From: Enterobacter sp. RHBSTW-00175
GTDB lineage: Bacteria > Pseudomonadota > Gammaproteobacteria > Enterobacterales > Enterobacteriaceae
Length of the DNA: 64,000 nt
Reading direction: 5' to 3'
Assembly: GCF_013927005.1 (NCBI RefSeq)
Contig: NZ_CP055931.1
Span: forward strand, 1-64,000
Shown here piece by piece: positions 1 to 64,000 of the stretch. The notes beneath the pieces are model-generated. The model did not search any database. It had not been told where the DNA came from and saw only the letters and a program-made list of their open reading frames with translations. How positions within the stretch are numbered: position 1 is the stretch's first letter; every line of letters starts with the position of its first letter. The position numbers were made by a program, and so were the translations under genes.

Positions 1-918
1 GTGAATAACCAGATAAATTCTACCCAACAAAACCCAGACAAGCGTCATCGTGGCGAACATTCTACAGCCTGTAAATGTCCGTTACCGCTCTACGTGCGTC
101 CGGCGCATTATAAACCTCTCAGTAAACAGCATGGTCGAGCCTTACGTAACCTTATGAGCCAGGACAAAACCTCTGGTGCCTGGGTTATTCGTCGTCGTGT
201 TTCTGCCGATCCAATCTTCACTTTTTTGCGACCTGTCGCGGACAGAAAAAGAGCTTTCCGTGAAGTACGCCGGCGTTTGCTCGATGCATTGTTTGTGCTT
301 TTCGTCAACAAAGCCGATCTTGCTACCGGTATTGTCACTATCAACATCACTAAGCTGGCTGAAGAACTCAGTCCACGGAATGAAGATGGCCAGATCATCC
401 CTGAAACTGCCGTGACGGTATCCAGGGTGTCGCGTCTGATAGACGAATTGGCGAGGTTTGGCATAGTCCTTGCGCCTGAAACTGAGTGGGATTATGTGAA
501 CGGGTGCCGTTTTCCTAAGCATATAATCATTACAGAAGAAGGCTGGCGTCTTACCGGTGTGGATATGGACAAGCTACGAGCCGAGCAAGAAGAACGCCTA
601 CGCGCTATTGAGGACGGCATTCTACAACCCGGTGAGGCTATGACAGTAAAAGAAGCCCGTAAGCGCTGGTATGAACGTTGCCGCCATCAGACGATACTCA
701 GCCGCCGTACACGCGCTATTGAGGGCAAACAACGGCGTAAGCTGGCCGAATTACCGTTCGATGAGCGAAAGCGTCAGGTGGCCGAGCGTATTTTCCGTGA
801 TATGAAGGGTGATATACACCATCTAACCCCTCAGCAGTTTGAAAAAATGGTCTGGACTCAGCTTTACCAGCTTGAACTGGTAAATATGGAGCAGCCAGGC
901 ACAGCCCCGCCTCACTAA
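1..918 (+). CDS. repA: Plasmid replication initiator RepA (IncFII-family)
   Basis: A 305-residue basic protein starting at GTG on the first base of the window. It resembles the IncFII/RepA1-type initiators that load the replisome at a downstream origin. The middle part (about residues 85-180) carries the REVRRRLLDALF segment and a winged-helix-like stretch, and the C-terminal third is rich in Arg/Lys helices (EARKRWYERCR, EGKQRRKLAEL), as is usual in this family. A DnaA box lies about 270 bp downstream, which fits the repA-then-origin order of IncFII plasmids. Copy-control RNA and a leader peptide would lie upstream, outside the window. The family call is from recognition; the exact replicon type is not determined. 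Confidence 0.8.
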   Translation: MNNQINSTQQNPDKRHRGEHSTACKCPLPLYVRPAHYKPLSKQHGRALRNLMSQDKTSGAWVIRRRVSADPIFTFLRPVADRKRAFREVRRRLLDALFVLFVNKADLATGIVTINITKLAEELSPRNEDGQIIPETAVTVSRVSRLIDELARFGIVLAPETEWDYVNGCRFPKHIIITEEGWRLTGVDMDKLRAEQEERLRAIEDGILQPGEAMTVKEARKRWYERCRHQTILSRRTRAIEGKQRRKLAELPFDERKRQVAERIFRDMKGDIHHLTPQQFEKMVWTQLYQLELVNMEQPGTAPPH

Positions 919-1462
919 CCCGCCCTCTTTTTACTAATCCGATTCCCTGCGGAGGATGTTCGTTGTCCATCTGCTAAAACAGCTCGTTTTTTAGTCACCA
1001 TTATCACGATAACCTCACCGATATTTGGTCAAAACCCCAATCAACACCGGCGTTATATCTTTTATGCACACTTACCTGCAAATAGGTAAATGGGACTATC
1101 TGCAATCAACCAATAGTTAGCTGCAAAACAATCAGGTCTTCGACCTACTTAACTTCATTAAAGATCTACTTATTCGCTGGATAAGTTCTGTGGATAACGG
1201 GGAAAACCGATAATGACCGCCCTTGCAGCGGCCAGATGGCCGCGCCGGTTCGGCATGGTCGCTATGCTCCCCAAAAGACTTTAAGTAGCACCTCCGGCCT
1301 TAGCCGGAGGCATGGAGTCAACGAGACGCAATGCAGCGAAAAGGCGCTTTTCGCCCTTACCTACTTCATCGCTAAAAGTAAGCTAAAAAACCAGTCTGGC
1401 AGGAAGGGGGCGAAATCCGTTTGGGTGTATTCGTTGACACCAGGAGCAAGTATTCCTATCAT
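919..1462. other. Probable replication origin region downstream of repA
   Basis: This 540-bp stretch has no convincing gene. It holds an AT-rich tract (about 1010-1180), a DnaA box, and two strong hairpins: GCGGCC/GGCCGC with a 4-nt loop at 1228-1243 and CCTCCGGC/GCCGGAGG with a 4-nt loop at 1291-1310. An open frame runs through 1236-1490 into parD, but the parD family length and start make that extension unlikely. Position after repA and the DnaA box suggest oriR; that role is inferred. Confidence 0.55.
1189..1197 (-). promoter_or_regulatory. DnaA box
   Basis: TGTGGATAA, the exact complement of the DnaA consensus TTATCCACA. A partial second copy (TGGATAAG) starts at 1178. It sits in the region expected to be the plasmid origin. 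Confidence 0.7.
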
Positions 1463-1481
1463 TGTGTTGATAGTTAACACA
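1463..1481. promoter_or_regulatory. Candidate ParD operator
   Basis: Inverted repeat TGTGTT/AACACA with a 7-nt spacer, ending 9 bp before the parD start codon. ParD antitoxins of this ribbon-helix-helix type normally repress their own operon through such a palindrome. The assignment is by position and symmetry. Confidence 0.5.
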
Positions 1482-1490
1482 GGGGGCGTT

Positions 1491-1733
1491 ATGGCCAGAA
1501 CAACAAGCGTTACGATTGGCGAACAACTCGATTCGTTTATTAGTCGATTAATAGACAGTGGCCGTTACGGCTCTGCGAGTGAAGTTATGCGTTCTGCGCT
1601 GCGATTGCTGGAGCAACAGGAAACAAACGATGAAGTTATTCGTCAGGCTGTTATTGCTGGGCTGGAAAGCGGTGAAAGCTCGCTATCACTGCGGGATATT
1701 GCAGCACAAAGAAAACTGAGACATCGTGTATAA
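1491..1733 (+). CDS. parD: ParD-family antitoxin
   Basis: An 80-residue protein beginning MARTTSVTIG. The N-terminal half is a ribbon-helix-helix DNA-binding domain (TSVTIGEQLDSFI then GRYGSASEVMRSALRLLE), and the C-terminal half is the flexible segment that wraps the toxin. It should neutralise ParE and repress the operon. I chose the ATG at 1491 because it gives the normal family length and follows a GGGGGCG ribosome site; a longer frame starts at 1236 but would add an unrelated 85-residue extension. The gene overlaps parE by 8 bp, the usual coupling. Confidence 0.88.
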   Translation: MARTTSVTIGEQLDSFISRLIDSGRYGSASEVMRSALRLLEQQETNDEVIRQAVIAGLESGESSLSLRDIAAQRKLRHRV

Positions 1734-2010
1734 ACTCACTGAACGGGCAGCAGACGACTTCGCCGGGATTTATGACTATACGCTCTTGAAATTTGGTGAA
1801 GCTCAGGCAGACCATTATACAGACGCACTTGAGGCATTTTTCGAGACACTGGCCGGAATGCCAGATATGGGACGTGACTACCATACCGTTCCTGGTGTGA
1901 TGCGCATTGAATTTCAGCGACATGCCATTTTTTATACGGTTCGTGATACGGATATTCTGATTGCGCGTATTTTGCACCAACAGATGAACCATAAACGCCA
2001 TTTACTGTAA
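1726..2010 (+). CDS. parE: ParE-family toxin
   Basis: A 94-residue RelE/ParE-superfamily toxin (MYKLTERAADDFAGIYDYTLLKFG...). It has the family features: an N-terminal LT..A..D...I..YT helix pair and the C-terminal R-F--H-IFY-V-D--I-I-RILH strand block. ParE toxins usually poison DNA gyrase. The start is GTG at 1726, inside the parD end, giving translational coupling. Together with parD it is a plasmid-maintenance module next to the replicon. I see no damage. Confidence 0.88.
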   Translation: MYKLTERAADDFAGIYDYTLLKFGEAQADHYTDALEAFFETLAGMPDMGRDYHTVPGVMRIEFQRHAIFYTVRDTDILIARILHQQMNHKRHLL

Positions 2011-2078
2011 GTCTAAACACGCTGCCGCGCTTTGCTTGGCCAACACCGATCTGGCACATAAAAAGTTTATGCACCAGA

Positions 2079-2267
2079 TCAGTGTTCTCGGTAAGGATAG
2101 GTGTGTTTTTGAGTTAATGTGTTTTTACTCATTTGAGTCTTTTGGCTGTCATTTTCTTTCAGCCAATTATCGACCAAGTCCTTTATCACATCAGTAATAG
2201 ATGTGCCTTGTTTTGTACTCGCAGCTTTGAAGCGGATATGTATCCTAGGCCGCCTTTCGAGTATCAT
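2079..2267 (-). pseudogene. ParG-like partition protein remnant
   Basis: The 62-residue frame contains HIRFKAASTKQGTSITDVIKDLVDNW followed by LKEN, which matches the C-terminal ribbon-helix-helix half of ParG/CopG-type partition proteins. The N-terminal mobile tail and nucleotide-exchange region of ParG are missing, and the frame runs on for about 20 unusual residues after the expected stop. The break lies beside the left 33-bp inverted repeat (2268-2300), so an insertion probably removed the front of the gene. No parF lies nearby. Residual DNA binding is possible but unproven. Confidence 0.5.
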
Positions 2268-2300
2268 AGGGGTCAGTTTGGATATCGAAAATTATTGTAC
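2268..2300 (+). repeat. Left terminal inverted repeat of a 1.6-kb segment
   Basis: Starts AGGGGTCAGTTTGGA. It matches the complement of 3859-3891 at all but three positions. Together they bound 1624 bp. Confidence 0.65.
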
Positions 2301-2559
2301 TATAAGGACTTCCCCGGCATGTCAAAGCCGGTATTTATGGTTTCTGTCTGCTCTTCAGTAAAAATAAAGGGGAGAGACTGCGGTACTATAAACGGCCATG
2401 ATGAATCGTCATCGATTCGGGCCCTGATGAAAGACGCGCGTGAGGTTCTTGTTCGTTAAGCGGATACGTATATCCTGTACAATAGCCAGATAGGCCTCAC
2501 GGGGTCTAACCCTTTATCATCAACGAATTGCAGGTCAGATGGTTATACAGCTTCGAGCT
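2301..2559. other. Region between inverted repeat and IS110-type gene
   Basis: No recognised gene. A 46-codon frame starts at ATG 2320 (MSKPVFMVSVCSS...) and stops at 2459. It has no family I know and only weak translation signals. The segment is probably the body of the repeat-bounded element that the IS110-type element entered. Confidence 0.3.
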
Positions 2560-3582
2560 TTAGTTGACTGAGTACAGCCGGAAATCATCACCGTAATGTA
2601 GTGATGCCCAACACAGCCGCGCATTTTTGGCGGCGATGGCCACAACAGCCCGCCAGTACCCTCTGCGCTCAACCAACATACAAACCCAACGGCTGAATGA
2701 GTCAGTCCTTTTCCCGGCGCCAATAAGCACTGAACGAGCCCCCTGAACCAGAAGCGTTCGCAGATACGAATCACCGGCTTTTGTGATCCTGCCGAGTTTC
2801 GACTTTCCCCCGCTGCTGTATTGTGATGGCGTCAGCCCCAGCCAGGCTGCCAGTTGACGTCCATTTTTAAAATCATGTGCATTACCGATACTGGCGACCA
2901 GTGCACAGGCCGTTGTGGGACCAACGCCCTTTAGCTCCATCAGCCGCTGACTGCGATGATCTGTTTTGGCTATGTGGGACAAAATTCGGTCATATTCAGT
3001 GATGTTAGCTTCAATGCGATCAACGTGTTCCATCAAATCATCAACACATTGCTGAACCTGAAGCGGTAAAGAGCTCTTCTGCACAGAAACCATGTGGCGC
3101 AGGGCATCAGCACTTTGTGGCGCGATGACACCGAATTCAGATATCAATCCTCGCAGACGATTATACGTTGCTGTTTTCTCTTCGATAAAACCCTGACGGG
3201 TACGATGTAAACACTGCATGGCCTGCTGGCTTTCGTCTTTCACTGGTACGAACCGCATATGCGGACGACGAACAGCTTCACAGATAGCCTGAGCATCAGC
3301 TGCATCATTTTTTCCTGATTTTCCGGCCATACGATAAGGCGATACAAACTTAGCAGCCATCAGACGTGGCTCATGACCATACTGCCGAAACAATCTTGCC
3401 CAGTAGTGAGCCCCGGAGCATGCTTCCATCCCGATAACACAGGGAGGCAAACTTGCAATTAACTCAGGAAGTGCAGCACGCGATACTTTAGGCTTAACCA
3501 GAACAGTTCTACCATTTTGATCAACACCGTGAACAGCAAACACATTTTTAGCAAGATCGATACCGACAGTCGTGATAGTCAT
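2560..3582 (-). CDS. IS110-family transposase
   Basis: A 340-residue DEDD transposase. The N-terminal DEDD_Tnp_IS110 domain shows VGIDLAKNVF (first Asp), IGMEACSGAHYWAR (Glu) and GKNDAADAQAICEA (Asp pair). The C-terminal Transposase_20 domain shows LKGVGPTTACALVASIG and the GLTPSQYSSGGKSKLGRITKAGD motif with the serine nucleophile. I start at ATG 3582 because GGAGGAATTCGTT precedes it; an in-frame upstream ATG at 3624 lacks such a site. It is only distantly related to the five IS4321/IS5075-type copies in this window. Element ends are not resolved because IS110 members lack terminal repeats. Confidence 0.88.
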   Translation of the reverse strand: MTITTVGIDLAKNVFAVHGVDQNGRTVLVKPKVSRAALPELIASLPPCVIGMEACSGAHYWARLFRQYGHEPRLMAAKFVSPYRMAGKSGKNDAADAQAICEAVRRPHMRFVPVKDESQQAMQCLHRTRQGFIEEKTATYNRLRGLISEFGVIAPQSADALRHMVSVQKSSLPLQVQQCVDDLMEHVDRIEANITEYDRILSHIAKTDHRSQRLMELKGVGPTTACALVASIGNAHDFKNGRQLAAWLGLTPSQYSSGGKSKLGRITKAGDSYLRTLLVQGARSVLIGAGKRTDSFSRWVCMLVERRGYWRAVVAIAAKNARLCWASLHYGDDFRLYSVN

Positions 3583-3624
3583 AACGAATTCCTCCGGGAC
3601 GATGTGTACCCCATGATTGCACAA

Positions 3625-3858
3625 GAGTTAATCAGGCGCATAATCAGGGGAAGTCCCTTCCATTCGTTAAGCCTGTTTTTTGAACAGATCGCGCTATCGC
3701 AATAGGGTGTACTCCCGCGCTATACAGCGTTTTCAGGGGATTTTGTCTTAATCGGATAACCTAAATGCGATACAGCAAGAGCGACAACCTAAAAGCGATA
3801 GCCACTGACGATAAATCAATCACTTACGTATCCTAATTGGTTAAATAATGTGCTTAAC
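3625..3858. other. Gene-free segment with a short direct repeat
   Basis: No gene is visible. Two copies of an AACCTAAA-(T/A)-GCGATA motif lie at about 3758-3772 and 3786-3800, roughly 28 bp apart. Their role is unknown. Confidence 0.3.
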
Positions 3859-3891
3859 GTACAAAAATTTCCGATCTCCAAACTGACCCCT
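3859..3891 (-). repeat. Right terminal inverted repeat
   Basis: Complement of 2268-2300 with three mismatches; ends ...CTGACCCCT. No matching target duplication is visible outside the pair. Confidence 0.65.
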
Positions 3892-3920
3892 TATTTGTCT
3901 CCTGCAACACCACGGGGTTG

Positions 3921-4385
3921 CTATAACCAGCGACGAACCCGTTGGGTATAGCGTTCCCATTCCAACCCGAAACGTTTTCGAAGCTGTACCTCTTCAACAT
4001 GGATATGTAATCTGGCTACTACAAACATAAACAACGGTACAGCAAGTATCCCCACCAGGCTGCCAAAGCAGAGAGCAACGGATAACTGGAGCCCGCTCAT
4101 TCCAAGGTAAATAGGGTTTCGACTCCATGCGTAACAACCGACAGTTACCAGCTTGGTGGTTCTATCCGGATGAAGCGGATTAAGCGTCGTGCCGTTCGTG
4201 CTCATCTGCCAAGCGGTGTGCAGTATCATGGTAATACAAACACCGGTCAGCAACACGCTTAGCACTATATTCACGATGTCGAAGGTAAAACGCGGGATTG
4301 CAGTCAACACATCAGTGACGAAAAACAGCAATAAGATGAGTGGGGGCGGAAACCATACTCTCAATCGAGTCACGAAGTTACGCAT
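3921..4385 (-). CDS. Isoprenylcysteine carboxyl methyltransferase-family membrane protein
   Basis: A 154-residue integral membrane protein with four probable transmembrane segments. The C-terminal half has the ICMT/PEMT pattern: VGCYAWSRNPIYLGM (the R-N/H-P motif that binds S-adenosylmethionine), then HIHVEEVQLRKRFGLEWERYTQRVRRWL (the E-E-x-x-L...F-G-x-x-Y/W-x-x-Y motif). Such bacterial proteins methylate unknown substrates. It lies just downstream of the CoA-disulfide reductase gene on the same strand, separated by 245 bp. It is complete by family length. Confidence 0.8.
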   Translation of the reverse strand: MRNFVTRLRVWFPPPLILLLFFVTDVLTAIPRFTFDIVNIVLSVLLTGVCITMILHTAWQMSTNGTTLNPLHPDRTTKLVTVGCYAWSRNPIYLGMSGLQLSVALCFGSLVGILAVPLFMFVVARLHIHVEEVQLRKRFGLEWERYTQRVRRWL

Positions 4386-4630
4386 TACACAGACCTATCT
4401 CTGAACTAAGCAGCCTGATGGCTGCAAAATGAAAATCCAGTCCTTGCCATTCCTATAGTGACCATGAATCTGACATTATATGCCTGATCTGAAAAGTTAT
4501 TTTTTTCATAACTGTCCTTATAACGGTGCGGGGTCAGTCCACACCTCTGTTCAGGTGAACAAATTCAGCAGACCACTTCACTGTTAAACCTGTGGCGATT
4601 CAGGGTGCCATGTGTATGGCACCTCATCTC

Positions 4631-6289
4631 TTATTTACTTATTGACTCCGTTACCGCCTGCCAGGTTATAAAGCCACCACTCAGATTATATGTCCTGAAG
4701 CCGTGGGCCTGAAGAATACGGTATGCCACATGCCCGCGCAGGCCACTCTGGCACCCTATAAAAATCTCTTTATCTTTAGGCACTTTTTCAAGATTCTCCC
4801 GCAGGGAATCCAGTGGAATGGATAGCGCGTCAGGATATTCGCCAAATTGTTTCAGTTCGGCAGGAGAGCGAATATCAAGTAAACAATAACTGCCCGGTTC
4901 CCGTTGTAACACATCGCTGACATGACATATGACCGTATCTCCTTTCATTACATTTGTCGCCACCATACCAGCCTGGTTAACGACGTCCCTTGCACTGTTA
5001 AAAGGTGGAGCATAAGTCAGCTCAAGATGTTCGAGATCGTTGACGGTAAGCCCCGCGCGCTGTGCGACAGACAGGACATCGATGCGTTTATCAACCCCTT
5101 TTTTCCCTGATGCCTGAGCCCCGAGAATTTTACCGGTATCGGGGCTGAACAGCAGTTTCAGACTGATCATCGTTGCCCCCGGGTAGTAACCGGCATGATC
5201 AGCGGCATGGACGTAAACCTTCTCGTATCGGGTGCCATGAACTTTCAGCTGCTTTTCATTCGCACCGACGCTGCCAATACTCAGCGAAAATACCTTACAA
5301 ATGGATGTCCCCTGACTGCCATGGTAAAGGCTGTGACGATCTAGCATGTTATCAGCAGCAATGCGTCCCTGGCGGTTGGCGGGCCCTGCCAGAGGAAAAT
5401 TAGCGGGTTCCTGAAAGACAAAGTCTGGAGTTTCAACGGCATCCCCCACGGCGTAGATGTCAGGGATACTGGTCTGCATACAGGCATTGACGCTTATGCC
5501 TCCCCGTTTACCCACTGCGAGCCCGGCTCCTGTGGCAAGGCTGTTCTCAGGTTTTACCCCGATGGCGAGAATAACCATGTCGGTCTGCAGAAACCCACCC
5601 TCAGACAGTGCAACGCGGAATCCCGTCTCTGTCCGCAGTACCTCGGTGAGCGCCGTTCTGAGACGCAGATCCACGCCATGACTCCGGATTTCCTGATGCA
5701 GGGCAGATGCCATTTCAGGATCAACCGGAGCCATAACCTGTTCCCCCATCTCCAGCAGGGTCACACTGATCCCCCGTTCGCTCAGAGCCTCCATCACTTC
5801 AAGTCCGATAAATCCCCCCCCGACAAGCGTGGTGTGAGCTACGTGATGTTGCTCAATCCACCCCAGGATAGCATCCATGTCAGTAAGATTTCGCAGCGTA
5901 AAGACACCCTCTTCCTGTAGCCCGGGCAAAGGAGGGACAACCGGAGCGGCGCCGGTACTGAGGAGCAGACGATCCCATTCTTCGCTATAGACCTCCCCTG
6001 AGGTCAGATTTTTAACCGTCACCGTTTTATTAACCGGATCCACTGACGTCACTTCATGACAGATACGGACGTCTATGTTAAAGCGGGATTTAAAATCCTC
6101 CGGGGTTTTCAGAATCAGTGACTGCCTTAAAGGAATTTTTCCGCCTATATGATAAGGTAATCCACAGTTGGCGAAAGAGACATCGCTTCCCCGTTCAAAC
6201 ACAACAATACTGACATCCTCTGATAACCGACGAGCTCTGGCTGCAGCGGATGCCCCGCCGGCAACACCACCAACAATCACTATTTTCAT
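4631..6289 (-). CDS. CoA-disulfide reductase/NADH polysulfide reductase with rhodanese domain
   Basis: A 552-residue flavoprotein. It begins MKIVIVGGVAGGASAAARARR (FAD Rossmann motif), has the single redox Cys in SFANCGLPYH (Cys42) typical of CoADR/Npsr enzymes, an NADH fold around TTLVGGGFIGLEVMEAL, and the FAD-binding IYAVGDAVE motif. The last about 100 residues are a rhodanese domain with active loop CQSGLRG (Cys near 513). These fused enzymes reduce CoA persulfides and polysulfides, and so handle sulfane sulfur in the cytoplasm. Start at 6289 follows AGAGGATG; the frame extends 9 codons upstream without a good site. It diverges from the ArsR gene across a palindromic operator. Confidence 0.9.
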   Translation of the reverse strand: MKIVIVGGVAGGASAAARARRLSEDVSIVVFERGSDVSFANCGLPYHIGGKIPLRQSLILKTPEDFKSRFNIDVRICHEVTSVDPVNKTVTVKNLTSGEVYSEEWDRLLLSTGAAPVVPPLPGLQEEGVFTLRNLTDMDAILGWIEQHHVAHTTLVGGGFIGLEVMEALSERGISVTLLEMGEQVMAPVDPEMASALHQEIRSHGVDLRLRTALTEVLRTETGFRVALSEGGFLQTDMVILAIGVKPENSLATGAGLAVGKRGGISVNACMQTSIPDIYAVGDAVETPDFVFQEPANFPLAGPANRQGRIAADNMLDRHSLYHGSQGTSICKVFSLSIGSVGANEKQLKVHGTRYEKVYVHAADHAGYYPGATMISLKLLFSPDTGKILGAQASGKKGVDKRIDVLSVAQRAGLTVNDLEHLELTYAPPFNSARDVVNQAGMVATNVMKGDTVICHVSDVLQREPGSYCLLDIRSPAELKQFGEYPDALSIPLDSLRENLEKVPKDKEIFIGCQSGLRGHVAYRILQAHGFRTYNLSGGFITWQAVTESISK

Positions 6290-6399
6290 TACATCCTCTC
6301 TGTTCACCCGGGGCAAAAATGCCTGCCAGATATAATCGTTTCCCCGGGCCGGCAGGACGCTGCAGACCTGACGAACACGATGGCAAAATTACGATACCG

Positions 6400-6411
6400 T
6401 TAGTATACTAA
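6400..6411. promoter_or_regulatory. Palindromic operator between CoADR-Rhd and ArsR genes
   Basis: TTAGTATACTAA, a perfect 12-bp palindrome in an AT-rich (TATA-repeat) spacer between divergent genes. It lies 40 bp before the ArsR start and 110 bp before the reductase start. It is a natural binding site for the adjacent ArsR-type repressor. Confidence 0.6.
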
Positions 6412-6450
6412 ATTATATTATATAAAAACACATAGTATGAGAAATCAGCA

Positions 6451-6801
6451 ATGCTCATGAATGAAGACACAAAACGTCAGACAGATATGAAGAATGCGGC
6501 CCTGAGGGCAGCAGATGTCTTACGGGGACTGGCCAACAGCGACCGGTTGCTGTTGATGTGTCAGTTAAGCCTGGGGGAAGCGAATGTGGCCGGGCTGGAA
6601 GCGGCGGTCGGTATCACTCAGCCGACCCTGTCCCAGCAGCTGGGTGTAATGCGCCGCCTGAAGCTGGTCGAGACCCGACGGGCAGGTAAAATGGTATATT
6701 ACCGTATTGAGGATAACCGTATCATGACGTTGTTAAATACCTTATATGATCTCTACTGCCCGCAGGCAGGCACCGGTAAAGGAAGCCATAACAACGAATA
6801 A
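6451..6801 (+). CDS. ArsR-family persulfide-type repressor (BigR/YgaV-like)
   Basis: A 116-residue winged-helix regulator: ADVLRGLANSDRLLLMCQLS, then recognition helix QPTLSQQLGVMRRLKLVETRRAGKMVYYRI, then an AT-rich C-terminal helix. Two cysteines, Cys37 (LLMCQLS) and Cys103 (DLYCPQ), occupy the positions of the dithiol pair in BigR, SqrR and YgaV, which form a tetrasulfide bridge with sulfane sulfur and release DNA. No metal-site motif (ELCVCDL) is present. Pairing with a CoADR-rhodanese gene supports a sulfide/persulfide sensor. ATGs at 6451 and 6457 are both possible starts. Confidence 0.85.
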   Translation: MLMNEDTKRQTDMKNAALRAADVLRGLANSDRLLLMCQLSLGEANVAGLEAAVGITQPTLSQQLGVMRRLKLVETRRAGKMVYYRIEDNRIMTLLNTLYDLYCPQAGTGKGSHNNE

Positions 6802-7012
6802 TATGATCCTGCTTTCCCCGTAAACCGTTTTATCCATGCATCATTAACCCTGTTCAGGCTGTGAAATGCCAGACCGGAACCTGCGATACCTTAACGGGAA
6901 AACAACAGTGGTCCGGATATACCAGCCGATGATGCCCGTCACGGACTGTATTTCTCGTTCACGCATTCACTGATTAACCCACTGATTCAATGGTGTTTAA
7001 TACTGTGACGGT

Positions 7013-7091
7013 CAGAAAAAACAGCCACAGGAACACGGATGATTCTGCACTGTCAGTAATAGCCTGTGGCTGACAAACCGTTTTTTCTGCT
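7013..7091 (-). terminator. Terminator-like stem for dps
   Basis: Arms CAGCCACAGG (7022-7031) and CCTGTGGCTG (7063-7072), flanked by CAGAAAAAA and TTTTTTCTG. Read on the minus strand after dps, the 10-bp stem is followed by a T run. The rest of 6802-7105 shows no gene. The 31-nt loop is longer than usual. Confidence 0.5.
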
Positions 7092-7105
7092 GCCACGGGG
7101 TGACA

Positions 7106-7582
7106 TTATTCAAGCAGGCTACGCAACATCCAGGCAGTTTTCTCATGTAACTGGATACGTTGTGTAAGCAGATCTGCTGTGGCTTCATCATTCGCATTAT
7201 TAACGAGCGGGAACAGGGAGCGTGCAGTTTTAACCACGGTCTCCTGGCCCTGGACAAGATTTTCAATCATGTTTTTTGCTGCCGGAATATCCTTATCTTC
7301 ATTAACCGCTGTTAAACGTGAAAATTCATGATATGTGCCGGGCGCGAAGCATCCGAGCGAGCGTATACGTTCAGCGATATCATCAACGGCAGTGGCCAGC
7401 TCATTGTATTGATTTTCAAACATTAAATGTAAGCTGTTAAACATGGGGCCAGTTACATTCCAGTGATAGTAATGTGTTTTTATATACAGGGTATAGGTGT
7501 CAGCAAGAAGCCGGGACAGGCCGTCTGCAATCTCCACCCGGGATGATTCAGCAATACCAATATCAATGATTTGTTTACTCAT
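7106..7582 (-). CDS. dps: Dps-family DNA-protecting ferritin-like protein
   Basis: A 158-residue four-helix ferritin-like protein. It has the Dps ferroxidase signature: [43 protein letters not shown], with the His, His/Asp and Glu ligands formed between subunits. It should form a 12-mer that oxidises and stores Fe(II) with peroxide and protects DNA. The short N-terminus lacks the Lys-rich DNA-binding tail of E. coli Dps, so it may protect mainly through iron handling. AGAGGTAG precedes the ATG. It fits the oxidative/sulfur-stress neighbourhood. Confidence 0.92.
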
Positions 7583-7696
7583 AACTACCTCTTACACGGT
7601 TTCAGTGGAATATACGATATGCGATTATTCTTTCCGGTCTGAGCAAAACACGCCTCAAATTTTTATAATAACCAGGTACACCTGTCGTCTGTCACA

Positions 7697-8134
7697 CTAG
7701 CGATGCGCCAGAGCAATATCCTGCGACGGAACAATGAATTTCGCCGTGGCACGTGCCACTGTCTGCTGTCCTTTTGTCAGCCATGCTTCAAGCAGGTAAA
7801 TCCCCCTGCGTTGCCCAAGCAGTCTGGCACATACCATCAGTTTGTCTCCGGTACAAACGGGTGAAATGAATCTTACCGTCAGTTCAGCCGTCAGGGCTTG
7901 CACACCCTGCATGAACAAACAATGAGTCATTGCTGCATCCAGCAGGGTACTCGTCATTCCGCCATGTAAAAGACCCGTATACCCCTGATGCCTGTGATTG
8001 GCCGTGTAGTCCGCACATACAGAGCCATCCGGGTGCTCTGAAAACATTAAGTTCACCGTATCAGGGTTGTTGTCGCGGGAACTACAGACCATACAACAGG
8101 TATGGGCCTTTCTGGCATCAAGATAACAATTCAT
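7697..8134 (-). CDS. PaaI-family hotdog thioesterase
   Basis: A 145-residue hotdog-fold protein. The motif HQGYTGLLHGGMTSTLLDAAMTHCL (HGG plus the catalytic Asp) is that of the PaaI/YbdB acyl-CoA thioesterase family. The N-terminus is cysteine-rich (CCMVCSSRDNNPDTVNL), which is common in a subset of this family. It probably hydrolyses a CoA thioester; the substrate is unknown. The CoA-linked reductase upstream makes a role in CoA-thiol metabolism plausible but unproven. Confidence 0.82.
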   Translation of the reverse strand: MNCYLDARKAHTCCMVCSSRDNNPDTVNLMFSEHPDGSVCADYTANHRHQGYTGLLHGGMTSTLLDAAMTHCLFMQGVQALTAELTVRFISPVCTGDKLMVCARLLGQRRGIYLLEAWLTKGQQTVARATAKFIVPSQDIALAHR

Positions 8135-8294
8135 CTGTTTCTGCTCAGCGTCCGGTTGTACTGACGGGAGGCATCCGGAATTCAGTCAGCTGAGGGGCTC
8201 CCCCGGCATCATTACTGCCTCCTCCACACATTCCGGCTCCTGGTTTATACACAATACGGGTCTGATAAAAATCACCGCCCGTGATGAAATAAAC

Positions 8295-8756
8295 TCATGA
8301 ATGGCAACAGCGCCCGTTTCCGTGATGATGCTGACGCCCACCCTGGCACGCATTTTCTGCTGTGTTCCCGTCAGAGTGACAGCATTTTTTCCCTTTCGCC
8401 TCATGATGAAAGGACTGGCGTCCCTGCTCCGGCTTATTCAGTTCAGTCAGAACACGGGTATCCGGATCACACAGTTCAGTGAACAAACGACGACCACAGT
8501 CAGTCTGGTACACCGCGATCTGATGCCCCAGTAATTTACCCAGCATCCGTTCCCCGATGTTACGGACCACAACGCGGCTGACTTGCTGTTGAACCAGCAG
8601 GTCAACCAGCTTCCGTTTACCTGAACAATCTGCGCCCAGCGCGGGATTTTCTGTCCGGCTGAGCTCCACACCGCGCTCATCCACCAGGACAAGGTGACTC
8701 GCTTTGGTAAAATGATTTGCTACCCGGTCGTCATTCACTGGAATGGCTGTGATCAT
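8295..8756 (-). CDS. NifX/NifB-family Fe-Mo cluster-binding-domain protein with Cys/His-rich tail
   Basis: A 153-residue protein. Residues 1-105 fit the dinitrogenase iron-molybdenum cofactor (NifX-like) domain: MITAIPVNDDRVANHFTKASHLVL...VVRNIGERMLGKLLGHQIAVYQ. The tail from about 115 is rich in metal ligands (KKCCHSD, HHHGNGRCCHS). Outside nitrogen fixation such proteins are small metal/cluster carriers often next to DUF134 genes, as here (26-bp overlap). A different-frame 72-codon ORF overlaps the 3' end; I treat it as a shadow. No nif genes are present. Confidence 0.75.
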   Translation of the reverse strand: MITAIPVNDDRVANHFTKASHLVLVDERGVELSRTENPALGADCSGKRKLVDLLVQQQVSRVVVRNIGERMLGKLLGHQIAVYQTDCGRRLFTELCDPDTRVLTELNKPEQGRQSFHHEAKGKKCCHSDGNTAENACQGGRQHHHGNGRCCHS

Positions 8757-9051
8757 CTTGTGTAACTCCTTCCCTTTCAGAGTGCATTATTAAGGCCTTG
8801 CCCTGAGTGAGACAGTCCACAACCTTAAAACGGGCTGCTTTCAGGACATTGGCCAGTGTCTGCCTTGAAACCCCCATTGCAACAGCCGCTTCCTGCTGTT
8901 GCATGCCCAGTAAATCGACCAGCCGTAACGCTTCAAACTCATCTTCTTTTAAATGAACATGTTCAAGCTGGCTCATCGGTCGCGCATTGGGCTTAAAACA
9001 GGTATCCGCAGGGCGGCCACAGATGTTACGGGGAATTCTGGGTCTTGGCAT
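8731..9051 (-). CDS. DUF134-family DNA-binding protein
   Basis: A 106-residue protein starting MPRPRIPRNICGRPADTCFKPN. DUF134 proteins have this N-terminal Pro/Arg stretch with cysteines (C11, C18) followed by a sigma-70 region-4-like helix-turn-helix (DEFEALRLVDLLGMQQQEAAVAMGVSRQTLANVL). It is probably a regulator of the overlapping NifX-like gene and itself. Two direct repeats lie just upstream. It has the family length and looks intact. Confidence 0.82.
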   Translation of the reverse strand: MPRPRIPRNICGRPADTCFKPNARPMSQLEHVHLKEDEFEALRLVDLLGMQQQEAAVAMGVSRQTLANVLKAARFKVVDCLTQGKALIMHSEREGVTQDDHSHSSE

Positions 9052-9064
9052 GAAGGCTCCTTAT

Positions 9065-9103
9065 TGGCATATGCTATATATACACTCATAAACTGGCATA
9101 TGC
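9065..9103. promoter_or_regulatory. Twin TGGCATATGC repeats upstream of DUF134 gene
   Basis: TGGCATATGC occurs at 9065-9074 and 9094-9103, 29 bp apart (about three helical turns). Each contains the 8-bp palindrome GCATATGC and is followed by a TATA-like tract. The first copy is 14 bp before the DUF134 ATG. This fits binding of two regulator dimers on one DNA face. Confidence 0.55.
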
Positions 9104-9254
9104 AATATACTCTGCTCACCGGTGGAGAATTTTTTGCTTTACCCTGGAGTCTGTAAGTGGGCAGCAGGTCATGAGAGATGAAGAGAAAGAAAACAGATAC
9201 TGTATGAGACTCAATTTAAAGTGCTGCCATAAGGGGGTCGTCTCAGAAAACGGA

Positions 9255-10581
9255 ATCTATGGTCACTCCCGTTTTTGCAACACCGATTTTGACGACAAGT
9301 TGGCTTGCTTGAATCTATCCGGCGTCTGAATGGGATTTTATTCCCGCGCCTCGATGAGTTCCGCGCCTGATGAACCTCCAGAAAATATACGGCTTCAATG
9401 AGCCTTTCCGTTTTACAGGTTCCTCAACAGGCCGGTGGGCCGTTAGTATCATCAATATCAGTATTCGCAAAACCAGATGAATGATTGTTTAAACTGGTGT
9501 ATTTCTGCCTTTATGCTTCGTAAGTTTGCTGTCGCGCCGTCAGTGCCCAGGCTATTCTGGCCAGCTTGTTTGCCAGAGCACAGGTGACGACAAAGTTGCT
9601 TTTCCGACACAACAACTCCCTGACCCAGTCGGCCAACTTGCCAGACTGGTGTTCCAGTTTTTGTATGAATACCCTGGCACACTGAACCAACAAAGTTCGG
9701 ATCTTTTTGTTGCCCCGCTTGCTAATCCCTAACAATGTCGTCCGACCTCCCGTGCTGTACTGTCGGGGTACCAGCCCTGTTGCCGCCGCAAAGTCACGGC
9801 TGCTGGCGTACTGCTTCCCGTCGCCAATCTCAGTTGAAATAGTACTGGCAGTCAGCGTTCCAACGCAGGGAATACTCAGCAAGCGCTGTCCAACCTCATC
9901 TTCGTCCAACTTTCGTTTCAACTGAGATTCCAGATCTTTAATCTGCTCAACAAGATAGTGATAATGCTGTTGTAATTTCAGCAGTAACTGGCTGAGATAA
10001 AGAGGCAAACTACTGTCCTCAAGAAGGGTACTCAGTCGACTAATAACGGCAGCACCTCGCGGAACGCTGATACCAAATTCCAGCAGAAAAGCATGCATCT
10101 GATTAGTTGTTTTCACCTTATCCTGAACCAGGGATTCACGGACACGATGCAGAGCTCGCATTGCCTGCTGAGATTCGGTTCTGGGCTGCATGAAACGCAT
10201 AGATGGACGTGATGCTGCTTCACAGATAGCTTCAGCATCAACGAAGTCATTTTTGTTGCTTTTAACGAATGGGCGGACAAATTGCGGTGATATCAGCTTT
10301 GGAAAATGCCCTAACTCTGCCAGCTTGCGTGCCATAAAGTGAGAACCGCCACAGGCTTCCATCGCGATGGTTGTTGCCGGGCATGTCGCCAGAAATTCGA
10401 TTAGCTTTGGTCGGGTGAATTTTTTACGGTAAACGGCCTTCCCACGATGATCCTGACAATGAATATGGAAAGAGTTCTTACCCAGATCGATACCAATAAG
10501 CGCAATGTTTTCCATGATGGTTCTCCGAATGAAAGCCTGTCCTCAGCATAGTACTGGGAAGGAGGGAGTGACCATCTCATT
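9255..10581 (-). mobile_element. IS4321/IS5075-type element, copy 1 (divergent copy)
   Basis: Exactly 1327 bp. It splits the left Tn A terminal repeat after 21 bases. No terminal target duplication is seen, as expected for the IS1111 branch of IS110. Its transposase differs from the other four copies at about eight residues. Confidence 0.88.
9511..10515 (-). CDS. IS110/IS1111-family transposase (IS4321/IS5075 type), variant
   Basis: A 334-residue DEDD transposase: IGIDLGKNSFHIH (Asp), IAMEACGGSHFMAR (Glu), NDFVDAEAICEA (Asp pair), LSIPCVGTLTASTI, and the C-terminal PRQYSTGGRTTLLGISKRGNKKIR serine motif. It differs from copies 2-5 at several sites (LAELGHFPKL, RFMQPR, LLEDSS, VRELLCRK, QTYEA), so it is a separate lineage, perhaps IS4321 versus IS5075. 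It reads toward the outer GGGG end of the host repeat. Confidence 0.9.
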   Translation of the reverse strand: MENIALIGIDLGKNSFHIHCQDHRGKAVYRKKFTRPKLIEFLATCPATTIAMEACGGSHFMARKLAELGHFPKLISPQFVRPFVKSNKNDFVDAEAICEAASRPSMRFMQPRTESQQAMRALHRVRESLVQDKVKTTNQMHAFLLEFGISVPRGAAVISRLSTLLEDSSLPLYLSQLLLKLQQHYHYLVEQIKDLESQLKRKLDEDEVGQRLLSIPCVGTLTASTISTEIGDGKQYASSRDFAAATGLVPRQYSTGGRTTLLGISKRGNKKIRTLLVQCARVFIQKLEHQSGKLADWVRELLCRKSNFVVTCALANKLARIAWALTARQQTYEA

Positions 10582-10593
10582 AAATAAAGCACG

Positions 10594-11814
10594 CTAAGCC
10601 GGTGGCAGCGGTCGCAATGGCCTGAACTTCCCCGCACCGACCTTGGCACTGCTGCGCCATAGGTAATCGCCGGTCAGGTTGATATGCTCCCACCCCAGCG
10701 GGGACAGATATTGCAGCAACGTGTCGTCCAGCGCCTCGCCCTTATTCAGCCCCGCATGGACGCGGCGGCGCAGCTCCACGCTTTGCAGCCAATCCAGAAT
10801 GAACAGCGTGCGCTCGATGCGCCCATACATCCGCACCTTGTCGTTGATCGCCTTGCCGGAAGCCTGGAACTGCTGTTGATGCTTGTTCTTGGCCGCATTG
10901 AACAGCTTGCCGATGATACGGTCGTGAAGGTCGATGATTTCATCAGTGACGGTGGCCATGCCCTCGATGGCCAGTGCTACCAAGGTGGCGTAACGCCGCT
11001 GCGACTCGAACTTGGCCAGGTCGGCGGGCGTCATCTGGCCGCCTTCGCGGGCGATCTTGAGCAAGCGGTTTTGGTGTACCTGCCGTTCGATGCCAGCAGG
11101 TAGGTCAAGCGCCTGCCAGGCTTTGAGGCGTTCGATGTGTTCAAGCATGTGGCGCGAGTTTGGCTTGGCGGGCGATTGGCGCAGCCACGCTAGCCACGTC
11201 ATTTTGCTACCATCCTTGCGCTTGAGCAGTTCGTCCAGGCACTGGCGATGGACAGGTATCAAGGAATCGGCCAATGCCGCATGGATGCTTCGGTTGGCAC
11301 GGGTAATGGCCTCGGCGCTTGCGCGCTCGATGGCATTCATGGCGGGTAGGATGATGCTCTGCCGCCGCAGGTTTTCAACAAGGGTGCTGGCCAGCACAAT
11401 GCCTTTGTCTGTTTGCAAGGCCAGTTCGGTCAATGTATGCACGGCTTGCCGGTAATGACTCATGGTGAAGGGCTTGAATCCAAACACCGTTTGCAGCTCG
11501 ACCAAGTGCTCCCGCCGTGTCTGCTCGCGCTGGCCGTAATGGTTCCAGCTTCCCACCGGCACCTTGAGTTGTGCGGCCACCATGCGCAGCAGGGGCAGAA
11601 ATGGAGGATCATCGACGCCCAAGAAGATGCCAGGGAATCGCAAGTAGCAAAGCTGCACGGCGAAGCCCAATCGATTCGCGGCGCCGCGACGCTGACGGAT
11701 CACCGACAGGTCGGTTTCGTTGAACGTGTAGTGCCGTATCAGTTCGTCTTTGGCATCTGGCAGTGTCAGCAGACTTTCGCGCTCGGTGGCGGACAGGATT
11801 GAGCGGCGTGGCAT
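10594..11814 (-). pseudogene. tnpA: Tn21-type tnpA with two internal in-frame deletions
   Basis: A 406-residue frame that matches both ends of the 988-residue TnpA at 41667-44633 but lacks two internal blocks. The first joins ...VRMYGRI directly to [10 protein letters not shown] (about 520 residues lost); the second joins NKGEA to LDDTLLQYL (about 60 lost). Both keep frame. The lost part includes the segments with the catalytic Asp residues ([16 protein letters not shown]). It therefore keeps the DNA-binding N-terminus and the C-terminal end but cannot catalyse transposition. It might act as a dominant-negative binder; that is speculation. The stop lies inside the terminal repeat. Confidence 0.85.
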
Positions 11815-11816
11815 GG

Positions 11817-12374
11817 TCAGTCTTCCCGCAGGTACTGGTACAAGGTTTCGCGGCTGATGCCGAAGTCACGGGCCACCAAGGTTTTCTGCTCGCCTGCCGC
11901 AACTCGCCGTTTCAACTCGGCAATTTGTTCGCTGTTCAGCGATTTCTTTCGTCCCCGGTAGGCCCCGCGCTGCTTAGCCAGCACGATTCCCTCGCGCTGA
12001 CGTTCGCGGATCAGAGCGCGCTCGAACTCAGCAAAGGCTCCCATGACCGACAGCATCAGATTGGCCATCGGTGAGTCCTCGCCGGTGAACGTTAGCCCTT
12101 CTTTGACGAACTCCATGCGCACGCCCCGTTGTGTCAGCCCTTGGACGATGCGGCGCAGGTCATCAAGGTTGCGTGCCAACCTGTCCATGCTATGCACCAC
12201 CACGGTGTCGCCCTCGCGGACGAAGGCCAGCAGCCTTTCAAGTTCGGGACGTTGTGTGTCCTTGCCTGAAGCCTTATCGGTGAATACCTTGCCGACTTCT
12301 ATTTGTTCCAGTTGTCGATCAGGATTCTGGTCGAAGCTGCTGACGCGAACGTAGCCGATACGTTGACCTTGCAA
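11817..12374 (-). CDS. tnpR: Tn21-subgroup serine resolvase TnpR
   Basis: A 185-residue resolvase. It starts at TTG (12374), giving LQGQRIGYVRVSSFDQNPDRQLE, the standard Tn21-type N-terminus; a longer frame from 12434 is not needed. The catalytic serine is in RVSSFDQN, with HSMDRLARNLDDL and the E-F-E-R-A-L-I-R-E-R helix after it. The C-terminal helix-turn-helix is ARDFGISRETLYQYL. It resolves cointegrates at res. It ends 2 bp before the deleted tnpA, as in Tn21/Tn501-type tnpR-tnpA operons. Confidence 0.9.
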   Translation of the reverse strand: MQGQRIGYVRVSSFDQNPDRQLEQIEVGKVFTDKASGKDTQRPELERLLAFVREGDTVVVHSMDRLARNLDDLRRIVQGLTQRGVRMEFVKEGLTFTGEDSPMANLMLSVMGAFAEFERALIRERQREGIVLAKQRGAYRGRKKSLNSEQIAELKRRVAAGEQKTLVARDFGISRETLYQYLRED

Positions 12375-12504
12375 GATGCCTCCAAAGGTAAAAATGTCAG
12401 GATGAAATCTATTACCCTTGGCTGAATGTGTCAATAAATATAAATTAATACCCTACTCTGACGTTGTTTGTGCTCAACATCTGACATCAGGTTAGGGTAT
12501 AGTC
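12375..12504. other. Probable res site upstream of tnpR
   Basis: An AT-rich 130-bp spacer between tnpR and the efflux operon with several TGTCA/TGACA half-sites (12393, 12428, about 12459, 12480, 12513). The expected place for the three TnpR-binding subsites. Exact subsite limits are not assigned. Confidence 0.5.
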
Positions 12505-13992
12505 TTAACTGACACCACCTCCCAGGGCCTGATATAAAGCAACACTATCGACTAGGCGTTGTGCCTGGATCGCAACCATATTGATCCGGATTGACTGTGC
12601 CTGTTGCTGCGCGATGAGCAGTTGCAGGTAGCTGGCCGCGCCCAGCCGGTATTGCCGCTCGACCGACTGCAAGGAGGCCTGTGCAGCCATATCAGCGGCA
12701 GCGAGGGCAGTCAAAGTTTGTGCATCGCTTTCCACCGCGCGCAGGGTGTCGGCGACGTTACGCAAAGACTCCAATACGACGCTCTGGTAATTGGCTACGG
12801 CGGCATCAAAAGCGGCGAGCGCCGCTCTTTTTTCAGCGGGTAGCCCTGGATTAAAAAGAGGCTGGGTGAGCTGCGCAACCAGGCCCCACACTGCCGAGCC
12901 ACCACCGAACAGGGCACCGGTGGTCAGCGCCTGAGAACCAAGGTTGGCGCTCAGGTTGATCTGTGGGTAGAGCTTGGCGACAGCCACACCATAGTCTGCA
13001 TTGGCCGCATGCAACAGCGCCTCTGACGCCTGGATATCCGGTCGGCGGCGCACCAGTTCTGAGGGCACGACGAGCGGCATCTCGACGGGTAGAGTGAAAT
13101 CGGCCAGAGTGAAGGCCGGGATGCCACCCGTGCCTGGGGCACGACCGGCTAGCACCGCCAGTAGATGTTCGGTTTGTTGCAGTTGTTTACGCAGCGCAGG
13201 CAGTTCTGCCCGCGTTTGCTCCGCCTGAGCTTGTAGGCTCAACGCTTCATCAGGTGAGGCCTGACCGATACGCACGCGTTCATGGGCTAGGCGCAGTTGC
13301 TCATCCTGCACGCGCAAAATGGCAGTAGTGGCTTCTAGTTGCGCGGCGAGGCGTGCTCGGGTAATGGCAGCGGTTGCCATGTTGCCGGCAAGGGCCAGGC
13401 GCGCAGCATTCAGTTCGAAGCGACGGTAGTCGGCGCGAGCAGCCAAGGCTTCGAGTGCGCGCCGGTTGCCGCCAGCCAGATCGAGGTTGTAATGCACGCC
13501 AACGCTGGCGTTGTAGAGGCTGAATTGACGTGCGTCTCCGCTCAACCCTTGGCTACTGGGACTCATTTGCTGGCGCTGAGATCCCAGTGCGACATCTACC
13601 TGTGGATATTGCGTCGAGCCCGCCTGTGCGGCAAGAAGCTCCTGCGCCTGTCGCAAATTGGCGCTGATGCTCGCCAGCGTCGGGCTGACATGGAAAGCTT
13701 CGTTTATCAGTCCGTCGAGTGCGGATGAACCCAAGCTTTGCCACCATTGCGTTTCGATCGGAAGCCCTTCGACTAGACGTTGTGTTTCGCCAAACTGCGT
13801 GGGAGCGGACACGGTTCTATCAGCTACCGGTGTTGCAGTGTAGCGAGCCACATCGGGTGCGGTGGGACGCTGAAAATCAGGGCCGGCGGCGCAGCCGGCC
13901 AGACCGGCGGTGACCAGACCAGCTACCAGGTAAGTTGCCGCAAGCCGTCTTTCGAGGCTGATGGGGCGCTGGCATGTTTTAGCGTGCTCCAT
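12505..13992 (-). CDS. TolC/NodT-family outer-membrane efflux lipoprotein
   Basis: A 495-residue outer-membrane factor of the OprM/NodT type. It has a lipoprotein signal (residues about 16-33 hydrophobic, lipobox LAGC), then two outer-membrane efflux repeats rich in long Ala/Gln helices (residues about 75-270 and 290-480), with VVPSELVRRRPDIQASEALLHAANADYGVA, a hallmark of NodT proteins. It would form the trimeric outer channel for the HlyD/ABC pump encoded upstream. It overlaps the cytochrome gene by 14 bp and is the last gene of the operon. Confidence 0.9.
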   Translation of the reverse strand: MEHAKTCQRPISLERRLAATYLVAGLVTAGLAGCAAGPDFQRPTAPDVARYTATPVADRTVSAPTQFGETQRLVEGLPIETQWWQSLGSSALDGLINEAFHVSPTLASISANLRQAQELLAAQAGSTQYPQVDVALGSQRQQMSPSSQGLSGDARQFSLYNASVGVHYNLDLAGGNRRALEALAARADYRRFELNAARLALAGNMATAAITRARLAAQLEATTAILRVQDEQLRLAHERVRIGQASPDEALSLQAQAEQTRAELPALRKQLQQTEHLLAVLAGRAPGTGGIPAFTLADFTLPVEMPLVVPSELVRRRPDIQASEALLHAANADYGVAVAKLYPQINLSANLGSQALTTGALFGGGSAVWGLVAQLTQPLFNPGLPAEKRAALAAFDAAVANYQSVVLESLRNVADTLRAVESDAQTLTALAAADMAAQASLQSVERQYRLGAASYLQLLIAQQQAQSIRINMVAIQAQRLVDSVALYQALGGGVS

Positions 13993-14452
13993 AAAAATGC
14001 TCCACGAAAGGTTTACGGAAAGCTTGGTGGCAGCCCAAGCAGCTTTCCTGCACGTGGGCGAATGATTGGATCACCGCCTTGCCGTCGCTGCTCGCAGCAG
14101 CCAGCTTCATGGCCAGCGCCGCCTCGTGAGTCTGCGCGTCAAAGTTTCTGAACTTGGTCGCATCAGCGCCGAGGTAAGCAAGGATGCGCATTTTTTCAGT
14201 AAGCGGTGGCTCGGGGTGTGCAGCAACTTTTGGGGCGAGCTGAACGACCTGAACCCATTCCTCCTGCGAAATCGCACCGGTAATAGCCTGCATGTTGCGC
14301 CCGAGTTCCTGCATGATCTTGCGTAGCGCCAGTGGCTCAACCTGGGTAGCGTCACCAGCCCAAGCTGGCAACTGAAAACCCCATAAAAGCAGGCAGGCCG
14401 TAACGGTCAGGGTGATAGTTCCAAATGCGTGGCTGTGTTTGCGGTGGGTCAT
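13979..14452 (-). CDS. Small periplasmic c-type cytochrome (cytochrome c'-like)
   Basis: A 157-residue protein with a signal peptide (ITLTVTACLLLWGFQLPAWA) and one haem-binding motif CLGCH near the C-terminus (QESCLGCHQAFRKPF), the placement seen in class II/c' cytochromes. Start 14452 follows AGGAGAATTTC. Its presence inside an ABC efflux operon is unusual; it may couple redox or gas sensing to export, but nothing in the sequence shows how. It lies 28 bp after the ABC ATPase gene. Confidence 0.78.
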   Translation of the reverse strand: MTHRKHSHAFGTITLTVTACLLLWGFQLPAWAGDATQVEPLALRKIMQELGRNMQAITGAISQEEWVQVVQLAPKVAAHPEPPLTEKMRILAYLGADATKFRNFDAQTHEAALAMKLAAASSDGKAVIQSFAHVQESCLGCHQAFRKPFVEHFYGAR

Positions 14453-14480
14453 GAAATTCTCCTGTAATTCAATCGTTCTC

Positions 14481-15191
14481 TCATTCGAACTCCCGCCCTT
14501 CGCCAGCTTCCTCATGGGTCACGCCGTCGCGGATGTGGTAGATGCGCTTGAATGTGGGGATGATCTTTTCGTCATGGGTGACGACGATGATGGCGGTCTC
14601 GAACTTCCGGGCCATGTCGTTGAGGATGCGGATTACAGCCATGGCGCGCTCGGAATCCAGCGGCGCAGTGGGTTCATCGGCCAGGATCACCGGCGGACGA
14701 TTGACCAGTCCGCGCGCGATGGCGACCCGTTGCTGCTCGCCACCGGAGAGTTGCGAGGGCATTGCGCGAGCTCGGTGTTGCACATCAAGCGCTGTGAGCA
14801 ATTCCAGTGCCTTCGCGCGTGACTCTCCATTCGCGACGCCTGCAAGCATCGGCAGCAGCGCCACGTTGTCGGTGACATCGAGAAACGGAATCAGGTACGG
14901 CGCCTGGAAAACGAAACCGATCTTGTCACGCCGTAAGGCGCGCAGGTCGCGGACTTTCCAGCCATCGGCGTAGATCACTTCATCGCCCAGCGTCATGCGA
15001 CCGGCGGTCGGTTCGATCACCGCACCCAGACACTTGAGCAGCGTGCTCTTGCCGGACCCGGAAGGGCCGATCAGTCCCACCACTTCACCAGGCGCAACAT
15101 GCATATTCACGTCTCTCAAGGCAAAGACAGCGGTGTCACCATCGCCATACCGCTTGCTTAAACTTTCGATGTGTATCCCTTTGCCACTCAT
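14481..15191 (-). CDS. ABC transporter ATP-binding protein (MacB/LolD/DevA type)
   Basis: A 236-residue ATPase with Walker A GPSGSGKST, Q-loop VFQAPYLIPFL, signature LSGGEQQRVAIARGL, Walker B VILADEPTAPLD and H-loop VVTHD. It groups with lipoprotein/macrolide exporter ATPases that work with an FtsX-like permease. The start at 15191 is preceded by GGAGG; one upstream in-frame Met exists. It forms the energy subunit of the pump with the gene just upstream (2-bp gap). Confidence 0.92.
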   Translation of the reverse strand: MSGKGIHIESLSKRYGDGDTAVFALRDVNMHVAPGEVVGLIGPSGSGKSTLLKCLGAVIEPTAGRMTLGDEVIYADGWKVRDLRALRRDKIGFVFQAPYLIPFLDVTDNVALLPMLAGVANGESRAKALELLTALDVQHRARAMPSQLSGGEQQRVAIARGLVNRPPVILADEPTAPLDSERAMAVIRILNDMARKFETAIIVVTHDEKIIPTFKRIYHIRDGVTHEEAGEGREFE

Positions 15192-15192
15192 C

Positions 15193-16398
15193 TCAACCTC
15201 CAATGGCTTCGGCCGGATCGACCTTGAGTGCCATGCGAATGGCGACGAGGCTAGCTAGAACGCAGATCACGAGCACGGCAAAAAAACCGGCGACAGAATC
15301 CATTGGCGTGAGCAGGACATATTTTGGAAAAGCCGGTGCTGAAAAGGTGGCTGTGATCTTGCCGACCACGAAGCCAATCACGCCCAGGGCGAGCGCCTGC
15401 TGCATGATCATCGCGGCGATGGTTCGGTTGCGTGTGCCGATGAGCTTCAACACCGCGATCTCACGGATTTTGTCCATCGTCAGCGAATAGATGATGAAGG
15501 CAACGATGGCCGCGCTAACGATGGCCAGAATCACAAGGAACATGCCGATCTGCTTGGCCGAGGTGGCGATCAGCTTGCCGACGAGGATGTCTTCCATCTG
15601 TGCCCGGGTGTAGACCGTCAAACGCTTCCAGCGCTGGATGGATTCGGCAACCTCTTCCGGCGCATGACCAGGTTTCAGAGTGACCAGCACGGCATTGACG
15701 AACGCGTTGCTGCTCTGTGAAGCAATCACGGCATCCAGCAAACCTGGATCACCGGGTCGATTGAAGACCGGGTTGGCTTCGGTGCGACGCCGGCTTTGCC
15801 AGATGGCATCGTTGTCCTTGAGGAACTGGGCCTCCTGGGCATCTTTGAGCGGAATGAATACCATCGGGTCGCCGCTGGACGACACCATGCGCCGTGTCAG
15901 CCCCACGACGGTGTAATGATTGCGGCGAATGGCAAGACGATCTCCCAGTTTGAAGCCGGTGGCGATGTCGGCCACAGCCTCGTAGTGACCGCGCGTGATC
16001 TGGCGTCCAGCGACGAGATAAGGAGGCCATCCGGGTGTAGCCCCCAACGCACCGGGCGCGATGCCGACCACCATGGTGCGTACATCACTCTCGCCCTTGC
16101 GTACCTGCATGGTCAGGTAGGTCGCGTTCGCTGCCTGTGAGACTCCCGGCATGGCGAGAATGGCGCGATACACGTCATCGTTGAGGCTGGACGACTCCGC
16201 ATAAGGACCCAGAGTATCCTTTTGCACCACCCAAAGGTCAGCGCCACTGTTGTCGAGCAACGCCTTGCCGTCGTCCACCATGCCTCGGTACACCCCAGCC
16301 ATGACTAGGGTGACGCCGATCAGCAGACCCAGACCGATGCCGGTGAAGACGAATTTCCCCCAGGCATGGAGAATGTCGCGGCCGGCCAGGCTGATCAT
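15193..16398 (-). CDS. FtsX/DevC-like ABC exporter permease
   Basis: A 401-residue permease with the MacB-type layout: one N-terminal membrane helix (residues about 15-38), a large periplasmic domain (about 40-280), and three C-terminal helices (about 283-310, 335-355, 365-390) ending in the ALKVDPAEAIGG tail. Such permeases act as mechanotransmitters on periplasmic substrates rather than classic pores. It overlaps the HlyD gene by 4 bp (ATGA). Confidence 0.88.
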   Translation of the reverse strand: MISLAGRDILHAWGKFVFTGIGLGLLIGVTLVMAGVYRGMVDDGKALLDNSGADLWVVQKDTLGPYAESSSLNDDVYRAILAMPGVSQAANATYLTMQVRKGESDVRTMVVGIAPGALGATPGWPPYLVAGRQITRGHYEAVADIATGFKLGDRLAIRRNHYTVVGLTRRMVSSSGDPMVFIPLKDAQEAQFLKDNDAIWQSRRRTEANPVFNRPGDPGLLDAVIASQSSNAFVNAVLVTLKPGHAPEEVAESIQRWKRLTVYTRAQMEDILVGKLIATSAKQIGMFLVILAIVSAAIVAFIIYSLTMDKIREIAVLKLIGTRNRTIAAMIMQQALALGVIGFVVGKITATFSAPAFPKYVLLTPMDSVAGFFAVLVICVLASLVAIRMALKVDPAEAIGG

Positions 16399-17546
16399 CG
16401 TGAAACTCCCGGGATATGCTCGACCACATGGATGCGGCTGCGCGCCGTCAGTGCCTTTTCGCTATAGGTCACAACCTGGTCCCCATTCTTGAGCCCTTCG
16501 CGCACCTGCACGTAACCATTGAGGTCGGAAGTGCCGAGCTTGACCGGGGAGAAATGCAGATCACCATCCACGATTTGCCAGACACCAACTTTATCGCCTT
16601 CACGCTGGACGGCAGCGTTGGGGATCAGTGGAGCGGCCGGGAGCGCCGGCAAGTCAACCGTGACTTCGGCCAGTTCACCCACTGGTGGCAAAGGTTCTGG
16701 TTTGTTATCGAATGTCACCTTGGCAAGCGTTTCCTCGGTTACCGCGTCGGCCTTGGGTTCCACCCGCAGCACGCGACCTTTCAAGGTCTGGCCACCACGC
16801 GAACGCAGGACGATATGAGCCGGCAGCCCCCCAGCCAGCCCCGATGCGCTGATCTGGTCGAAGCGCACATTGATCCACAAACTCTTGGGGTCGATCACTT
16901 CCACCACGGCCTGGCCCGCGACGATGGTCGTGCCGGGATCGGCATCGCGCACGGCGACTACACCGTCGACCGGCGCGATCAGGCGCAGATTGCTCCGCTG
17001 CGCGACGAGTGCTTCGCGGTCGGAGCGTGCCCGGGCAATATCTTCCCGAGCGGCGGATAGGGCGGCATCGGCGATCTGCAGTTCCTGCCGCTTGGTGGTG
17101 ACGATTTCCTCGCTGGTCGAGCGCACCGCAAACAATTGCTCATAGCGGCGCGCCTGGGTTTGCGCGTAGGCTTGCCGGGCTTCTGCCTCGCGCAAAGCCG
17201 CTTCCGCCCGCTTGAATACAGACTCCTGTGAGCGCACCCGATCATCAAGGTCGACCGGCTCCATCTCGCCGAGCACCTGTCCGGCCTTGACCTGGTCGCC
17301 TACATGCACCTCCAGGCGTTTGACGCGCCCGGCAAACGTCGGTCCGATCTTGTAGGTGTAGCGCGCCTCCACCGTGCCGATGCCGAACAGCGCCGGTGTG
17401 ATAGCCTGTGATTCCACGCTTGCCACCGTCACAGCGACCGGGGCGAGCGGCCCTGATCGCAGACCGACATAAATAAAAAGCACCAGCAAAGGAATGATGA
17501 CGGCAAGCAGTGCCAGGGTGCGGCCTTGCAAGGGTAACTTTTTCAT
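16395..17546 (-). CDS. HlyD/MacA-family periplasmic adaptor
   Basis: A 383-residue membrane-fusion protein: N-terminal membrane anchor (TLALLAVIIPLLVLFIYVGL), lipoyl half-motif RLEVHVGDQVKAGQVLGEMEP, an alpha-hairpin (about residues 100-190 with many Ala/Arg/Glu), second lipoyl half APVDGVVAVRDADPGTTIVAGQ, then beta-barrel and membrane-proximal domains. It should bridge the ABC permease and the outer-membrane channel. It overlaps the regulator gene by 4 bp, so all six genes are probably co-transcribed leftward. Confidence 0.9.
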   Translation of the reverse strand: MKKLPLQGRTLALLAVIIPLLVLFIYVGLRSGPLAPVAVTVASVESQAITPALFGIGTVEARYTYKIGPTFAGRVKRLEVHVGDQVKAGQVLGEMEPVDLDDRVRSQESVFKRAEAALREAEARQAYAQTQARRYEQLFAVRSTSEEIVTTKRQELQIADAALSAAREDIARARSDREALVAQRSNLRLIAPVDGVVAVRDADPGTTIVAGQAVVEVIDPKSLWINVRFDQISASGLAGGLPAHIVLRSRGGQTLKGRVLRVEPKADAVTEETLAKVTFDNKPEPLPPVGELAEVTVDLPALPAAPLIPNAAVQREGDKVGVWQIVDGDLHFSPVKLGTSDLNGYVQVREGLKNGDQVVTYSEKALTARSRIHVVEHIPGVSR

Positions 17547-18151
17547 TGCGCACTCCTTATGCCACGCCGATAAATTGCAAAGACGCGCGGCGCATCGCGG
17601 TGCATACGTCCCACATCACCCGCCAACAGCGATTGCATGACCAAGCCCTGGATCGTGCCAATGAACAGCGTTGCCGCCGCCTCGTTGTCAAGCGAGGGAG
17701 ACAACTCGCCGCTGGCCTTGCCTTTCTCGATGAGACGATGCAAACGTTCGCCGTAGCGCTGAATCAAGGTTTGCACCATGCGCTTGGCCGGTGTCGATTC
17801 GGCACGCTGAAGCTCACCAAACATCATTCTTGGCACGCCTGGGTGCTCAGCTACGAATTCGATATGACTCATGAACATCGCCTCCATGGCTGCCAAGGGC
17901 GACTCGATTCCTTGTGCGGATCGATCGATTCTGGCTAATAGGCGCTCTGCTACCCACTCCATGACCGCCTGCCAAATGGCTTCCTTGTTCGGGAAGTGCC
18001 GAAACAGCGCACCCTGGGTCAAGTTCATGTGTTTAGCGATAGCCGCAGTGGTTATCTCGCTTGGGTTTTGTGAACCGGCAAGCGCCACGACGGACTCGAC
18101 AGTTACGGCACGACGTTCATCGGCCGGCAGATGCTTTGGATGGGTGTCCAC
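17543..18151 (-). CDS. TetR/AcrR-family repressor of the efflux operon
   Basis: About 202 residues. The N-terminal helix-turn-helix is TTAAIAKHMNLTQGALFRHFPNKEAIWQAV, followed by an all-helical ligand domain. I prefer GTG 18151 because AGGA lies 7 bp before it; GTG 18157, two codons upstream, sits directly on AGGA. It is the first gene of the operon and starts 10 bp from a long perfect palindrome, so it most likely represses itself and the pump. Ligand unknown. Confidence 0.88.
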   Translation of the reverse strand: MDTHPKHLPADERRAVTVESVVALAGSQNPSEITTAAIAKHMNLTQGALFRHFPNKEAIWQAVMEWVAERLLARIDRSAQGIESPLAAMEAMFMSHIEFVAEHPGVPRMMFGELQRAESTPAKRMVQTLIQRYGERLHRLIEKGKASGELSPSLDNEAAATLFIGTIQGLVMQSLLAGDVGRMHRDAPRVFAIYRRGIRSAQ

Positions 18152-18160
18152 GAGCACTCC

Positions 18161-18192
18161 TGGTAAGATAGTAATTGATTACTATCTTACCA
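18161..18192. promoter_or_regulatory. TetR operator: 32-bp palindrome
   Basis: Arms TGGTAAGATAGTAAT and its exact complement separated by TG: 15 of 15 pairs match. It lies immediately before the repressor start. Few TetR operators are this symmetric. Confidence 0.8.
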
Positions 18193-18272
18193 CAAGAGGC
18201 AACTCAAACAAGAGAAAACCCGACGTACTCGTCAATATCTAGAGTCTGCAATGGGCTTAACGTGCTTTATTT

Positions 18273-19599
18273 AATGAGATGGTCACTCCCTCCTTCCCGG
18301 TACTATGCTGAGGACAGGCTTTCATTCGGAGAACTATCATGGAAAACATTGCGCTCATTGGTATCGATCTGGGTAAAAACTCTTTCCATATTCATTGCCA
18401 GGATCGTCGCGGGAAGGCTGTTTACCGTAAAAAATTTACCCGGCCAAAGTTGATCGAATTTTTGGCGACATGCCCCGCTACAACCATCGCAATGGAAGCC
18501 TGTGGCGGTTCTCACTTTATGGCACGCAAGTTGGAAGAGTTGGGGCATTCCCCAAAGCTGATATCACCACAATTTGTCCGCCCGTTCGTTAAAAGCAATA
18601 AAAACGACTTTGTCGACGCCGAAGCTATTTGTGAAGCTGCATCGCGTCCGTCTATGCGTTTTGTGCAGCCCAGAACGGAATCTCAGCAGGCAATGCGGGC
18701 TCTGCATCGTGTCCGTGAATCCCTGGTTCAGGATAAGGTAAAAACAACCAATCAAATGCATGCTTTTCTGCTGGAATTTGGCATTAGCGTTCCCCGAGGA
18801 GCTGCCGTTATTAGCCGACTGAGTACCATTCTTGAGGATAATAGTTTGCCTCTTTACCTCAGCCAGTTATTGCTGAAATTACAACAGCATTATCACTATC
18901 TTGTTGAGCAGATTAAAGATTTGGAATCCCAGTTGAAACGAAAGTTGGACGAAGATGAGGTTGGACAGCGCTTGCTGAGCATTCCCTGCGTCGGAACACT
19001 GACAGCGAGTACTATTTCAACTGAGATTGGCGACGGGAAGCAGTACGCCAGCAGCCGTGACTTTGCGGCGGCAACAGGGCTTGTACCTCGGCAGTACAGC
19101 ACGGGAGGTAGGACGACATTGCTGGGAATTAGTAAGCGAGGTAATAAAAAGATCCGAACTTTGTTGGTTCAATGTGCCAGGGTATTCATACAAAAACTGG
19201 AACACCAGTCTGGCAAATTGGCCGATTGGGTCAGGGATTTACTGTGCCGGAAAAGCAACTTTGTCGTCACTTGTGCTCTGGCAAACAAGCTGGCCAGAAT
19301 AGCCTGGGCCCTAACGGCACGACAGCAAACTTATGTAGCATAACGGCAGAAATACACCGGTTTAAAGAATTACTGATCTGGTTTTGCGAATACTGATATT
19401 GATGATACTAACGGCCCACCGGCCTGTTGAGGAACCTGTAAAACGGAAAGGCTCATTGAAGCCGTATATTTTCTGGAGGTTCATCAGGCGCGGAACTCAT
19501 CAAGGCGCGGGAATAAAATCCCATTCAGACGCCGGATAGATTCAAGCAAGCCAACTTGTCGTCAAAATCGGTGTTGCAAAAACGGGAGTGACCATAGAT
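18273..19599 (+). mobile_element. IS4321/IS5075-type element, copy 2
   Basis: 1327 bp, splitting the right Tn A terminal repeat (17 bases before, 21 after). Encodes the same transposase as copies 3-5. Confidence 0.9.
18339..19343 (+). CDS. IS110/IS1111-family transposase, copy 2
   Basis: A 334-residue protein with the family motifs IGIDLGKNSF, MEACGGSHF, NDFVDAEA and the C-terminal STGGRTTLLGISKRGN. It is identical in translation to the genes at 23822, 40584 and 59851. Members of this group target the terminal repeats of Tn21-like transposons, which is exactly where it sits. Confidence 0.92.
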   Translation: MENIALIGIDLGKNSFHIHCQDRRGKAVYRKKFTRPKLIEFLATCPATTIAMEACGGSHFMARKLEELGHSPKLISPQFVRPFVKSNKNDFVDAEAICEAASRPSMRFVQPRTESQQAMRALHRVRESLVQDKVKTTNQMHAFLLEFGISVPRGAAVISRLSTILEDNSLPLYLSQLLLKLQQHYHYLVEQIKDLESQLKRKLDEDEVGQRLLSIPCVGTLTASTISTEIGDGKQYASSRDFAAATGLVPRQYSTGGRTTLLGISKRGNKKIRTLLVQCARVFIQKLEHQSGKLADWVRDLLCRKSNFVVTCALANKLARIAWALTARQQTYVA

Positions 19600-19669
19600 T
19601 CCGTTTTCTGAGACGACCCCTAGATCAACGCCATGACAGCGATCCGCTTCCAACTGTCGGAGACGCGAT

Positions 19670-19942
19670 ATGACAACTGATGTGCTGCTGTACATCACGA
19701 ACTGATGCCCGTTCTGCCGCCGGGCGAAGATGCTCCTCGAGGAGAAGGGCGTGCAATGGAAGGAACTCGATATCGAGGCGGATCCGGTTCACCGGCAGGC
19801 CATGACGGAAGCGTCGGGTCGAAACACCGTGCCGCAGATCTTCATCAACGGCACGCATGTCGGTGGCTCCGACGAGCTTTTCGAGCTCGATGTCAGAGGC
19901 GAACTCGACAAACTCCTGGGGCGCACGCCGCCCGCCATCTGA
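19670..19942 (+). pseudogene. Glutaredoxin interrupted by UGA just before CPFC
   Basis: Reads MTTDVLLYITN, then TGA (19703-19705), then CPFCRRAKMLLEEKGVQWKELDI...NTVPQIFINGTHVGGSDELFEL and ends at 19942. This is a full-length class I glutaredoxin with active site CPFC, the TVP cis-proline loop and the GG(S/C)D motif. The stop replaces a residue that is usually aromatic in this family, so a TGG-to-TGA (Trp) change is the simplest explanation. Restart at ATG 19730 would lose the active site. It lies 50 bp after the Tn A end, in high-GC alphaproteobacterial DNA. Confidence 0.8.
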
Positions 19943-20011
19943 GGGGGTGCGGCCTTGGGGCAGACAGCCCGCAAGCCCCGTGCCGGTTGATGAATACGAA
20001 AGGAGAGTCCG

Positions 20012-20293
20012 TTGGTCTCAGCTATCTGGAATGACGCCACCATCGCCACAAGCAACGAGACGGTCGTCGTCGAGGGAAACCACTACTTCCCACCGTCGGC
20101 AGTCGATTTTGGCCTGCTTGAGATGAGCCCGCACACGTCCGTCTGCCCGATCAAGGGCACCGCGCGCTACTTCCATGTGCGTGTGGGAGACGCGCTCAAC
20201 GTGAACGCAGCCTGGACCTATCCAGATCCGACGCCAGGCGCCGAGGGCATCCGGGATCATATCGCCTTCTGGAAAGGCGTGGAGGTTGCGTAG
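20012..20293 (+). CDS. DUF427-family protein
   Basis: A 93-residue protein starting at TTG 20012, which AGGAGAG precedes by 5 bp. It has the DUF427 pattern: NDATIATSNETVVVEGNHYFPP near the start, the PHTSVCPIKGTARYFHV core with a conserved Cys, and NAAWTYPDPTPGAEGIRDHIAFWKGVEV at the end. The fold is a small beta structure and the function is unknown. It follows the broken glutaredoxin by about 70 bp on the same strand. Confidence 0.75.
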   Translation: MVSAIWNDATIATSNETVVVEGNHYFPPSAVDFGLLEMSPHTSVCPIKGTARYFHVRVGDALNVNAAWTYPDPTPGAEGIRDHIAFWKGVEVA

Positions 20294-20463
20294 CAGGCGG
20301 ACAGGTGGCGGCCTCAGCGCCATGTGCAAGCGCCCGCGGGACGGCTTTTCCGCCCATCCCAGGCCGCGTCGGCTACAGGGCTCCGCCCCGGACCTTCTCC
20401 GCGGACTGGCGCCGAGGGCCTCGGACCCTTGGGCTTCTGTCGAATCAAGACGACTGGATTGAG

Positions 20464-20730
20464 ATGGAGCATGCCGAGTTCGATGCCGCCTTCGCGCAGC
20501 TTCCCGAGGGATACAGCGAAGGCGCCTACGAAGGCCGGCGTTTCGGCGTGACTGTCCGGCGATCCGGTGACGGACGTCGCAACAGCCTGTTCGCCAGGGA
20601 GTTGGCCGGGACCGACATTGTCAGCTTCAACCTCTATCGCGTTACATCAGATAGAACATTGCTGAAGCCGTGCGAGATGTCCGCCGAAAAGGTCGTCGCG
20701 TTCGTGCTGGATTTCCGACCGGCCCCCTGA
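20464..20730 (+). CDS. Small hypothetical protein
   Basis: An 88-residue soluble protein from ATG 20464 (MEHAEFDAAFAQLPEGYSEGAYEGRRFGVTVRRSGDGRRNSLFARELAGTDIVSFNLYR with a C-terminal KPCEMSAEKVVAFVLDFRP). I do not recognise a named family. The frame extends upstream to 20305, but composition changes and no start signal is seen there. Codon use matches its high-GC neighbours. Confidence 0.55.
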   Translation: MEHAEFDAAFAQLPEGYSEGAYEGRRFGVTVRRSGDGRRNSLFARELAGTDIVSFNLYRVTSDRTLLKPCEMSAEKVVAFVLDFRPAP

Positions 20731-20805
20731 CGGGCAGGTGGAGGTCCCGGCCGACCGGTCCGCCTGCGACGCCCGGCCCCCCAAGACTGCGCATGTCGCT
20801 CAAAG

Positions 20806-20834
20806 GTATCAAAACTATAGCCACCGGCCATTGG
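20806..20834 (+). promoter_or_regulatory. LysR-box-like element, copy a
   Basis: GTATCAAAACTATAG followed after 9 bases by ATTGG. Same 29-nt geometry as 37210-37238, 55206-55234 and (minus) 54953-54981. It lies 95 bp before an ATG at 20929 whose gene (MTNNNAP...) is cut off at 20946 by the tnpA remnant. Confidence 0.55.
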
Positions 20835-20946
20835 ACTTCGTCTGGCAATGAATTCATCTTCTATACATCGCCATCCGTGGGGGAATCGGTGCTGGATCCC
20901 GTGTAGCCAGATTGAGAAAGTCTAAGCGATGACGAACAACAATGCC

Positions 20947-23743
20947 CCTGCGCTTTCCCGGCGTCATCCTTGGCGCTGATGAGCCACCGTTCCCGCCATT
21001 GCTGAGACTGGTCGCCAACCAGCTCAAGGTCGGCATCGAAAGCTGGGACGAGTACGGGCAGCGTGAGCAGACCCGACGCGAGCACCTGGTCGAGCTGCAA
21101 ACGGTGTTCGGCTTCCAGCCGTTCACGATTGGCCACTACCGGCAGGCTGTCCAGTTGCTGACCGAGCTGGCCATGCAAACCGACAAGGGCATCGTGCTGG
21201 CCAGAGCCTTGATCGAGCACCTGCGGCGGCAGTCGGTCATTGTGCCCGCCCTCAACGCCGTCGAGCGGGCGAGCGCCGAAGCGATTACCCGCGCCAACCG
21301 GCGTCTCTACGACGCCTTGGCTGAGCCGCTGACGGACGTGCATCGCCGTCGCCTCGACGATCTGCTCAAGCGCCGCGACAACGGCAAGACGACGTGGCTG
21401 GCCTGGCTGCGGCAATCCCCGGTCAAACCGAACTCGCGGCACATGCTGGAACACATCGAACGCCTCAAGGCGTGGCAGGCGCTCGACCTGCCCTCCGGCA
21501 TCGAGCGGCTGGTTCACCAGAACCGGCTGCTCAAGATCGCCCGCGAGGGCGGCCAGATGACGCCCGCCGACCTGGCGAAGTTCGAGCCGCAGCGGCGTTA
21601 CGCGACCCTGGTGGCGCTCGCCATCGAGGGCATGGCCACCGTCACCGACGAAATCATCGACCTGCATGACCGCATCCTGGGCAAGCTGTTCAATGCCGCC
21701 AAGAACAAGCATCAGCAGCAGTTCCAGGCATCCGGCAAGGCGATCAATGCCAAGGTGCGGCTGTTCGGGCGCATCGGCCAGGCGCTGATCGAGGCCAAGC
21801 AAGCGGGCCGCGATCCGTTCGCCGCCATCGAGGCCGTCATGTCCTGGGATGCTTTCGCCGAGAGCGTCACCGAAGCGCAGCGGCTCGCGCAACCCGAGGA
21901 CTTCGATTTCCTGCACCGCATCGGCGAGAGCTACGCCACGCTGCGCCGCTACGCGCCGGAATTTCTCGACGTGCTCAAGTTGCGGGCCGCGCCCGCCGCC
22001 AAGGACGTACTCGACGCCATCGAGGTGCTGCGCAGCATGAACAGCGACAACGCCCGCAAGGTGCCCACCGACGCGCCGACCGAGTTCATCAAGCCGCGCT
22101 GGCAGAAGCTGGTGATGACCGACACCGGCATCGACCGGCGCTACTACGAACTGTGCGCGCTGTCGGAGCTGAAGAACGCGCTGCGCTCCGGCGACATCTG
22201 GGTGCAAGGCTCGCGCCAGTTCAAGGACTTCGAGGACTACCTGGTGCCGCCCGCGAAATTCGCCAGCCTCAAGCAGGCCAGCGAATTGCCGCTGGCCGTG
22301 GCCACCGATTGCGACCAGTACCTGCATGACCGGCTGACGCTGCTGGAAACGCAGCTCGCCACCGTCAACCGCATGGCGCTGGCCAACGAGCTGCCGGACG
22401 CCATCATCACGGAGTCGGGCCTGAAGATCACGCCGCTCGATGCGGCGGTGCCCGATACCGCACAGGCCCTGATCGACCAGACGGCGATGATCCTACCGCA
22501 CGTCAAGATCACCGAATTGCTGCTGGAGGTAGACGAATGGACGGGCTTCACCCGGCACTTCGCCCACCTGAAGTCAGGCGACCTGGCCAAGGACAAAAAC
22601 CTGTTGCTGACCACGATCCTCGCCGACGCGATCAACCTGGGCCTGACCAAGATGGCGGAATCGTGCCCCGGCACGACCTACGCCAAGCTGGCCTGGCTGC
22701 AAGCCTGGCACATCCGCGACGAAACCTACGGGGCGGCACTGGCCGAGCTGGTCAACGCGCAGTTCCGACATCCCTTCGCCGGGCATTGGGGCGACGGCAC
22801 CACGTCATCGTCGGACGGCCAGAACTTCCGCACCGGCAGCAAGGCCGAGAGCACCGGCCACATCAATCCGAAATACGGCAGCAGCCCAGGGCGGACGTTC
22901 TACACCCATATCTCCGACCAGTACGCGCCGTTCCACACCAAGGTCGTGAACGTCGGCGTGCGCGACTCGACCTACGTGCTCGACGGCCTGCTGTATCACG
23001 AATCCGACCTGCGGATCGAGGAGCACTACACCGACACGGCAGGGTTCACGGACCACGTCTTCGCGTTGATGCACCTGCTGGGCTTCCGCTTCGCCCCGCG
23101 CATTCGTGACCTGGGCGACACCAAGCTCTACATCCCGAAGGGCGATGCCACCTACGAGGCGTTGAAACCGATGATCGGCGGCACGCTCAACATCAAGCAC
23201 GTCCGCGCCCATTGGGATGAAATCCTGCGGATGGCCACCTCGATCAAGCAGGGCACGGCGACGGCCTCGCTGATGCTCAGGAAGCTTGGCAGCTACCCGC
23301 GCCAGAACGGCCTGGCCGTCGCCCTGCGTGAGCTGGGACGCATCGAGCGCACACTGTTCATCCTGGACTGGCTGCAAAGCGTCGAGCTGCGCCGCCGCGT
23401 GCATGCCGGGCTGAACAAAGGCGAGGCGCGCAACGCGCTGGCCCGCGCCGTGTTCTTCAACCGCCTGGGGGAAATCCGCGACCGCAGCTTCGAGCAGCAG
23501 CGCTACCGGGCCAGCGGCCTCAACCTGGTGACGGCGGCCATCGTGCTATGGAACACGGTCTATCTGGAGCGGGCCGCGAACGCCTTGCGTGGCCACGGTC
23601 AAGCCGTCGATGACGGCCTGTTGCAGTACCTGTCGCCGCTCGGCTGGGAGCACATCAACCTGACCGGCGATTACCTCTGGCGCAGCAGCGCCAAGATCGG
23701 CGCGGGCAAGTTCAGGCCGCTACGGCCGCTGCAACCGGCTTAG
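20947..23743 (+). pseudogene. tnpA: 5'-truncated Tn21-type tnpA
   Basis: From [14 protein letters not shown] onward the protein is the same as residues 58-988 of the complete TnpA at 41667-44633; the first 56 or so residues are missing. The junction at 20947 joins alphaproteobacterial DNA. The catalytic segments ([28 protein letters not shown]) remain but the N-terminal end-recognition domain is incomplete. A start at ATG 20943 would give a 933-residue protein. It ends inside a terminal repeat split by IS copy 3, so it is one end of a lost copy of Tn B. Confidence 0.85.
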
Positions 23744-23755
23744 CGTGCTTTATTT

Positions 23756-25082
23756 AATGAGATGGTCACTCCCTCCTTCCCGGTATTATGCTGAGGACAG
23801 GCTTTCATTCGGAGAACTATCATGGAAAACATTGCGCTCATTGGTATCGATCTGGGTAAAAACTCTTTCCATATTCATTGCCAGGATCGTCGCGGGAAGG
23901 CTGTTTACCGTAAAAAATTTACCCGGCCAAAGTTGATCGAATTTTTGGCGACATGCCCCGCTACAACCATCGCAATGGAAGCCTGTGGCGGTTCTCACTT
24001 TATGGCACGCAAGTTGGAAGAGTTGGGGCATTCCCCAAAGCTGATATCACCACAATTTGTCCGCCCGTTCGTTAAAAGCAATAAAAACGACTTTGTCGAC
24101 GCCGAAGCTATTTGTGAAGCTGCATCGCGTCCGTCTATGCGTTTTGTGCAGCCCAGAACGGAATCTCAGCAGGCAATGCGGGCTCTGCATCGTGTCCGTG
24201 AATCCCTGGTTCAGGATAAGGTAAAAACAACCAATCAAATGCATGCTTTTCTGCTGGAATTTGGCATTAGCGTTCCCCGAGGAGCTGCCGTTATTAGCCG
24301 ACTGAGTACCATTCTTGAGGATAATAGTTTGCCTCTTTACCTCAGCCAGTTATTGCTGAAATTACAACAGCATTATCACTATCTTGTTGAGCAGATTAAA
24401 GATTTGGAATCCCAGTTGAAACGAAAGTTGGACGAAGATGAGGTTGGACAGCGCTTGCTGAGCATTCCCTGCGTCGGAACACTGACAGCGAGTACTATTT
24501 CAACTGAGATTGGCGACGGGAAGCAGTACGCCAGCAGCCGTGACTTTGCGGCGGCAACAGGGCTTGTACCTCGGCAGTACAGCACGGGAGGTAGGACGAC
24601 ATTGCTGGGAATTAGTAAGCGAGGTAATAAAAAGATCCGAACTTTGTTGGTTCAATGTGCCAGGGTATTCATACAAAAACTGGAACACCAGTCTGGCAAA
24701 TTGGCCGATTGGGTCAGGGATTTACTGTGCCGGAAAAGCAACTTTGTCGTCACTTGTGCTCTGGCAAACAAGCTGGCCAGAATAGCCTGGGCCCTAACGG
24801 CACGACAGCAAACTTATGTAGCATAACGGCAGAAATACACCGGTTTAAAGAATTACTGATCTGGTTTTGCGAATACTGATATTGATGATACTAACGGCCC
24901 ACCGGCCTGTTGAGGAACCTGTAAAACGGAAAGGCTCATTGAAGCCGTATATTTTCTGGAGGTTCATCAGGCGCGGAACTCATCAAGGCGCGGGAATAAA
25001 ATCCCATTCAGACGCCGGATAGATTCAAGCAAGCCAACTTGTCGTCAAAATCGGTGTTGCAAAAACGGGAGTGACCATAGAT
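23756..25082 (+). mobile_element. IS4321/IS5075-type element, copy 3
   Basis: 1327 bp. It splits the terminal repeat whose parts are 23739-23755 and 25083-25103. Confidence 0.9.
23822..24826 (+). CDS. IS110/IS1111-family transposase, copy 3
   Basis: 334 residues, the same translation as copy 2 (18339). All DEDD motifs and the serine motif are intact. Confidence 0.92.
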   Translation: MENIALIGIDLGKNSFHIHCQDRRGKAVYRKKFTRPKLIEFLATCPATTIAMEACGGSHFMARKLEELGHSPKLISPQFVRPFVKSNKNDFVDAEAICEAASRPSMRFVQPRTESQQAMRALHRVRESLVQDKVKTTNQMHAFLLEFGISVPRGAAVISRLSTILEDNSLPLYLSQLLLKLQQHYHYLVEQIKDLESQLKRKLDEDEVGQRLLSIPCVGTLTASTISTEIGDGKQYASSRDFAAATGLVPRQYSTGGRTTLLGISKRGNKKIRTLLVQCARVFIQKLEHQSGKLADWVRDLLCRKSNFVVTCALANKLARIAWALTARQQTYVA

Positions 25083-25103
25083 TCCGTTTTCTGAGACGAC
25101 CCC

Positions 25104-25420
25104 TGGCTGCGCGCCTACGACTTCACGACTGACCGCGGCGCCATGGCGCTCAATGACTACGCCCGCTCCAACGACCCCTTTACACGGGTCGGCCGGCAGC
25201 AGGTCGCTGTCGACGTCTCCAGCGTCATCCGCGCGTCCCCGGACAGCTTCCGCGTCGCCTGGGTCTAGCGCCGATACGAAAATGGCCAGCTCGCCGAGAC
25301 CACGCGCTGGACCGCGATCCTGACGATCGTCGTGCAGATCCCCCGAAACGCCGACCGGCTCAGGGCGAACCCGCTCGGCATCTACGTCAACGCCATCAAC
25401 TGGTCACGGGAGCTTGGGCA

Positions 25421-25424
<4 letters not shown>
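25104..25424 (+). pseudogene. trbF: trbF fragment (3' end, with a nonsense codon)
   Basis: Begins in frame right after the terminal repeat (WLRAYDFTTDRGAMALNDYARSNDPFTRVGRQQVAVDV) and ends RANPLGIYVNAINWSRELGQ. This is the C-terminal half of TrbF, the VirB8-like periplasmic core protein of P-type mating systems. A TAG at 25266-25268 interrupts VAWV-RRYENG, where a Glu (GAG) would be expected. The gene is both truncated and stopped. Its end overlaps trbG by 4 bp, the original operon spacing. Confidence 0.85.
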
Positions 25425-26466
<1,042 letters not shown>

Positions 26467-26470
<4 letters not shown>

Positions 26471-27687
26471 GCGAGAACCCGCCCCGGATTGAGGAAGTGC
26501 CGGACGACGATGCGCAGCCCCTGACCGGCGAGCCGGTCGGGCCTGCGCCGATGCGGCTGCGGGCCGAACCGCCCCGCGTCACCCGGTTGTCGCGGAAGGT
26601 TCTCGCCGGCCTCGGTCTTGTCGCCAGCGTCGGGCTCGGAGGTGCGCTGATCTACGCGCTTCAGACCCGCGACGCCGGTCGGCCGAACGACGAACTCTAT
26701 TCGACCGAGAACCGCTCGACCGCTGACGGACTGGCCGGCCTGCCGCGAGATTACAGTGGCGTGCCACAGCTCGGTCCCCCTCTTCCCGGTGACCTCGGCC
26801 GGCCGATCCTTAGTACCCAGGATCGCGGACAGCCGGTGCCCACACCCGGGACGGCCACGCCCAATCCCGGCATCAGCCCGGAAGAGCAGCGCCGCCTTCA
26901 GGAAATCGAGACCGCGCGCACCAGCCGTCTCTTCTCCGGATCGGAAAGCCGGGGCACACCCGCTGCTGCGGGAGCTGCCCCAGCGCTCGCGCCGGTGCCG
27001 GATTTGGCGAGCATTGGCCTCGCTCCGCCGCCCGCCACGCCCTCGGCGCAGGACCGGCAGAACGCGTTTCTGAACGCCGCGGCCGATCGCAGGACGGTTG
27101 CGCCCGATCGCGTCGCTGCGCCAGTATCGCCGAACGTCCTTCAGGCGGGAGCAGTGATATCCGCGGCGCTGATCACCGGCATCCGATCCGATCTACCCGG
27201 CCAGATCACCGCGCAGGTCACCGAAAACATCTACGACAGCCCAACCGGCCGTATCTTGCTTGTGCCGCAAGGCACTCGTGTGGTCGGGCAGTACGACAAC
27301 AACGTGCAGTTCGGCCAGAGCCGAGTCCTGCTCGTCTGGACTCGGCTCGTCTTCCCGAACGGGCGCTCGATCGTTCTCGAGCGCCAGCCTGGTGCTGACG
27401 CTGAAGGGTTCGCCGGGCTGCAGGATGGCGTCGATTACCATTGGTGGGATCTGGCCAAGGCTGCGGGATTGTCGACACTGCTGAGCGTCGGCGCCGAACT
27501 CGCGGTCGACAACGACGATCAGCTCGTTCAGGCGATCCGGAACGGTGGGCAGGACACCATCAACGACGCAGGGCAGCAGATTGTGAGGCGTCAGCTCAAC
27601 GTCGCGCCCACGATCACTATTCGGCCCGGATTTCCCGTGCGCGTTCTCGTGACGCGAGACTTGGTACTGGAGCCATATGGAGGGTGA
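26467..27687 (+). CDS. trbI: P-type conjugation protein TrbI (VirB10-like)
   Basis: A 406-residue protein starting at GTG overlapped with the trbG stop (GTGA). It has a cytoplasmic N-terminus, one membrane helix (about residues 43-62), a Pro-rich periplasmic linker, and the TrbI-like C-terminal beta-barrel domain: VLQAGAVISAALITGIRSDLPGQITAQVTENIYDSPTGRILLVPQGTRVVGQYDN, LVFPNGRSIVLERQPG, and PTITIRPGFPVRVLVTRDLVL. It spans both membranes in the mating channel. Intact in sequence, orphaned in context. Confidence 0.93.
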
Positions 27688-27926
27688 TGATGTCGAAGCT
27701 TAAGCTAGGCCCCATCGCGGACGACAAGCCGCTTAAGGTACAGGTCGAGCTACCTGCAGCTCTCCACCAGGACCTTGTTGACTACGCCCACCTATTGGGC
27801 CGAGAGCAAGGTCAGTCCGCTGTTGACCCAGCTCGGTTAATCGTCCCGATGTTACAACGGTTCATCGCGACAGACCGTGGCTTCGCCAAAGCCAGGCGAA
27901 CGTTGACGCCGGGGAGCGCCGATTAA
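27687..27926 (+). CDS. DUF2274-family protein (trb-operon tail gene)
   Basis: A 79-residue protein (MMSKLKLGPIADDKPLKVQVELPAALHQDLVDYAHLLGREQG...LIVPMLQRFIATDRGFAKAR). DUF2274 genes regularly follow trbI in alphaproteobacterial conjugation operons. The pattern VQVELPAALHQDLVDYAHLL resembles a ribbon-helix-helix protein, so DNA binding is possible. The start overlaps the trbI stop (TGATG). Its stop overlaps the convergent LysR gene by 4 bp. Confidence 0.8.
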   Translation: MMSKLKLGPIADDKPLKVQVELPAALHQDLVDYAHLLGREQGQSAVDPARLIVPMLQRFIATDRGFAKARRTLTPGSAD

Positions 27927-28819
27927 TCCGTGGTCCCCGCTCTAGAGGGGGTGTCGAAACACTTCAGCAGCAGCGGCAGAGTCGGGTTGTCGTTGTCACT
28001 GGAAGAAATTATAGCGGCCGTCGGCGCCCGCGCCGATGGGAGCGGGATCAACGCGATATCCGGCCGGTAGATCACGCTGGTGATGGTCAAGCCGAAGCCC
28101 TGTTCGACCATCGTCAGCAGGGTTTCTCGGCTGACTTGTTGGATCGAGAGTTGAACCGCTCCGTCTCCGGCGCCCACCATGCGCCGGAGTATGCCAGCGA
28201 GCTCACGCCCAGCGCCATCCGAGCGAACGAGGAAGACTTCGTCACAAACGTCCTCCCACGACAGCTGTGGCCGTGCTGCCAACTCGTGAAGCGGGGACAA
28301 TGCCACGAACAGATCTGGTTCGCAGAGACGTCGAACTTGGAACTGAGGGCTCTTGCTCGCACTCAGGCTGATTGCTGCGTCCAGTAATCCGCGCTTCACC
28401 CCCAAAGTGTTTTCTTCTGAAGTGCCTTCCTCAAGCTTTACCTCGATCGTCGGATGTCTATTTCTGAATGCCGAGAGAATGTTGATGATCGGGCACGCCG
28501 GGAACGCTTCAAGCATTCCAAACCTCACGAGCCCGGTCTTGAGTTTCCGCGCGGAGCGGATCTCCGTTGCGGCGTTACGAAGGTAGCGCGCTCCCACCAC
28601 CGCTTGTTGAAGGAAGCGCTCACCTTCTGGAGTCAGCCCTGCCCCCGCTCGCGTACGCTTGAAGAGAGAAAAGCCAAGTTGGCGCTCAAACAGCTGCACA
28701 CGTCGGCTGACGGTGGATTGCGATATCGATAGGCGCTCCGCCGCTCGGCGGAAGCTGCCGGCCTCGGCGACCTGAACGGCGTACTTCAGGTATCGGAGAT
28801 CAAGAGTCAGGTCGGGCAT
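27923..28819 (-). CDS. LysR-family regulator 1
   Basis: A 298-residue regulator: N-terminal winged helix LKYAVQVAEAGSFRRAAERLSISQSTVSRRVQLFERQLGFSLFKRT, then a linker helix and a two-lobed effector domain from about residue 95. The effector part has AGREL and QGFGLTITSVIYRP segments usual for this family. It could bind one or more of the LysR-box-like elements in the island; which LysR does so is not decided by sequence. It meets the DUF2274 gene tail to tail. Confidence 0.87.
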   Translation of the reverse strand: MPDLTLDLRYLKYAVQVAEAGSFRRAAERLSISQSTVSRRVQLFERQLGFSLFKRTRAGAGLTPEGERFLQQAVVGARYLRNAATEIRSARKLKTGLVRFGMLEAFPACPIINILSAFRNRHPTIEVKLEEGTSEENTLGVKRGLLDAAISLSASKSPQFQVRRLCEPDLFVALSPLHELAARPQLSWEDVCDEVFLVRSDGAGRELAGILRRMVGAGDGAVQLSIQQVSRETLLTMVEQGFGLTITSVIYRPDIALIPLPSARAPTAAIISSSDNDNPTLPLLLKCFDTPSRAGTTD

Positions 28820-29048
28820 GAGACCCGTCCGATCATACCGGCGGTCTCATCGGCGAACCGCCTGCGCCCGGTGAGCGGCACCCATGCACGTCCACTTTCA
28901 TCGAGCCCACCCCCGCTAGCGCCTGGGGAACGAGCACGTCCGTTGATCTCAGATGTGGAATCCGAGCTGAGCCCCTCAATGAGCATGACCATGTCCGAAT
29001 CTGTCATAGATGCATGCGGCGGTCATACATTTTCACACGCTTGAAGTC
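28820..29048. other. Intergenic region between LysR 1 and MarR 1
   Basis: No clear gene. A 66-codon minus-strand frame (29007-28807) overlaps the LysR start and has no family I recognise. I see no LysR-box-like element here. Confidence 0.3.
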
Positions 29049-29063
29049 TATGCGCGAAGCATA
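29049..29063. promoter_or_regulatory. MarR-type palindrome, site 1
   Basis: TATGC, GCGAA, GCATA: perfect 5-bp arms, 12 bp before the MarR 1 start. Member of the TATATGCG/CGCATATA family in this island. Confidence 0.6.
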
Positions 29064-29075
29064 TATTCTTGCGGT

Positions 29076-29609
29076 ATGGAGCCTGAGGTCGCCAAGTACC
29101 ATTTAGGTGCACTCGCGTTGGCCGTTGCAGACAGCATCGCCAGTGTCTCGGCCTCGTTTTCACCAAGCGGCCCGGGGACCGCCGTGATGGTGTTACTCAG
29201 CATGGAGCCCGGACTGCCGATCAGCGTTTTGGCTACCTCGATCGGGCTTTCTCATGCCGGGACGGTGCGATTGATCGATAGGCTCGAGCGCGAACAGTTG
29301 GTGGAACGACGAAGACAAATCACCGACAGGCGGGCGCGCTTCATTCACCTCACCAATTCGGGGAAGAAGATAACGGACGCCTTGCTCAAGGCACGGGAGC
29401 AGGTGATCTCCGAATGTATTTCGCCCCTGTCGCCCAATGACCTCGACATTCTAGGCATGCTGTCGGAGCGGCTCCTTGTGGCAAACGGCTTCGACAAAGA
29501 TGGCTCGGTCAGCCTTTGCCATCTGTGCGGCTACAGCAGGATCGCGCCTTCCCGTGGTAAAGCTAAGCCGGGGCGCTCGCCACGCTGGAACGTCGCATCA
29601 GAAGGCTGA
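29076..29609 (+). CDS. MarR-family regulator 1 with C-terminal CxxC
   Basis: A 177-residue MarR-type winged-helix protein (start ATG 29076): LPISVLATSIGLSHAGTVRLIDRLEREQLVERRRQITDRRARFIHLTNSGKKITDALL. Unlike typical MarR proteins it has a late CHLCGY motif (about residue 150), giving a possible metal or thiol redox site. It is a paralogue of MarR 2 (same GLSHAGTVRL(I/V)DRL core). A palindrome sits just before its start, suggesting autoregulation. It is followed after 26 bp by the YeeE-like transporter, probably one operon. Confidence 0.82.
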   Translation: MEPEVAKYHLGALALAVADSIASVSASFSPSGPGTAVMVLLSMEPGLPISVLATSIGLSHAGTVRLIDRLEREQLVERRRQITDRRARFIHLTNSGKKITDALLKAREQVISECISPLSPNDLDILGMLSERLLVANGFDKDGSVSLCHLCGYSRIAPSRGKAKPGRSPRWNVASEG

Positions 29610-29635
29610 CGATATGATCAGGCAGGCTTGAAATA

Positions 29636-30595
29636 ATGGGATCGTTTGCGCTCGAACTTCTTCTATGCGTACTTGCCTTCGGGTTCGGATATGCGGCGAA
29701 CCAAGGCGGAACCTGTTTAGTGGTGGCCGCTCATGAGTTACACAGAAGACAGCCGCCGAAAATGTTCGTCGGATTTCTCGCAGCGTCGGCAGCGGCAGGC
29801 CTGGTTGCGGTCCCGATAGTCTGGACGGGAACACTGGGCGCAACACTCGCACCCTCGACCAGCATCAATTTCCTCCTGCTCATCGGCGCCATCGCCTTCG
29901 GCCTCGGCGCACTCATTAATGACACATGCCTGCTCGGATCGCTGGCGCGGCTTGGGGATGGGGAGATGCGACTTCTAGCTCTACCCTTGGGATTAACGAT
30001 TGGTATCTTGGCTGCCGACCATGGCAGGTTCGGCTACGATTCAACATGGCCAAGCTTAATCTCCAAACCGAGCGCAACAGGCCTCGTTACTCTCCTAGCC
30101 TTCCTAGTTGTGCTCGTGCTGGCACTCGTTTTCGTTTCCACGAAGAGCGTTCTGCGAACAAAGCCGGGTTGGTCGTTCGGCGCTTCGATGATTGGACTCG
30201 GTATCACTGGCGGACTTCTATATGCACTCTCGCCGGCCTGGACCTTCGCAGACGTGATTCAACGCGCCCTTCCTCTCAGAATGTCCCCGGCCGGCGAGGT
30301 CGCGCTCACTGCGGTGATCTCTTCGATCGCAGGCGCCCTAACCGCCTCCTTTCGCCAAGGCAATCTGCGTCTCCAACTGCCGACAGCCAATGGCATTCTG
30401 CGATCTGTCGTCGGCGGCACATTGATGGGTATCGGCATCGCGCTCATACCCGGCGGGAATGATGGGTTGATCCTCGCAGCGGTTCCGACTCTTTCACCTG
30501 GTGGGATAGTCGCCTACCTTCTGATGACGACGACAATCGTCTTCGGATTTGCAGCGCGTGGTAAGTTATTCCGGCGCTGCCTTTCACGGCCATGA
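29636..30595 (+). CDS. YeeE/YedE-family sulfur-compound transporter
   Basis: A 319-residue membrane protein with about nine helices. It carries the family cysteines in NQGGTC (Cys27) and INDTCLLG (about Cys98), which in YeeE relay thiosulfate through the membrane. A second repeat lies in the C-terminal half (GGTLMGIGIALIPGGNDGLIL) but lacks the cysteine. It probably imports or exports a sulfur species, in line with thiol and persulfide stress genes elsewhere on the plasmid. Downstream of MarR 1 on the same strand. Confidence 0.78.
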   Translation: MGSFALELLLCVLAFGFGYAANQGGTCLVVAAHELHRRQPPKMFVGFLAASAAAGLVAVPIVWTGTLGATLAPSTSINFLLLIGAIAFGLGALINDTCLLGSLARLGDGEMRLLALPLGLTIGILAADHGRFGYDSTWPSLISKPSATGLVTLLAFLVVLVLALVFVSTKSVLRTKPGWSFGASMIGLGITGGLLYALSPAWTFADVIQRALPLRMSPAGEVALTAVISSIAGALTASFRQGNLRLQLPTANGILRSVVGGTLMGIGIALIPGGNDGLILAAVPTLSPGGIVAYLLMTTTIVFGFAARGKLFRRCLSRP

Positions 30596-30633
30596 TAAGG
30601 GCAACAGAGGACTTGCCCTCCTGACATGAGCAT

Positions 30634-31044
30634 TTATCCCGACCGGGAATATCGGCTGACTAGCTCGTATGCCTTTGCAGGCCCTTGGACCATGATGACC
30701 ACTTCAAAGGCCGCCGGCCCCAGAATCCTGTAGGTTGCATGGTAGGTGTCGTCTCCGCAGGCATAGACGCCACTCGCTTCCAACCCGGTATCCGTCCGCG
30801 AGAAACTCAAGCTGAGGAACTGCGTCCCGATATGAGGTCCGTCTGCGAACTCGACGACAACACTGTCCTCGCTCAAGCGATAGCGATACTGCCGGCACGC
30901 GGAGAATACTCTGCCATCTGCCAGTGAGAGAATGCCGCTCTCTCGATAAGCGAGCGCGCCTTCGCCGATCGCTGCTACGATTTCGGTGGGCATGGTTATC
31001 TCGTCCAGGGCCGCGTCCATCCGTACAGGCTGGACGTTTGCCAA
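30634..31044 (-). CDS. DUF6314-family protein
   Basis: A 136-residue protein. It has the DUF6314 core: GALAYRESGILSLADGRVFSACRQYRYRLSEDSVVVEFADG...YACGDDTYHATYRILGPAAFEVVIMVQGPAKAYELVSRYSR. The expected N-terminal L-x-G-x-W-x-x-x-R-x-I motif is missing; residues 1-30 look unrelated, so the gene may be 5'-recombined. Function unknown; a lipocalin-like beta barrel is suspected for the family. It is transcribed away from the DUF417 gene across palindrome site 2. Confidence 0.6.
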   Translation of the reverse strand: MANVQPVRMDAALDEITMPTEIVAAIGEGALAYRESGILSLADGRVFSACRQYRYRLSEDSVVVEFADGPHIGTQFLSLSFSRTDTGLEASGVYACGDDTYHATYRILGPAAFEVVIMVQGPAKAYELVSRYSRSG

Positions 31045-31198
31045 CGGGCTATAGGCCCACCCGGAGCGCCAGCCCCATCAAGTCAAAATCCCGCAAAGGT
31101 CGCGCGTTTGCTGGGTAAAGGCATCGCCGATGAGGATGGCTTCGTGAGGCAGCGAAGCGCGAGCCAGCCGCTCGACATATCTCGCTTATTAGTATATG

Positions 31199-31219
31199 GT
31201 ATATGCGTCGCGCATATAC
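31199..31219. promoter_or_regulatory. MarR-type palindrome, site 2 (best copy)
   Basis: Arms GTATATGCG and CGCATATAC around TCG: 9 of 9 pairs match. It lies 72 bp before the DUF417 start, between divergent genes. Confidence 0.75.
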
Positions 31220-31290
31220 TGCAACGCCTGCCCGAAGCACGTAGACGACGTTCGTGACGTTCCCACGGGACCACTGTTGAGGAATTTTAG

Positions 31291-31779
31291 ATGAGCATTT
31301 TCGACCGTTATGAATTTCTTGTCCCCGAGCACGGTCGGAGGGATCTTGGCCTGCTTAGATGGGCTCTCGTGATCGTATTTCTGTGGTTCGGCGCGATGAA
31401 GTTCACAGCGTACGAGGCCTATGGTATCGCCCCGTTTATCGAACACAGCCCGATCATGAATTGGCTCGGCATGTTCGGGACGCAGGGGCAAAGCTATTTC
31501 ATCGGCGTTATCGAGTTATCGACCGGTCTCGTTCTGATCCTTGGTGCATTTCGTCCACTCTTCTCTGCGCTAGGCGCACTAATGTCAGCAGCGACCTATC
31601 TGATCACGCTGACCTTTTTCATCACCACTCCAGGTGTCGCGGAGCAGACTGCCGGCGGCTTTCCTGCGATTTCGGCTGCACCAGGGCAGTTTCTACTGAA
31701 GGACGCAGTTCTGCTAGCGGCGTCCCTCGTGCTGCTGCGTGCTTCGGTCCGCCACAGAGGGGCGCTTGTGCTCTCGTGA
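31291..31779 (+). CDS. DUF417 (YkgB/RclC-like) membrane protein
   Basis: A 162-residue protein with four membrane helices. It matches DUF417: LLRWALVIVFLWFGAMKFTAYEAYGIAPFIEHSPIMNWLG, then GVIELSTGLVLILGAF, LITLTFFITTPG and APGQFLLKDAVLLAASLVLL. In E. coli the family member RclC (YkgB) belongs to the reactive-chlorine-responsive rclABC operon. That link is established for E. coli; here the role is inferred. It lies behind the best copy of the MarR-type palindrome. Confidence 0.83.
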   Translation: MSIFDRYEFLVPEHGRRDLGLLRWALVIVFLWFGAMKFTAYEAYGIAPFIEHSPIMNWLGMFGTQGQSYFIGVIELSTGLVLILGAFRPLFSALGALMSAATYLITLTFFITTPGVAEQTAGGFPAISAAPGQFLLKDAVLLAASLVLLRASVRHRGALVLS

Positions 31780-31792
31780 CTGTGGTCCTCTC

Positions 31793-32020
31793 GTGACGGC
31801 GGGCGTGCAAATCCTGCAGAACCTCCGCGGGGCATGGATGCTCCGTCGCGATATCGAGCCCGGAGGCGCTCAGCTGCATGGCGACGCGGTCTTCGCCCGT
31901 TTCGCCGCAATCCCCGACGTCGTGGAGCACGGACTGTTCCTCAATGGGATTGATACAATCGTGATCGCGCGCGGTGACACGATGGAAGTGCGACGCCGGG
32001 GGCAAGCTAGGTCTCGCTGA
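31793..32020 (+). pseudogene. DUF6314 N-terminal fragment
   Basis: From GTG 31793: TAGVQILQNLRGAWMLRRDIEPGGAQLHGDAVFARFAAIPDVVEHGLFLNG. This resembles the missing front part (L-R-G-x-W-x-L-x-R-x-I) of DUF6314, after which similarity stops and the frame ends at 32020. The intact-looking back half is on the other strand at 30634-31044. An inversion or two separate partial copies would explain this. It begins 13 bp after the DUF417 stop. Confidence 0.45.
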
Positions 32021-32262
32021 TCTGCACCTGCGCGGCCTGGATGACAGCGCTGACGCGGAGTGATTCTCGGGCGCGACCTACGGCGATTCCGAGCGAAAAG
32101 GCTTGCCCTATAGCCGCCAGGTATCAACGGTTCCGCGGCCTTAACGAGCCGGACCCGTTTTTTTCGGCGCGCTCGATCAGTCGAAATCCTCCGAAACCCT
32201 TCTAAAACAGGACATTTTCCACAAGCCGCGCGGAGGAAGAGGACCACGGTATGGCTTGCTGT
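32021..32262. other. Intergenic region before MarR 2
   Basis: No gene is visible. It holds a GAGGAAGAGGA tract at about 32233 and leads into palindrome site 3. Confidence 0.3.
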
Positions 32263-32283
32263 CTATGCTCCGCGCACATATAG
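32263..32283. promoter_or_regulatory. MarR-type palindrome, site 3 (imperfect)
   Basis: CTATG...CATATAG outer arms around CTCCGCGCA. It lies 8 bp before the MarR 2 ATG, the same placement as site 1 for MarR 1. Confidence 0.5.
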
Positions 32284-32291
32284 ATGTGGCA

Positions 32292-32831
32292 ATGGATGGA
32301 CCTCGAGATCGAAACATTTTCGGGGCGTTCGCACTCATGATCAGCGACGACATCGTTCGCGCTAGTTCATCGCGGGCGCCGGAAGCTGGACCCGCCGCCT
32401 CAGCGCTGGCGTTGCTCGCGCACAAGCCCGGGCTCTCGATCCGTATGCTTGCGATCGGGGTGGGCCTTTCACATGCTGGAACTGTTCGCCTGGTGGATAG
32501 ATTGGTAAGCGAGGGATTGATCGAGCGTAGGGAGCATTCGACAGACGGGCGCGCGCGATCCCTCTATCTTACTCCAACTGGCAAGGTCGCGAGCGACGAG
32601 GTCCTGGCCTCGCGCGATCAAGTGATTGCCGAAGGGCTATCGATCCTTAATCCAGACGAACTGAAAACCTTATCGGACATCGCTGAACGCGTTCTCCGAA
32701 ATCGCTTGGAAAACCTCGAGCAGTCATACCGCATCTGCCGCTTGTGCTGCTACGAGGGCTGCACGAACTGCCCCGTCGATGCCGAATTGCATGAGCGAGG
32801 TGTGGACCGCGAGAAGAACGACGACGCGTAG
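32292..32831 (+). CDS. MarR-family regulator 2 with Cys-rich C-terminus
   Basis: A 179-residue MarR-type regulator (ATG 32292): LSIRMLAIGVGLSHAGTVRLVDRLVSEGLIERREHSTDGRARSLYLTPTGKVA. The end carries five clustered cysteines, CRLCCYEGCTNCP (C-x2-C-C-x3-C-x2-C), enough for an iron-sulfur cluster, a zinc site or disulfide switching. It is a paralogue of MarR 1. An ATG 12 codons upstream is possible but would overlap the palindrome. I infer a thiol/oxidant sensor that represses itself and the island. Confidence 0.83.
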   Translation: MDGPRDRNIFGAFALMISDDIVRASSSRAPEAGPAASALALLAHKPGLSIRMLAIGVGLSHAGTVRLVDRLVSEGLIERREHSTDGRARSLYLTPTGKVASDEVLASRDQVIAEGLSILNPDELKTLSDIAERVLRNRLENLEQSYRICRLCCYEGCTNCPVDAELHERGVDREKNDDA

Positions 32832-33227
32832 GAGACTCGCAATTGCGGCAGCTCAACGCTGCTCAGATGGCGGGGCTTCATAATGTCAGCGAGCCTACCA
32901 TCAGCCGCATTCTTTTGGCTACGCGTCAAGCCGGCCGATCGGGCATGGCGGTCTCATTCTAATATGTCGGTGATCGCCCCACTTTTAGCCGCTCAATTGA
33001 TCGGAACGCGGTTTCGGAAGCGGCCGTTCAAACCACTCGCTGCATTCCCATTTCTCTATGTCCGATAGGTAGTTTCGGGGAAAAGCAGTCGGGAACAGGT
33101 TTCGGGAACGCATGCTCCGGCAGGAGCGCAGCGCGCGTCCCAAACGCGTTTTCCCGGTAGAGCTTCCCAATCGGCAAAGTGCGGGCCACCTCAGACTGCG
33201 AACGCGAAAAACCGCCTGGCTGGTCAC
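32832..33227. other. Gene-poor stretch with a possible transposase remnant
   Basis: About 400 bp without a solid gene. The frame at about 32843-32962 reads QLRQLNAAQMAGLHNVSEPTISRILLATRQAGRSG, which looks like the helix-turn-helix of an IS-type transposase, but it is too short to classify. The rest shows nothing. Confidence 0.3.
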
Positions 33228-34256
33228 TCAAGGCAGGGTAACGACGATTTTCGCTGCGGATACACCCGCCTTCAGGGCTTCCAAGGCAGCCTGGAGCATT
33301 TCAAGGCCCTGGCCCACGATCTTCGCCGGAGGGGCGGGGACGAACGTGCGCGCCGCGAGAGCCTGCGGCAGGAATTCGCGGTAGATCATTGGACCAACCT
33401 CGTCATCCTTGAGGCTCGTCCCGGAGATGTGCGTCGCCTCGACTCCAAATGAACGCTCGTCGGGCGGGGCCAGCGTCGCTGCCACCCGGCGCGAGCCCTC
33501 GCATCTCGCAACTACGGCAAAACAGTCTTTCATGTGACCGGTCGCGTGAAGCGTTCCAGCGAGACTGCGCCCGCGCATTGCCTCAATCACGTCTTCCACG
33601 ATGGCTGGACTCGAGTGGTCAAGAACCTCGCTTGCACCCAGCTCCTTCAACAGGCCGACGTTGCGCGCCGAAGCGGTGGCGACGCACCTGTAGCCCGACG
33701 CCACCGCGAGCTGGATGGCGTTGCAGCCAACGCTCGACGATCCACCCCAGACCAGAACGACCTCTGGACGCGCGGTCGGCGAGTGTAACGGTGGCGCGAG
33801 AGCCAACTGTGTCCGTCCGTAGAGCCCGCTTGCGGCGGTGCCAAGGCCAAGCGGGAGGACTGCCGCATCAGCGAAGGCAATGTTGTTGGGGATCGGCGCC
33901 GCCATGTGGTCCAGCACGATCGTGTGGTGCTGGAACGCACCCTGCGCAGGTTGATTTACGGTTGTCCCGACCGCCTGTCCGATGACTCGATCGCCGACCT
34001 TGAACCGCTCGACCGCGCCACCGACCGCCGCGACCTCACCGGAGACGTCGCTGCCGAGAATCGCGGGATAGTCGAGCCATGGCAAAAGCGCGACGTCCTG
34101 CAGAATCCAGTCGAGTGGGTTGATCGCGATGGCCGCGTTGCGGATCAATATCTCGTTCGCCGCCAGATGCGGCAGAGCGGTGACACCGATCCTCAGTGGC
34201 TGCCCCGGCGCTTTCTGCCAGGCGGCCTGATTAGTCACGGTTTCGGTCATCATCAA
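33228..34256 (-). CDS. Zinc-type alcohol dehydrogenase/quinone-reductase-like MDR protein 1
   Basis: A 342-residue medium-chain reductase. The GroES-like N-domain shows [16 protein letters not shown] and [27 protein letters not shown]; the NADPH fold shows [31 protein letters not shown]. It lacks the catalytic-zinc ligands, as in quinone and enal reductases. It probably detoxifies electrophiles using NADPH. The start overlaps the msrA stop by 4 bp; it is the third gene of the OsmC fusion-msrA-MDR operon. Confidence 0.83.
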
Positions 34257-34816
34257 CTCTTTCTGTCAAGTATTACAGCTGGGCGTTCGTCTGAGCGGTC
34301 CAACCGCCAGGTCGGGCGCACGAAGTGGCAGCTATAGCCCCCAGGATAGCGCACCAGGTATTCTTGGTGCTCTGGCTCCGCCTCCCAAAAGGGTTCTTCT
34401 GGGTTGATCTCCGACACGACCGGGCCTGGCCAGCTTCCTGATGCCTCGATTTCCGCGATGGTTGTGAGGGCGACTTCCTTCTGCACTTCGGTGGTGTAGA
34501 AAATCGCCGATCGATAGCTCGGACCGACATCGCTGCCTTGTTGCTCGTAGGTCGTGGGGTCATGTATCTGGAAGAAGAGTTCCAAGAGCGAGCGATAGGC
34601 GAGAACGGAAGGGTCGAAGGTCACTTCCACTGCTTCCGCATGGCCGTAATGTCTCGCGTAGGTCGGATCAGGCATTTCTCCGCCTGTGTAACCGACACGC
34701 GTCGAAATGACTCCCCTGGCTCGGCGCAGCAAATCCTCCATGCCCCAGAAGCAGCCGCCTGCGAGAATTGCTCGCTCTGTCGCGGCCGCCCTATTGCCGG
34801 TAGGCGATTGGCTCAC
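34253..34816 (-). CDS. msrA: Peptide methionine-S-sulfoxide reductase MsrA, copy 1
   Basis: A 187-residue MsrA. The active site is [16 protein letters not shown]; other motifs are [47 protein letters not shown] and the C-terminal [12 protein letters not shown] with a second Cys for disulfide recycling. It repairs oxidised methionine in the cytoplasm. I start at GTG 34816, which GGAGGGCG precedes; the longer frame to 34942 lies within the OsmC fusion gene. Only moderately like the second msrA (38932), so they are not a recent duplication. Confidence 0.9.
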
Positions 34817-34848
34817 AGTCCGTTCGCCCTCCTCCGTGTGCGCCACGG

Positions 34849-36081
34849 TCAAGCCAGCCTCGCGGGATCCGCAGCCTGACTGGCGCTCAAGAGCTCGGTC
34901 TGCACGTCCGAACCCCGGATGAGACTCAGATCGACGGGACACCGATCAGCGATCGCGAGGATCCGAGCGCGCTGATCATCACTCAGCGGCCCATCGAGGA
35001 CAATGGTGCGGGTGAACCGGTCGGGTGGCATCATGTCCGGCACCTTCTCGTGCTGCACGGTCGTGCTCGCCCGTTCGAGCGGAAAGCCCTTGCGGTTCGC
35101 ATAGAGACGCATCGTCATCACCGTGCAGGCTGCGAGGCCGGCAGATACGAGTTCGTAGGGAGATAGTCCGGTCCCGAGGCCACCGACCGATGCTGGCTCG
35201 TCGGCGAACAGAGTGTGCTCGCCGCTGCGGACCTTGAGCTGGAACGTCCCTGCAAGAGTTTCGGTGGAGACGACGCCCTCCGCAACCTCGACCTGCGGAA
35301 GATCCGCGCTGAGTGGTGGGAGAAAGCGGCTCGCCCAAACCGCCACCATGGCCGCGGCGTAGTTCGCGTCCGCGACGTCGGTGAGAAGGTGATCCGCGTT
35401 GTCGAGCGAGATGAAGCTTTTAGGGTGCCTGGACGCGACGAAGATGCGCGACGCGTGGTCGATGCCGACCACCTGATCCAGCGGAGAGTGCATGACCAGC
35501 ACCGGCCGTCGCAGGGAGGCAATGGCCTTCTCGACGTCGATCCCCTCAACCGCCTCAAGGAACCCTCGGCGAATGAGGAAGGGCCTACCGGCAATCTCCA
35601 CCGAGGCCTCGCCCTCGCTCGCGATGGTGTCCAGATCATTCGGTCCGAAGAGGCGCAAGATATGCTGAAGGTCGGCCGGCGCACCAATCGTCGCTACCGC
35701 CGCAATATCAGGCATGTCGGCGGCGGCTACGATCGCAGCGGTGCCACCCAGGCTGTGCCCGACGAGGAGGGACGGTGACATGCCCGCCGCCGCCATCGCA
35801 TTTGCGGCGGCCCGAAGGTCCTCGACGTCCGACGCGAAGTTCACAGGTTCTCCCGTCCCACCGCCGATCCCGGTCCCGGCGAAATCGAACCTCAAGACCC
35901 CGATGCCCGCACGCGACAGCGCGCGCGAGATGTGAACAGCGGCGCGACTGTCTTTCCCGCACGTGAAGCAGTGGGCGAAGATCGCCCAGCCCCGCGGCGT
36001 CCCTTCCGGCGGTTCGAGGTGCCCGGACAGCGGAGAGCCAGCCCCACTGACAAACGTAAATGATCTTCCTGCCATGTCCAT
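34849..36081 (-). CDS. Fusion of alpha/beta hydrolase and OsmC-type peroxidase domain
   Basis: A 410-residue two-domain protein. Residues 1-260: alpha/beta hydrolase with oxyanion segment [13 protein letters not shown], nucleophile elbow VGHSLGG, and acid/His regions HSPLDQVV and DNADHLL. Residues 270-400: OsmC/Ohr-type domain with [37 protein letters not shown] (one peroxidatic Cys) and [13 protein letters not shown] (second Cys). OsmC proteins reduce organic hydroperoxides with two cysteines. Start ATG 36081 follows GGAGG; upstream extension is unlikely. First gene of a leftward operon. Confidence 0.88.
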
Positions 36082-36182
36082 CAAACCTCCAGCACGCGGC
36101 TTGGCGGTTGCGCTCTCAGAACCTTCGACGGAGCTGAGCGGAGCGCACCGCCAACCGGTAATCGTCATCTCAGGCTATCATT

Positions 36183-36201
36183 TATATGTCTGGCGCATAT
36201 A
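36183..36201. promoter_or_regulatory. MarR-type palindrome, site 4
   Basis: TATATG and CATATA arms with TCTGGCG between. In the divergent promoter of the OsmC fusion and LysR 2; 40 bp centre-to-centre from site 5. Confidence 0.6.
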
Positions 36202-36224
36202 GACAAGCCCCTATACCATGATTA

Positions 36225-36239
36225 TATGCGCCAAGCATA
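36225..36239. promoter_or_regulatory. MarR-type palindrome, site 5
   Basis: TATGC, GCCAA, GCATA, with perfect arms as in site 1. It covers an upstream ATG (36226) of the LysR 2 frame, another reason to place that start at 36310. Confidence 0.6.
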
Positions 36240-36309
36240 CTTCTGCGACCTGCTTTCCAAAGGCGGTCTCACGGAAGAGGTATCAGTCAGGCGCGTGGGC
36301 CAAAGGACT

Positions 36310-37185
36310 ATGGAACTCAATCAAGTCAGCTATTTCATCAACTTGGCCGAGACGCTGAATTTCACAGCGGCCGCTCGCTTGAGCGGTGTGTCACAGCCAA
36401 GTCTGACCCGCGCGATCCGCCGCTTGGAAGATGAGCTTGGCGGGCCGCTGATCTATCGCGACGGGAAGAACAGCCGCCTGACTGGCCTTGGCCATGACGT
36501 CGAGGCAGAATTCCGGCGCATGGTGGTCGCGATGAAGAGCGTTCGCAATCACTCGGAGCACTGGGCGATGGGGGGGCACCGCGTGCTGGATGTCGCCGTC
36601 GCGCCCACCGTCGGACCAAAGGAATTTACGGCATTCTTCGAGAGCGCATTGGCGGAGATGCCATCCATCGAAATCAAGCTGCACTCGCTCCAGTCGAACG
36701 AGGACACATCGGAGGTGCTTTCAGGAAAATACCACGCGTGCATCATGCCGCGTGAAACAAGACCGGAACGCAAGCTGGATGTGCATCCTCTATTTCGGGA
36801 GCGCTTCGTGCTCGGCTGTTCTGCAAACCATCCCTTGGCTGCCAACGAGATCGTGCGCGGCGAAGACCTGCTCGAGTTTCCTTTCGTCGATCGCCTGAAA
36901 TGCGAGTTTCGCGATCGGATCCTCGATCACTTCGCGCGACGGGACTTGCTCATGCGACCTCGCTTTCGATCAGATCGCGAGGACTGGGTGCAACGGGTCG
37001 TCGCTGACGGCCACGCCATATGCATTCTTCCGGAACGATCGCCGACCGTGCAAGGCCTCGTCACTCGGCCGATCGACGGATTTGTCTTGGAGCGCGAAGT
37101 CGTGATCGCGACAGTATCCGGCTCCACGGCAACGGTCGAGATACGGAACATCGCGCAGCTGGCAGCCCGGTATGAGTGGAACTGA
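36310..37185 (+). CDS. LysR-family regulator 2
   Basis: A 291-residue LysR protein: MELNQVSYFINLAETLNFTAAARLSGVSQPSLTRAIRRLEDELGGPLIYRDG, then an effector domain with three notable cysteines (VLGCSANHP, DRLKCEFRDRI, GHAICILPE). The placement recalls LysR-type oxidant sensors such as OxyR and HypT, but no specific assignment is possible. Start 36310 gives the standard N-terminus; the frame is open to 36226 across an operator. It is divergent from the OsmC fusion and is followed after 24 bp by an LysR-box-like element. Confidence 0.86.
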   Translation: MELNQVSYFINLAETLNFTAAARLSGVSQPSLTRAIRRLEDELGGPLIYRDGKNSRLTGLGHDVEAEFRRMVVAMKSVRNHSEHWAMGGHRVLDVAVAPTVGPKEFTAFFESALAEMPSIEIKLHSLQSNEDTSEVLSGKYHACIMPRETRPERKLDVHPLFRERFVLGCSANHPLAANEIVRGEDLLEFPFVDRLKCEFRDRILDHFARRDLLMRPRFRSDREDWVQRVVADGHAICILPERSPTVQGLVTRPIDGFVLEREVVIATVSGSTATVEIRNIAQLAARYEWN

Positions 37186-37209
37186 ATCACGACGTGAAGA
37201 GCTTCGGCG

Positions 37210-37238
37210 CTATGGAAACTATACGCGCAGCGTATTGG
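37210..37238 (+). promoter_or_regulatory. LysR-box-like element copy b with MarR-type site 6 inside
   Basis: CTATGGAAACTAT then, at fixed spacing, ATTGG. Within it lies ATACGC, GCA, GCGTAT (37221-37235), a perfect 6-bp-arm palindrome. Without IS630 it would lie 94 bp before the msrB start. Confidence 0.65.
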
Positions 37239-37310
37239 ATAAATCTGGGGCGCACTGCGATAGTCGGCGCAATGACTGCAAAGATAAATGACAGTGTGTC
37301 GAGCTCTCTA

Positions 37311-38463
37311 AATAGCTGCGCCTAATACCGCTACACTTTTGCCTGACCATGTTTTCCTCCGGGGAATGGGCTGGCGGTTTCCATAAAATGGCGGACCTTT
37401 TTCAGTAACTGCCACATTGAGCGGCACTGATGATTACGGGTTATCGTGTCATGAAGTGCCTGCCATAGCCGTTCCACATGATTCACCCACGGCGAGTAAA
37501 CCGGCTGGTAAATTACCCTGAACTTGGGATTTGCTTTCAACCAGCGCTGTGTTTCGCGGCTTTTATGGATAATGTAGTTATCAACGATCAGCGTGATTGT
37601 TTTCGCCCGCCGGTAAGTGGCTTTCAGGTGCTTCAGCAGAGCGATAAACAGCGCTGAACTTTTGCTGTTGCCGCCCACGTAGCTGACTTTACCCGTGCCA
37701 CTGTGCAGTGCGCCGGCCAGATAGTATTTTTCGTTCTGCCCCGGCGTCACTACCCGTTTCTGCTGTCCGCGCAACTGCCAGTCCGCACCGATTTTAGGAT
37801 TAAGGTGGATATCCACTTCATCTTCATAAAATACCGGATGCTCTGCGCTGCATTCATCCAGCGCTTTGTGGATTACCGCCATCTTTTCATCTTTATGTGG
37901 GTCACGGATACGCAGAGTTGGCGCGGCCCTGCGCCATACAAGCCCCGCAGATGGCAACCAGCGGCGAACGGTTCCTGCATGTAACTGGCAACCGGTTATC
38001 TCATTGATTTTTAATGCCAGTAATTCGGTGCTCCAGCGTGAACGTTGATAACCAAAATCGCCGGGAGAATGCTTTATCAGCTCACGTAACAGGGTGCAGA
38101 TATGTTCAAAAGGCCAGCGTCGGGAGCGCCCTGCGGGTAAGGATTTCAGGCCTTCAATACCTGAGTGCGTAAACCAGTTAATCCAGCGACCAACGGATGA
38201 ACGAGCACAACAGAGAGTTCTGGCAACATCGCTGACCCGTTCACCCCGATGAAGCATCAGCATGGCCGTGAGTCTGCGGGCATGATTTTTATCGCGCGTT
38301 TTATGAATAGCTTTCTGCATCAGGCGTCGTTCGCCACGGGGTATTGGTGCTATGATCGGCATCGCTCAGTCCGGTTGGTGGTTTTGGTTGGTTTGGCGAT
38401 TGATCAGATCGCACAATCCGGGCTGAGTTCCCTTTCAGTGATCTACTATTCCGCGCATCTATT
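37311..38463 (-). mobile_element. IS630 element (1153 bp) with TA duplication
   Basis: Imperfect terminal repeats: AATAGCTGCGCC at the left and AATAGATGCGCG (complement) at the right. Flanked by TA at 37309-37310 and 38464-38465. Removing it restores CTAG, the preferred IS630 target. Length and content match IS630 of enteric bacteria, so it was acquired after the island entered Enterobacteriaceae. Confidence 0.9.
37331..38362 (-). CDS. IS630 transposase
   Basis: A 343-residue Tc1/mariner-superfamily transposase. The N-terminal helix-turn-helix regions are VSDVARTLCCARSSVGRWINWF and the winged part ending VRRWLPSAGLVWRR. The catalytic core has VFYEDEVDIHLNPKIGADW (first Asp/Glu), TLIVDNYIIHKS (DN motif) and YSPWVNHVERLWQALH (SP...E motif). 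It is intact and almost certainly IS630 itself by recognition. Confidence 0.93.
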   Translation of the reverse strand: MPIIAPIPRGERRLMQKAIHKTRDKNHARRLTAMLMLHRGERVSDVARTLCCARSSVGRWINWFTHSGIEGLKSLPAGRSRRWPFEHICTLLRELIKHSPGDFGYQRSRWSTELLALKINEITGCQLHAGTVRRWLPSAGLVWRRAAPTLRIRDPHKDEKMAVIHKALDECSAEHPVFYEDEVDIHLNPKIGADWQLRGQQKRVVTPGQNEKYYLAGALHSGTGKVSYVGGNSKSSALFIALLKHLKATYRRAKTITLIVDNYIIHKSRETQRWLKANPKFRVIYQPVYSPWVNHVERLWQALHDTITRNHQCRSMWQLLKKVRHFMETASPFPGGKHGQAKV

Positions 38464-38486
38464 TAGATTAATTATTGGAGACTATC

Positions 38487-38930
38487 ATGAAGTTTGAGAA
38501 GTCACAGGCAGCAGTTGACCGCCTGACCCCCGAGCAACGCCGGATTACCCAGGATTCGGGGACCGAAAGGCCCTTCACGGGTGAGCACAACGACAACAAG
38601 GAGCCTGGCATCTACGTCGACATAGTGTCGGGAGAGCCGCTGTTCGCTTCAACGGACAAGTTCGATTCGGGTACTGGCTGGCCCAGCTTCACCAAGCCGA
38701 TCGTTCCGGCAAACGTGAACGAGGTGCGGGACAGTGCACACGGCATGGTCCGGACGGAGGTCAGGTCGGTACACGCCGACAGCCATCTGGGCCACGTTTT
38801 CCCGGACGGTCCTTCCGACCGCGGCGGTCTGCGCTACTGCATCAACTCTGCGTCCCTTCGCTTCATCCCGCGCGACGAGATGGAGTCCGAGGGATACGGT
38901 GAATATCTCGATCAAGTAGAGGAGGCTTAA
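38487..38930 (+). CDS. msrB: Peptide methionine-R-sulfoxide reductase MsrB
   Basis: A 147-residue Msr[65 protein letters not shown] and the catalytic Cys in [13 protein letters not shown]. The zinc CxxC pairs of form-1 MsrB are absent. The ATG at 38487 follows GGAG by 6 bp. It reduces R-methionine sulfoxide and pairs with the MsrA that starts 1 bp after its stop. IS630 lies 23 bp upstream and separates it from its likely promoter. Confidence 0.92.
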
Positions 38931-38931
38931 C

Positions 38932-39471
38932 ATGCATCAGCGCGCTGTTCTCGCAGGAGGATGTTTCTGGGGCATGCAGGATCTGATCCGCAAGCGGCCC
39001 GGCATCATCTCGACCCGTGTGGGTTACACGGGCGGCGATATTCCGAACGCCACGTATCGTAATCACGGCACGCATGCCGAGGGGATCGAGATTGTCTTCG
39101 ACCCGACAGTGACGAGCTACCGGCACATCCTGGAATTCTTCTTCCAGATCCACGATCCGACGACGCTGAACCGCCAGGGCAATGATCGTGGGCTCTCCTA
39201 CCGGTCGGGCATCTATTATGTCGACGAGGAGCAGAAGCGCGTCGCCGAGGATACGATCGCCGATGTGGATGCCTCGGGGCTGTGGGATGGCAAAGTGGTG
39301 ACCGAGGTCCAGCCGGTCGGCGAGTTCTGGGAGGCCGAGCCCGATCACCAGGATTATCTGGAGAAGCGGCCGGGCGGCTACACCTGCCACTTCGTCCGTC
39401 CCGACTGGGTTCTTCCAAAGCGGCATGAGGCCGGCGATGTGAGCCCTGCGGCCGGGGCTGCAGCGGAATAG
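38932..39471 (+). CDS. msrA: Peptide methionine-S-sulfoxide reductase MsrA, copy 2
   Basis: A 179-residue MsrA with [65 protein letters not shown] and [12 protein letters not shown]. It is coupled to msrB (TAAC-ATG). Together they reduce both methionine-sulfoxide diastereomers. A second msrA at 34253-34816 serves another operon, so the island invests heavily in methionine repair. Confidence 0.92.
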
Positions 39472-39603
39472 GCTTCGCTGCCGTTAGTGCCGCGCCGATC
39501 CGGTTCGCAACCTCCGACGACCGCGTCAATCGACGCGGTCGTCGAACCCGGCCTTGAAGCAGATCATTCCATTCAGCCGCCGTCGCAGTGCCAGGATCCA
39601 GAT

Positions 39604-40365
39604 ATGACAGACCTCTCCTCCTTTCCCATCACGCAGCGCTGGCCAGCATCTTATCCGGATCGCTTGCAACTATACGCGGCCCCCACGCCCAACGGCGTCA
39701 AGGTCTCGATGATGCTGGAGGAGACTGGCCTGCCGTATGAGCCCCACTTCGTCGACATCTCGAACAACGAGTCGAAGGATCCAGCGTTCGTGTCGTTGAA
39801 TCCCAACGGCCGCATACCCGCGATCATCGATCCGGCTGGCCCTGACGGCCAGCCCATTGGCATATGGGAAACCGGTGCGATCCTCATCTATCTGGCCGAC
39901 AAGACGGGGCAGCTCATCTCAACAACACCCGCCCAGCGGTACGAGACTCTGGCCTGGGTGTTCTTTCAGGTGTCGGGCGTTGGGCCGACCTTCGGACAGC
40001 TAGGCTTTTTCCTGCGATTTGCCGGCAAGGACTATGAGGACAAGCGACCTCGGCAGCGCTTTGTTGATGAATCCAGGCGTCTTCTCGGGGTCCTGGATCA
40101 CCGGCTGGAGGGCCGCGAATGGATTGTCGATGATTACTCGATCGCGGACATTGCGACGTTTGGCTGGGTGAATGCGCTGGTCGAATTCTACGCAGCGGGC
40201 GACATCCTCGGCCTAAGCAGCTATTCGAACGTGCAGGCATGGCTCGAACGCGGGCTGGCGCGACCGGCTGTACAGCGTGGCCTGCGAATTCCTGCGAGGC
40301 CTGCATGGGGTCGTCTCAGAAAACGGAATCTATGGTCACTCCCGTTTTTGCAACACCGATTTTGA
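39604..40365 (+). CDS. Glutathione S-transferase (YfcG/YghU-like), 3' end altered by Tn B
   Basis: Now 253 residues; originally 234. Thioredoxin-fold domain: LQLYAAPTPNGVKVSMMLEETGLPYEPHFVDI, NPNGRIPAIIDP, GIWETGAILIYLADK (the S/T-x-A-I-L glutathione-binding loop). Helical domain: DDYSIADIATFGWVNAL. The reading frame crosses the Tn B end: the original stop TGA overlapped the corA ATG (ATGA), and Tn B entered there, adding 19 transposon-coded residues (WGRLRKRN...). The core is intact, so activity may survive. It probably acts on electrophiles or disulfides. Confidence 0.88.
   Translation: MTDLSSFPITQRWPASYPDRLQLYAAPTPNGVKVSMMLEETGLPYEPHFVDISNNESKDPAFVSLNPNGRIPAIIDPAGPDGQPIGIWETGAILIYLADKTGQLISTTPAQRYETLAWVFFQVSGVGPTFGQLGFFLRFAGKDYEDKRPRQRFVDESRRLLGVLDHRLEGREWIVDDYSIADIATFGWVNALVEFYAAGDILGLSSYSNVQAWLERGLARPAVQRGLRIPARPAWGRLRKRNLWSLPFLQHRF
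40302..40306 (+). repeat. Tn B target-site duplication, left copy (TGCAT)
   Basis: TGCAT here and at 47857-47861 flank Tn B exactly. Five bases is the usual duplication of the Tn3 family. Confidence 0.85.
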
Positions 40366-41654
40366 CGACAAGTTGGCTTGCTTGAATCTATCCGGCGTCT
40401 GAATGGGATTTTATTCCCGCGCCTTGATGAGTTCCGCGCCTGATGAACCTCCAGAAAATATACGGCTTCAATGAGCCTTTCCGTTTTACAGGTTCCTCAA
40501 CAGGCCGGTGGGCCGTTAGTATCATCAATATCAGTATTCGCAAAACCAGATCAGTAATTCTTTAAACCGGTGTATTTCTGCCGTTATGCTACATAAGTTT
40601 GCTGTCGTGCCGTTAGGGCCCAGGCTATTCTGGCCAGCTTGTTTGCCAGAGCACAAGTGACGACAAAGTTGCTTTTCCGGCACAGTAAATCCCTGACCCA
40701 ATCGGCCAATTTGCCAGACTGGTGTTCCAGTTTTTGTATGAATACCCTGGCACATTGAACCAACAAAGTTCGGATCTTTTTATTACCTCGCTTACTAATT
40801 CCCAGCAATGTCGTCCTACCTCCCGTGCTGTACTGCCGAGGTACAAGCCCTGTTGCCGCCGCAAAGTCACGGCTGCTGGCGTACTGCTTCCCGTCGCCAA
40901 TCTCAGTTGAAATAGTACTCGCTGTCAGTGTTCCGACGCAGGGAATGCTCAGCAAGCGCTGTCCAACCTCATCTTCGTCCAACTTTCGTTTCAACTGGGA
41001 TTCCAAATCTTTAATCTGCTCAACAAGATAGTGATAATGCTGTTGTAATTTCAGCAATAACTGGCTGAGGTAAAGAGGCAAACTATTATCCTCAAGAATG
41101 GTACTCAGTCGGCTAATAACGGCAGCTCCTCGGGGAACGCTAATGCCAAATTCCAGCAGAAAAGCATGCATTTGATTGGTTGTTTTTACCTTATCCTGAA
41201 CCAGGGATTCACGGACACGATGCAGAGCCCGCATTGCCTGCTGAGATTCCGTTCTGGGCTGCACAAAACGCATAGACGGACGCGATGCAGCTTCACAAAT
41301 AGCTTCGGCGTCGACAAAGTCGTTTTTATTGCTTTTAACGAACGGGCGGACAAATTGTGGTGATATCAGCTTTGGGGAATGCCCCAACTCTTCCAACTTG
41401 CGTGCCATAAAGTGAGAACCGCCACAGGCTTCCATTGCGATGGTTGTAGCGGGGCATGTCGCCAAAAATTCGATCAACTTTGGCCGGGTAAATTTTTTAC
41501 GGTAAACAGCCTTCCCGCGACGATCCTGGCAATGAATATGGAAAGAGTTTTTACCCAGATCGATACCAATGAGCGCAATGTTTTCCATGATAGTTCTCCG
41601 AATGAAAGCCTGTCCTCAGCATAATACCGGGAAGGAGGGAGTGACCATCTCATT
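40328..41654 (-). mobile_element. IS4321/IS5075-type element, copy 4
   Basis: 1327 bp in the tnpA-end terminal repeat of Tn B, same position and relative orientation as the others. Confidence 0.9.
40584..41588 (-). CDS. IS110/IS1111-family transposase, copy 4
   Basis: 334 residues, the same translation as copies 2, 3 and 5. Intact. Confidence 0.92.
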   Translation of the reverse strand: MENIALIGIDLGKNSFHIHCQDRRGKAVYRKKFTRPKLIEFLATCPATTIAMEACGGSHFMARKLEELGHSPKLISPQFVRPFVKSNKNDFVDAEAICEAASRPSMRFVQPRTESQQAMRALHRVRESLVQDKVKTTNQMHAFLLEFGISVPRGAAVISRLSTILEDNSLPLYLSQLLLKLQQHYHYLVEQIKDLESQLKRKLDEDEVGQRLLSIPCVGTLTASTISTEIGDGKQYASSRDFAAATGLVPRQYSTGGRTTLLGISKRGNKKIRTLLVQCARVFIQKLEHQSGKLADWVRDLLCRKSNFVVTCALANKLARIAWALTARQQTYVA

Positions 41655-41666
41655 AAATAAAGCACG

Positions 41667-44633
41667 CTAAGCCGGTTGCAGCGGCCGTAGCGGCCTGAAC
41701 TTGCCCGCGCCGATCTTGGCGCTGCTGCGCCAGAGGTAATCGCCGGTCAGGTTGATGTGCTCCCAGCCGAGCGGCGACAGGTACTGCAACAGGCCGTCAT
41801 CGACGGCTTGACCGTGGCCACGCAAGGCGTTCGCGGCCCGCTCCAGATAGACCGTGTTCCATAGCACGATGGCCGCCGTCACCAGGTTGAGGCCGCTGGC
41901 CCGGTAGCGCTGCTGCTCGAAGCTGCGGTCGCGGATTTCCCCCAGGCGGTTGAAGAACACGGCGCGGGCCAGCGCGTTGCGCGCCTCGCCTTTGTTCAGC
42001 CCGGCATGCACGCGGCGGCGCAGCTCGACGCTTTGCAGCCAGTCCAGGATGAACAGTGTGCGCTCGATGCGTCCCAGCTCACGCAGGGCGACGGCCAGGC
42101 CGTTCTGGCGCGGGTAGCTGCCAAGCTTCCTGAGCATCAGCGAGGCCGTCGCCGTGCCCTGCTTGATCGAGGTGGCCATCCGCAGGATTTCATCCCAATG
42201 GGCGCGGACGTGCTTGATGTTGAGCGTGCCGCCGATCATCGGTTTCAACGCCTCGTAGGTGGCATCGCCCTTCGGGATGTAGAGCTTGGTGTCGCCCAGG
42301 TCACGAATGCGCGGGGCGAAGCGGAAGCCCAGCAGGTGCATCAACGCGAAGACGTGGTCCGTGAACCCTGCCGTGTCGGTGTAGTGCTCCTCGATCCGCA
42401 GGTCGGATTCGTGATACAGCAGGCCGTCGAGCACGTAGGTCGAGTCGCGCACGCCGACGTTCACGACCTTGGTGTGGAACGGCGCGTACTGGTCGGAGAT
42501 ATGGGTGTAGAACGTCCGCCCTGGGCTGCTGCCGTATTTCGGATTGATGTGGCCGGTGCTCTCGGCCTTGCTGCCGGTGCGGAAGTTCTGGCCGTCCGAC
42601 GATGACGTGGTGCCGTCGCCCCAATGCCCGGCGAAGGGATGTCGGAACTGCGCGTTGACCAGCTCGGCCAGTGCCGCCCCGTAGGTTTCGTCGCGGATGT
42701 GCCAGGCTTGCAGCCAGGCCAGCTTGGCGTAGGTCGTGCCGGGGCACGATTCCGCCATCTTGGTCAGGCCCAGGTTGATCGCGTCGGCGAGGATCGTGGT
42801 CAGCAACAGGTTTTTGTCCTTGGCCAGGTCGCCTGACTTCAGGTGGGCGAAGTGCCGGGTGAAGCCCGTCCATTCGTCTACCTCCAGCAGCAATTCGGTG
42901 ATCTTGACGTGCGGTAGGATCATCGCCGTCTGGTCGATCAGGGCCTGTGCGGTATCGGGCACCGCCGCATCGAGCGGCGTGATCTTCAGGCCCGACTCCG
43001 TGATGATGGCGTCCGGCAGCTCGTTGGCCAGCGCCATGCGGTTGACGGTGGCGAGCTGCGTTTCCAGCAGCGTCAGCCGGTCATGCAGGTACTGGTCGCA
43101 ATCGGTGGCCACGGCCAGCGGCAATTCGCTGGCCTGCTTGAGGCTGGCGAATTTCGCGGGCGGCACCAGGTAGTCCTCGAAGTCCTTGAACTGGCGCGAG
43201 CCTTGCACCCAGATGTCGCCGGAGCGCAGCGCGTTCTTCAGCTCCGACAGCGCGCACAGTTCGTAGTAGCGCCGGTCGATGCCGGTGTCGGTCATCACCA
43301 GCTTCTGCCAGCGCGGCTTGATGAACTCGGTCGGCGCGTCGGTGGGCACCTTGCGGGCGTTGTCGCTGTTCATGCTGCGCAGCACCTCGATGGCGTCGAG
43401 TACGTCCTTGGCGGCGGGCGCGGCCCGCAACTTGAGCACGTCGAGAAATTCCGGCGCGTAGCGGCGCAGCGTGGCGTAGCTCTCGCCGATGCGGTGCAGG
43501 AAATCGAAGTCCTCGGGTTGCGCGAGCCGCTGCGCTTCGGTGACGCTCTCGGCGAAAGCATCCCAGGACATGACGGCCTCGATGGCGGCGAACGGATCGC
43601 GGCCCGCTTGCTTGGCCTCGATCAGCGCCTGGCCGATGCGCCCGAACAGCCGCACCTTGGCATTGATCGCCTTGCCGGATGCCTGGAACTGCTGCTGATG
43701 CTTGTTCTTGGCGGCATTGAACAGCTTGCCCAGGATGCGGTCATGCAGGTCGATGATTTCGTCGGTGACGGTGGCCATGCCCTCGATGGCGAGCGCCACC
43801 AGGGTCGCGTAACGCCGCTGCGGCTCGAACTTCGCCAGGTCGGCGGGCGTCATCTGGCCGCCCTCGCGGGCGATCTTGAGCAGCCGGTTCTGGTGAACCA
43901 GCCGCTCGATGCCGGAGGGCAGGTCGAGCGCCTGCCACGCCTTGAGGCGTTCGATGTGTTCCAGCATGTGCCGCGAGTTCGGTTTGACCGGGGATTGCCG
44001 CAGCCAGGCCAGCCACGTCGTCTTGCCGTTGTCGCGGCGCTTGAGCAGATCGTCGAGGCGACGGCGATGCACGTCCGTCAGCGGCTCAGCCAAGGCGTCG
44101 TAGAGACGCCGGTTGGCGCGGGTAATCGCTTCGGCGCTCGCCCGCTCGACGGCGTTGAGGGCGGGCACAATGACCGACTGCCGCCGCAGGTGCTCGATCA
44201 AGGCTCTGGCCAGCACGATGCCCTTGTCGGTTTGCATGGCCAGCTCGGTCAGCAACTGGACAGCCTGCCGGTAGTGGCCAATCGTGAACGGCTGGAAGCC
44301 GAACACCGTTTGCAGCTCGACCAGGTGCTCGCGTCGGGTCTGCTCACGCTGCCCGTACTCGTCCCAGCTTTCGATGCCGACCTTGAGCTGGTTGGCGACC
44401 AGTCTCAGCAATGGCGGGAACGGTGGCTCATCAGCGCCAAGGATGACGCCGGGAAAGCGCAGGTAGCAGAGCTGCACCGCGAAGCCCAGCCGATTGGCCG
44501 GGCCGCGCCGCTGCCGGATGATGGAGAGGTCGCTTTCGCTGAACGTGTAGTGACGGATCAACTCATCCTTGGTGTCCGGCAACGCCAGCAGGCTTTCGCG
44601 CTCGGCGGCGGAGAGGATCGAACGGCGGGGCAT
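41667..44633 (-). CDS. tnpA: Tn3-family transposase TnpA (Tn21 subgroup), full length
   Basis: A 988-residue DDE transposase. It begins [55 protein letters not shown], the usual end-binding N-terminus. The C-terminal catalytic domain (from about residue 600) has [45 protein letters not shown] and [49 protein letters not shown]. The stop lies in the terminal repeat. It is the only intact copy of three related tnpA genes here and could mobilise Tn A and the remnant ends in trans. Confidence 0.95.
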
Positions 44634-44791
44634 GCGGTTTCCTTCTTCTTGAAAACGTAGGTTTGTGACAAACCCGCCAAGGCAACCGGCGCGGCACGGG
44701 AATCAAGGCATTGCGATTCTCGAAAATAGTTCTTGAAATTCTATTCTTGATTGCATATCATCTCAACGAGTTTCGATAAGAAAGGATGCGC

Positions 44792-45082
44792 ATGCGACCG
44801 TCTGTTGTGCTTGACATGAAGCGAAGCGCAGTGCGTGAAGCGGTAGGCCGCTTTCGCGCCGCGAACCCGCGCGTCTTCGGCTCGGTGCTGCATGGCACCG
44901 ACCGGGATGGCAGCGACCTCGACCTGTTGGTCGATGCGCTGCCCGGTGCCACGTTGTTGGACTTGGGCGATTTGGAAGAAGAACTGAAATCGCTGCTCGG
45001 CGTTGACGTCGATCTGCTGACTCCCGGCGACCTGCCGCCGAAGTTCCGGGCCAAGGTGCTCGCGGAGGCGCAACCGATATGA
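44792..45082 (+). CDS. mntA: MntA-type minimal nucleotidyltransferase antitoxin
   Basis: About 96 residues. The nucleotidyltransferase motif GSVLHGTDRDGSDLDLLVD (G-S-x10-D-x-D) is complete, with a third Asp in GVDVDLLTP. In HEPN/MNT systems this enzyme AMPylates and silences the HEPN toxin. I prefer ATG 44792, which AAGG precedes by 7 bp, over ATG 44786. It overlaps the toxin gene by 4 bp and runs divergently from tnpA. Confidence 0.88.
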   Translation: MRPSVVLDMKRSAVREAVGRFRAANPRVFGSVLHGTDRDGSDLDLLVDALPGATLLDLGDLEEELKSLLGVDVDLLTPGDLPPKFRAKVLAEAQPI

Positions 45083-45480
45083 GCGAGAACCGCCTGCCCG
45101 ATTACCTCGACCACATTCAGCAGGCCGCAACCGATGCGCGCAGCTTCGTGGAAGGGATGGCCAAGGACGACTTCTTGGCCGACAAGCGCACCCAGCAGGC
45201 CGTCATCATGAGCCTGATCGTCATCGGCGAGGCGGCCACAAAGGTGATGGATGGCTACGTCGAGTTCACCCAGGCGCATGCCGACGTGCCGTGGCGCAGC
45301 ATGCGCAATATGCGTAATCGCATGGCTCACGGCTATTTCGACATCAACCTCGATGTGGTGTGGGAGACGGTACAGGAATGGCTGCCGGCGTTGCTCCAGC
45401 AATTGCCCGCCGTGCGTCAGGATGCCGACGATGAAGACCGTAACGACAACTGTGAAAGAGGGATCTCCGATGACTGTTGA
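45079..45480 (+). CDS. hepT: HepT-type HEPN ribonuclease toxin (DUF86)
   Basis: A 133-residue all-helical HEPN protein. The active motif is MRNMRNRMAHGYFDI (R-x4-H within RNRMAHGY), which forms the RNase site, including the Tyr that the partner AMPylates in characterised HepT. Start ATGA overlaps mntA. The C-terminal tail (DADDEDRNDNCERGISDDC) is acidic. It forms a toxin-antitoxin cargo that could stabilise the transposon or plasmid. Confidence 0.88.
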   Translation: MSENRLPDYLDHIQQAATDARSFVEGMAKDDFLADKRTQQAVIMSLIVIGEAATKVMDGYVEFTQAHADVPWRSMRNMRNRMAHGYFDINLDVVWETVQEWLPALLQQLPAVRQDADDEDRNDNCERGISDDC

Positions 45481-45826
45481 ATCGAGAATATTTTCTGTAG
45501 CCGAGTATGTTCAGCCGTCCGAAGGCGAGCCTATTCGTTCCGTTGTGCTTGAAACCCGAGACTCAATTATCGTGGTTTGGCATGTCCATCCCGGGCAGGA
45601 AATTGCGGCTCACATTCATCCTCACGGCCAAGACACGTGGACTGTTTTGTCGGGAATGGCTGATTACTTTCAGGGCAATGGGATTGTTCGTGCCCTCAGG
45701 GAAGGTGAGATAGCCGTGGCAAGACCGGGCCAAGTGCACGGGGCGCGAAATACAGGTACCGAGCCATTTGTGTTAGTCTCGGTTGTGGCATCAGCCAATG
45801 CCGGTTTCGTATTGGCTGAGCGATAG
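45470..45826 (+). CDS. Small cupin-domain protein
   Basis: A 118-residue single-domain cupin. Motif 1 is VVWHVHPGQEIAAHIHPHGQDTWTVLSG and motif 2 is ARPGQVHGARNTG, giving His ligands for one metal. It overlaps hepT by 11 bp and is probably co-transcribed. Cupins of this type are often sugar isomerases or dioxygenase-like; function here is unknown. It may be a third component of the toxin-antitoxin cargo. Confidence 0.75.
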   Translation: MTVESRIFSVAEYVQPSEGEPIRSVVLETRDSIIVVWHVHPGQEIAAHIHPHGQDTWTVLSGMADYFQGNGIVRALREGEIAVARPGQVHGARNTGTEPFVLVSVVASANAGFVLAER

Positions 45827-46080
45827 AGCCCAATCTCTGGAGTTGGTCCAATGAGCGGTCGGGGAGATAGGTAACAGACATGCAGCGGACACGGCTGCTA
45901 AACCAGGTCGCAAACCTCCTTGCGTCGCAGCGTGCCGCAAGCGACGCGATCAATCGAATGGGGTCGGCATGAGACTGAACACCATCCAGTTCCCGACCGC
46001 GTAGCCGCCTGTCCTGCCGATCAGGTCTTGACCATCGACGCCTGGGATCAGTCCTGAATGTTCTTGGAGACCACTACGTT

Positions 46081-46407
46081 ATGAGCCGCAGCCGCCGCAA
46101 AACACCCATCGTCGGGCACACGACCTGCGGCAGCGAGCGCGAGGACAAGAAGCTCTGGCATCAGCGCTGGCGCACCCGTGAGCGCACGGCGCTGACCAGC
46201 GCGTCGCCCGAAGCCCTGAGCGCCCATCTGCCCCTGCTGGAAAACCAGGCCAGCAGCGTCTGGTCGATGGGCAAGGATGGCCGCTCCTACTGGCCCGTCA
46301 AGCGCCAGGCCGCCACGGCGGATCGCATCGCCAATCACAAGGGACGCAACCCGCAAGAACGCGCCTCCCTGAAAAAGCGCCTGCTGCGCAAGTGGATGAG
46401 CAAATGA
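46081..46407 (+). CDS. Hypothetical basic protein of Tn B
   Basis: A 108-residue Arg/Lys-rich protein (MSRSRRKTPIVGHTTCGSEREDKKLWHQRWRTRER...GRNPQERASLKKRLLRKWMSK). I know no function. Its end overlaps the next gene by 4 bp (ATGA), so it heads a small operon that runs into tnpR. The 254 bp before it (45827-46080) show only a 30-codon frame at 45880 and nothing recognisable. Confidence 0.6.
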   Translation: MSRSRRKTPIVGHTTCGSEREDKKLWHQRWRTRERTALTSASPEALSAHLPLLENQASSVWSMGKDGRSYWPVKRQAATADRIANHKGRNPQERASLKKRLLRKWMSK

Positions 46408-46904
46408 AGCTCTCCTTCCATCAGCACATTGCGCTGTTCTGGATGATCGGTGCTCCGGGCGTCTTCGCGCCCGTGATCGAGAACGCCAAGCGGCCCGATG
46501 CCGGCGCCGTCATGGCGTGGGGTGTCGCGATCGTGGCGGTGATGATCCTCTTCACCCCTTTGCTGCTGCGCTGTCCACCATTCCGGCGCTGGTATGGCCG
46601 GACGGATGCGCTGTCGGAGCGGCAGCGCCAGGCGCTTGCCGAGCGCGGCCTGCGCCGCTACTACCAGACCGCTTTCGATGACGGCTACGTGCCCCGCGTG
46701 ATGCCCTACGTGTGGCGCATCATCTGGACGGTCGGCGGGTTGATGGCTGTGACCGCCGTACTGCCTACCAACACCGGACGGCCAGCCTTCGATGCCTTGG
46801 TGGTCTTCTCGACCTGGTATCCGATAGGCGTGATGCTGCTGGTTTTCGCGTCGAGGCCCCTTGGCCGGTTGATTCGCCAAAGAGCACAGGAGCGGCGGAA
46901 ATGA
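46404..46904 (+). CDS. Hypothetical membrane protein of Tn B
   Basis: A 166-residue protein with four probable helices (about residues 8-25, 36-55, 105-122, 130-150) and a basic loop between the second and third. Family not recognised. Coupled by ATGA to both neighbours. Confidence 0.65.
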   Translation: MKLSFHQHIALFWMIGAPGVFAPVIENAKRPDAGAVMAWGVAIVAVMILFTPLLLRCPPFRRWYGRTDALSERQRQALAERGLRRYYQTAFDDGYVPRVMPYVWRIIWTVGGLMAVTAVLPTNTGRPAFDALVVFSTWYPIGVMLLVFASRPLGRLIRQRAQERRK

Positions 46905-47272
46905 GCACGTCAACCATCGAGGCGCTGGCCAGCGCCTGGGCAAGGATTGCCGAGGAAGCGGAATTCCCCGCTGACTACGAGGGGACTGCCACACCACAAG
47001 CGCATCGGGCTAGCGAAGCTATTCAGGAGCAGATTCGGGAGCGCATCGTCGCCACCAACGACATGCGGCTGTTCAGCCTGCTGCACCTGCTGGGTCAGGC
47101 GTCGCTGCGCATGGAGCAAGCGCTGTGGCCGGAGGATTACGAGCGGATGACGCGCGAGGTTGAGGAAGCCCTGCGGCAAGCCACCGACGCCAACGCCAGA
47201 TCGTACACCCACGAAGAAGTGATGCAGGCGATGCAGGAACGCATCGACCGGGCGCGAGACAAGCCATGTTGA
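46901..47272 (+). CDS. Hypothetical protein preceding tnpR
   Basis: A 123-residue soluble, helical and acidic protein (MSTSTIEALASAWARIAEEAEFPADYEGTATPQ...YTHEEVMQAMQERIDRAR). No recognised family. Its last 7 bp overlap tnpR, so the two are translated together; it may modulate resolution, but that is only context. Confidence 0.6.
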   Translation: MSTSTIEALASAWARIAEEAEFPADYEGTATPQAHRASEAIQEQIRERIVATNDMRLFSLLHLLGQASLRMEQALWPEDYERMTREVEEALRQATDANARSYTHEEVMQAMQERIDRARDKPC

Positions 47273-47823
47273 TTGGCTATGCGCGCGTCTCGACGCAGGA
47301 TCAGAACCTGGAGCTGCAACGCGAAGCCTTGAGCAAGGCCGGATGTAAAAAGGTCTTCGAGGACAAGGTGAGTGGCACGCGGGCAGACCGGCCTGGCTTG
47401 GCCAAGACGCTCGAAATGCTGCGCGAAGGCGATACTTTGGTCGTCTGGAAGCTCGACCGGCTGGGCCGGTCGGTCAAGCAACTGGTCGATCTGGTCGGCG
47501 ATCTGCACAAGCACGGTGTCCAGTTCAGGAGCCTCACCGACTCCATCGACACCGGCACACCATCCGGGCGGTTCTTCTTCCACGTCATGGCGAGCCTTGC
47601 CGAAATGGAGCGCGAGCTGACCGTCGAGCGCACCCGCGCCGGGCTGGAAGTCGCCAAGCAGCTCGGCCGCAAAGGCGGCCGCAAGCCGAAGATGACCGAC
47701 AGCAAGATCGAGTCGGCCAAGAAGCTGCTGGCCAGCGGGGTGCCGCCCAAGGACGTGGCCAAGAACCTCGGCGTGTCCATTCCGACGCTGTACCGCTGGG
47801 TGCCAGCCTCCACGCACGCTTAG
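47266..47823 (+). CDS. tnpR: Serine resolvase TnpR of Tn B
   Basis: A 185-residue resolvase: MLIGYARVSTQDQNLELQREAL (catalytic Ser in RVSTQD), DRPGLAKTLEMLREGDTLVVWKLDRLGRS, FFFHVMASLAEMERELTVERTRAGLEVAKQLGRKGGR, and the C-terminal helix-turn-helix PPKDVAKNLGVSIPTLYRWV. It differs from the Tn A resolvase. The stop overlaps the intact terminal repeat. A 105-codon 3' copy of the same gene lies at 59458-59772. Confidence 0.93.
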   Translation: MLIGYARVSTQDQNLELQREALSKAGCKKVFEDKVSGTRADRPGLAKTLEMLREGDTLVVWKLDRLGRSVKQLVDLVGDLHKHGVQFRSLTDSIDTGTPSGRFFFHVMASLAEMERELTVERTRAGLEVAKQLGRKGGRKPKMTDSKIESAKKLLASGVPPKDVAKNLGVSIPTLYRWVPASTHA

Positions 47824-47856
47824 CGTGCTTTATTTTCCGTTTTCTGAGACGACCCC
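47819..47856. repeat. Intact 38-bp Tn21-type terminal repeat (Tn B right end)
   Basis: The only uninterrupted repeat of its kind in the window. It starts CTTAGCGTGCTTTATTTT and ends GACGACCCC. The right TGCAT duplication follows. Confidence 0.92.
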
Positions 47857-47859
47857 TGC

Positions 47860-48828
47860 ATGACCATTATCGCCGCATATTATTACAACGAAGGTAAGCG
47901 AGTCCGTGAAATCAGGCTCGATGAGCACGTCGAACTAAACGAGAATCGCTCGGGCTTCTGCTGGATCGCGCTTAGCGAGCCCACCGCAGACGAACTCAGC
48001 GCGATCCAGACGACGTATAACCTCCATCCTTTGGCGATCGACAACGCCATGCACCCGCTGTGCCCGCCCAAGCTCGAGGTCTACAACGATGAGTTGTACG
48101 TCGTCGCCCAGACCGCCGAGCTGGTCGGCGACCGGATCAGCTACGGCAAGATGGCGATCTTCACCGGTCACAATCACCTTATCACCGTGCGGCACGGCAA
48201 TGCCGGAGCGCTGGGCAAACTTCGGGAGCAACTCGAGGCATCGCCGACGCAGTTCGGCAAGGGTGTCGACTATGTGCTGCACGCGATCTTGCACCGAGTG
48301 GTCGACCAGTATCTGCCCATCTTCGAAATGATCGAGGACGACGTCCTGGCGATGGAGCGACGGTCGCTGCACGATTTCCTCGAGCCAGAAGAGGTGGCGC
48401 GAATCTTCGAACTAAGGTCCGAACTCACGCGGTTCCAGCGCACGCTCGGGGCTATGGCCGAGCTGGTGCGAAAGCTCGTTCGCGGCCACTTTCCCTGCAT
48501 CAGCGCCGAAATGACACCATATTTCCACGACGTCGCGGACCATGTCCACCGCGTGCAGTCCATGGTCGACGGCCTCCTGCTTGTCCTGTCCACGGTCTTC
48601 GAGGCCAGCAGCCTTCTGGAAGCGCAAAGGATCGGTGTGGTCACTCGCCAGCTCGCGGCCTGGGCGGCGATCTTGGCGGTCCCGACGGCGATCGCCGGAA
48701 TATATGGCATGAACTTCAAGCACATGCCGGAACTGGACACGCCATATGGCTACTTCGTCGTGCTCGGAGTGATAGCGGTGTTCTGCCTTCTCCTATTCAT
48801 GCGCTTCAAGAAGGCCAAGTGGCTATGA
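47860..48828 (+). CDS. CorA-family divalent-cation transporter (ZntB-like)
   Basis: A 322-residue CorA-superfamily protein. Long cytoplasmic alpha/beta and stalk helices lead to two C-terminal membrane helices with the pore signature YGMNFKHMPELDTPYGY and a basic tail (MRFKKAKWL). It transports Mg2+ or another divalent metal (Zn2+, Co2+, Ni2+). Its ATG is inside the right TGCAT duplication and originally overlapped the gst stop. Tn B now cuts it off from the msrB-msrA-gst operon; no new promoter is obvious, though transcription out of tnpR is possible. Confidence 0.9.
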   Translation: MTIIAAYYYNEGKRVREIRLDEHVELNENRSGFCWIALSEPTADELSAIQTTYNLHPLAIDNAMHPLCPPKLEVYNDELYVVAQTAELVGDRISYGKMAIFTGHNHLITVRHGNAGALGKLREQLEASPTQFGKGVDYVLHAILHRVVDQYLPIFEMIEDDVLAMERRSLHDFLEPEEVARIFELRSELTRFQRTLGAMAELVRKLVRGHFPCISAEMTPYFHDVADHVHRVQSMVDGLLLVLSTVFEASSLLEAQRIGVVTRQLAAWAAILAVPTAIAGIYGMNFKHMPELDTPYGYFVVLGVIAVFCLLLFMRFKKAKWL

Positions 48829-48919
48829 GTAACGCACTTCGCGAGCTTCTCCGTCCGCCGAGTCACAGCGCGCTTTGTGCGCGAGCGTGTCCAATCCAGT
48901 TCAAGATGAAGGTGCTTCC

Positions 48920-49492
48920 ATGACCTCCCAGGTGACCGACGTTCTAGAAGCAGTCCAGTCATTCATCGCCAAAGGCTATGACCGCGAATACCGCGTCAAG
49001 GACGGCAATCTCGTCGATCTCGAACTAGGGTCAACCCTCGATGCATGCAGCATTCGCGTCGATGCGGCGTTGCGCCTCGAGAGCGGGGACGACGGCGAAG
49101 ATGCCTCCAACATCTACGCGATCACCGATCCGGCGACAGAGCATAAAGGCCTGTTGATCGACGCCTTCGACGTGTTCCACGAAATCTGCCCCCGCGACTT
49201 GTCCGAGCGCCTTGTGGCGCATCGGGAAACAGCACCGGCAGGTGACCAGGACGCGCCGAGCAAGCACGGACTACGGAAAGTCTACAAGAGCGAGTTTCAC
49301 AGCGATCCCGAGCGTTACGTTCTGCGCGAGGGCTTTCCAGACTTCCCGCCATGCCCTTTCGGCCAATCCTTCAGCATCCTCGGCTTCGATACCGCCGAGC
49401 AGGAATATGTCTGGCTCGTCACGAGCATCATTCGAGATCCTCGGCTGATCAGGGTTCCATACCAGGGCGAAGACGTCATCAGCGACGAATAG
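48920..49492 (+). CDS. Two-part hypothetical protein; N-part like proteins labelled PRPP synthetase
   Basis: A 190-residue soluble protein (ATG 48920). Residues 1-85 (VLEAVQSFIAKGYDREYRVKDGNLVDLELGSTLDACSIRVDAALRLE...YAITDPATEHKGLLIDAFDVF) match a small family often, and probably wrongly, named phosphoribosylpyrophosphate synthetase. Residues 110-190 (HGLRKVYKSEFHSDPERYVLREGFPDFPPCPFGQSFSILGFD...) are a separate module I do not know. It follows corA on the same strand. Confidence 0.55.
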   Translation: MTSQVTDVLEAVQSFIAKGYDREYRVKDGNLVDLELGSTLDACSIRVDAALRLESGDDGEDASNIYAITDPATEHKGLLIDAFDVFHEICPRDLSERLVAHRETAPAGDQDAPSKHGLRKVYKSEFHSDPERYVLREGFPDFPPCPFGQSFSILGFDTAEQEYVWLVTSIIRDPRLIRVPYQGEDVISDE

Positions 49493-49579
49493 CGGTGTCG
49501 CTTAGCCGGAAAGGCTGGCCTTCCTGGCCCACACATCTGCAGGCTGAACTTTAAGAACATCGAAAATTAGGAGGTGATT

Positions 49580-50029
49580 ATGGACTGGAACAAGGACCAC
49601 ATACGAGAAACTATGCTCTTGCTGGAGACAGCAGCGTTGCACAGCGCTCGCGAAAACTACCTGGACTATGTCTCTACCGCTCGGCTCGATCGGAGCGAAC
49701 CGATCGAAAACGACGAACTAGCTCAGGCCGAGGTCGCGAGCGACTTCGCTGAAGCGCTCGATGACACGCTCCATGACTACGCCAATAAACTCGAAAAGCT
49801 CAGGACGATCGATTTCGGCCCCAAGTTGGCCGTCAACGAAGGCGCTGTCGTCAAGCTGTCCGGCCGCCACTTTGTGATCGCGGTGTCAACGAGCAAGTTT
49901 ACCTGTCAGGGGCGTGAGCTCATGGGCATTTCCACGATGGCGCCGATCTTCGAAGCGATCGAGGGTGCCCGAGCCGGGGAGACCGTGCAGTTCAACGGCC
50001 GGGACCTCACCGTAGAAGACGTGGAATAA
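49580..50029 (+). CDS. GreA/GreB C-terminal-domain-like protein
   Basis: A 149-residue protein (ATG 49580, with GGAGG 5 bp before it). The N-terminal half is helical and acidic with a YLDYVSTARLD segment. The C-terminal half (VKLSGRHFVIAVSTSKFTCQGRELMGISTMAPIFEAIEGARAGETVQFNGRDLTVEDVE) has the I-S-x-x-(A/S)-P-I-x-x-A-I-x-G-x-x-x-G-x-x-V pattern of the GreA/B FKBP-like domain. The N-terminal part is too short for the standard Gre coiled coil. It may bind RNA polymerase at the secondary channel under stress. Confidence 0.6.
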   Translation: MDWNKDHIRETMLLLETAALHSARENYLDYVSTARLDRSEPIENDELAQAEVASDFAEALDDTLHDYANKLEKLRTIDFGPKLAVNEGAVVKLSGRHFVIAVSTSKFTCQGRELMGISTMAPIFEAIEGARAGETVQFNGRDLTVEDVE

Positions 50030-50135
50030 AGCCCTCCACCGCAGCCGGCGCGCTAGTGCCGAACGCCCTGCATCTCTTTCTGCATGCATACGGTCACTTG
50101 CAGCCGCGTTGACCTGGCTCATCAAAGGCAAACTC

Positions 50136-50537
50136 ATGACAACACCTTCATTCTTCATCACCCCCGGATACGGGACGCGCCTGCATGACGCGCTTCATTA
50201 TTCTCAGGCAATGCGCATTGGTGACCGCGTGGAGATCTCCGGACAGGGCGGATGGAACGACGATCTCGTCATTCCGGAGTCGATTGAGGAAGAGATCGAG
50301 CAGGCGTTCAAGAACGTGGAACGGACGCTCGCGACCGCCGGAGCACGCTGGCCGCATGTGGTCCACGTCAATTCCTATCACGTCGGTGGATTCCCTCCCG
50401 TGATCAACGAAACAATGGCCAAGCTGTATCGCCACTACATGCCCGACCGCGCTCCAATCTGGACGCAGTTGGGAATCGAAGCGCTGGGGCTTCCAACCAT
50501 GCGTATCGAAATTCGCGTAACAGCTATCATCGCCTGA
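50136..50537 (+). CDS. RidA/YjgF-family protein
   Basis: A 133-residue Rid-family trimer-forming protein: ALHYSQAMRIGDRVEISGQGGW, EEEIEQAFKNVERTLATAGARWPHVVHVNSYHV, and the end LGIEALGLPTMRIEIRVTAIIA. The Arg of archetypal RidA (R105) is replaced in the NSYHV/RIEIR region in this subgroup, so deaminase activity is uncertain. E. coli RidA becomes a holdase chaperone after N-chlorination, which would fit the island; that is inference. Confidence 0.8.
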   Translation: MTTPSFFITPGYGTRLHDALHYSQAMRIGDRVEISGQGGWNDDLVIPESIEEEIEQAFKNVERTLATAGARWPHVVHVNSYHVGGFPPVINETMAKLYRHYMPDRAPIWTQLGIEALGLPTMRIEIRVTAIIA

Positions 50538-50567
50538 CCCCGCGGTTCGTGCAGGCGCCGTGCCGCG

Positions 50568-51839
50568 CTAATCCCGCACGCCCTGCGCCCGCTTCTCCAT
50601 GCATATCATCGTATCGAGAGATCCGGTTATCATCGGCGTGCTCGGAGAACGGGGGGCCGCCTTGGCCTGGTTGGCGCGCCTCGGCTGCCTGCGGGCGATG
50701 GCCAGCACTGCCAGGAGCGTGAGCAACGCCGCCGCATAAAGGAACAGGCCGCCAGGGCCGACGATATTCATTGCAGCTGCTCCTATTAGGGGGCCAGCGG
50801 CTGTCCCGATCCCGTTGAGCAACAGAAGCCCGCGCGCGGTGCCGAGTAGCCGACCGGCCGGAAGATCGTCGTTTGCGACGGCGAGACACAACGAATAAAT
50901 CGGGATGCCAAAGCCGCCGAACAGCGCACCTGCCGCAAGGAGCAGCGGCAGAGGCGCTTCCACCGCCAACGCTACGCCGATGGCAGACGCTGCGGACGCC
51001 AGCGCCGCACCGGCGATGACAAGATTCCGGGGCACTCGATCCGAAAGCCAACCGAGTGGCCAATGGAAGGCGAGCGTTCCACCAAGAACCGCAGCCATGA
51101 AGGCGGAGATACCGCCCACATCGAGGCCGATGCTCTGGGCGAAGTTCGCGCCCATGCCCCAGAAACCACCGATAGCCAGGCCGGCCAGGAAAGCGCCAGC
51201 CGCAGCGAGAGGTGATACGAGGACGAGGTCCCTGAACGCGACCCATTCCTGTTCCACCTGGGCCGGCGGATGACTGGGCAGCAAGGTGATCGGAACCACC
51301 GCCGCTGATATCAGCAGCGACACGATGAGGAACAATGTCACGTCGGCGGGCGGTGCGATGTTGAGTAACGCCTGCCCGATTGCCCATGAGCCCATAGAGA
51401 CAACTCCGAATATCGACAGGAGCTGCCCGCGTGTGGATGGCAATGCGTGGGCGTTGAGCCAACTCTCCGTTGCGAGGATCATGCCCGCGTAGGCGAAGCC
51501 GGTAATCAGGCGAAGCGGCATCCAGGCGATCGGCTCCACGAACGCCACATGGAGAAGGGCGGTCATCGAGGCAATGGCCGCGAAGCCGGCGAAGGTTCTG
51601 ACATGTCCCACGGAGACGATGATCGGTGGCAACACGAGCGCGCCGATCGTGAAACCCGCGAAATAGAAGGACATCATCGCGCTGATCGCGCCGGTCGAGA
51701 ACCCCTTATGGCCGGCTCTCACGATCAGGAGCGTGCTCAGCAGGCCATTGCCCAGCAGCAGAGCGGCGACGCTCAGCAGCAGCGCCGCCACCGGCGCGAG
51801 AACGAGGCCGCGCTTGCCCGCCGACCTCATGGTATCCAT
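50568..51839 (-). CDS. Major facilitator superfamily transporter (YcaD-like)
   Basis: About 423 residues with 12 probable helices. Features include GFAYAGMILATESWLNAHALPSTRGQLLS (loop 4-5) and the second-half motif GWLSDRVPRNLVIAGA, which matches the MFS loop 8-9 signature. It is similar in layout to YcaD-type sugar-phosphate/drug transporters; substrate unknown. Possible starts are ATG 51839 and 51830. It overlaps the DM13 gene upstream, so both belong to one leftward operon with the thioredoxin-fold gene. Confidence 0.82.
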   Translation of the reverse strand: MDTMRSAGKRGLVLAPVAALLLSVAALLLGNGLLSTLLIVRAGHKGFSTGAISAMMSFYFAGFTIGALVLPPIIVSVGHVRTFAGFAAIASMTALLHVAFVEPIAWMPLRLITGFAYAGMILATESWLNAHALPSTRGQLLSIFGVVSMGSWAIGQALLNIAPPADVTLFLIVSLLISAAVVPITLLPSHPPAQVEQEWVAFRDLVLVSPLAAAGAFLAGLAIGGFWGMGANFAQSIGLDVGGISAFMAAVLGGTLAFHWPLGWLSDRVPRNLVIAGAALASAASAIGVALAVEAPLPLLLAAGALFGGFGIPIYSLCLAVANDDLPAGRLLGTARGLLLLNGIGTAAGPLIGAAAMNIVGPGGLFLYAAALLTLLAVLAIARRQPRRANQAKAAPRSPSTPMITGSLDTMICMEKRAQGVRD

Positions 51840-52339
51840 CGCCGGGCTCGTTCTCGGGCCTGACTTGAGGGTTGATACTCTGCCGCACTGATGAACTGGT
51901 CGAATGCTTCGCACCAGATGACGACCGTGTTGTAGTCACGGACATCGATGCCGGCAGGCACCTCGACGATGAAGCCGTTGAACGTCTTCACATCGCCCAC
52001 GCGGACTGATCTGTCCTTGATTAGGAGAAAGGCCTCCTTCGTGTCGACGAAACGTGGTGCGAGGTAGAGCTTGTAGTCGGGACCAGGGGCGAGGCGCCCG
52101 ATATGGGCGATACGGTCGCGCGAGACCCGGATCTCGCCTTCCCCCCAGTGAAGCAGGTCGCTGCCTTTGAGATCGCGGGCCAGACGCCCTGCGTAGAGCG
52201 TCTCGGCTGAGATGGTCCGCAAGGCCGCCGCGTCCGGGGCCTGGGGGGCGGTCAGGATCGGCAGCGTGTAGACACCGCCCGCGAAGCCCATGGCGAGCAT
52301 CGCGAGATGGGTGGCAATCAGGATGACCCAGCGCCGCAT
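51827..52339 (-). CDS. DM13-domain protein with N-terminal membrane anchor
   Basis: A 170-residue protein: signal/anchor (WVILIATHLAMLAMGFAGGVYTL) then a DM13 domain (LYAGRLARDLKGSDLLHWGEGEIRVSRDRIAHIGRLAPGPDYKLYLAPRF...VKTFNGFIVEVPAGIDVRDYNTVVIWCEAFDQFISAAEY). DM13 domains carry a conserved Cys in the WCE motif, present here, and are predicted to take part in extracytoplasmic redox or electron-transfer chemistry. It sits between an MFS gene and a thioredoxin-fold gene, supporting a redox role. Confidence 0.82.
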   Translation of the reverse strand: MRRWVILIATHLAMLAMGFAGGVYTLPILTAPQAPDAAALRTISAETLYAGRLARDLKGSDLLHWGEGEIRVSRDRIAHIGRLAPGPDYKLYLAPRFVDTKEAFLLIKDRSVRVGDVKTFNGFIVEVPAGIDVRDYNTVVIWCEAFDQFISAAEYQPSSQARERARRWIP

Positions 52340-52342
52340 CGG

Positions 52343-52813
52343 TTACACCAGCTCCAGTCCCTTCACGAGCTGATCGGCGTCGAGATGGAAGTCCGAGAAT
52401 ACGATGCGGCCGCCAGCGTCCATCACGGAGAACCAGGGCGTTCCCCGCGTGCGGTAGTCCTCCATGAAGGTGGGAAGCGTCGCGCCGGCAGGTGGCTCGT
52501 CCTGACCGAACGCGACAGGAAGCGCATACTTGAGCTGGTTCACGCGCAGCTTCTCGAAGGTGTTCTCATCCGCTCCTTCGAAGACGGTCTGGATCACCGC
52601 GAAGCCCACGCCCTTGGCGCTCAATGCACCATGCAACCTTTGTAGCGTCGGAAATCCATGCAAATGGCAGCCACGGCACCAGTGCTGGAAGGCGAAGAGG
52701 ACTTTCGGGCCGGTGCCGAGATCCGACAGCTTGAGCGGCGCGATGCTTTCTCCATCCGCGCCAATCCATCTCTGCACCCGCAGCTCGGGGGCTTGTCGTT
52801 CGTCGACGCTCAT
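52343..52813 (-). CDS. TlpA-like thioredoxin-fold protein
   Basis: A 156-residue redoxin. The active site is FQHWCRGCHLHGFPTLQRL (CRGC); the cis-proline region is RTRGTPWFSVMDAGGRIVFSD. The ATG at 52813 follows GGAGG by 5 bp; there is no signal peptide from this start, so it is probably cytoplasmic. It may reduce disulfides or peroxides. 3 bp from the DM13 gene. Confidence 0.85.
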   Translation of the reverse strand: MSVDERQAPELRVQRWIGADGESIAPLKLSDLGTGPKVLFAFQHWCRGCHLHGFPTLQRLHGALSAKGVGFAVIQTVFEGADENTFEKLRVNQLKYALPVAFGQDEPPAGATLPTFMEDYRTRGTPWFSVMDAGGRIVFSDFHLDADQLVKGLELV

Positions 52814-52964
52814 CTGATCCTCCAATTCCGATGCAGAAGTCCGATGAGTGGTCGCGTGTGGCGATGGCACGCGAACCTCACCGCCTTGATCCCCTACAGG
52901 TTGTAGGATGCGAGTTCGCCGACCGATACCTCGTGGCCAGCCCCGCCGTTCTTCCGTCGGTGTG

Positions 52965-53270
52965 TCACCGCCGCCCCTCAATGACAAAGGCGCGATAGCG
53001 GGAACCGGCAAAACGGTGCGCAGCGATGGTTTGGTAGGCGGGGCTATGATACCAATCACGGGCGGCCTGCATCGTCGGGAACCGCAAAATTACGGCCCCT
53101 TCGACGGGCGGCCCCTCCAAATGCTCCATCGCGCCATAAGCGGCGAGAAAGGTTACGTCGTGGCCATCGAACGATGGGCCGACGCCTGCAGAATAGGTTG
53201 CGAGTTCTTCCGGATCGGTGGTTTCTTCGCGGGTGAAGACGACGAACGCTTCCATCTTAAAGTCTTTCAT
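52965..53270 (-). CDS. DUF1330-family protein
   Basis: A 101-residue ferredoxin-like-fold protein (MKDFKMEAFVVFTREETTDPEELATYSAGVGPSFDGHDVTFLAAYGAMEHLEG...GAVILRFPTMQAARDWYHSPAYQTIAAHRFAGSRYRAFVIEG). This is the DUF1330 pattern (R-F-P...A..W..S..Y), related to dimeric alpha/beta-barrel monooxygenases. Function unknown. ATG 53270 or 53255 are both possible. Confidence 0.82.
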   Translation of the reverse strand: MKDFKMEAFVVFTREETTDPEELATYSAGVGPSFDGHDVTFLAAYGAMEHLEGPPVEGAVILRFPTMQAARDWYHSPAYQTIAAHRFAGSRYRAFVIEGRR

Positions 53271-53317
53271 AAGGTCGCATCTGCAGGCCACCGCCGCTGG
53301 CGATGGCCTTAAAGTCG

Positions 53318-53749
53318 TCAGGCTGGCAGCTCGAACCCGATTTTCGTGAGTGCCTCGACGCACGCATCCTGATCCTGCTGATAGTTGCCTCCGGAGATGC
53401 CGATCCCGCCGATCAACTTCCCGTCTTCCAGGATCGGATAGCCTCCGCCGACAGCGACCATCCGGGGGCGATAGGCCAGCGGCGCCACTTTTGGATCGTT
53501 CGAAACATAGTCGTTCCAGACATGGGTGGGGTACCCAAACGAGGCGGAACTCCAAGCCTTGTCGATGGCAACATCGACGGTGAGAAACGGCGCGTCATCA
53601 GTGCGCTCGAACGCGCGCAGGTTACCGGTGGCGTCGACGACGGCGACCGCAGCCGGGATGCCGATTGTACGTGCCGCGGCGATCGCCGCGTCGATGAGGG
53701 CGACGGCGGTTTCGCGGTTGATCGAGGCGGTGGCAATGGATTTCGTCAT
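53318..53749 (-). CDS. HbpS/GlcG-family heme-binding protein
   Basis: A 143-residue protein of the GlcG/HbpS family: ALIDAAIAAARTIGIPAAVAVVDATGNLRAFERTDDAPFLTVDVAIDKAWSSASFG and the Gly-rich VAVGGGYPILEDGKLIGGIGISGGNYQQDQDACVEAL. HbpS members sense haem or iron-linked oxidative stress extracellularly; this one has no signal peptide, so a cytoplasmic role is likely. It lies 73 bp after the MDR 2 gene on the same strand, so it may share its promoter. Confidence 0.83.
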   Translation of the reverse strand: MTKSIATASINRETAVALIDAAIAAARTIGIPAAVAVVDATGNLRAFERTDDAPFLTVDVAIDKAWSSASFGYPTHVWNDYVSNDPKVAPLAYRPRMVAVGGGYPILEDGKLIGGIGISGGNYQQDQDACVEALTKIGFELPA

Positions 53750-53822
53750 GAAATTTCCTTCGCCGTGGCGTAATCCGTCCGGCGTTCTTGAGGTTAGAAA
53801 AGACGTTCGGCGGTGGCAGTCA

Positions 53823-54833
53823 TCAGAAGCCTTCGAGGACAATCTTGCCTCTTGCCGCGCCACTTTCGATCAGTGCGTGCACCGTCTTCAGATTGGCGGC
53901 ATTAATTGGCGACAATTTTTCGGTTAGCGTCGTGCGAATTTTGCCGTCGTCCACCAGCACCGCCAGCGAATTGAGGATCTTGCCCTGCTCATCCATGTCG
54001 GGCGTGCCGTAGAGCGACCGTGTGAACATCAGCTCGTGGTGGATCGACACTGCCTTGCGCTTGAACAGCATGACGTCGAGCGCCTTGGGATCGTCGATGA
54101 ATCCGAACCGTCCTTGCGGGGCGATCAGTTCGGCGATGTCGGATGCATGCTGCTCGGTATGCGTGGTCGAGAACACGAAAGCGGGAGCGCCGATGTTGAG
54201 CTCGGCAATCTGTGGCGCGAGCGGCCGAGAGTGGTCGATGACATGATGAGCCCCAAGCCCTTTAACCCACTCCTGGGTTTCCGGCCGAGAGGCGGTGGAG
54301 ATGACGATGAGATCCGTGCGCTGTCGAGCGATCTGGATGGCGATCGACCCGACCCCACCCGCACCACCGATGATGAGGATCGCCGCCGCCCCGGGAACGG
54401 GCTTCGTCACGTCCAGGCGATCGAACATGGCTTCCCAGGCCGTCAACGTCGTGAGTGGCAGCGCCGCCGCTTCCGCCCAGTCGAGCGACGCGGGTTTACG
54501 ACCGACGATCCGGGCGTCGACGAGATGGAACTCCGCATTGGTGCCAGGCCTTATGAGCGATCCGGCATAATAGACCTCGTCGCCTACCGCGAACTGCGTC
54601 ACGTCGGGGCCGACCTCTTGCACGATCCCGGCCGCATCCCATCCCAGCACTTTCCAATCGCCATCAGCGGGCGGCGTGCTGCTGCGGATTTTGTAGTCGA
54701 CCGGGTTGACCGAGACAGCCTTCACCTCAACCAGGATATCGCCTCCTTCAGCGACAGGCCGAGGCAGATCAATGTCGACCAGAGAGGCGTCCTCGGCGAT
54801 GGGTCCCGGAACCTTGTAACCAACGGCTTTCAT
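53823..54833 (-). CDS. Zinc-type alcohol dehydrogenase/quinone-reductase-like MDR protein 2
   Basis: A 336-residue NADPH-dependent MDR protein of the ZADH1 type: MKAVGYKVPGPIAEDASLVDIDLPRP, VSVNPVDYKIRSS, LGWDAAGIVQEVGPDVTQFAVGDEVYYAG, and the nucleotide fold ILIIGGAGGVGSIAIQIARQ. No catalytic-zinc ligands. It is only distantly similar to MDR 1. Its promoter region (54834-54990) carries an LysR-box-like element and a MarR-type palindrome, so it looks like a central member of the island regulon. Confidence 0.88.
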   Translation of the reverse strand: MKAVGYKVPGPIAEDASLVDIDLPRPVAEGGDILVEVKAVSVNPVDYKIRSSTPPADGDWKVLGWDAAGIVQEVGPDVTQFAVGDEVYYAGSLIRPGTNAEFHLVDARIVGRKPASLDWAEAAALPLTTLTAWEAMFDRLDVTKPVPGAAAILIIGGAGGVGSIAIQIARQRTDLIVISTASRPETQEWVKGLGAHHVIDHSRPLAPQIAELNIGAPAFVFSTTHTEQHASDIAELIAPQGRFGFIDDPKALDVMLFKRKAVSIHHELMFTRSLYGTPDMDEQGKILNSLAVLVDDGKIRTTLTEKLSPINAANLKTVHALIESGAARGKIVLEGF

Positions 54834-54934
54834 CGGTGTCTCCAGCTTGCTGTATCCTGAAGTCTTATCGATCAGATCGAAATTTCTTCCGAAATATACT
54901 CAGGATTTAAAGATTTCGCGTGTCAGACTATGAA

Positions 54935-54954
54935 GGTATGCGCGCAACATATCC
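54935..54954. promoter_or_regulatory. MarR-type palindrome, site 7 (imperfect)
   Basis: GGTATG...CATATCC arms around CGCGCAA. It abuts the LysR-box-like copy d and lies about 100 bp before the MDR 2 start. Confidence 0.5.
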
Positions 54955-54981
54955 AATAGCGGTACGACATAGTTTCCATAC
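54953..54981 (-). promoter_or_regulatory. LysR-box-like element, copy d
   Basis: On the minus strand GTATGGAAACTAT, then ATTGG at the same spacing as the other copies, 120 bp before the MDR 2 ATG. The 54982-55205 stretch beyond it shows no gene. Confidence 0.6.
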
Positions 54982-55205
54982 CTCGGAGCCGGATTCAGAA
55001 GTTTATCGAAAATAGCGGTTTATTGCTGTTCGGCGGGTGAGCATCCGGATGGAGGCGATAAGCGCCCAAGCGGTTGAGGAGTCGACCTCTCAGCGGTCGC
55101 GTTGGCAGGGGCGATCTCGCCCGCCGGTCTCACACCAACGTTGGCAAGCGACGGCGTCCGCTCGAAATCCGCTGACGGGGATACGCCTGCAATGCCGATT
55201 CGAAG

Positions 55206-55234
55206 CTATCGAAACTATAGCTACAGGGTATTGG
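55206..55234 (+). promoter_or_regulatory. LysR-box-like element, copy c
   Basis: CTATCGAAACTATAG, then ATTGG at fixed spacing, about 205 bp before the sulfite-oxidase-like gene. Region 55235-55438 is otherwise AT-rich and gene-free. Confidence 0.6.
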
Positions 55235-55438
55235 GAAATCATACTGGACTGACGCTATAGTCTTCACGCATAACCACGACTCAAAATGGTCCAACACTTT
55301 TCTCTACGCTAATAGAGAATCCGGTATTCTGATTTTCAGTGAATTGGCTCGTTCGGCGGTTGTGCGCGCAAAGATCTTTTACAGAATTCTGAACTGAATC
55401 AGGTTCTGGTCTGTCGTGACAAGCAAGGGGGTTTCGCT

Positions 55439-55822
55439 ATGGTCACCAGAGGTTTCACAGGCCGCGGTCCAGGCGGCGACCAGTCCGATCGGATACCGCC
55501 GGGTCAGCATCTCGTGGAGAATTTCCCTGTTCTGACGGCCGGGCCAACGCCGAGCGTGGAGCCCTCCGATTGGAAATTCACCGTCAAGATCGGTCCGAAG
55601 CCCGTCAAAGTGTGGAACTGGAGCGAGTTCAACGCCCTACCGAAGACCAAGATGACCCGAGACATTCACTGCGTCACGTCCTGGTCCAAGCTGGATACCG
55701 CCTGGGAGGGCGTACTCATCGAAGACATCCTTGCAGATGCAGGGCTCGATCGGCCCACCGATTTCGTCTTGGCGCACTGCTACGATAATTACTGGGGTCG
55801 GTTCCGGCTGAGGGCGAAATGA
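55439..55822 (+). pseudogene. Sulfite-oxidase-like molybdopterin oxidoreductase, truncated by Tn D
   Basis: From ATG 55439 (AAGGGGG upstream): MVTRGFTGRGPGGDQSDRIPPGQHLVENFPVLTAGPTPSVEPSDWKFTVKIGPKPVKVWNWSEFNALPKTKMTRDIHCVTSWSKLDTAWEGVLIEDILADAG. RDIHCVTSWSKLD holds the Mo-binding Cys. This is the first half of a YuiH/MsrP-like sulfite-oxidase-fold enzyme (normally about 200 or more residues). At 55794 it runs into the Tn D end and stops after eight foreign residues. MsrP-type relatives repair oxidised periplasmic methionine. The remnant is unlikely to be active. Confidence 0.85.
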
Positions 55823-55826
55823 CACC

Positions 55827-58724
55827 CTAAGCTTTCGGTTCCTTGGGCCAAAGATATTCGCCAGTCAGTAGAATGTGCGCCCAGCCCAATGGGGATATGT
55901 GGGGAAGAAATTCAGGGGGAACATCCAACCCTTCGTTCCGCCGCTCCGTGACGGCATGACCAAGATGGACGGTATTCCAGTAAATGATCACCGCAGTCAA
56001 TAAATTGAGCCCAGCGATTCGGTAGTGCTGCCCCTCTGTCGTGCGATCGCGAATTTCCCCCTGCCTCCCGATACGGAGCGCATTTTTGAGCGCATGGTGG
56101 GCCTCTCCCTTGTTAAGACCGATCTGAGCACGCCGCTGCATGTCCGTATCCAGGATCCACTCAATAATGAAAAGGGTCCGTTCAATACGACCAACTTCAC
56201 GAAGCGCAACTGCAAGGTTGTTTTGTCGTGGGTAAGAAGCGAGCTTGCGCAGGAGTTGGCTGGGCCTGATTTTGCCAGCGGTCATCGTCGCGGCACAACG
56301 GAAAATATCAGGCCAGTTCGCAACGATAAGATCCTCCCGGGCTTTTCCACCTACCAACTTGCGTAACTCCCTGGGGGTCGTATCGGGATTAAATACGTAC
56401 AACCGCTTCGATGGCAGATCCCTGATTCGCAGAACGAGATTGTAGCCGAGCAGGCTACTGGCTCCGAACAAATGGTCGGTGAATCCTGCTGTATCGGCAT
56501 ACTGTTCGCGAACATGGCGACCGACCTCGTTCATCAGTAGTCCATCGAGAATATACGGTGCCTCGCTCACGGTCGCCGGGATCGACTGACAAGCGAATGG
56601 CGCGAACTGGTCGCTTACGTGAGTATACGCTTTGAGGCCGGGAACAGAACCATATTTGGCATTGACCATGTTCATGGCTTCGCCATGCCGCGCTGTCGGG
56701 AAAAACTGACCATCGCTCGATGCTGACGTGCCCATCCCCCAGACGCGTGACATCGGCAGTTTACCCTGCGCGGCCACCACAATTGCCAATGCCTGGTTCA
56801 TGGCTTCGCTTTCAACATGCCAGCGGGCAAGGCGTGAGAGCTGCCAGTAATCATGCGTGTTTGTAGCTTCCGCCATCTTACGCAGGCCCAGATTGAGCCC
56901 TTCAGCGAGCAGGACGTTGAGCAGACCGATCCGGTCGCGACATGGAGCCCCGGTTCTCAGATGGGTAAACGCATCTGTGAAACCAAGGGCTGCATCAACT
57001 TCAAGCAGCATGTCGGTAATCCGAACGGACGGCATTCGGCGATACAGATCCAGTATGAGTGCCTCGGCACCATCCGGCACGTCTGCTGTCAACCTGTCGA
57101 TCCGCAACGTTCCATCTTCTATGCTACCGTGCGGAATAGTGCCGTTACGGGCAGCCCGGGCCAGCCGCTTAAGAGCGATCGTGAGTCGCGCCTTTCTGTC
57201 TGCCAGCCAATCATGTGGGTTGGAAGGCACGGCCAGTTTTGCATTTTCCTGCGCCGCGATCATCGGCACCAGTACCTGCTTGAGGTCACCATAGCGGCGC
57301 GAATGAGCGAGCCAGACATCTCCGGAACGAAAAGCATCCCGGAGGTGAAAGAGTACCGCCACTTCCCAAAGACGGGTATCTCCTTTTTCCTGAGCTCGTA
57401 AATGACGGTTCCATTTGGAGCTGGGCCGCAGGAAACGCCTTTCTGGCGATGCAACACCTTTCATCTCTCCGATCGACAAAGCTGCTGCTACCAATGGTCC
57501 GGCGACCGGCGCGGCTTCGAGCTTCAGACAGCGCAACATGCGGGGCGCATAACGACGAAAGCGATGGTATCCCTGCCCGACATATGCAAGAGGCTCATCG
57601 GCTAGCGTGTTGCTGAGTTGAGTCCCTGTCGCTACCAGTTGAGCGAGCCGGTCCCATGCAACCGAACTGGCGACAGCCATCTCCAGCGGGGTTCCGTCAC
57701 TGCGGGCCTCAAGCAACGAAGCTCCCAGCGCGGTGAAGGTACGGATCGTATCCGTGAGTGTGGCTTTAGAGCCGGAAATTGTTTCGTCATGCTGGCGCTT
57801 CGCTTCCCGCCAGGTTTTTCCTACGATCCTGTCATGGGTTTCGACTATGGCATCAGCAATCGCCGCTTCCCACTCCACAACACAGACGGCAAGGATCGCC
57901 CAGCGGCGGTCCGAAGTGATGTCACGCAAACCGTCGGTGAAGTAGCGTTCACCCTGCCGACGCAGCCGGGCAATGCGATGGGCAGGTATGCTGGCCAAAG
58001 CACTATGATTGATATTCAGGGTACGCAGAAATTCGAGCCTGTCGAGCAAACGGTTAGCAGCAGCCGAGTTGTTACCAACCTCGAAGTTGCGAAGCCAGAT
58101 GAAACGACTGATATTGCCGGCGAGCATTTCACTCAGAAGTTTGTCCAGGTGATCGCGAACATCCGCTGTTAAATTTTCCGCAATCCGCGTTTCAATCCGC
58201 CGCTCAGCGGCGACCAGAGCATCCGCGCACAAGCGCTCGATTGTCGATACTGCGGGCAGAATGGTGGAAGTTTCCCGACACCGCACAATAAAACGATGAG
58301 CAAGATCCTCGTTTGATCTGGCATCTTCGGCCTGGCCGAAAGTCCACTCCCGCAGATCACGGGCACCACGGCCCGTGAAGGTCTTGTAGCCGTAAATTTC
58401 GCGCAGCGTGTCCATGTGCTGCTGACGGGTTTGGCGCCGTGTGGCATAAGTGAGAAGCGCATCAGCCGGAACTCCAAGCTGAGCACCGACGAAGGAAAGG
58501 ACTTCACGCGGGATCATCTCACCAGGAGCCAGTGCACGGCCCGGATATCGTAAGGCACAAAGTTGCAGGGCAAAGCCAATCCTGTTTTCCGGTCTGCGGC
58601 GCTGCCTAATGTTTTCCAGGTCATCATCGCCCAGCGTGTAGAACTTCAGTAGCGACAGTTCGTCCGTGGGCAGATCGAACAGCGCTGCTCGCTGCCGTTC
58701 GGTGAAAATATGGCGTCGTGACAT
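55827..58724 (-). CDS. tnpA: Tn3-family transposase TnpA of Tn D
   Basis: A 965-residue transposase (MSRRHIFTERQRAALFDLPTDELSLLKFYTLGDDDLENIRQRRRPENRIGFALQLCALRYPGR). The catalytic domain has LLNVLLAEGLNLGLRKMAEATNTHDYWQLSRLARWH, TSASSDGQFFPTARHG and NKGEAHHALKNALRIGRQGEIRDRTTEGQHYRIAGLNLLTAVIIYWNTVHL. It is far from the Tn21-type TnpA and closer to the Tn5393 type by recognition. The stop lies in the left repeat. Intact. Confidence 0.92.
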   Translation of the reverse strand: MSRRHIFTERQRAALFDLPTDELSLLKFYTLGDDDLENIRQRRRPENRIGFALQLCALRYPGRALAPGEMIPREVLSFVGAQLGVPADALLTYATRRQTRQQHMDTLREIYGYKTFTGRGARDLREWTFGQAEDARSNEDLAHRFIVRCRETSTILPAVSTIERLCADALVAAERRIETRIAENLTADVRDHLDKLLSEMLAGNISRFIWLRNFEVGNNSAAANRLLDRLEFLRTLNINHSALASIPAHRIARLRRQGERYFTDGLRDITSDRRWAILAVCVVEWEAAIADAIVETHDRIVGKTWREAKRQHDETISGSKATLTDTIRTFTALGASLLEARSDGTPLEMAVASSVAWDRLAQLVATGTQLSNTLADEPLAYVGQGYHRFRRYAPRMLRCLKLEAAPVAGPLVAAALSIGEMKGVASPERRFLRPSSKWNRHLRAQEKGDTRLWEVAVLFHLRDAFRSGDVWLAHSRRYGDLKQVLVPMIAAQENAKLAVPSNPHDWLADRKARLTIALKRLARAARNGTIPHGSIEDGTLRIDRLTADVPDGAEALILDLYRRMPSVRITDMLLEVDAALGFTDAFTHLRTGAPCRDRIGLLNVLLAEGLNLGLRKMAEATNTHDYWQLSRLARWHVESEAMNQALAIVVAAQGKLPMSRVWGMGTSASSDGQFFPTARHGEAMNMVNAKYGSVPGLKAYTHVSDQFAPFACQSIPATVSEAPYILDGLLMNEVGRHVREQYADTAGFTDHLFGASSLLGYNLVLRIRDLPSKRLYVFNPDTTPRELRKLVGGKAREDLIVANWPDIFRCAATMTAGKIRPSQLLRKLASYPRQNNLAVALREVGRIERTLFIIEWILDTDMQRRAQIGLNKGEAHHALKNALRIGRQGEIRDRTTEGQHYRIAGLNLLTAVIIYWNTVHLGHAVTERRNEGLDVPPEFLPHISPLGWAHILLTGEYLWPKEPKA

Positions 58725-58818
58725 ACAAATTCGTCCCTTTTGAAGTATAGTCTGTTTTGGACAACAGCCAGCCCATATAAATCAGGGCGTTCCGATACAA
58801 AAATCCAGGAGGGTTCAA
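58725..58818. other. Probable res site of Tn D
   Basis: A 94-bp AT-rich spacer between divergent tnpA and tnpR, the standard place for the resolution site and both promoters. Subsites are not assigned. Confidence 0.5.
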
Positions 58819-59424
58819 TTGGGACATCGTGCCGCCATTTACTGCCGGGTTTCAACAGCGGATCAGTCTTGTGAACGCCAGGAATTTGATCTGCGAGCCT
58901 TCGCCGGCCGTGCCGGCTACGACGTGGTGGGAATATTTAAGGAAACAGGTTCAGGAACTAAACTCGACCGGGCCGAGCGAAAGAAAGTCCTGGCGCTTGC
59001 CCAGTCCAGACAAATTGATGCAATCCTGGTCACTGAGCTTTCCCGGTGGGGGCGCTCGACGCTCGATCTGCTCAATACGCTACGTGAACTGGAGAACTGG
59101 AAGGTTTCCGTGATAGCCATGAATGGAATGGCGTTCGATCTTTCGTCGCCGTATGGACGAATGCTGGCGACGTTTCTTTCCGGCATTGCGGAGTTTGAGC
59201 GGGATCTCATCAGCGAGCGGGTCAAGTCAGGCCTTGCTGTTGCGAAGGCACGTGGTAAGAGGCTTGGTCGTCAGGCCGGAGTGCGACCAAAATCAGACCG
59301 ACTTTTGCCTAAGGTGGTTGCGATGAGGGCCGAGGGACGCAGCTATCGCTGGATCGCACGCGAGCTCGGTATCAGCAAGAATACCGTCGCTGACATCGTG
59401 CAACGACACAGAGCTAACGCTTAG
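58819..59424 (+). CDS. tnpR: Serine resolvase TnpR of Tn D
   Basis: A 201-residue resolvase from TTG 58819 (GGAGGG 6 bp upstream): GHRAAIYCRVSTADQSCERQEFDLRAFAGRAGYDVVGIFKETGSGTKLDRAERKKVL, catalytic Ser in RVSTADQ, VTELSRWGRSTLDLLNTL, the FLSGIAEFERDLISERVKSGLAVAKARGKRLGR helix and the C-terminal helix-turn-helix YRWIARELGISKNTVADIV. Its stop is at the right terminal repeat. Divergent from tnpA. Confidence 0.9.
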   Translation: MGHRAAIYCRVSTADQSCERQEFDLRAFAGRAGYDVVGIFKETGSGTKLDRAERKKVLALAQSRQIDAILVTELSRWGRSTLDLLNTLRELENWKVSVIAMNGMAFDLSSPYGRMLATFLSGIAEFERDLISERVKSGLAVAKARGKRLGRQAGVRPKSDRLLPKVVAMRAEGRSYRWIARELGISKNTVADIVQRHRANA

Positions 59425-59457
59425 GGTGTCATTTCGCCCTCAGCCGGAACCGACCCC

Positions 59458-59772
59458 AAGCACGGTGTCCAGTTCAGGAGCCTCACCGACTCCATCGACA
59501 CCGGCACACCATCCGGGCGGTTCTTCTTCCACGTCATGGCGAGCCTTGCCGAAATGGAGCGCGAGCTGACCGTCGAGCGCACCCGCGCCGGGCTGGAAGT
59601 CGCCAAGCAGCTCGGCCGCAAAGGCGGCCGCAAGCCGAAGATGACCGACAGCAAGATCGAGTCGGCCAAGAAGCTGCTGGCCAGCGGGGTGCCGCCCAAG
59701 GACGTGGCCAAGAACCTCGGCGTGTCCATTCCGACGCTGTACCGCTGGGTGCCAGCCTCCACGCACGCTTAG
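59458..59772 (+). pseudogene. tnpR: 5'-truncated tnpR of Tn B type
   Basis: KHGVQFRSLTDSIDTGTPSG... to PTLYRWVPASTHA, the last 104 residues of the resolvase at 47266, cut by the right end of Tn D. The catalytic N-terminus is missing. It ends in a terminal repeat (59768-59784 and 61112-61132) split by IS copy 5, so it is the tnpR end of another Tn B-type copy, possibly the partner of the tnpA end at 20947-25103. Confidence 0.88.
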
Positions 59773-59784
59773 CGTGCTTTATTT

Positions 59785-61111
59785 AATGAGATGGTCACTC
59801 CCTCCTTCCCGGTACTATGCTGAGGACAGGCTTTCATTCGGAGAACTATCATGGAAAACATTGCGCTCATTGGTATCGATCTGGGTAAAAACTCTTTCCA
59901 TATTCATTGCCAGGATCGTCGCGGGAAGGCTGTTTACCGTAAAAAATTTACCCGGCCAAAGTTGATCGAATTTTTGGCGACATGCCCCGCTACAACCATC
60001 GCAATGGAAGCCTGTGGCGGTTCTCACTTTATGGCACGCAAGTTGGAAGAGTTGGGGCATTCCCCAAAGCTGATATCACCACAATTTGTCCGCCCGTTCG
60101 TTAAAAGCAATAAAAACGACTTTGTCGACGCCGAAGCTATTTGTGAAGCTGCATCGCGTCCGTCTATGCGTTTTGTGCAGCCCAGAACGGAATCTCAGCA
60201 GGCAATGCGGGCTCTGCATCGTGTCCGTGAATCCCTGGTTCAGGATAAGGTAAAAACAACCAATCAAATGCATGCTTTTCTGCTGGAATTTGGCATTAGC
60301 GTTCCCCGAGGAGCTGCCGTTATTAGCCGACTGAGTACCATTCTTGAGGATAATAGTTTGCCTCTTTACCTCAGCCAGTTATTGCTGAAATTACAACAGC
60401 ATTATCACTATCTTGTTGAGCAGATTAAAGATTTGGAATCCCAGTTGAAACGAAAGTTGGACGAAGATGAGGTTGGACAGCGCTTGCTGAGCATTCCCTG
60501 CGTCGGAACACTGACAGCGAGTACTATTTCAACTGAGATTGGCGACGGGAAGCAGTACGCCAGCAGCCGTGACTTTGCGGCGGCAACAGGGCTTGTACCT
60601 CGGCAGTACAGCACGGGAGGTAGGACGACATTGCTGGGAATTAGTAAGCGAGGTAATAAAAAGATCCGAACTTTGTTGGTTCAATGTGCCAGGGTATTCA
60701 TACAAAAACTGGAACACCAGTCTGGCAAATTGGCCGATTGGGTCAGGGATTTACTGTGCCGGAAAAGCAACTTTGTCGTCACTTGTGCTCTGGCAAACAA
60801 GCTGGCCAGAATAGCCTGGGCCCTAACGGCACGACAGCAAACTTATGTAGCATAACGGCAGAAATACACCGGTTTAAAGAATTACTGATCTGGTTTTGCG
60901 AATACTGATATTGATGATACTAACGGCCCACCGGCCTGTTGAGGAACCTGTAAAACGGAAAGGCTCATTGAAGCCGTATATTTTCTGGAGGTTCATCAGG
61001 CGCGGAACTCATCAAGGCGCGGGAATAAAATCCCATTCAGACGCCGGATAGATTCAAGCAAGCCAACTTGTCGTCAAAATCGGTGTTGCAAAAACGGGAG
61101 TGACCATAGAT
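59785..61111 (+). mobile_element. IS4321/IS5075-type element, copy 5
   Basis: 1327 bp in the tnpR-end repeat. The outer repeat piece reads GACGTCCCC instead of GACGACCCC, a second repeat variant. Confidence 0.9.
59851..60855 (+). CDS. IS110/IS1111-family transposase, copy 5
   Basis: 334 residues, the same translation as copies 2-4. Intact. Confidence 0.92.
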   Translation: MENIALIGIDLGKNSFHIHCQDRRGKAVYRKKFTRPKLIEFLATCPATTIAMEACGGSHFMARKLEELGHSPKLISPQFVRPFVKSNKNDFVDAEAICEAASRPSMRFVQPRTESQQAMRALHRVRESLVQDKVKTTNQMHAFLLEFGISVPRGAAVISRLSTILEDNSLPLYLSQLLLKLQQHYHYLVEQIKDLESQLKRKLDEDEVGQRLLSIPCVGTLTASTISTEIGDGKQYASSRDFAAATGLVPRQYSTGGRTTLLGISKRGNKKIRTLLVQCARVFIQKLEHQSGKLADWVRDLLCRKSNFVVTCALANKLARIAWALTARQQTYVA

Positions 61112-61132
61112 TCCGTTTTCTGAGACGTCCCC

Positions 61133-61412
61133 TAGCTGGCTTATCAGGCAGATTCCGGACCGCTTTTTTGACGTTTTATCCGGAACCGAATGCGCGGAAA
61201 TTGATGGTATTGCGCATGACGGTTTACTGCATGATACTGAACACAAGACAGCATACCCTGTTGCAGGAAGAGGTTTCCGAAAGGTGGATAACTGATCGGA
61301 TGCTATCAGTCCATCACATCATCATGGCACCGACAGTTCCCGGACCCCATCCCCGACAGCATCAGAACCAATATCCTCCCGCTATGCGGTGTATTTAACG
61401 AGAGAGTCATAA
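61133..61412. other. Intergenic region before the sigma factor gene
   Basis: No gene or clear promoter recognised in 280 bp. GC falls back to the enterobacterial level here, marking the right edge of the inserted DNA. Confidence 0.4.
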
Positions 61413-61955
61413 ATGGAGCAACTGAACGGCACGCCGCCTTGCCTTATGAAGGCGTGGAAGAAGCATGAACACGAACTTCTTTGCTGGTTACTCAGACAAG
61501 TGGGTAATGAGGCTGATGCTGATGATCTGATACAGGAAACCTTTCTCCGGGCAATACGACAACATGGGAAATTCTGTGCCATCGTGAATGCCAGAGCCTG
61601 GCTGTTTGAGGTTGCCCGGCATCTGCTTATTGATAAAAGCCGCCAGCAGCGTCCATTTATGCCTCTCCACGATGATTTATCATTGCCGGATAATACGCCT
61701 GAAACTGTCGACTCACTGGCTGGTTGTCTGCCCCGCATCCTGGATAAAATGGCAGAGTCTGATCGGATTATCCTTACGCTCTGTGATCTTGAGGGGATGA
61801 AACAGGCTGATTTTGCAGACCGAAATGGTCTGACACTTGCGGCAACCAAATCGCGTTTATCCCGGGCGAGGGATAGGCTGCATAGGAAACTTTCCAGCAA
61901 TTGCCAGATCAGACTGGATGAGTATGGTCGGGTATGTTGTTTCACTCCCAAGTGA
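61413..61955 (+). CDS. ECF-type RNA polymerase sigma factor (SigZ-like)
   Basis: A 180-residue sigma factor. Region 2: WLLRQVGNEADADDLIQETFLRAIRQH...NARAWLFEVARHLLIDKSRQQ. Region 4: ILDKMAESDRIILTLCDLEGMKQADFADRNGLTLAATKSRLSRARDRLHRKL. The C-terminus carries a cysteine-bearing tail (NCQIRLDEYGRVCCF) typical of SigZ-like proteins. No anti-sigma gene is adjacent. GAGAG precedes the ATG. It precedes the permease-thioredoxin pair by 156 bp and may drive it. Confidence 0.88.
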   Translation: MEQLNGTPPCLMKAWKKHEHELLCWLLRQVGNEADADDLIQETFLRAIRQHGKFCAIVNARAWLFEVARHLLIDKSRQQRPFMPLHDDLSLPDNTPETVDSLAGCLPRILDKMAESDRIILTLCDLEGMKQADFADRNGLTLAATKSRLSRARDRLHRKLSSNCQIRLDEYGRVCCFTPK

Positions 61956-62111
61956 AGAATCTGTTTCCCCTTCTGGGGTTACCGATAAGCTATTGCAGTG
62001 AAATCCTGTTCAATAACATTTCTCAGCAAATGAAATAAATCGAAAAAAACTGCATCCTTTTCTGTCAAACAGCGTCTTCCCGAAAAACAACCGTCGTGAG
62101 GCCTGTCCGTT

Positions 62112-63113
62112 ATGTTCCAGATTTTCACTGATTTTGCCACCTGGCTGGTCTATGAATGCCTTAGTCTGAGTCCTGCAACCAAACTCGGGGAGGCGATCCA
62201 CTTTTTTGTCGAAGACGTGAGCAAAATTTTCGTTCTCTTGCTGGTCATGATCTACTTTGTGGCCATACTACGGGCCTCGCTGGATATTGAGAGGGTAAGA
62301 AACTATCTTGCAGGTAAGCACCGTGGAATGGGGTATTTACTGGGCTCCTGCTTTGGCGCCGTTACTCCGTTCTGTTCCTGCTCAAGTATCCCGGTATTTC
62401 TGGGGTTTACTTCGGCTGGTATCCCCCTCGGGATTACCATGGCCTTTCTCATCACATCCCCCCTTATCAATGAAGTCGCCGTCCTGCTTCTGGTCAGCCT
62501 GCTCGGATGGAAGTTCACGCTCATTTATATTGCTGTCGGAATGGCTGTTGGTATGGCTGGCGGTGCTTTTCTTGATCGGATTAAGGCCGAACGCTGGTTA
62601 GCCGATTTTGCCGCCGATGCCCTCAGAGACGGGCAGCAACATCAAACTGATGAGATCCGACAATCTACCATGGCACCGCATATGCCTCTCTCAAAGCGAC
62701 ATGCCTTTGCTAAAGAGGAAACTCTCACCATTTTTAAGCGTGTCTGGCTCTGGGTCATTCTCGGAGTAGGACTTGGTGCGGCATTGCATGGATTTGTGCC
62801 CGACGGATGGATCGCGTCGCATCTCGGTGCCGGTCAGTGGTGGACTGTCCCTGTAGCTGTGCTGGTTGGCATACCTCTCTATTCCAATGCTACCGGTGTG
62901 ATCCCTGTGATGGAGAGTCTGATCACGAACGGCCTGCCAGTGGGGACAACTCTGGCTTTTTGCATGAGCACTGTGGCTGCCAGCTTTCCTGAGTTCATTC
63001 TGCTCAAACAGGTGATGAAGTGGCAATTACTGTGCACCCTGCTGTTGCTGTTGTTGACCTCTTTCACACTGGTTGGCTGGATTTTTAACGTTGTATTCCC
63101 GTTAATTCCCTGA
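62112..63113 (+). CDS. YraQ/ArsP-family permease (DUF318)
   Basis: A 333-residue membrane protein with about eight helices in two repeats. The signature GAVTPFCSCSSIPVFLGFTSAGIPLGITMAFLITSPLINEVAV has the C-x-C-S-S motif of this family; the second repeat has VLVGIPLYSNATGVIPVMESLITNGLPVGTTLAFCMSTVAASFPEF. Relatives include ArsP, which exports trivalent organoarsenicals; others act with thioredoxin-like partners on unknown thiol-reactive compounds. The next gene (13 bp later) is such a partner. Confidence 0.87.
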   Translation: MFQIFTDFATWLVYECLSLSPATKLGEAIHFFVEDVSKIFVLLLVMIYFVAILRASLDIERVRNYLAGKHRGMGYLLGSCFGAVTPFCSCSSIPVFLGFTSAGIPLGITMAFLITSPLINEVAVLLLVSLLGWKFTLIYIAVGMAVGMAGGAFLDRIKAERWLADFAADALRDGQQHQTDEIRQSTMAPHMPLSKRHAFAKEETLTIFKRVWLWVILGVGLGAALHGFVPDGWIASHLGAGQWWTVPVAVLVGIPLYSNATGVIPVMESLITNGLPVGTTLAFCMSTVAASFPEFILLKQVMKWQLLCTLLLLLLTSFTLVGWIFNVVFPLIP

Positions 63114-63126
63114 AGAGGATTATAAA

Positions 63127-63357
63127 ATGAAGCATGTAAAAGTACTGGGTACAGGCTGTTCCGGTTGTAAAACAACCATCCGCCTTATCCAGCAGGTGGC
63201 TGATGAGAGAGGCGTCGCTATTCAGCTTGAAAAAGTGGAGTCACTGTCTGAAATAATGAAACACAAAGTGATGGCGACCCCGGCGGTTGTCGTTGATAAC
63301 ATCGTTGTACATACCGGAGGAATACCATCAAGAGACATTATCGAAAGCTGGCTCTGA
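63127..63357 (+). CDS. Small thioredoxin-fold protein (CSGC, Thioredoxin_3 type)
   Basis: A 76-residue protein: MKHVKVLGTGCSGCKTTIRLIQQVADERG with active site CSGC, and KVMATPAVVVDNIVVHTGGIPS with the cis-proline loop. This MTH895-like family is regularly encoded beside DUF318 permeases. It may reduce or deliver the substrate of the permease. Promoter is shared with the permease gene. Confidence 0.87.
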   Translation: MKHVKVLGTGCSGCKTTIRLIQQVADERGVAIQLEKVESLSEIMKHKVMATPAVVVDNIVVHTGGIPSRDIIESWL

Positions 63358-63463
63358 CCTGCAGGCAGGGAAATAATTCCTGTTCGTTCATTGCCTGAAA
63401 TATCAAGCTCTGATCTCTGTAGAGGACTTCCGGCAGCCCCTTTTTTAATGAAAAGTTCAGACC

Positions 63464-63491
63464 CAGAGATGAAGGTATACCTTCATCTCTG
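63464..63491. repeat. 28-bp perfect palindrome
   Basis: Arms CAGAGATGAAGGTA and its exact complement with no spacer. It lies about 105 bp after the thioredoxin-fold gene and 145 bp after the end of the convergent 67-residue gene. No T run follows either side, so it is either a recoding-type terminator stem or an operator. Confidence 0.65.
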
Positions 63492-63634
63492 TCGCGGAGC
63501 TCCGCCACAGCAGGTAAAGTTTACACTCTGATATCTCACTTATCACAGTCAGTTCAGGTCCGTTTTTTGCTCTCTGACAGCTGGCCGTCTTACTGCAGTC
63601 CCTGTTCAGCCTTTAGTTATCATATTCCTGACGC

Positions 63635-63838
63635 TTATTCGTTTAAAGTCTGAAACTTCGCTTCAAGCTCAAGTATTCTGAGACACATCTGCTCAATAAG
63701 TTCTGGTGTGATGGTTTTTTTAAAACGAGCGATGAGTTCAGCATCCGTGTCATCCATATATTTTATGGGTTTATCAAATGCAACCTGGCTAAGCCGGGCA
63801 AGCGCAAGAACTTCATCAATCATAAGGATTTTCTTCAT
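63635..63838 (-). CDS. Small hypothetical protein downstream of uspA
   Basis: A 67-residue protein (MKKILMIDEVLALARLSQVAFDKPIKYMDDTDAELIARFKKTITPELIEQMCLRILELEAKFQTLNE), mostly helical and amphipathic. No family recognised. It follows the UspA gene on the same strand by 81 bp, so co-transcription is likely. AAGGCGAC lies upstream of the ATG. Confidence 0.55.
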   Translation of the reverse strand: MKKILMIDEVLALARLSQVAFDKPIKYMDDTDAELIARFKKTITPELIEQMCLRILELEAKFQTLNE

Positions 63839-63919
63839 AATGTCGCCTTTTCTTCCCGACTCAGGGTTTTAATGCCAGTCTGGAATTAAGTTTTCCCGGA
63901 GTTTCCTCCGGGTTCCGAC

Positions 63920-64000
63920 TTATCTGAGCATTAACAGCGGGACTCTGGTCTGTTCGAGCATCGCAGTTGTGTTACTGCCGATGAAAAAACGTCGCAGGGA
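63920..64000 (-). CDS. Universal stress protein (UspA-like), C-terminal end only
   Basis: The last 26 residues are visible: SLRRFFIGSNTTAMLEQTRVPLLMLR. This fits the end of the UspA fold (G-S-x-T-x-x-(I/V/M)-L-x-x-x-x-x-P-(V/L)-L-x-(V/M)-R), including part of the ATP-binding G-S-N-T. The rest lies beyond the window. Confidence 0.7.
   Translation of the reverse strand, partial: SLRRFFIGSNTTAMLEQTRVPLLMLR

Follow-up and report, generated by a model that had tools for sequence, protein, structure and literature searches.

A mobile alphaproteobacterial gene island on enterobacterial plasmids that may form one regulon against oxidants of protein methionine and cysteine

The window analyzed here is a stretch of 64,000 nucleotides (positions 1 to 64,000 of contig NZ_CP055931.1) from Enterobacter sp. 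RHBSTW-00175. It contains a gene island of ∼20 kilobases. In alphaproteobacteria this island is borne by a mobile element, and plasmids of gut and hospital bacteria carry it too. A preliminary description had listed its gene families, and Pfam places them at or near the positions proposed: two MsrA, MsrB, an OsmC fusion, DUF417, two MDR proteins, GST, RidA, DM13, an HbpS-like protein, YeeE, and four regulators (two MarR and two LysR). In the list below, palindrome refers to a first motif, TATATGCGNNNCGCATATA, also written TATATGCG-N3-CGCATATA, and the second motif is TATGGAAACTAT-N10-TATTGGATA; L numbers are individual loci.

19621..20946, no strand, displaced island piece (89.9% DNA identity to L013 4693-3375; matches L106, L113, and L025)
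25421..27923, + strand, trbG, trbI, and DUF2274, end of the parent element's conjugation module (Pfam CagX, TrbI; pFBAOT6 annotation)
27926..28819, - strand, LysR1 regulator (Pfam)
29011..29065, no strand, two palindromes before marR1 (29011, three mismatches; 29047, one mismatch)
29076..29609, + strand, MarR1 regulator, Cys tail degenerate (Pfam; tail comparison)
29636..30595, + strand, YeeE/YedE-type sulphur transporter (Pfam Sulf_transp)
30637..31044, - strand, DUF6314 protein (Pfam)
31200..31218, no strand, exact palindrome upstream of DUF417
31291..31779, + strand, DUF417 membrane protein, RclC/RcrB family (Pfam DUF417)
32262..32280, no strand, palindrome upstream of marR2, two mismatches
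32337..32831, + strand, MarR2 regulator, invariant CxxCx4CxxCP tail (Pfam; alignment rows)
33228..34256, - strand, MDR-family oxidoreductase 1 (MDR1), accessory (Pfam)
34253..34942, - strand, MsrA1 (Pfam)
34849..36168, - strand, alpha/beta hydrolase-OsmC fusion (Pfam)
36183..36241, no strand, two palindromes 40 bp apart in the divergent osmC/lysR2 promoter (36183, exact; 36223, two mismatches)
36310..37185, + strand, LysR2, OxyR-like (Pfam; structure-sequence alignment; conserved Cys)
37211..37241, + strand, exact second-motif site upstream of the msrB operon
38475..38930, + strand, MsrB (Pfam SelR)
38932..39471, + strand, MsrA2 (Pfam PMSR)
39604..40365, + strand, GST, last residues altered by transposon insertion (Pfam)
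47860..48828, + strand, CorA-like transporter (Pfam)
48920..49492, + strand, conserved protein 1 of no named family (no Pfam match)
49580..50029, + strand, conserved protein 2 of no named family (no Pfam match)
50136..50537, + strand, RidA-like protein, accessory (Pfam)
50568..51839, - strand, MFS transporter (Pfam)
51827..52339, - strand, DM13 electron-transfer domain protein (Pfam)
52343..52813, - strand, CRGC redoxin-like protein (Cys 46 and Cys 49 in 22/22 rows)
52965..53255, - strand, DUF1330 protein, accessory (Pfam)
53318..53749, - strand, HbpS-like protein, accessory (Pfam)
53823..54833, - strand, MDR-family oxidoreductase 2 (MDR2; TIGR02817 subfamily, 537.7 bits)
54950..54980, - strand, exact second-motif site before the MDR2-HbpS-DUF1330-redoxin-DM13-MFS genes
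55207..55237, + strand, second-motif site before the molybdoenzyme gene, three mismatches
55439..55822, + strand, truncated molybdopterin-binding oxidoreductase of the SorA/MsrP-like superfamily (Pfam)

The limits of 28800..55822 proposed earlier enclose a real unit but are too narrow. The genes trbG-trbI-DUF2274-LysR1 (25421-28819) belong to it, with trbG-trbI-DUF2274 adjoining the island in several alphaproteobacterial loci, and the segment at 19621-20946 is a displaced piece. Translation of this piece revealed a glutaredoxin-like frame with an in-frame stop ahead of CPFC, a DUF427-like frame, and a small protein of no named family; a Pfam search of 19705-20031 and 20305-20727 gave no match. 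A weak second-motif site (20807, five mismatches) lies ahead of a gene truncated by an ISPa38-type transposon. Insertions have disrupted parts of the plasmid copy of the island: ISEc33, an element identified from how related plasmids are annotated, now sits between the second-motif site at 37211 and msrB, a transposon at ∼40307-47855 cuts corA off from its operon promoter, and the molybdoenzyme is indeed broken, as noted before, by a Tn3-type transposase gene. Intact relatives of the molybdoenzyme exist, a full-length one being L023:743-1345. Two gene starts deserve comment. The GCFWG active site of MsrA1 is present in the longer frame and is omitted by the 162-aa pFBAOT6 annotation, and because the start annotated for marR1 lies within the palindromes, translation more probably begins at ATG 29076. 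Outside the island, past a Tn3-type transposon, a sigma-70-family (ECF-like) gene occurs at 61413. AlphaFold models of conserved proteins 1 and 2 had mean pLDDT values of 52.7 and 57.3 and were left unused.

The family assignments were then refined by profile scores. The DUF417 protein scored 102.7 bits against Pfam PF04224 (gathering score 27) and 89.2 bits against the NCBIfam RclC equivalog, far below the cut-off of 275, so the RclC-like protein of the preliminary description is better called RclC/RcrB-like than RclC. In the accessible portions of PMC9600549 and PMC12096828, resistance of E. coli to HOSCN/HOCl is associated with RclC/RcrB, which are DUF417 proteins. The full-length molybdoenzyme relative scored 31.2 bits with the MsrP model (cut-off 207), and its SoxC-type (39.9 bits) and SorT (28.6 bits) scores each fell below their own cut-offs. 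For the CRGC protein (52343-52813), neither Pfam nor NCBIfam gave a match; its CxxC is conserved.

The island is a real conserved unit. Absence of co-occurrence had been named beforehand as an outcome that would speak against one; among 80 public loci, core genes of at least 50% identity accompany the OsmC fusion in 56/56 loci with a close relative of it vs 0/24 with a distant paralogue. In 25 non-redundant groups, where the OsmC fusion is present in 25/25 by selection of loci and contig ends truncate many of the loci, the core consists of MsrB and MsrA2 (24 groups each), LysR2, CorA, redoxin, and conserved protein 2 (23 each), conserved protein 1 (22), and MarR2 and GST (21 each). DUF417 is in 13 groups. 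The full gene set had been presented as one block; this holds for the core, but MDR1 (2 groups), DUF1330 (4), RidA (5), HbpS (7), and MDR2 (8) are accessory. Core gene order is mostly fixed, with breaks in some loci such as L026, and gene content differs from locus to locus. dN/dS values of 0.03-0.37 in the computed pairs (eight loci vs pFBAOT6) indicate purifying selection. Stretches of relatives with second-motif sites also hold Grx, Trx, Prx, MsrA, EgtB/EgtD, and flavodoxin-fold reductase genes, and in 20 loci the MDR1 neighborhood includes a transporter that weakly matches ZupT.

Locus comparison bears out the earlier view of a mobile, alphaproteobacterial unit of oxidized-methionine and thiol repair genes. 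In alphaproteobacterial loci the island is cargo adjoining a trb-type conjugation module, and the parent carrier is probably an integrative element. In Aurantimonas coralicida, the conjugation genes required of an integrative conjugative element (DUF3363/Relaxase, T4SS-DNA_transf, TrbL, TrbE, and a TrbB-like T2SSE) adjoin the cargo. A 15-bp repeat of a tRNA-Arg adjoins a Phage_integrase gene ∼86 kb away from the tRNA, but the identical stretch begins 171 bases before the tRNA and the second contig ends before the integrase. The island ranges from alpha- to beta- and gammaproteobacteria, including Citrobacter, Klebsiella, and Enterobacter plasmids, some from wastewater and hospitals. A core covering at least 80% of the query was found in 144 of 72,556 plasmid records; this replaces an earlier count (at least 5000) inflated by IS elements. 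A MarR2 homology search, which does not include genomic context, returned 484 relatives and shows only that the protein is widespread.

The palindrome is located upstream of marR1-yeeE, DUF417, marR2, lysR2, and osmC-msrA1-MDR1, and in relatives also ahead of an extra GAPDH gene (15/17 loci). In the 5.57-Mb host genome it occurs exactly at two places, both in the island, and with up to one mismatch at eight, three of them in the island (reversed control, three). In all, 233 sites were found in 52 island loci (0.249/kb) vs 7 in 25 control loci (0.014/kb). Because the weight matrix was built from island sites, these counts and those of strong sites given next are partly circular. The controls have three island hits or fewer and include L062, which has real sites (3 of the 7); L015, L017, and L027 (4-5 hits) were placed in neither set. 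In representative loci, a strong site lies upstream of lysR2 (23/23), osmC (22/23), and marR2 (22/22), and directly upstream of DUF417 in 5/11, yeeE in 2/9, MDR2 in 1/5, and marR1, whose start is hard to place, in 2/7. The exact core was present in 14/20 carrier genomes (reversed control, 0), in non-carrier genomes single motif hits were as common as those of the reversed motif, and 4/24 control loci carry a site with up to two mismatches. Within the window, the 19 places with up to three mismatches compare with 7.95 ± 2.84 in shuffles (largest 16). Since this count is weak, the case for the motif rests on its conservation and on the sites with up to two mismatches, of which 5/5 are in the island. 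At L099, the palindrome lies ahead of a CxxC-type MarR, beside other enzymes.

Palindrome sites of at least 8 bits were found before none of msrB (0/23), redoxin (0/19), GST (0/21), and corA (0/23), and the search therefore turned to the second motif, which was first noticed by eye in the window and afterwards tested in other loci. It is found upstream of the msrB-msrA-gst-corA operon, the MDR2-redoxin-DM13-MFS operon, and the broken molybdoenzyme, and a palindrome-like site at 37219 was reassigned to it. With up to three mismatches, the host genome has three places, 3/3 in the island (reversed control, 0). Island loci have 107 sites vs 0 in 22 control loci, 100 shuffles gave none, and a site lies upstream of msrB in 24/24 representative loci having that gene. 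In relatives, Dps-like ferritin genes (L122, L123) have a site immediately upstream, as does a 6-phosphogluconate-dehydrogenase-type gene (L121). Two loci speak against pairing LysR2 with this motif: L062 has sites but its locus contains no LysR2, and L053 has one site and a LysR2 of only 42%. New here is that two conserved motifs mark the main operons and appear, by being shared, to link them; our literature search found no earlier description of either motif. These common cis elements suggest one regulon.

Besides the two motif classes, each fixed in its position within promoters, the putative sensors show invariant cysteines in alignments. Both MarR proteins had been credited with extra cysteines; this stands for MarR2, with tail Cys 134, 137, 142, and 145 in 27/27 rows, but the MarR1 tail is degenerate. 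In LysR2, Cys 144, 170, 198, and 238 are invariant, and Cys198 (34/34 rows) aligns with the OxyR Cys in 6g1b and is one column off in 4x6g. LysR2 scored 71.2 bits against the NCBIfam OxyR model, below the cut-off of 329. The OsmC domain has Cys 319 in 38/38 rows and Cys 381 in 37/37.

We consider it probable, from gene content and shared motifs, that the island acts as a single mobile regulon that helps cells survive oxidation of protein methionine and cysteine, the oxidants most likely being reactive chlorine or thiocyanate species. The presence of DUF417 (RclC/RcrB family) would by analogy make reactive chlorine or hypothiocyanite the likeliest trigger; singlet oxygen, hypothiocyanite, peroxides, and electrophiles are possible ones. 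Which protein binds which motif is something we infer from sequence. MarR2, with MarR1, would repress its own, yeeE, DUF417, osmC-msrA1, and lysR2 promoters through the palindrome. Oxidation or metal loss at the CxxCx4CxxC tail would release MarR2, and LysR2 would then be made. Activated by oxidation of a Cys at, or adjacent to, the position used by OxyR, LysR2 would switch on msrB-msrA2-gst-corA, the molybdoenzyme, and the redoxin-DM13-MFS genes through the second motif. The products would repair methionine sulphoxide, reduce hydroperoxides and modified thiols, and, through DUF417, protect the membrane. A bolder version, which we put forward tentatively, is a self-contained oxidant regulon that moves horizontally together with a two-step switch of its own. 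MarR proteins with the CxxCx4CxxC tail would then form a new class of sensor, for redox state or metal, placed above an OxyR-like LysR activator, and a single transfer could supply recipient bacteria of other classes with a complete response to reactive chlorine or thiocyanate whose wiring is internal.

The same genes could be read as a general response to electrophiles and quinones or to organic peroxides, with reactive chlorine as one inducer of many. The MDR, GST, and OsmC genes, the reductases in relatives' stretches, and the enzymes at L099 would fit, but three Msr genes, the molybdoenzyme, and DUF417 indicate methionine oxidation, and we regard this reading as unlikely. Alphaproteobacteria also produce Msr, glutaredoxin, GST, OsmC, and quinone reductases in defense against singlet oxygen, and the island could be a mobile version of that photo-oxidative response. 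Its gene families and origin agree with this, as would the ECF-like gene, though that gene is outside the island. However, DUF417 members of known phenotype protect, in the accessible part of the literature, against chlorine/thiocyanate species, and the scanned island genes, a subset of the ORFs, include no ChrR-, photolyase-, or sigma-type gene; we regard a singlet-oxygen regulon as improbable. That a trb module merely accumulated unrelated stress genes at a hot spot, with no shared function, would account for the variable content, the broken order in loci such as L026, and the several accessory genes. This is very hard to reconcile with a core order that is largely fixed, with signs of purifying selection in every gene tested, and with operons sharing two motif classes.

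If the oxidant-regulon reading is correct, conjugative elements move a complete oxidative-stress regulon with its own sensors and switches rather than single resistance genes. The two motifs make this regulon directly testable and recognizable in other genomes, and DUF417, a family of known phenotype, gains a second regulatory setting in which its mechanism can be studied.

Several known systems invite comparison. The transmissible locus of stress tolerance, common to Gram-negative plasmids and genomic islands, is likewise a mobile stress island; it carries ClpK-, Hsp20-, FtsH-, YfdX-, and HdeD-type genes, none of which were found among the scanned window proteins. OxyR is, like LysR2, LysR-type with the aligned Cys, but the putative LysR2 targets differ. 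The rcrARB regulator of uropathogenic E. coli is of the TetR family, and we know of no second regulatory tier there. By name rcrARB has three genes, and its regulator family differs from that of the island; as in the proposed scheme, a redox-inactivated repressor controls a DUF417 protein (PMC9600549, accessible portion). The 28-kb insertion of pFBAOT6 (IncU, NC_006143) is the same DNA, 99.9-100% identical over shared pieces. Within the literature covered, only PMC5756416 concerned this DNA, and in its accessible text the insertion figures as a mobile segment, neither a regulon nor gene function being analyzed; PMC10269605, as far as its accessible text goes, is unrelated. RclR/RclABC of E. 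coli, as far as the accessible sources describe it, also has a redox regulator that works through cysteine and controls a DUF417 membrane protein, but it is chromosomal and without Msr/OsmC/GST operons. RclR is an AraC-type regulator. RclA-like and Egt genes lie near the island and are candidate members; close to one related island, a flavoprotein disulphide reductase matched PDB 6kgy (RclA) best, barely ahead of similar enzymes.

Scanning one genome per species with the alpha/beta hydrolase-OsmC fusion and keeping the best 80 of 129 relatives yielded 56 close loci (OsmC fusion at least 62% identical) and 24 loci with distant OsmC paralogues. Of nine core genes (identity of 50% or higher), 56 of 56 close loci contained one or more and 48 of 56 contained three or more, some loci with fewer than three being cut by contig ends; the 24 distant-paralogue loci contained none of the nine. 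The preliminary description had proposed a mobile alphaproteobacterial island for defence against reactive chlorine, oxidised methionine and electrophiles; Pfam scans found the gene families it named, and its observation holds and is stronger than was visible from the sequence alone. Among these best 80 of 129 relatives, the carriers include Sphingomonadales, Hyphomicrobiales, Roseomonas and a Caulobacteraceae MAG, with near-identical copies in, among others, Thauera, Zoogloea, Brachymonas and enterobacteria.

Merging near-identical loci reduced the 52 loci with at least six island hits to 25 groups. Both msrB and msrA2 are present in 24 of the 25; lysR2, corA, the redoxin gene and one unknown protein in 23 each; a second unknown protein in 22; and marR2 and gst in 21 each. 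Less constant are MFS (16/25), DM13 (15/25), msrA1 (15/25), DUF417 (13/25) and yeeE (11/25). Compared pairwise between pFBAOT6, an IncU plasmid from Aeromonas caviae, and eight loci, the computable dN/dS values were 0.03-0.37; MDR1 gave none, one pair was saturated, and several dS values were above 1 and are rough.

The island intergenic regions share a palindrome, TATATG-N7-CATATA (the first motif). All five window sites with at most two mismatches (29047, 31200, 32262, 36183 and 36223) are in island promoters, and such a site was found in 56 of 56 close versus 4 of 24 distant-paralogue loci. The host genome (5.57 Mb in four contigs, the window lying on contig C2) has two exact places, both within the island; at one mismatch or fewer the island holds three of eight, and the reversed motif used as control gives three. 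The 52 island loci contain 233 first-motif sites in 937,567 bases, and 25 control loci contain seven in 486,376 bases, three of them in a locus (L062) that is really a partial island. Counts with a weight matrix are partly circular, because it was built from island sites. With this matrix and a threshold of 8 bits, sites precede lysR2 (23/23 representative loci), osmC (22/23), marR2 (22/22), DUF417 (5/11), marR1 (2/7) and LysR1, the divergent partner of marR1 (4/4); control sequence had no site of at least 10 bits.

The exact core TATATGCGNNNCGCATATA was present in 14 of 20 genomes reached via island loci, with none for the reversed control. When 385 evenly drawn alphaproteobacterial genomes were scanned at one mismatch or fewer, three matched: an island carrier (G001) at six places, and G163 and G239 at one each. 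Five genomes had one place each for the reversed control, so a single hit is no more than expected by chance. The near-exact G163 match (locus L099, G163:C1:250739) precedes a further MarR gene, whose product has a CxxCx4CxxCP tail, beside other enzymes. This single case hints that the tail class goes with the first-motif operator, and both this operator and the MarR subfamily may predate the island.

The msrB and redoxin operons had no first-motif site of at least 8 bits upstream in the representative loci. They share a second, spaced motif, TATGGAAACTAT-N10-TATTGGATA, which occurs in the window as follows.
37211, exact, before the msrB operon
54950, exact, before the redoxin operon
55207, three mismatches, before the molybdoenzyme

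These are the only places in the host genome with at most three mismatches; the reversed control gave none, and 100 shuffles of the window did not contain the motif. When up to four mismatches are allowed, the 52 island loci contain 107 sites and 22 control loci (422,803 bases) contain none; 51 of 56 close versus 0 of 24 distant-paralogue loci have one. The motif precedes msrB in all 24 of the 25 representative loci that have this gene. Searching 16 of 20 carriers plus the host, we found it in 15 of 17 genomes, the two without it (G017 and G020) having loci that lack a close LysR2. Five of 115 evenly drawn alphaproteobacterial genomes matched, a carrier at four places and four genomes at a single place with three mismatches; two genomes matched the reversed control, once each. 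Across the 56 close loci, a LysR2 orthologue and the second motif occur together in 49, LysR2 only in two (both without msrB), the motif without a close LysR2 in two, and neither in three, two of which are cut. From this co-occurrence and the gene order we infer that LysR2 would be the protein that binds the second motif.

LysR2 and MarR2 are the putative sensors. Four cysteines of the OxyR-like LysR2 are invariant in the covering rows (34/34 for three, 33/33 for Cys238). Cys198 aligns with an OxyR cysteine in 6g1b, which we take to be the peroxidatic one; in 4x6g it falls one column away from the equivalent residue. MarR2 ends in a CxxCx4CxxCP tail that 27 of 27 rows keep unchanged; in MarR1 the tail is degenerate. 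Both cysteines of the OsmC domain and the CxxC of the redoxin are kept.

Relatives suggest further candidate members of the regulon. The gene for GAPDH, a classic thiol target, is present in 17 loci, with a first-motif site at most 300 bases upstream in 15. Also nearby are a transporter that matches ZupT weakly (20 loci), NAD synthase (13), a full-length molybdoenzyme (10), RpiA (5), a flavin reductase frame (4; in L020 and L023 it directly adjoins the molybdoenzyme), EgtB- and EgtD-type ergothioneine genes (4 each) and a single RclA-like flavoenzyme. More second-motif sites, immediately upstream of Dps-like ferritin genes (L122 and L123) and of a 6-phosphogluconate-dehydrogenase-type gene (L121), were found in Devosia, Sphingopyxis, Sphingomonas and Hyphomicrobiaceae. 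Genes for thioredoxin, glutaredoxin, DUF427, peroxiredoxin, flavodoxin-fold reductase and MsrA occur in the same stretches, which points to thiol and methionine oxidation as the probable common theme. In a Devosia locus (L119, G013:C78), both motifs and an ABC amino-acid importer accompany a second MarR-MsrB-LysR2 set ~20 kb from the first island; therefore, the regulon can be duplicated within one genome.

The DUF417 proteins RclC and RcrB are tied to HOSCN/HOCl resistance in E. coli (PMC9600549, PMC12096828; review PMC7464077). The island DUF417 gene shares its putative operator, the first motif, with the regulator genes, and two relatives (L096 and L102) have a further MarR-DUF417 pair with this putative operator. 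On these grounds, reactive chlorine or thiocyanate would be our first choice of trigger, by analogy; singlet oxygen, peroxides and electrophiles are possible alternatives. The preliminary interpretation is right in kind, with reactive chlorine staying a candidate reading.

The proposed mobility is borne out by conjugation genes. In several alphaproteobacterial loci trbI/trbG adjoin the island. A 57.5-kb stretch that Aurantimonas coralicida and Sphingobium phenoxybenzoativorans share at 99.98% identity begins 171 bases ahead of a tRNA-Arg gene and runs to the Sphingobium contig end. In Aurantimonas, a tyrosine integrase gene lies ~86 kb from tRNA-Arg, beside a 15-bp repeat of that tRNA, with relaxase, coupling-protein, TrbB-, TrbE- and TrbL-type genes in between. 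The island is cargo of a conjugative element, whose exact ends are only provisional. Its IS-free core (33231-37182) matched 162 of 72,556 plasmid records, 144 with 80% or more of the query covered, and 119 of the 162 are predicted to be conjugative. Five of 5,426 E. coli genomes have the core, on a plasmid in every case. MDR2-HbpS-DUF1330 alone was seen on Enterobacter and Pseudomonas plasmids (matches H59-H61, 88.5% identity); therefore, this trio also moves independently.

The window copy is 99.9-100% identical to the insertion in pFBAOT6 across shared pieces and is interrupted by the following insertions.
ISEc33, between lysR2 and msrB
40307-47855, ISPa38-type transposon between gst and corA, carrying a HepT-like RNase gene and a cupin gene
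Tn3-type element, where the molybdoenzyme is cut off

Since insertions now lie between msrB and its motif and between gst and corA, this copy may have only partial function. By eye, a nucleotidyltransferase-like frame precedes the HepT-like gene. The annotated pFBAOT6 marR1 start overlaps two putative operator sites (29010-29076), and ATG 29076 is the likelier start; in the MsrA1 annotation of that plasmid (34256-34942 region) the start was placed too late, so that the active-site cysteine is missing.

Other modules were observed in the window. Positions 2563-9051, possibly another redox or sulphur module, encode an IS110-type transposase, a PEMT-like methyltransferase, a rhodanese-domain flavoprotein disulphide reductase, an ArsR regulator, and Dps/ferritin-like, thioesterase, NifX-like and DUF134 proteins. 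At 10594-18157, a Tn3-type transposase fragment and a resolvase are followed by TetR and a MacA/MacB/outer-membrane-channel-like efflux set, a cytochrome c'-like protein among its members. On the far side of the Tn3-type transposon interrupting the island, an ECF-like sigma factor gene is followed by an ArsP_1-type permease gene (61413-63113).
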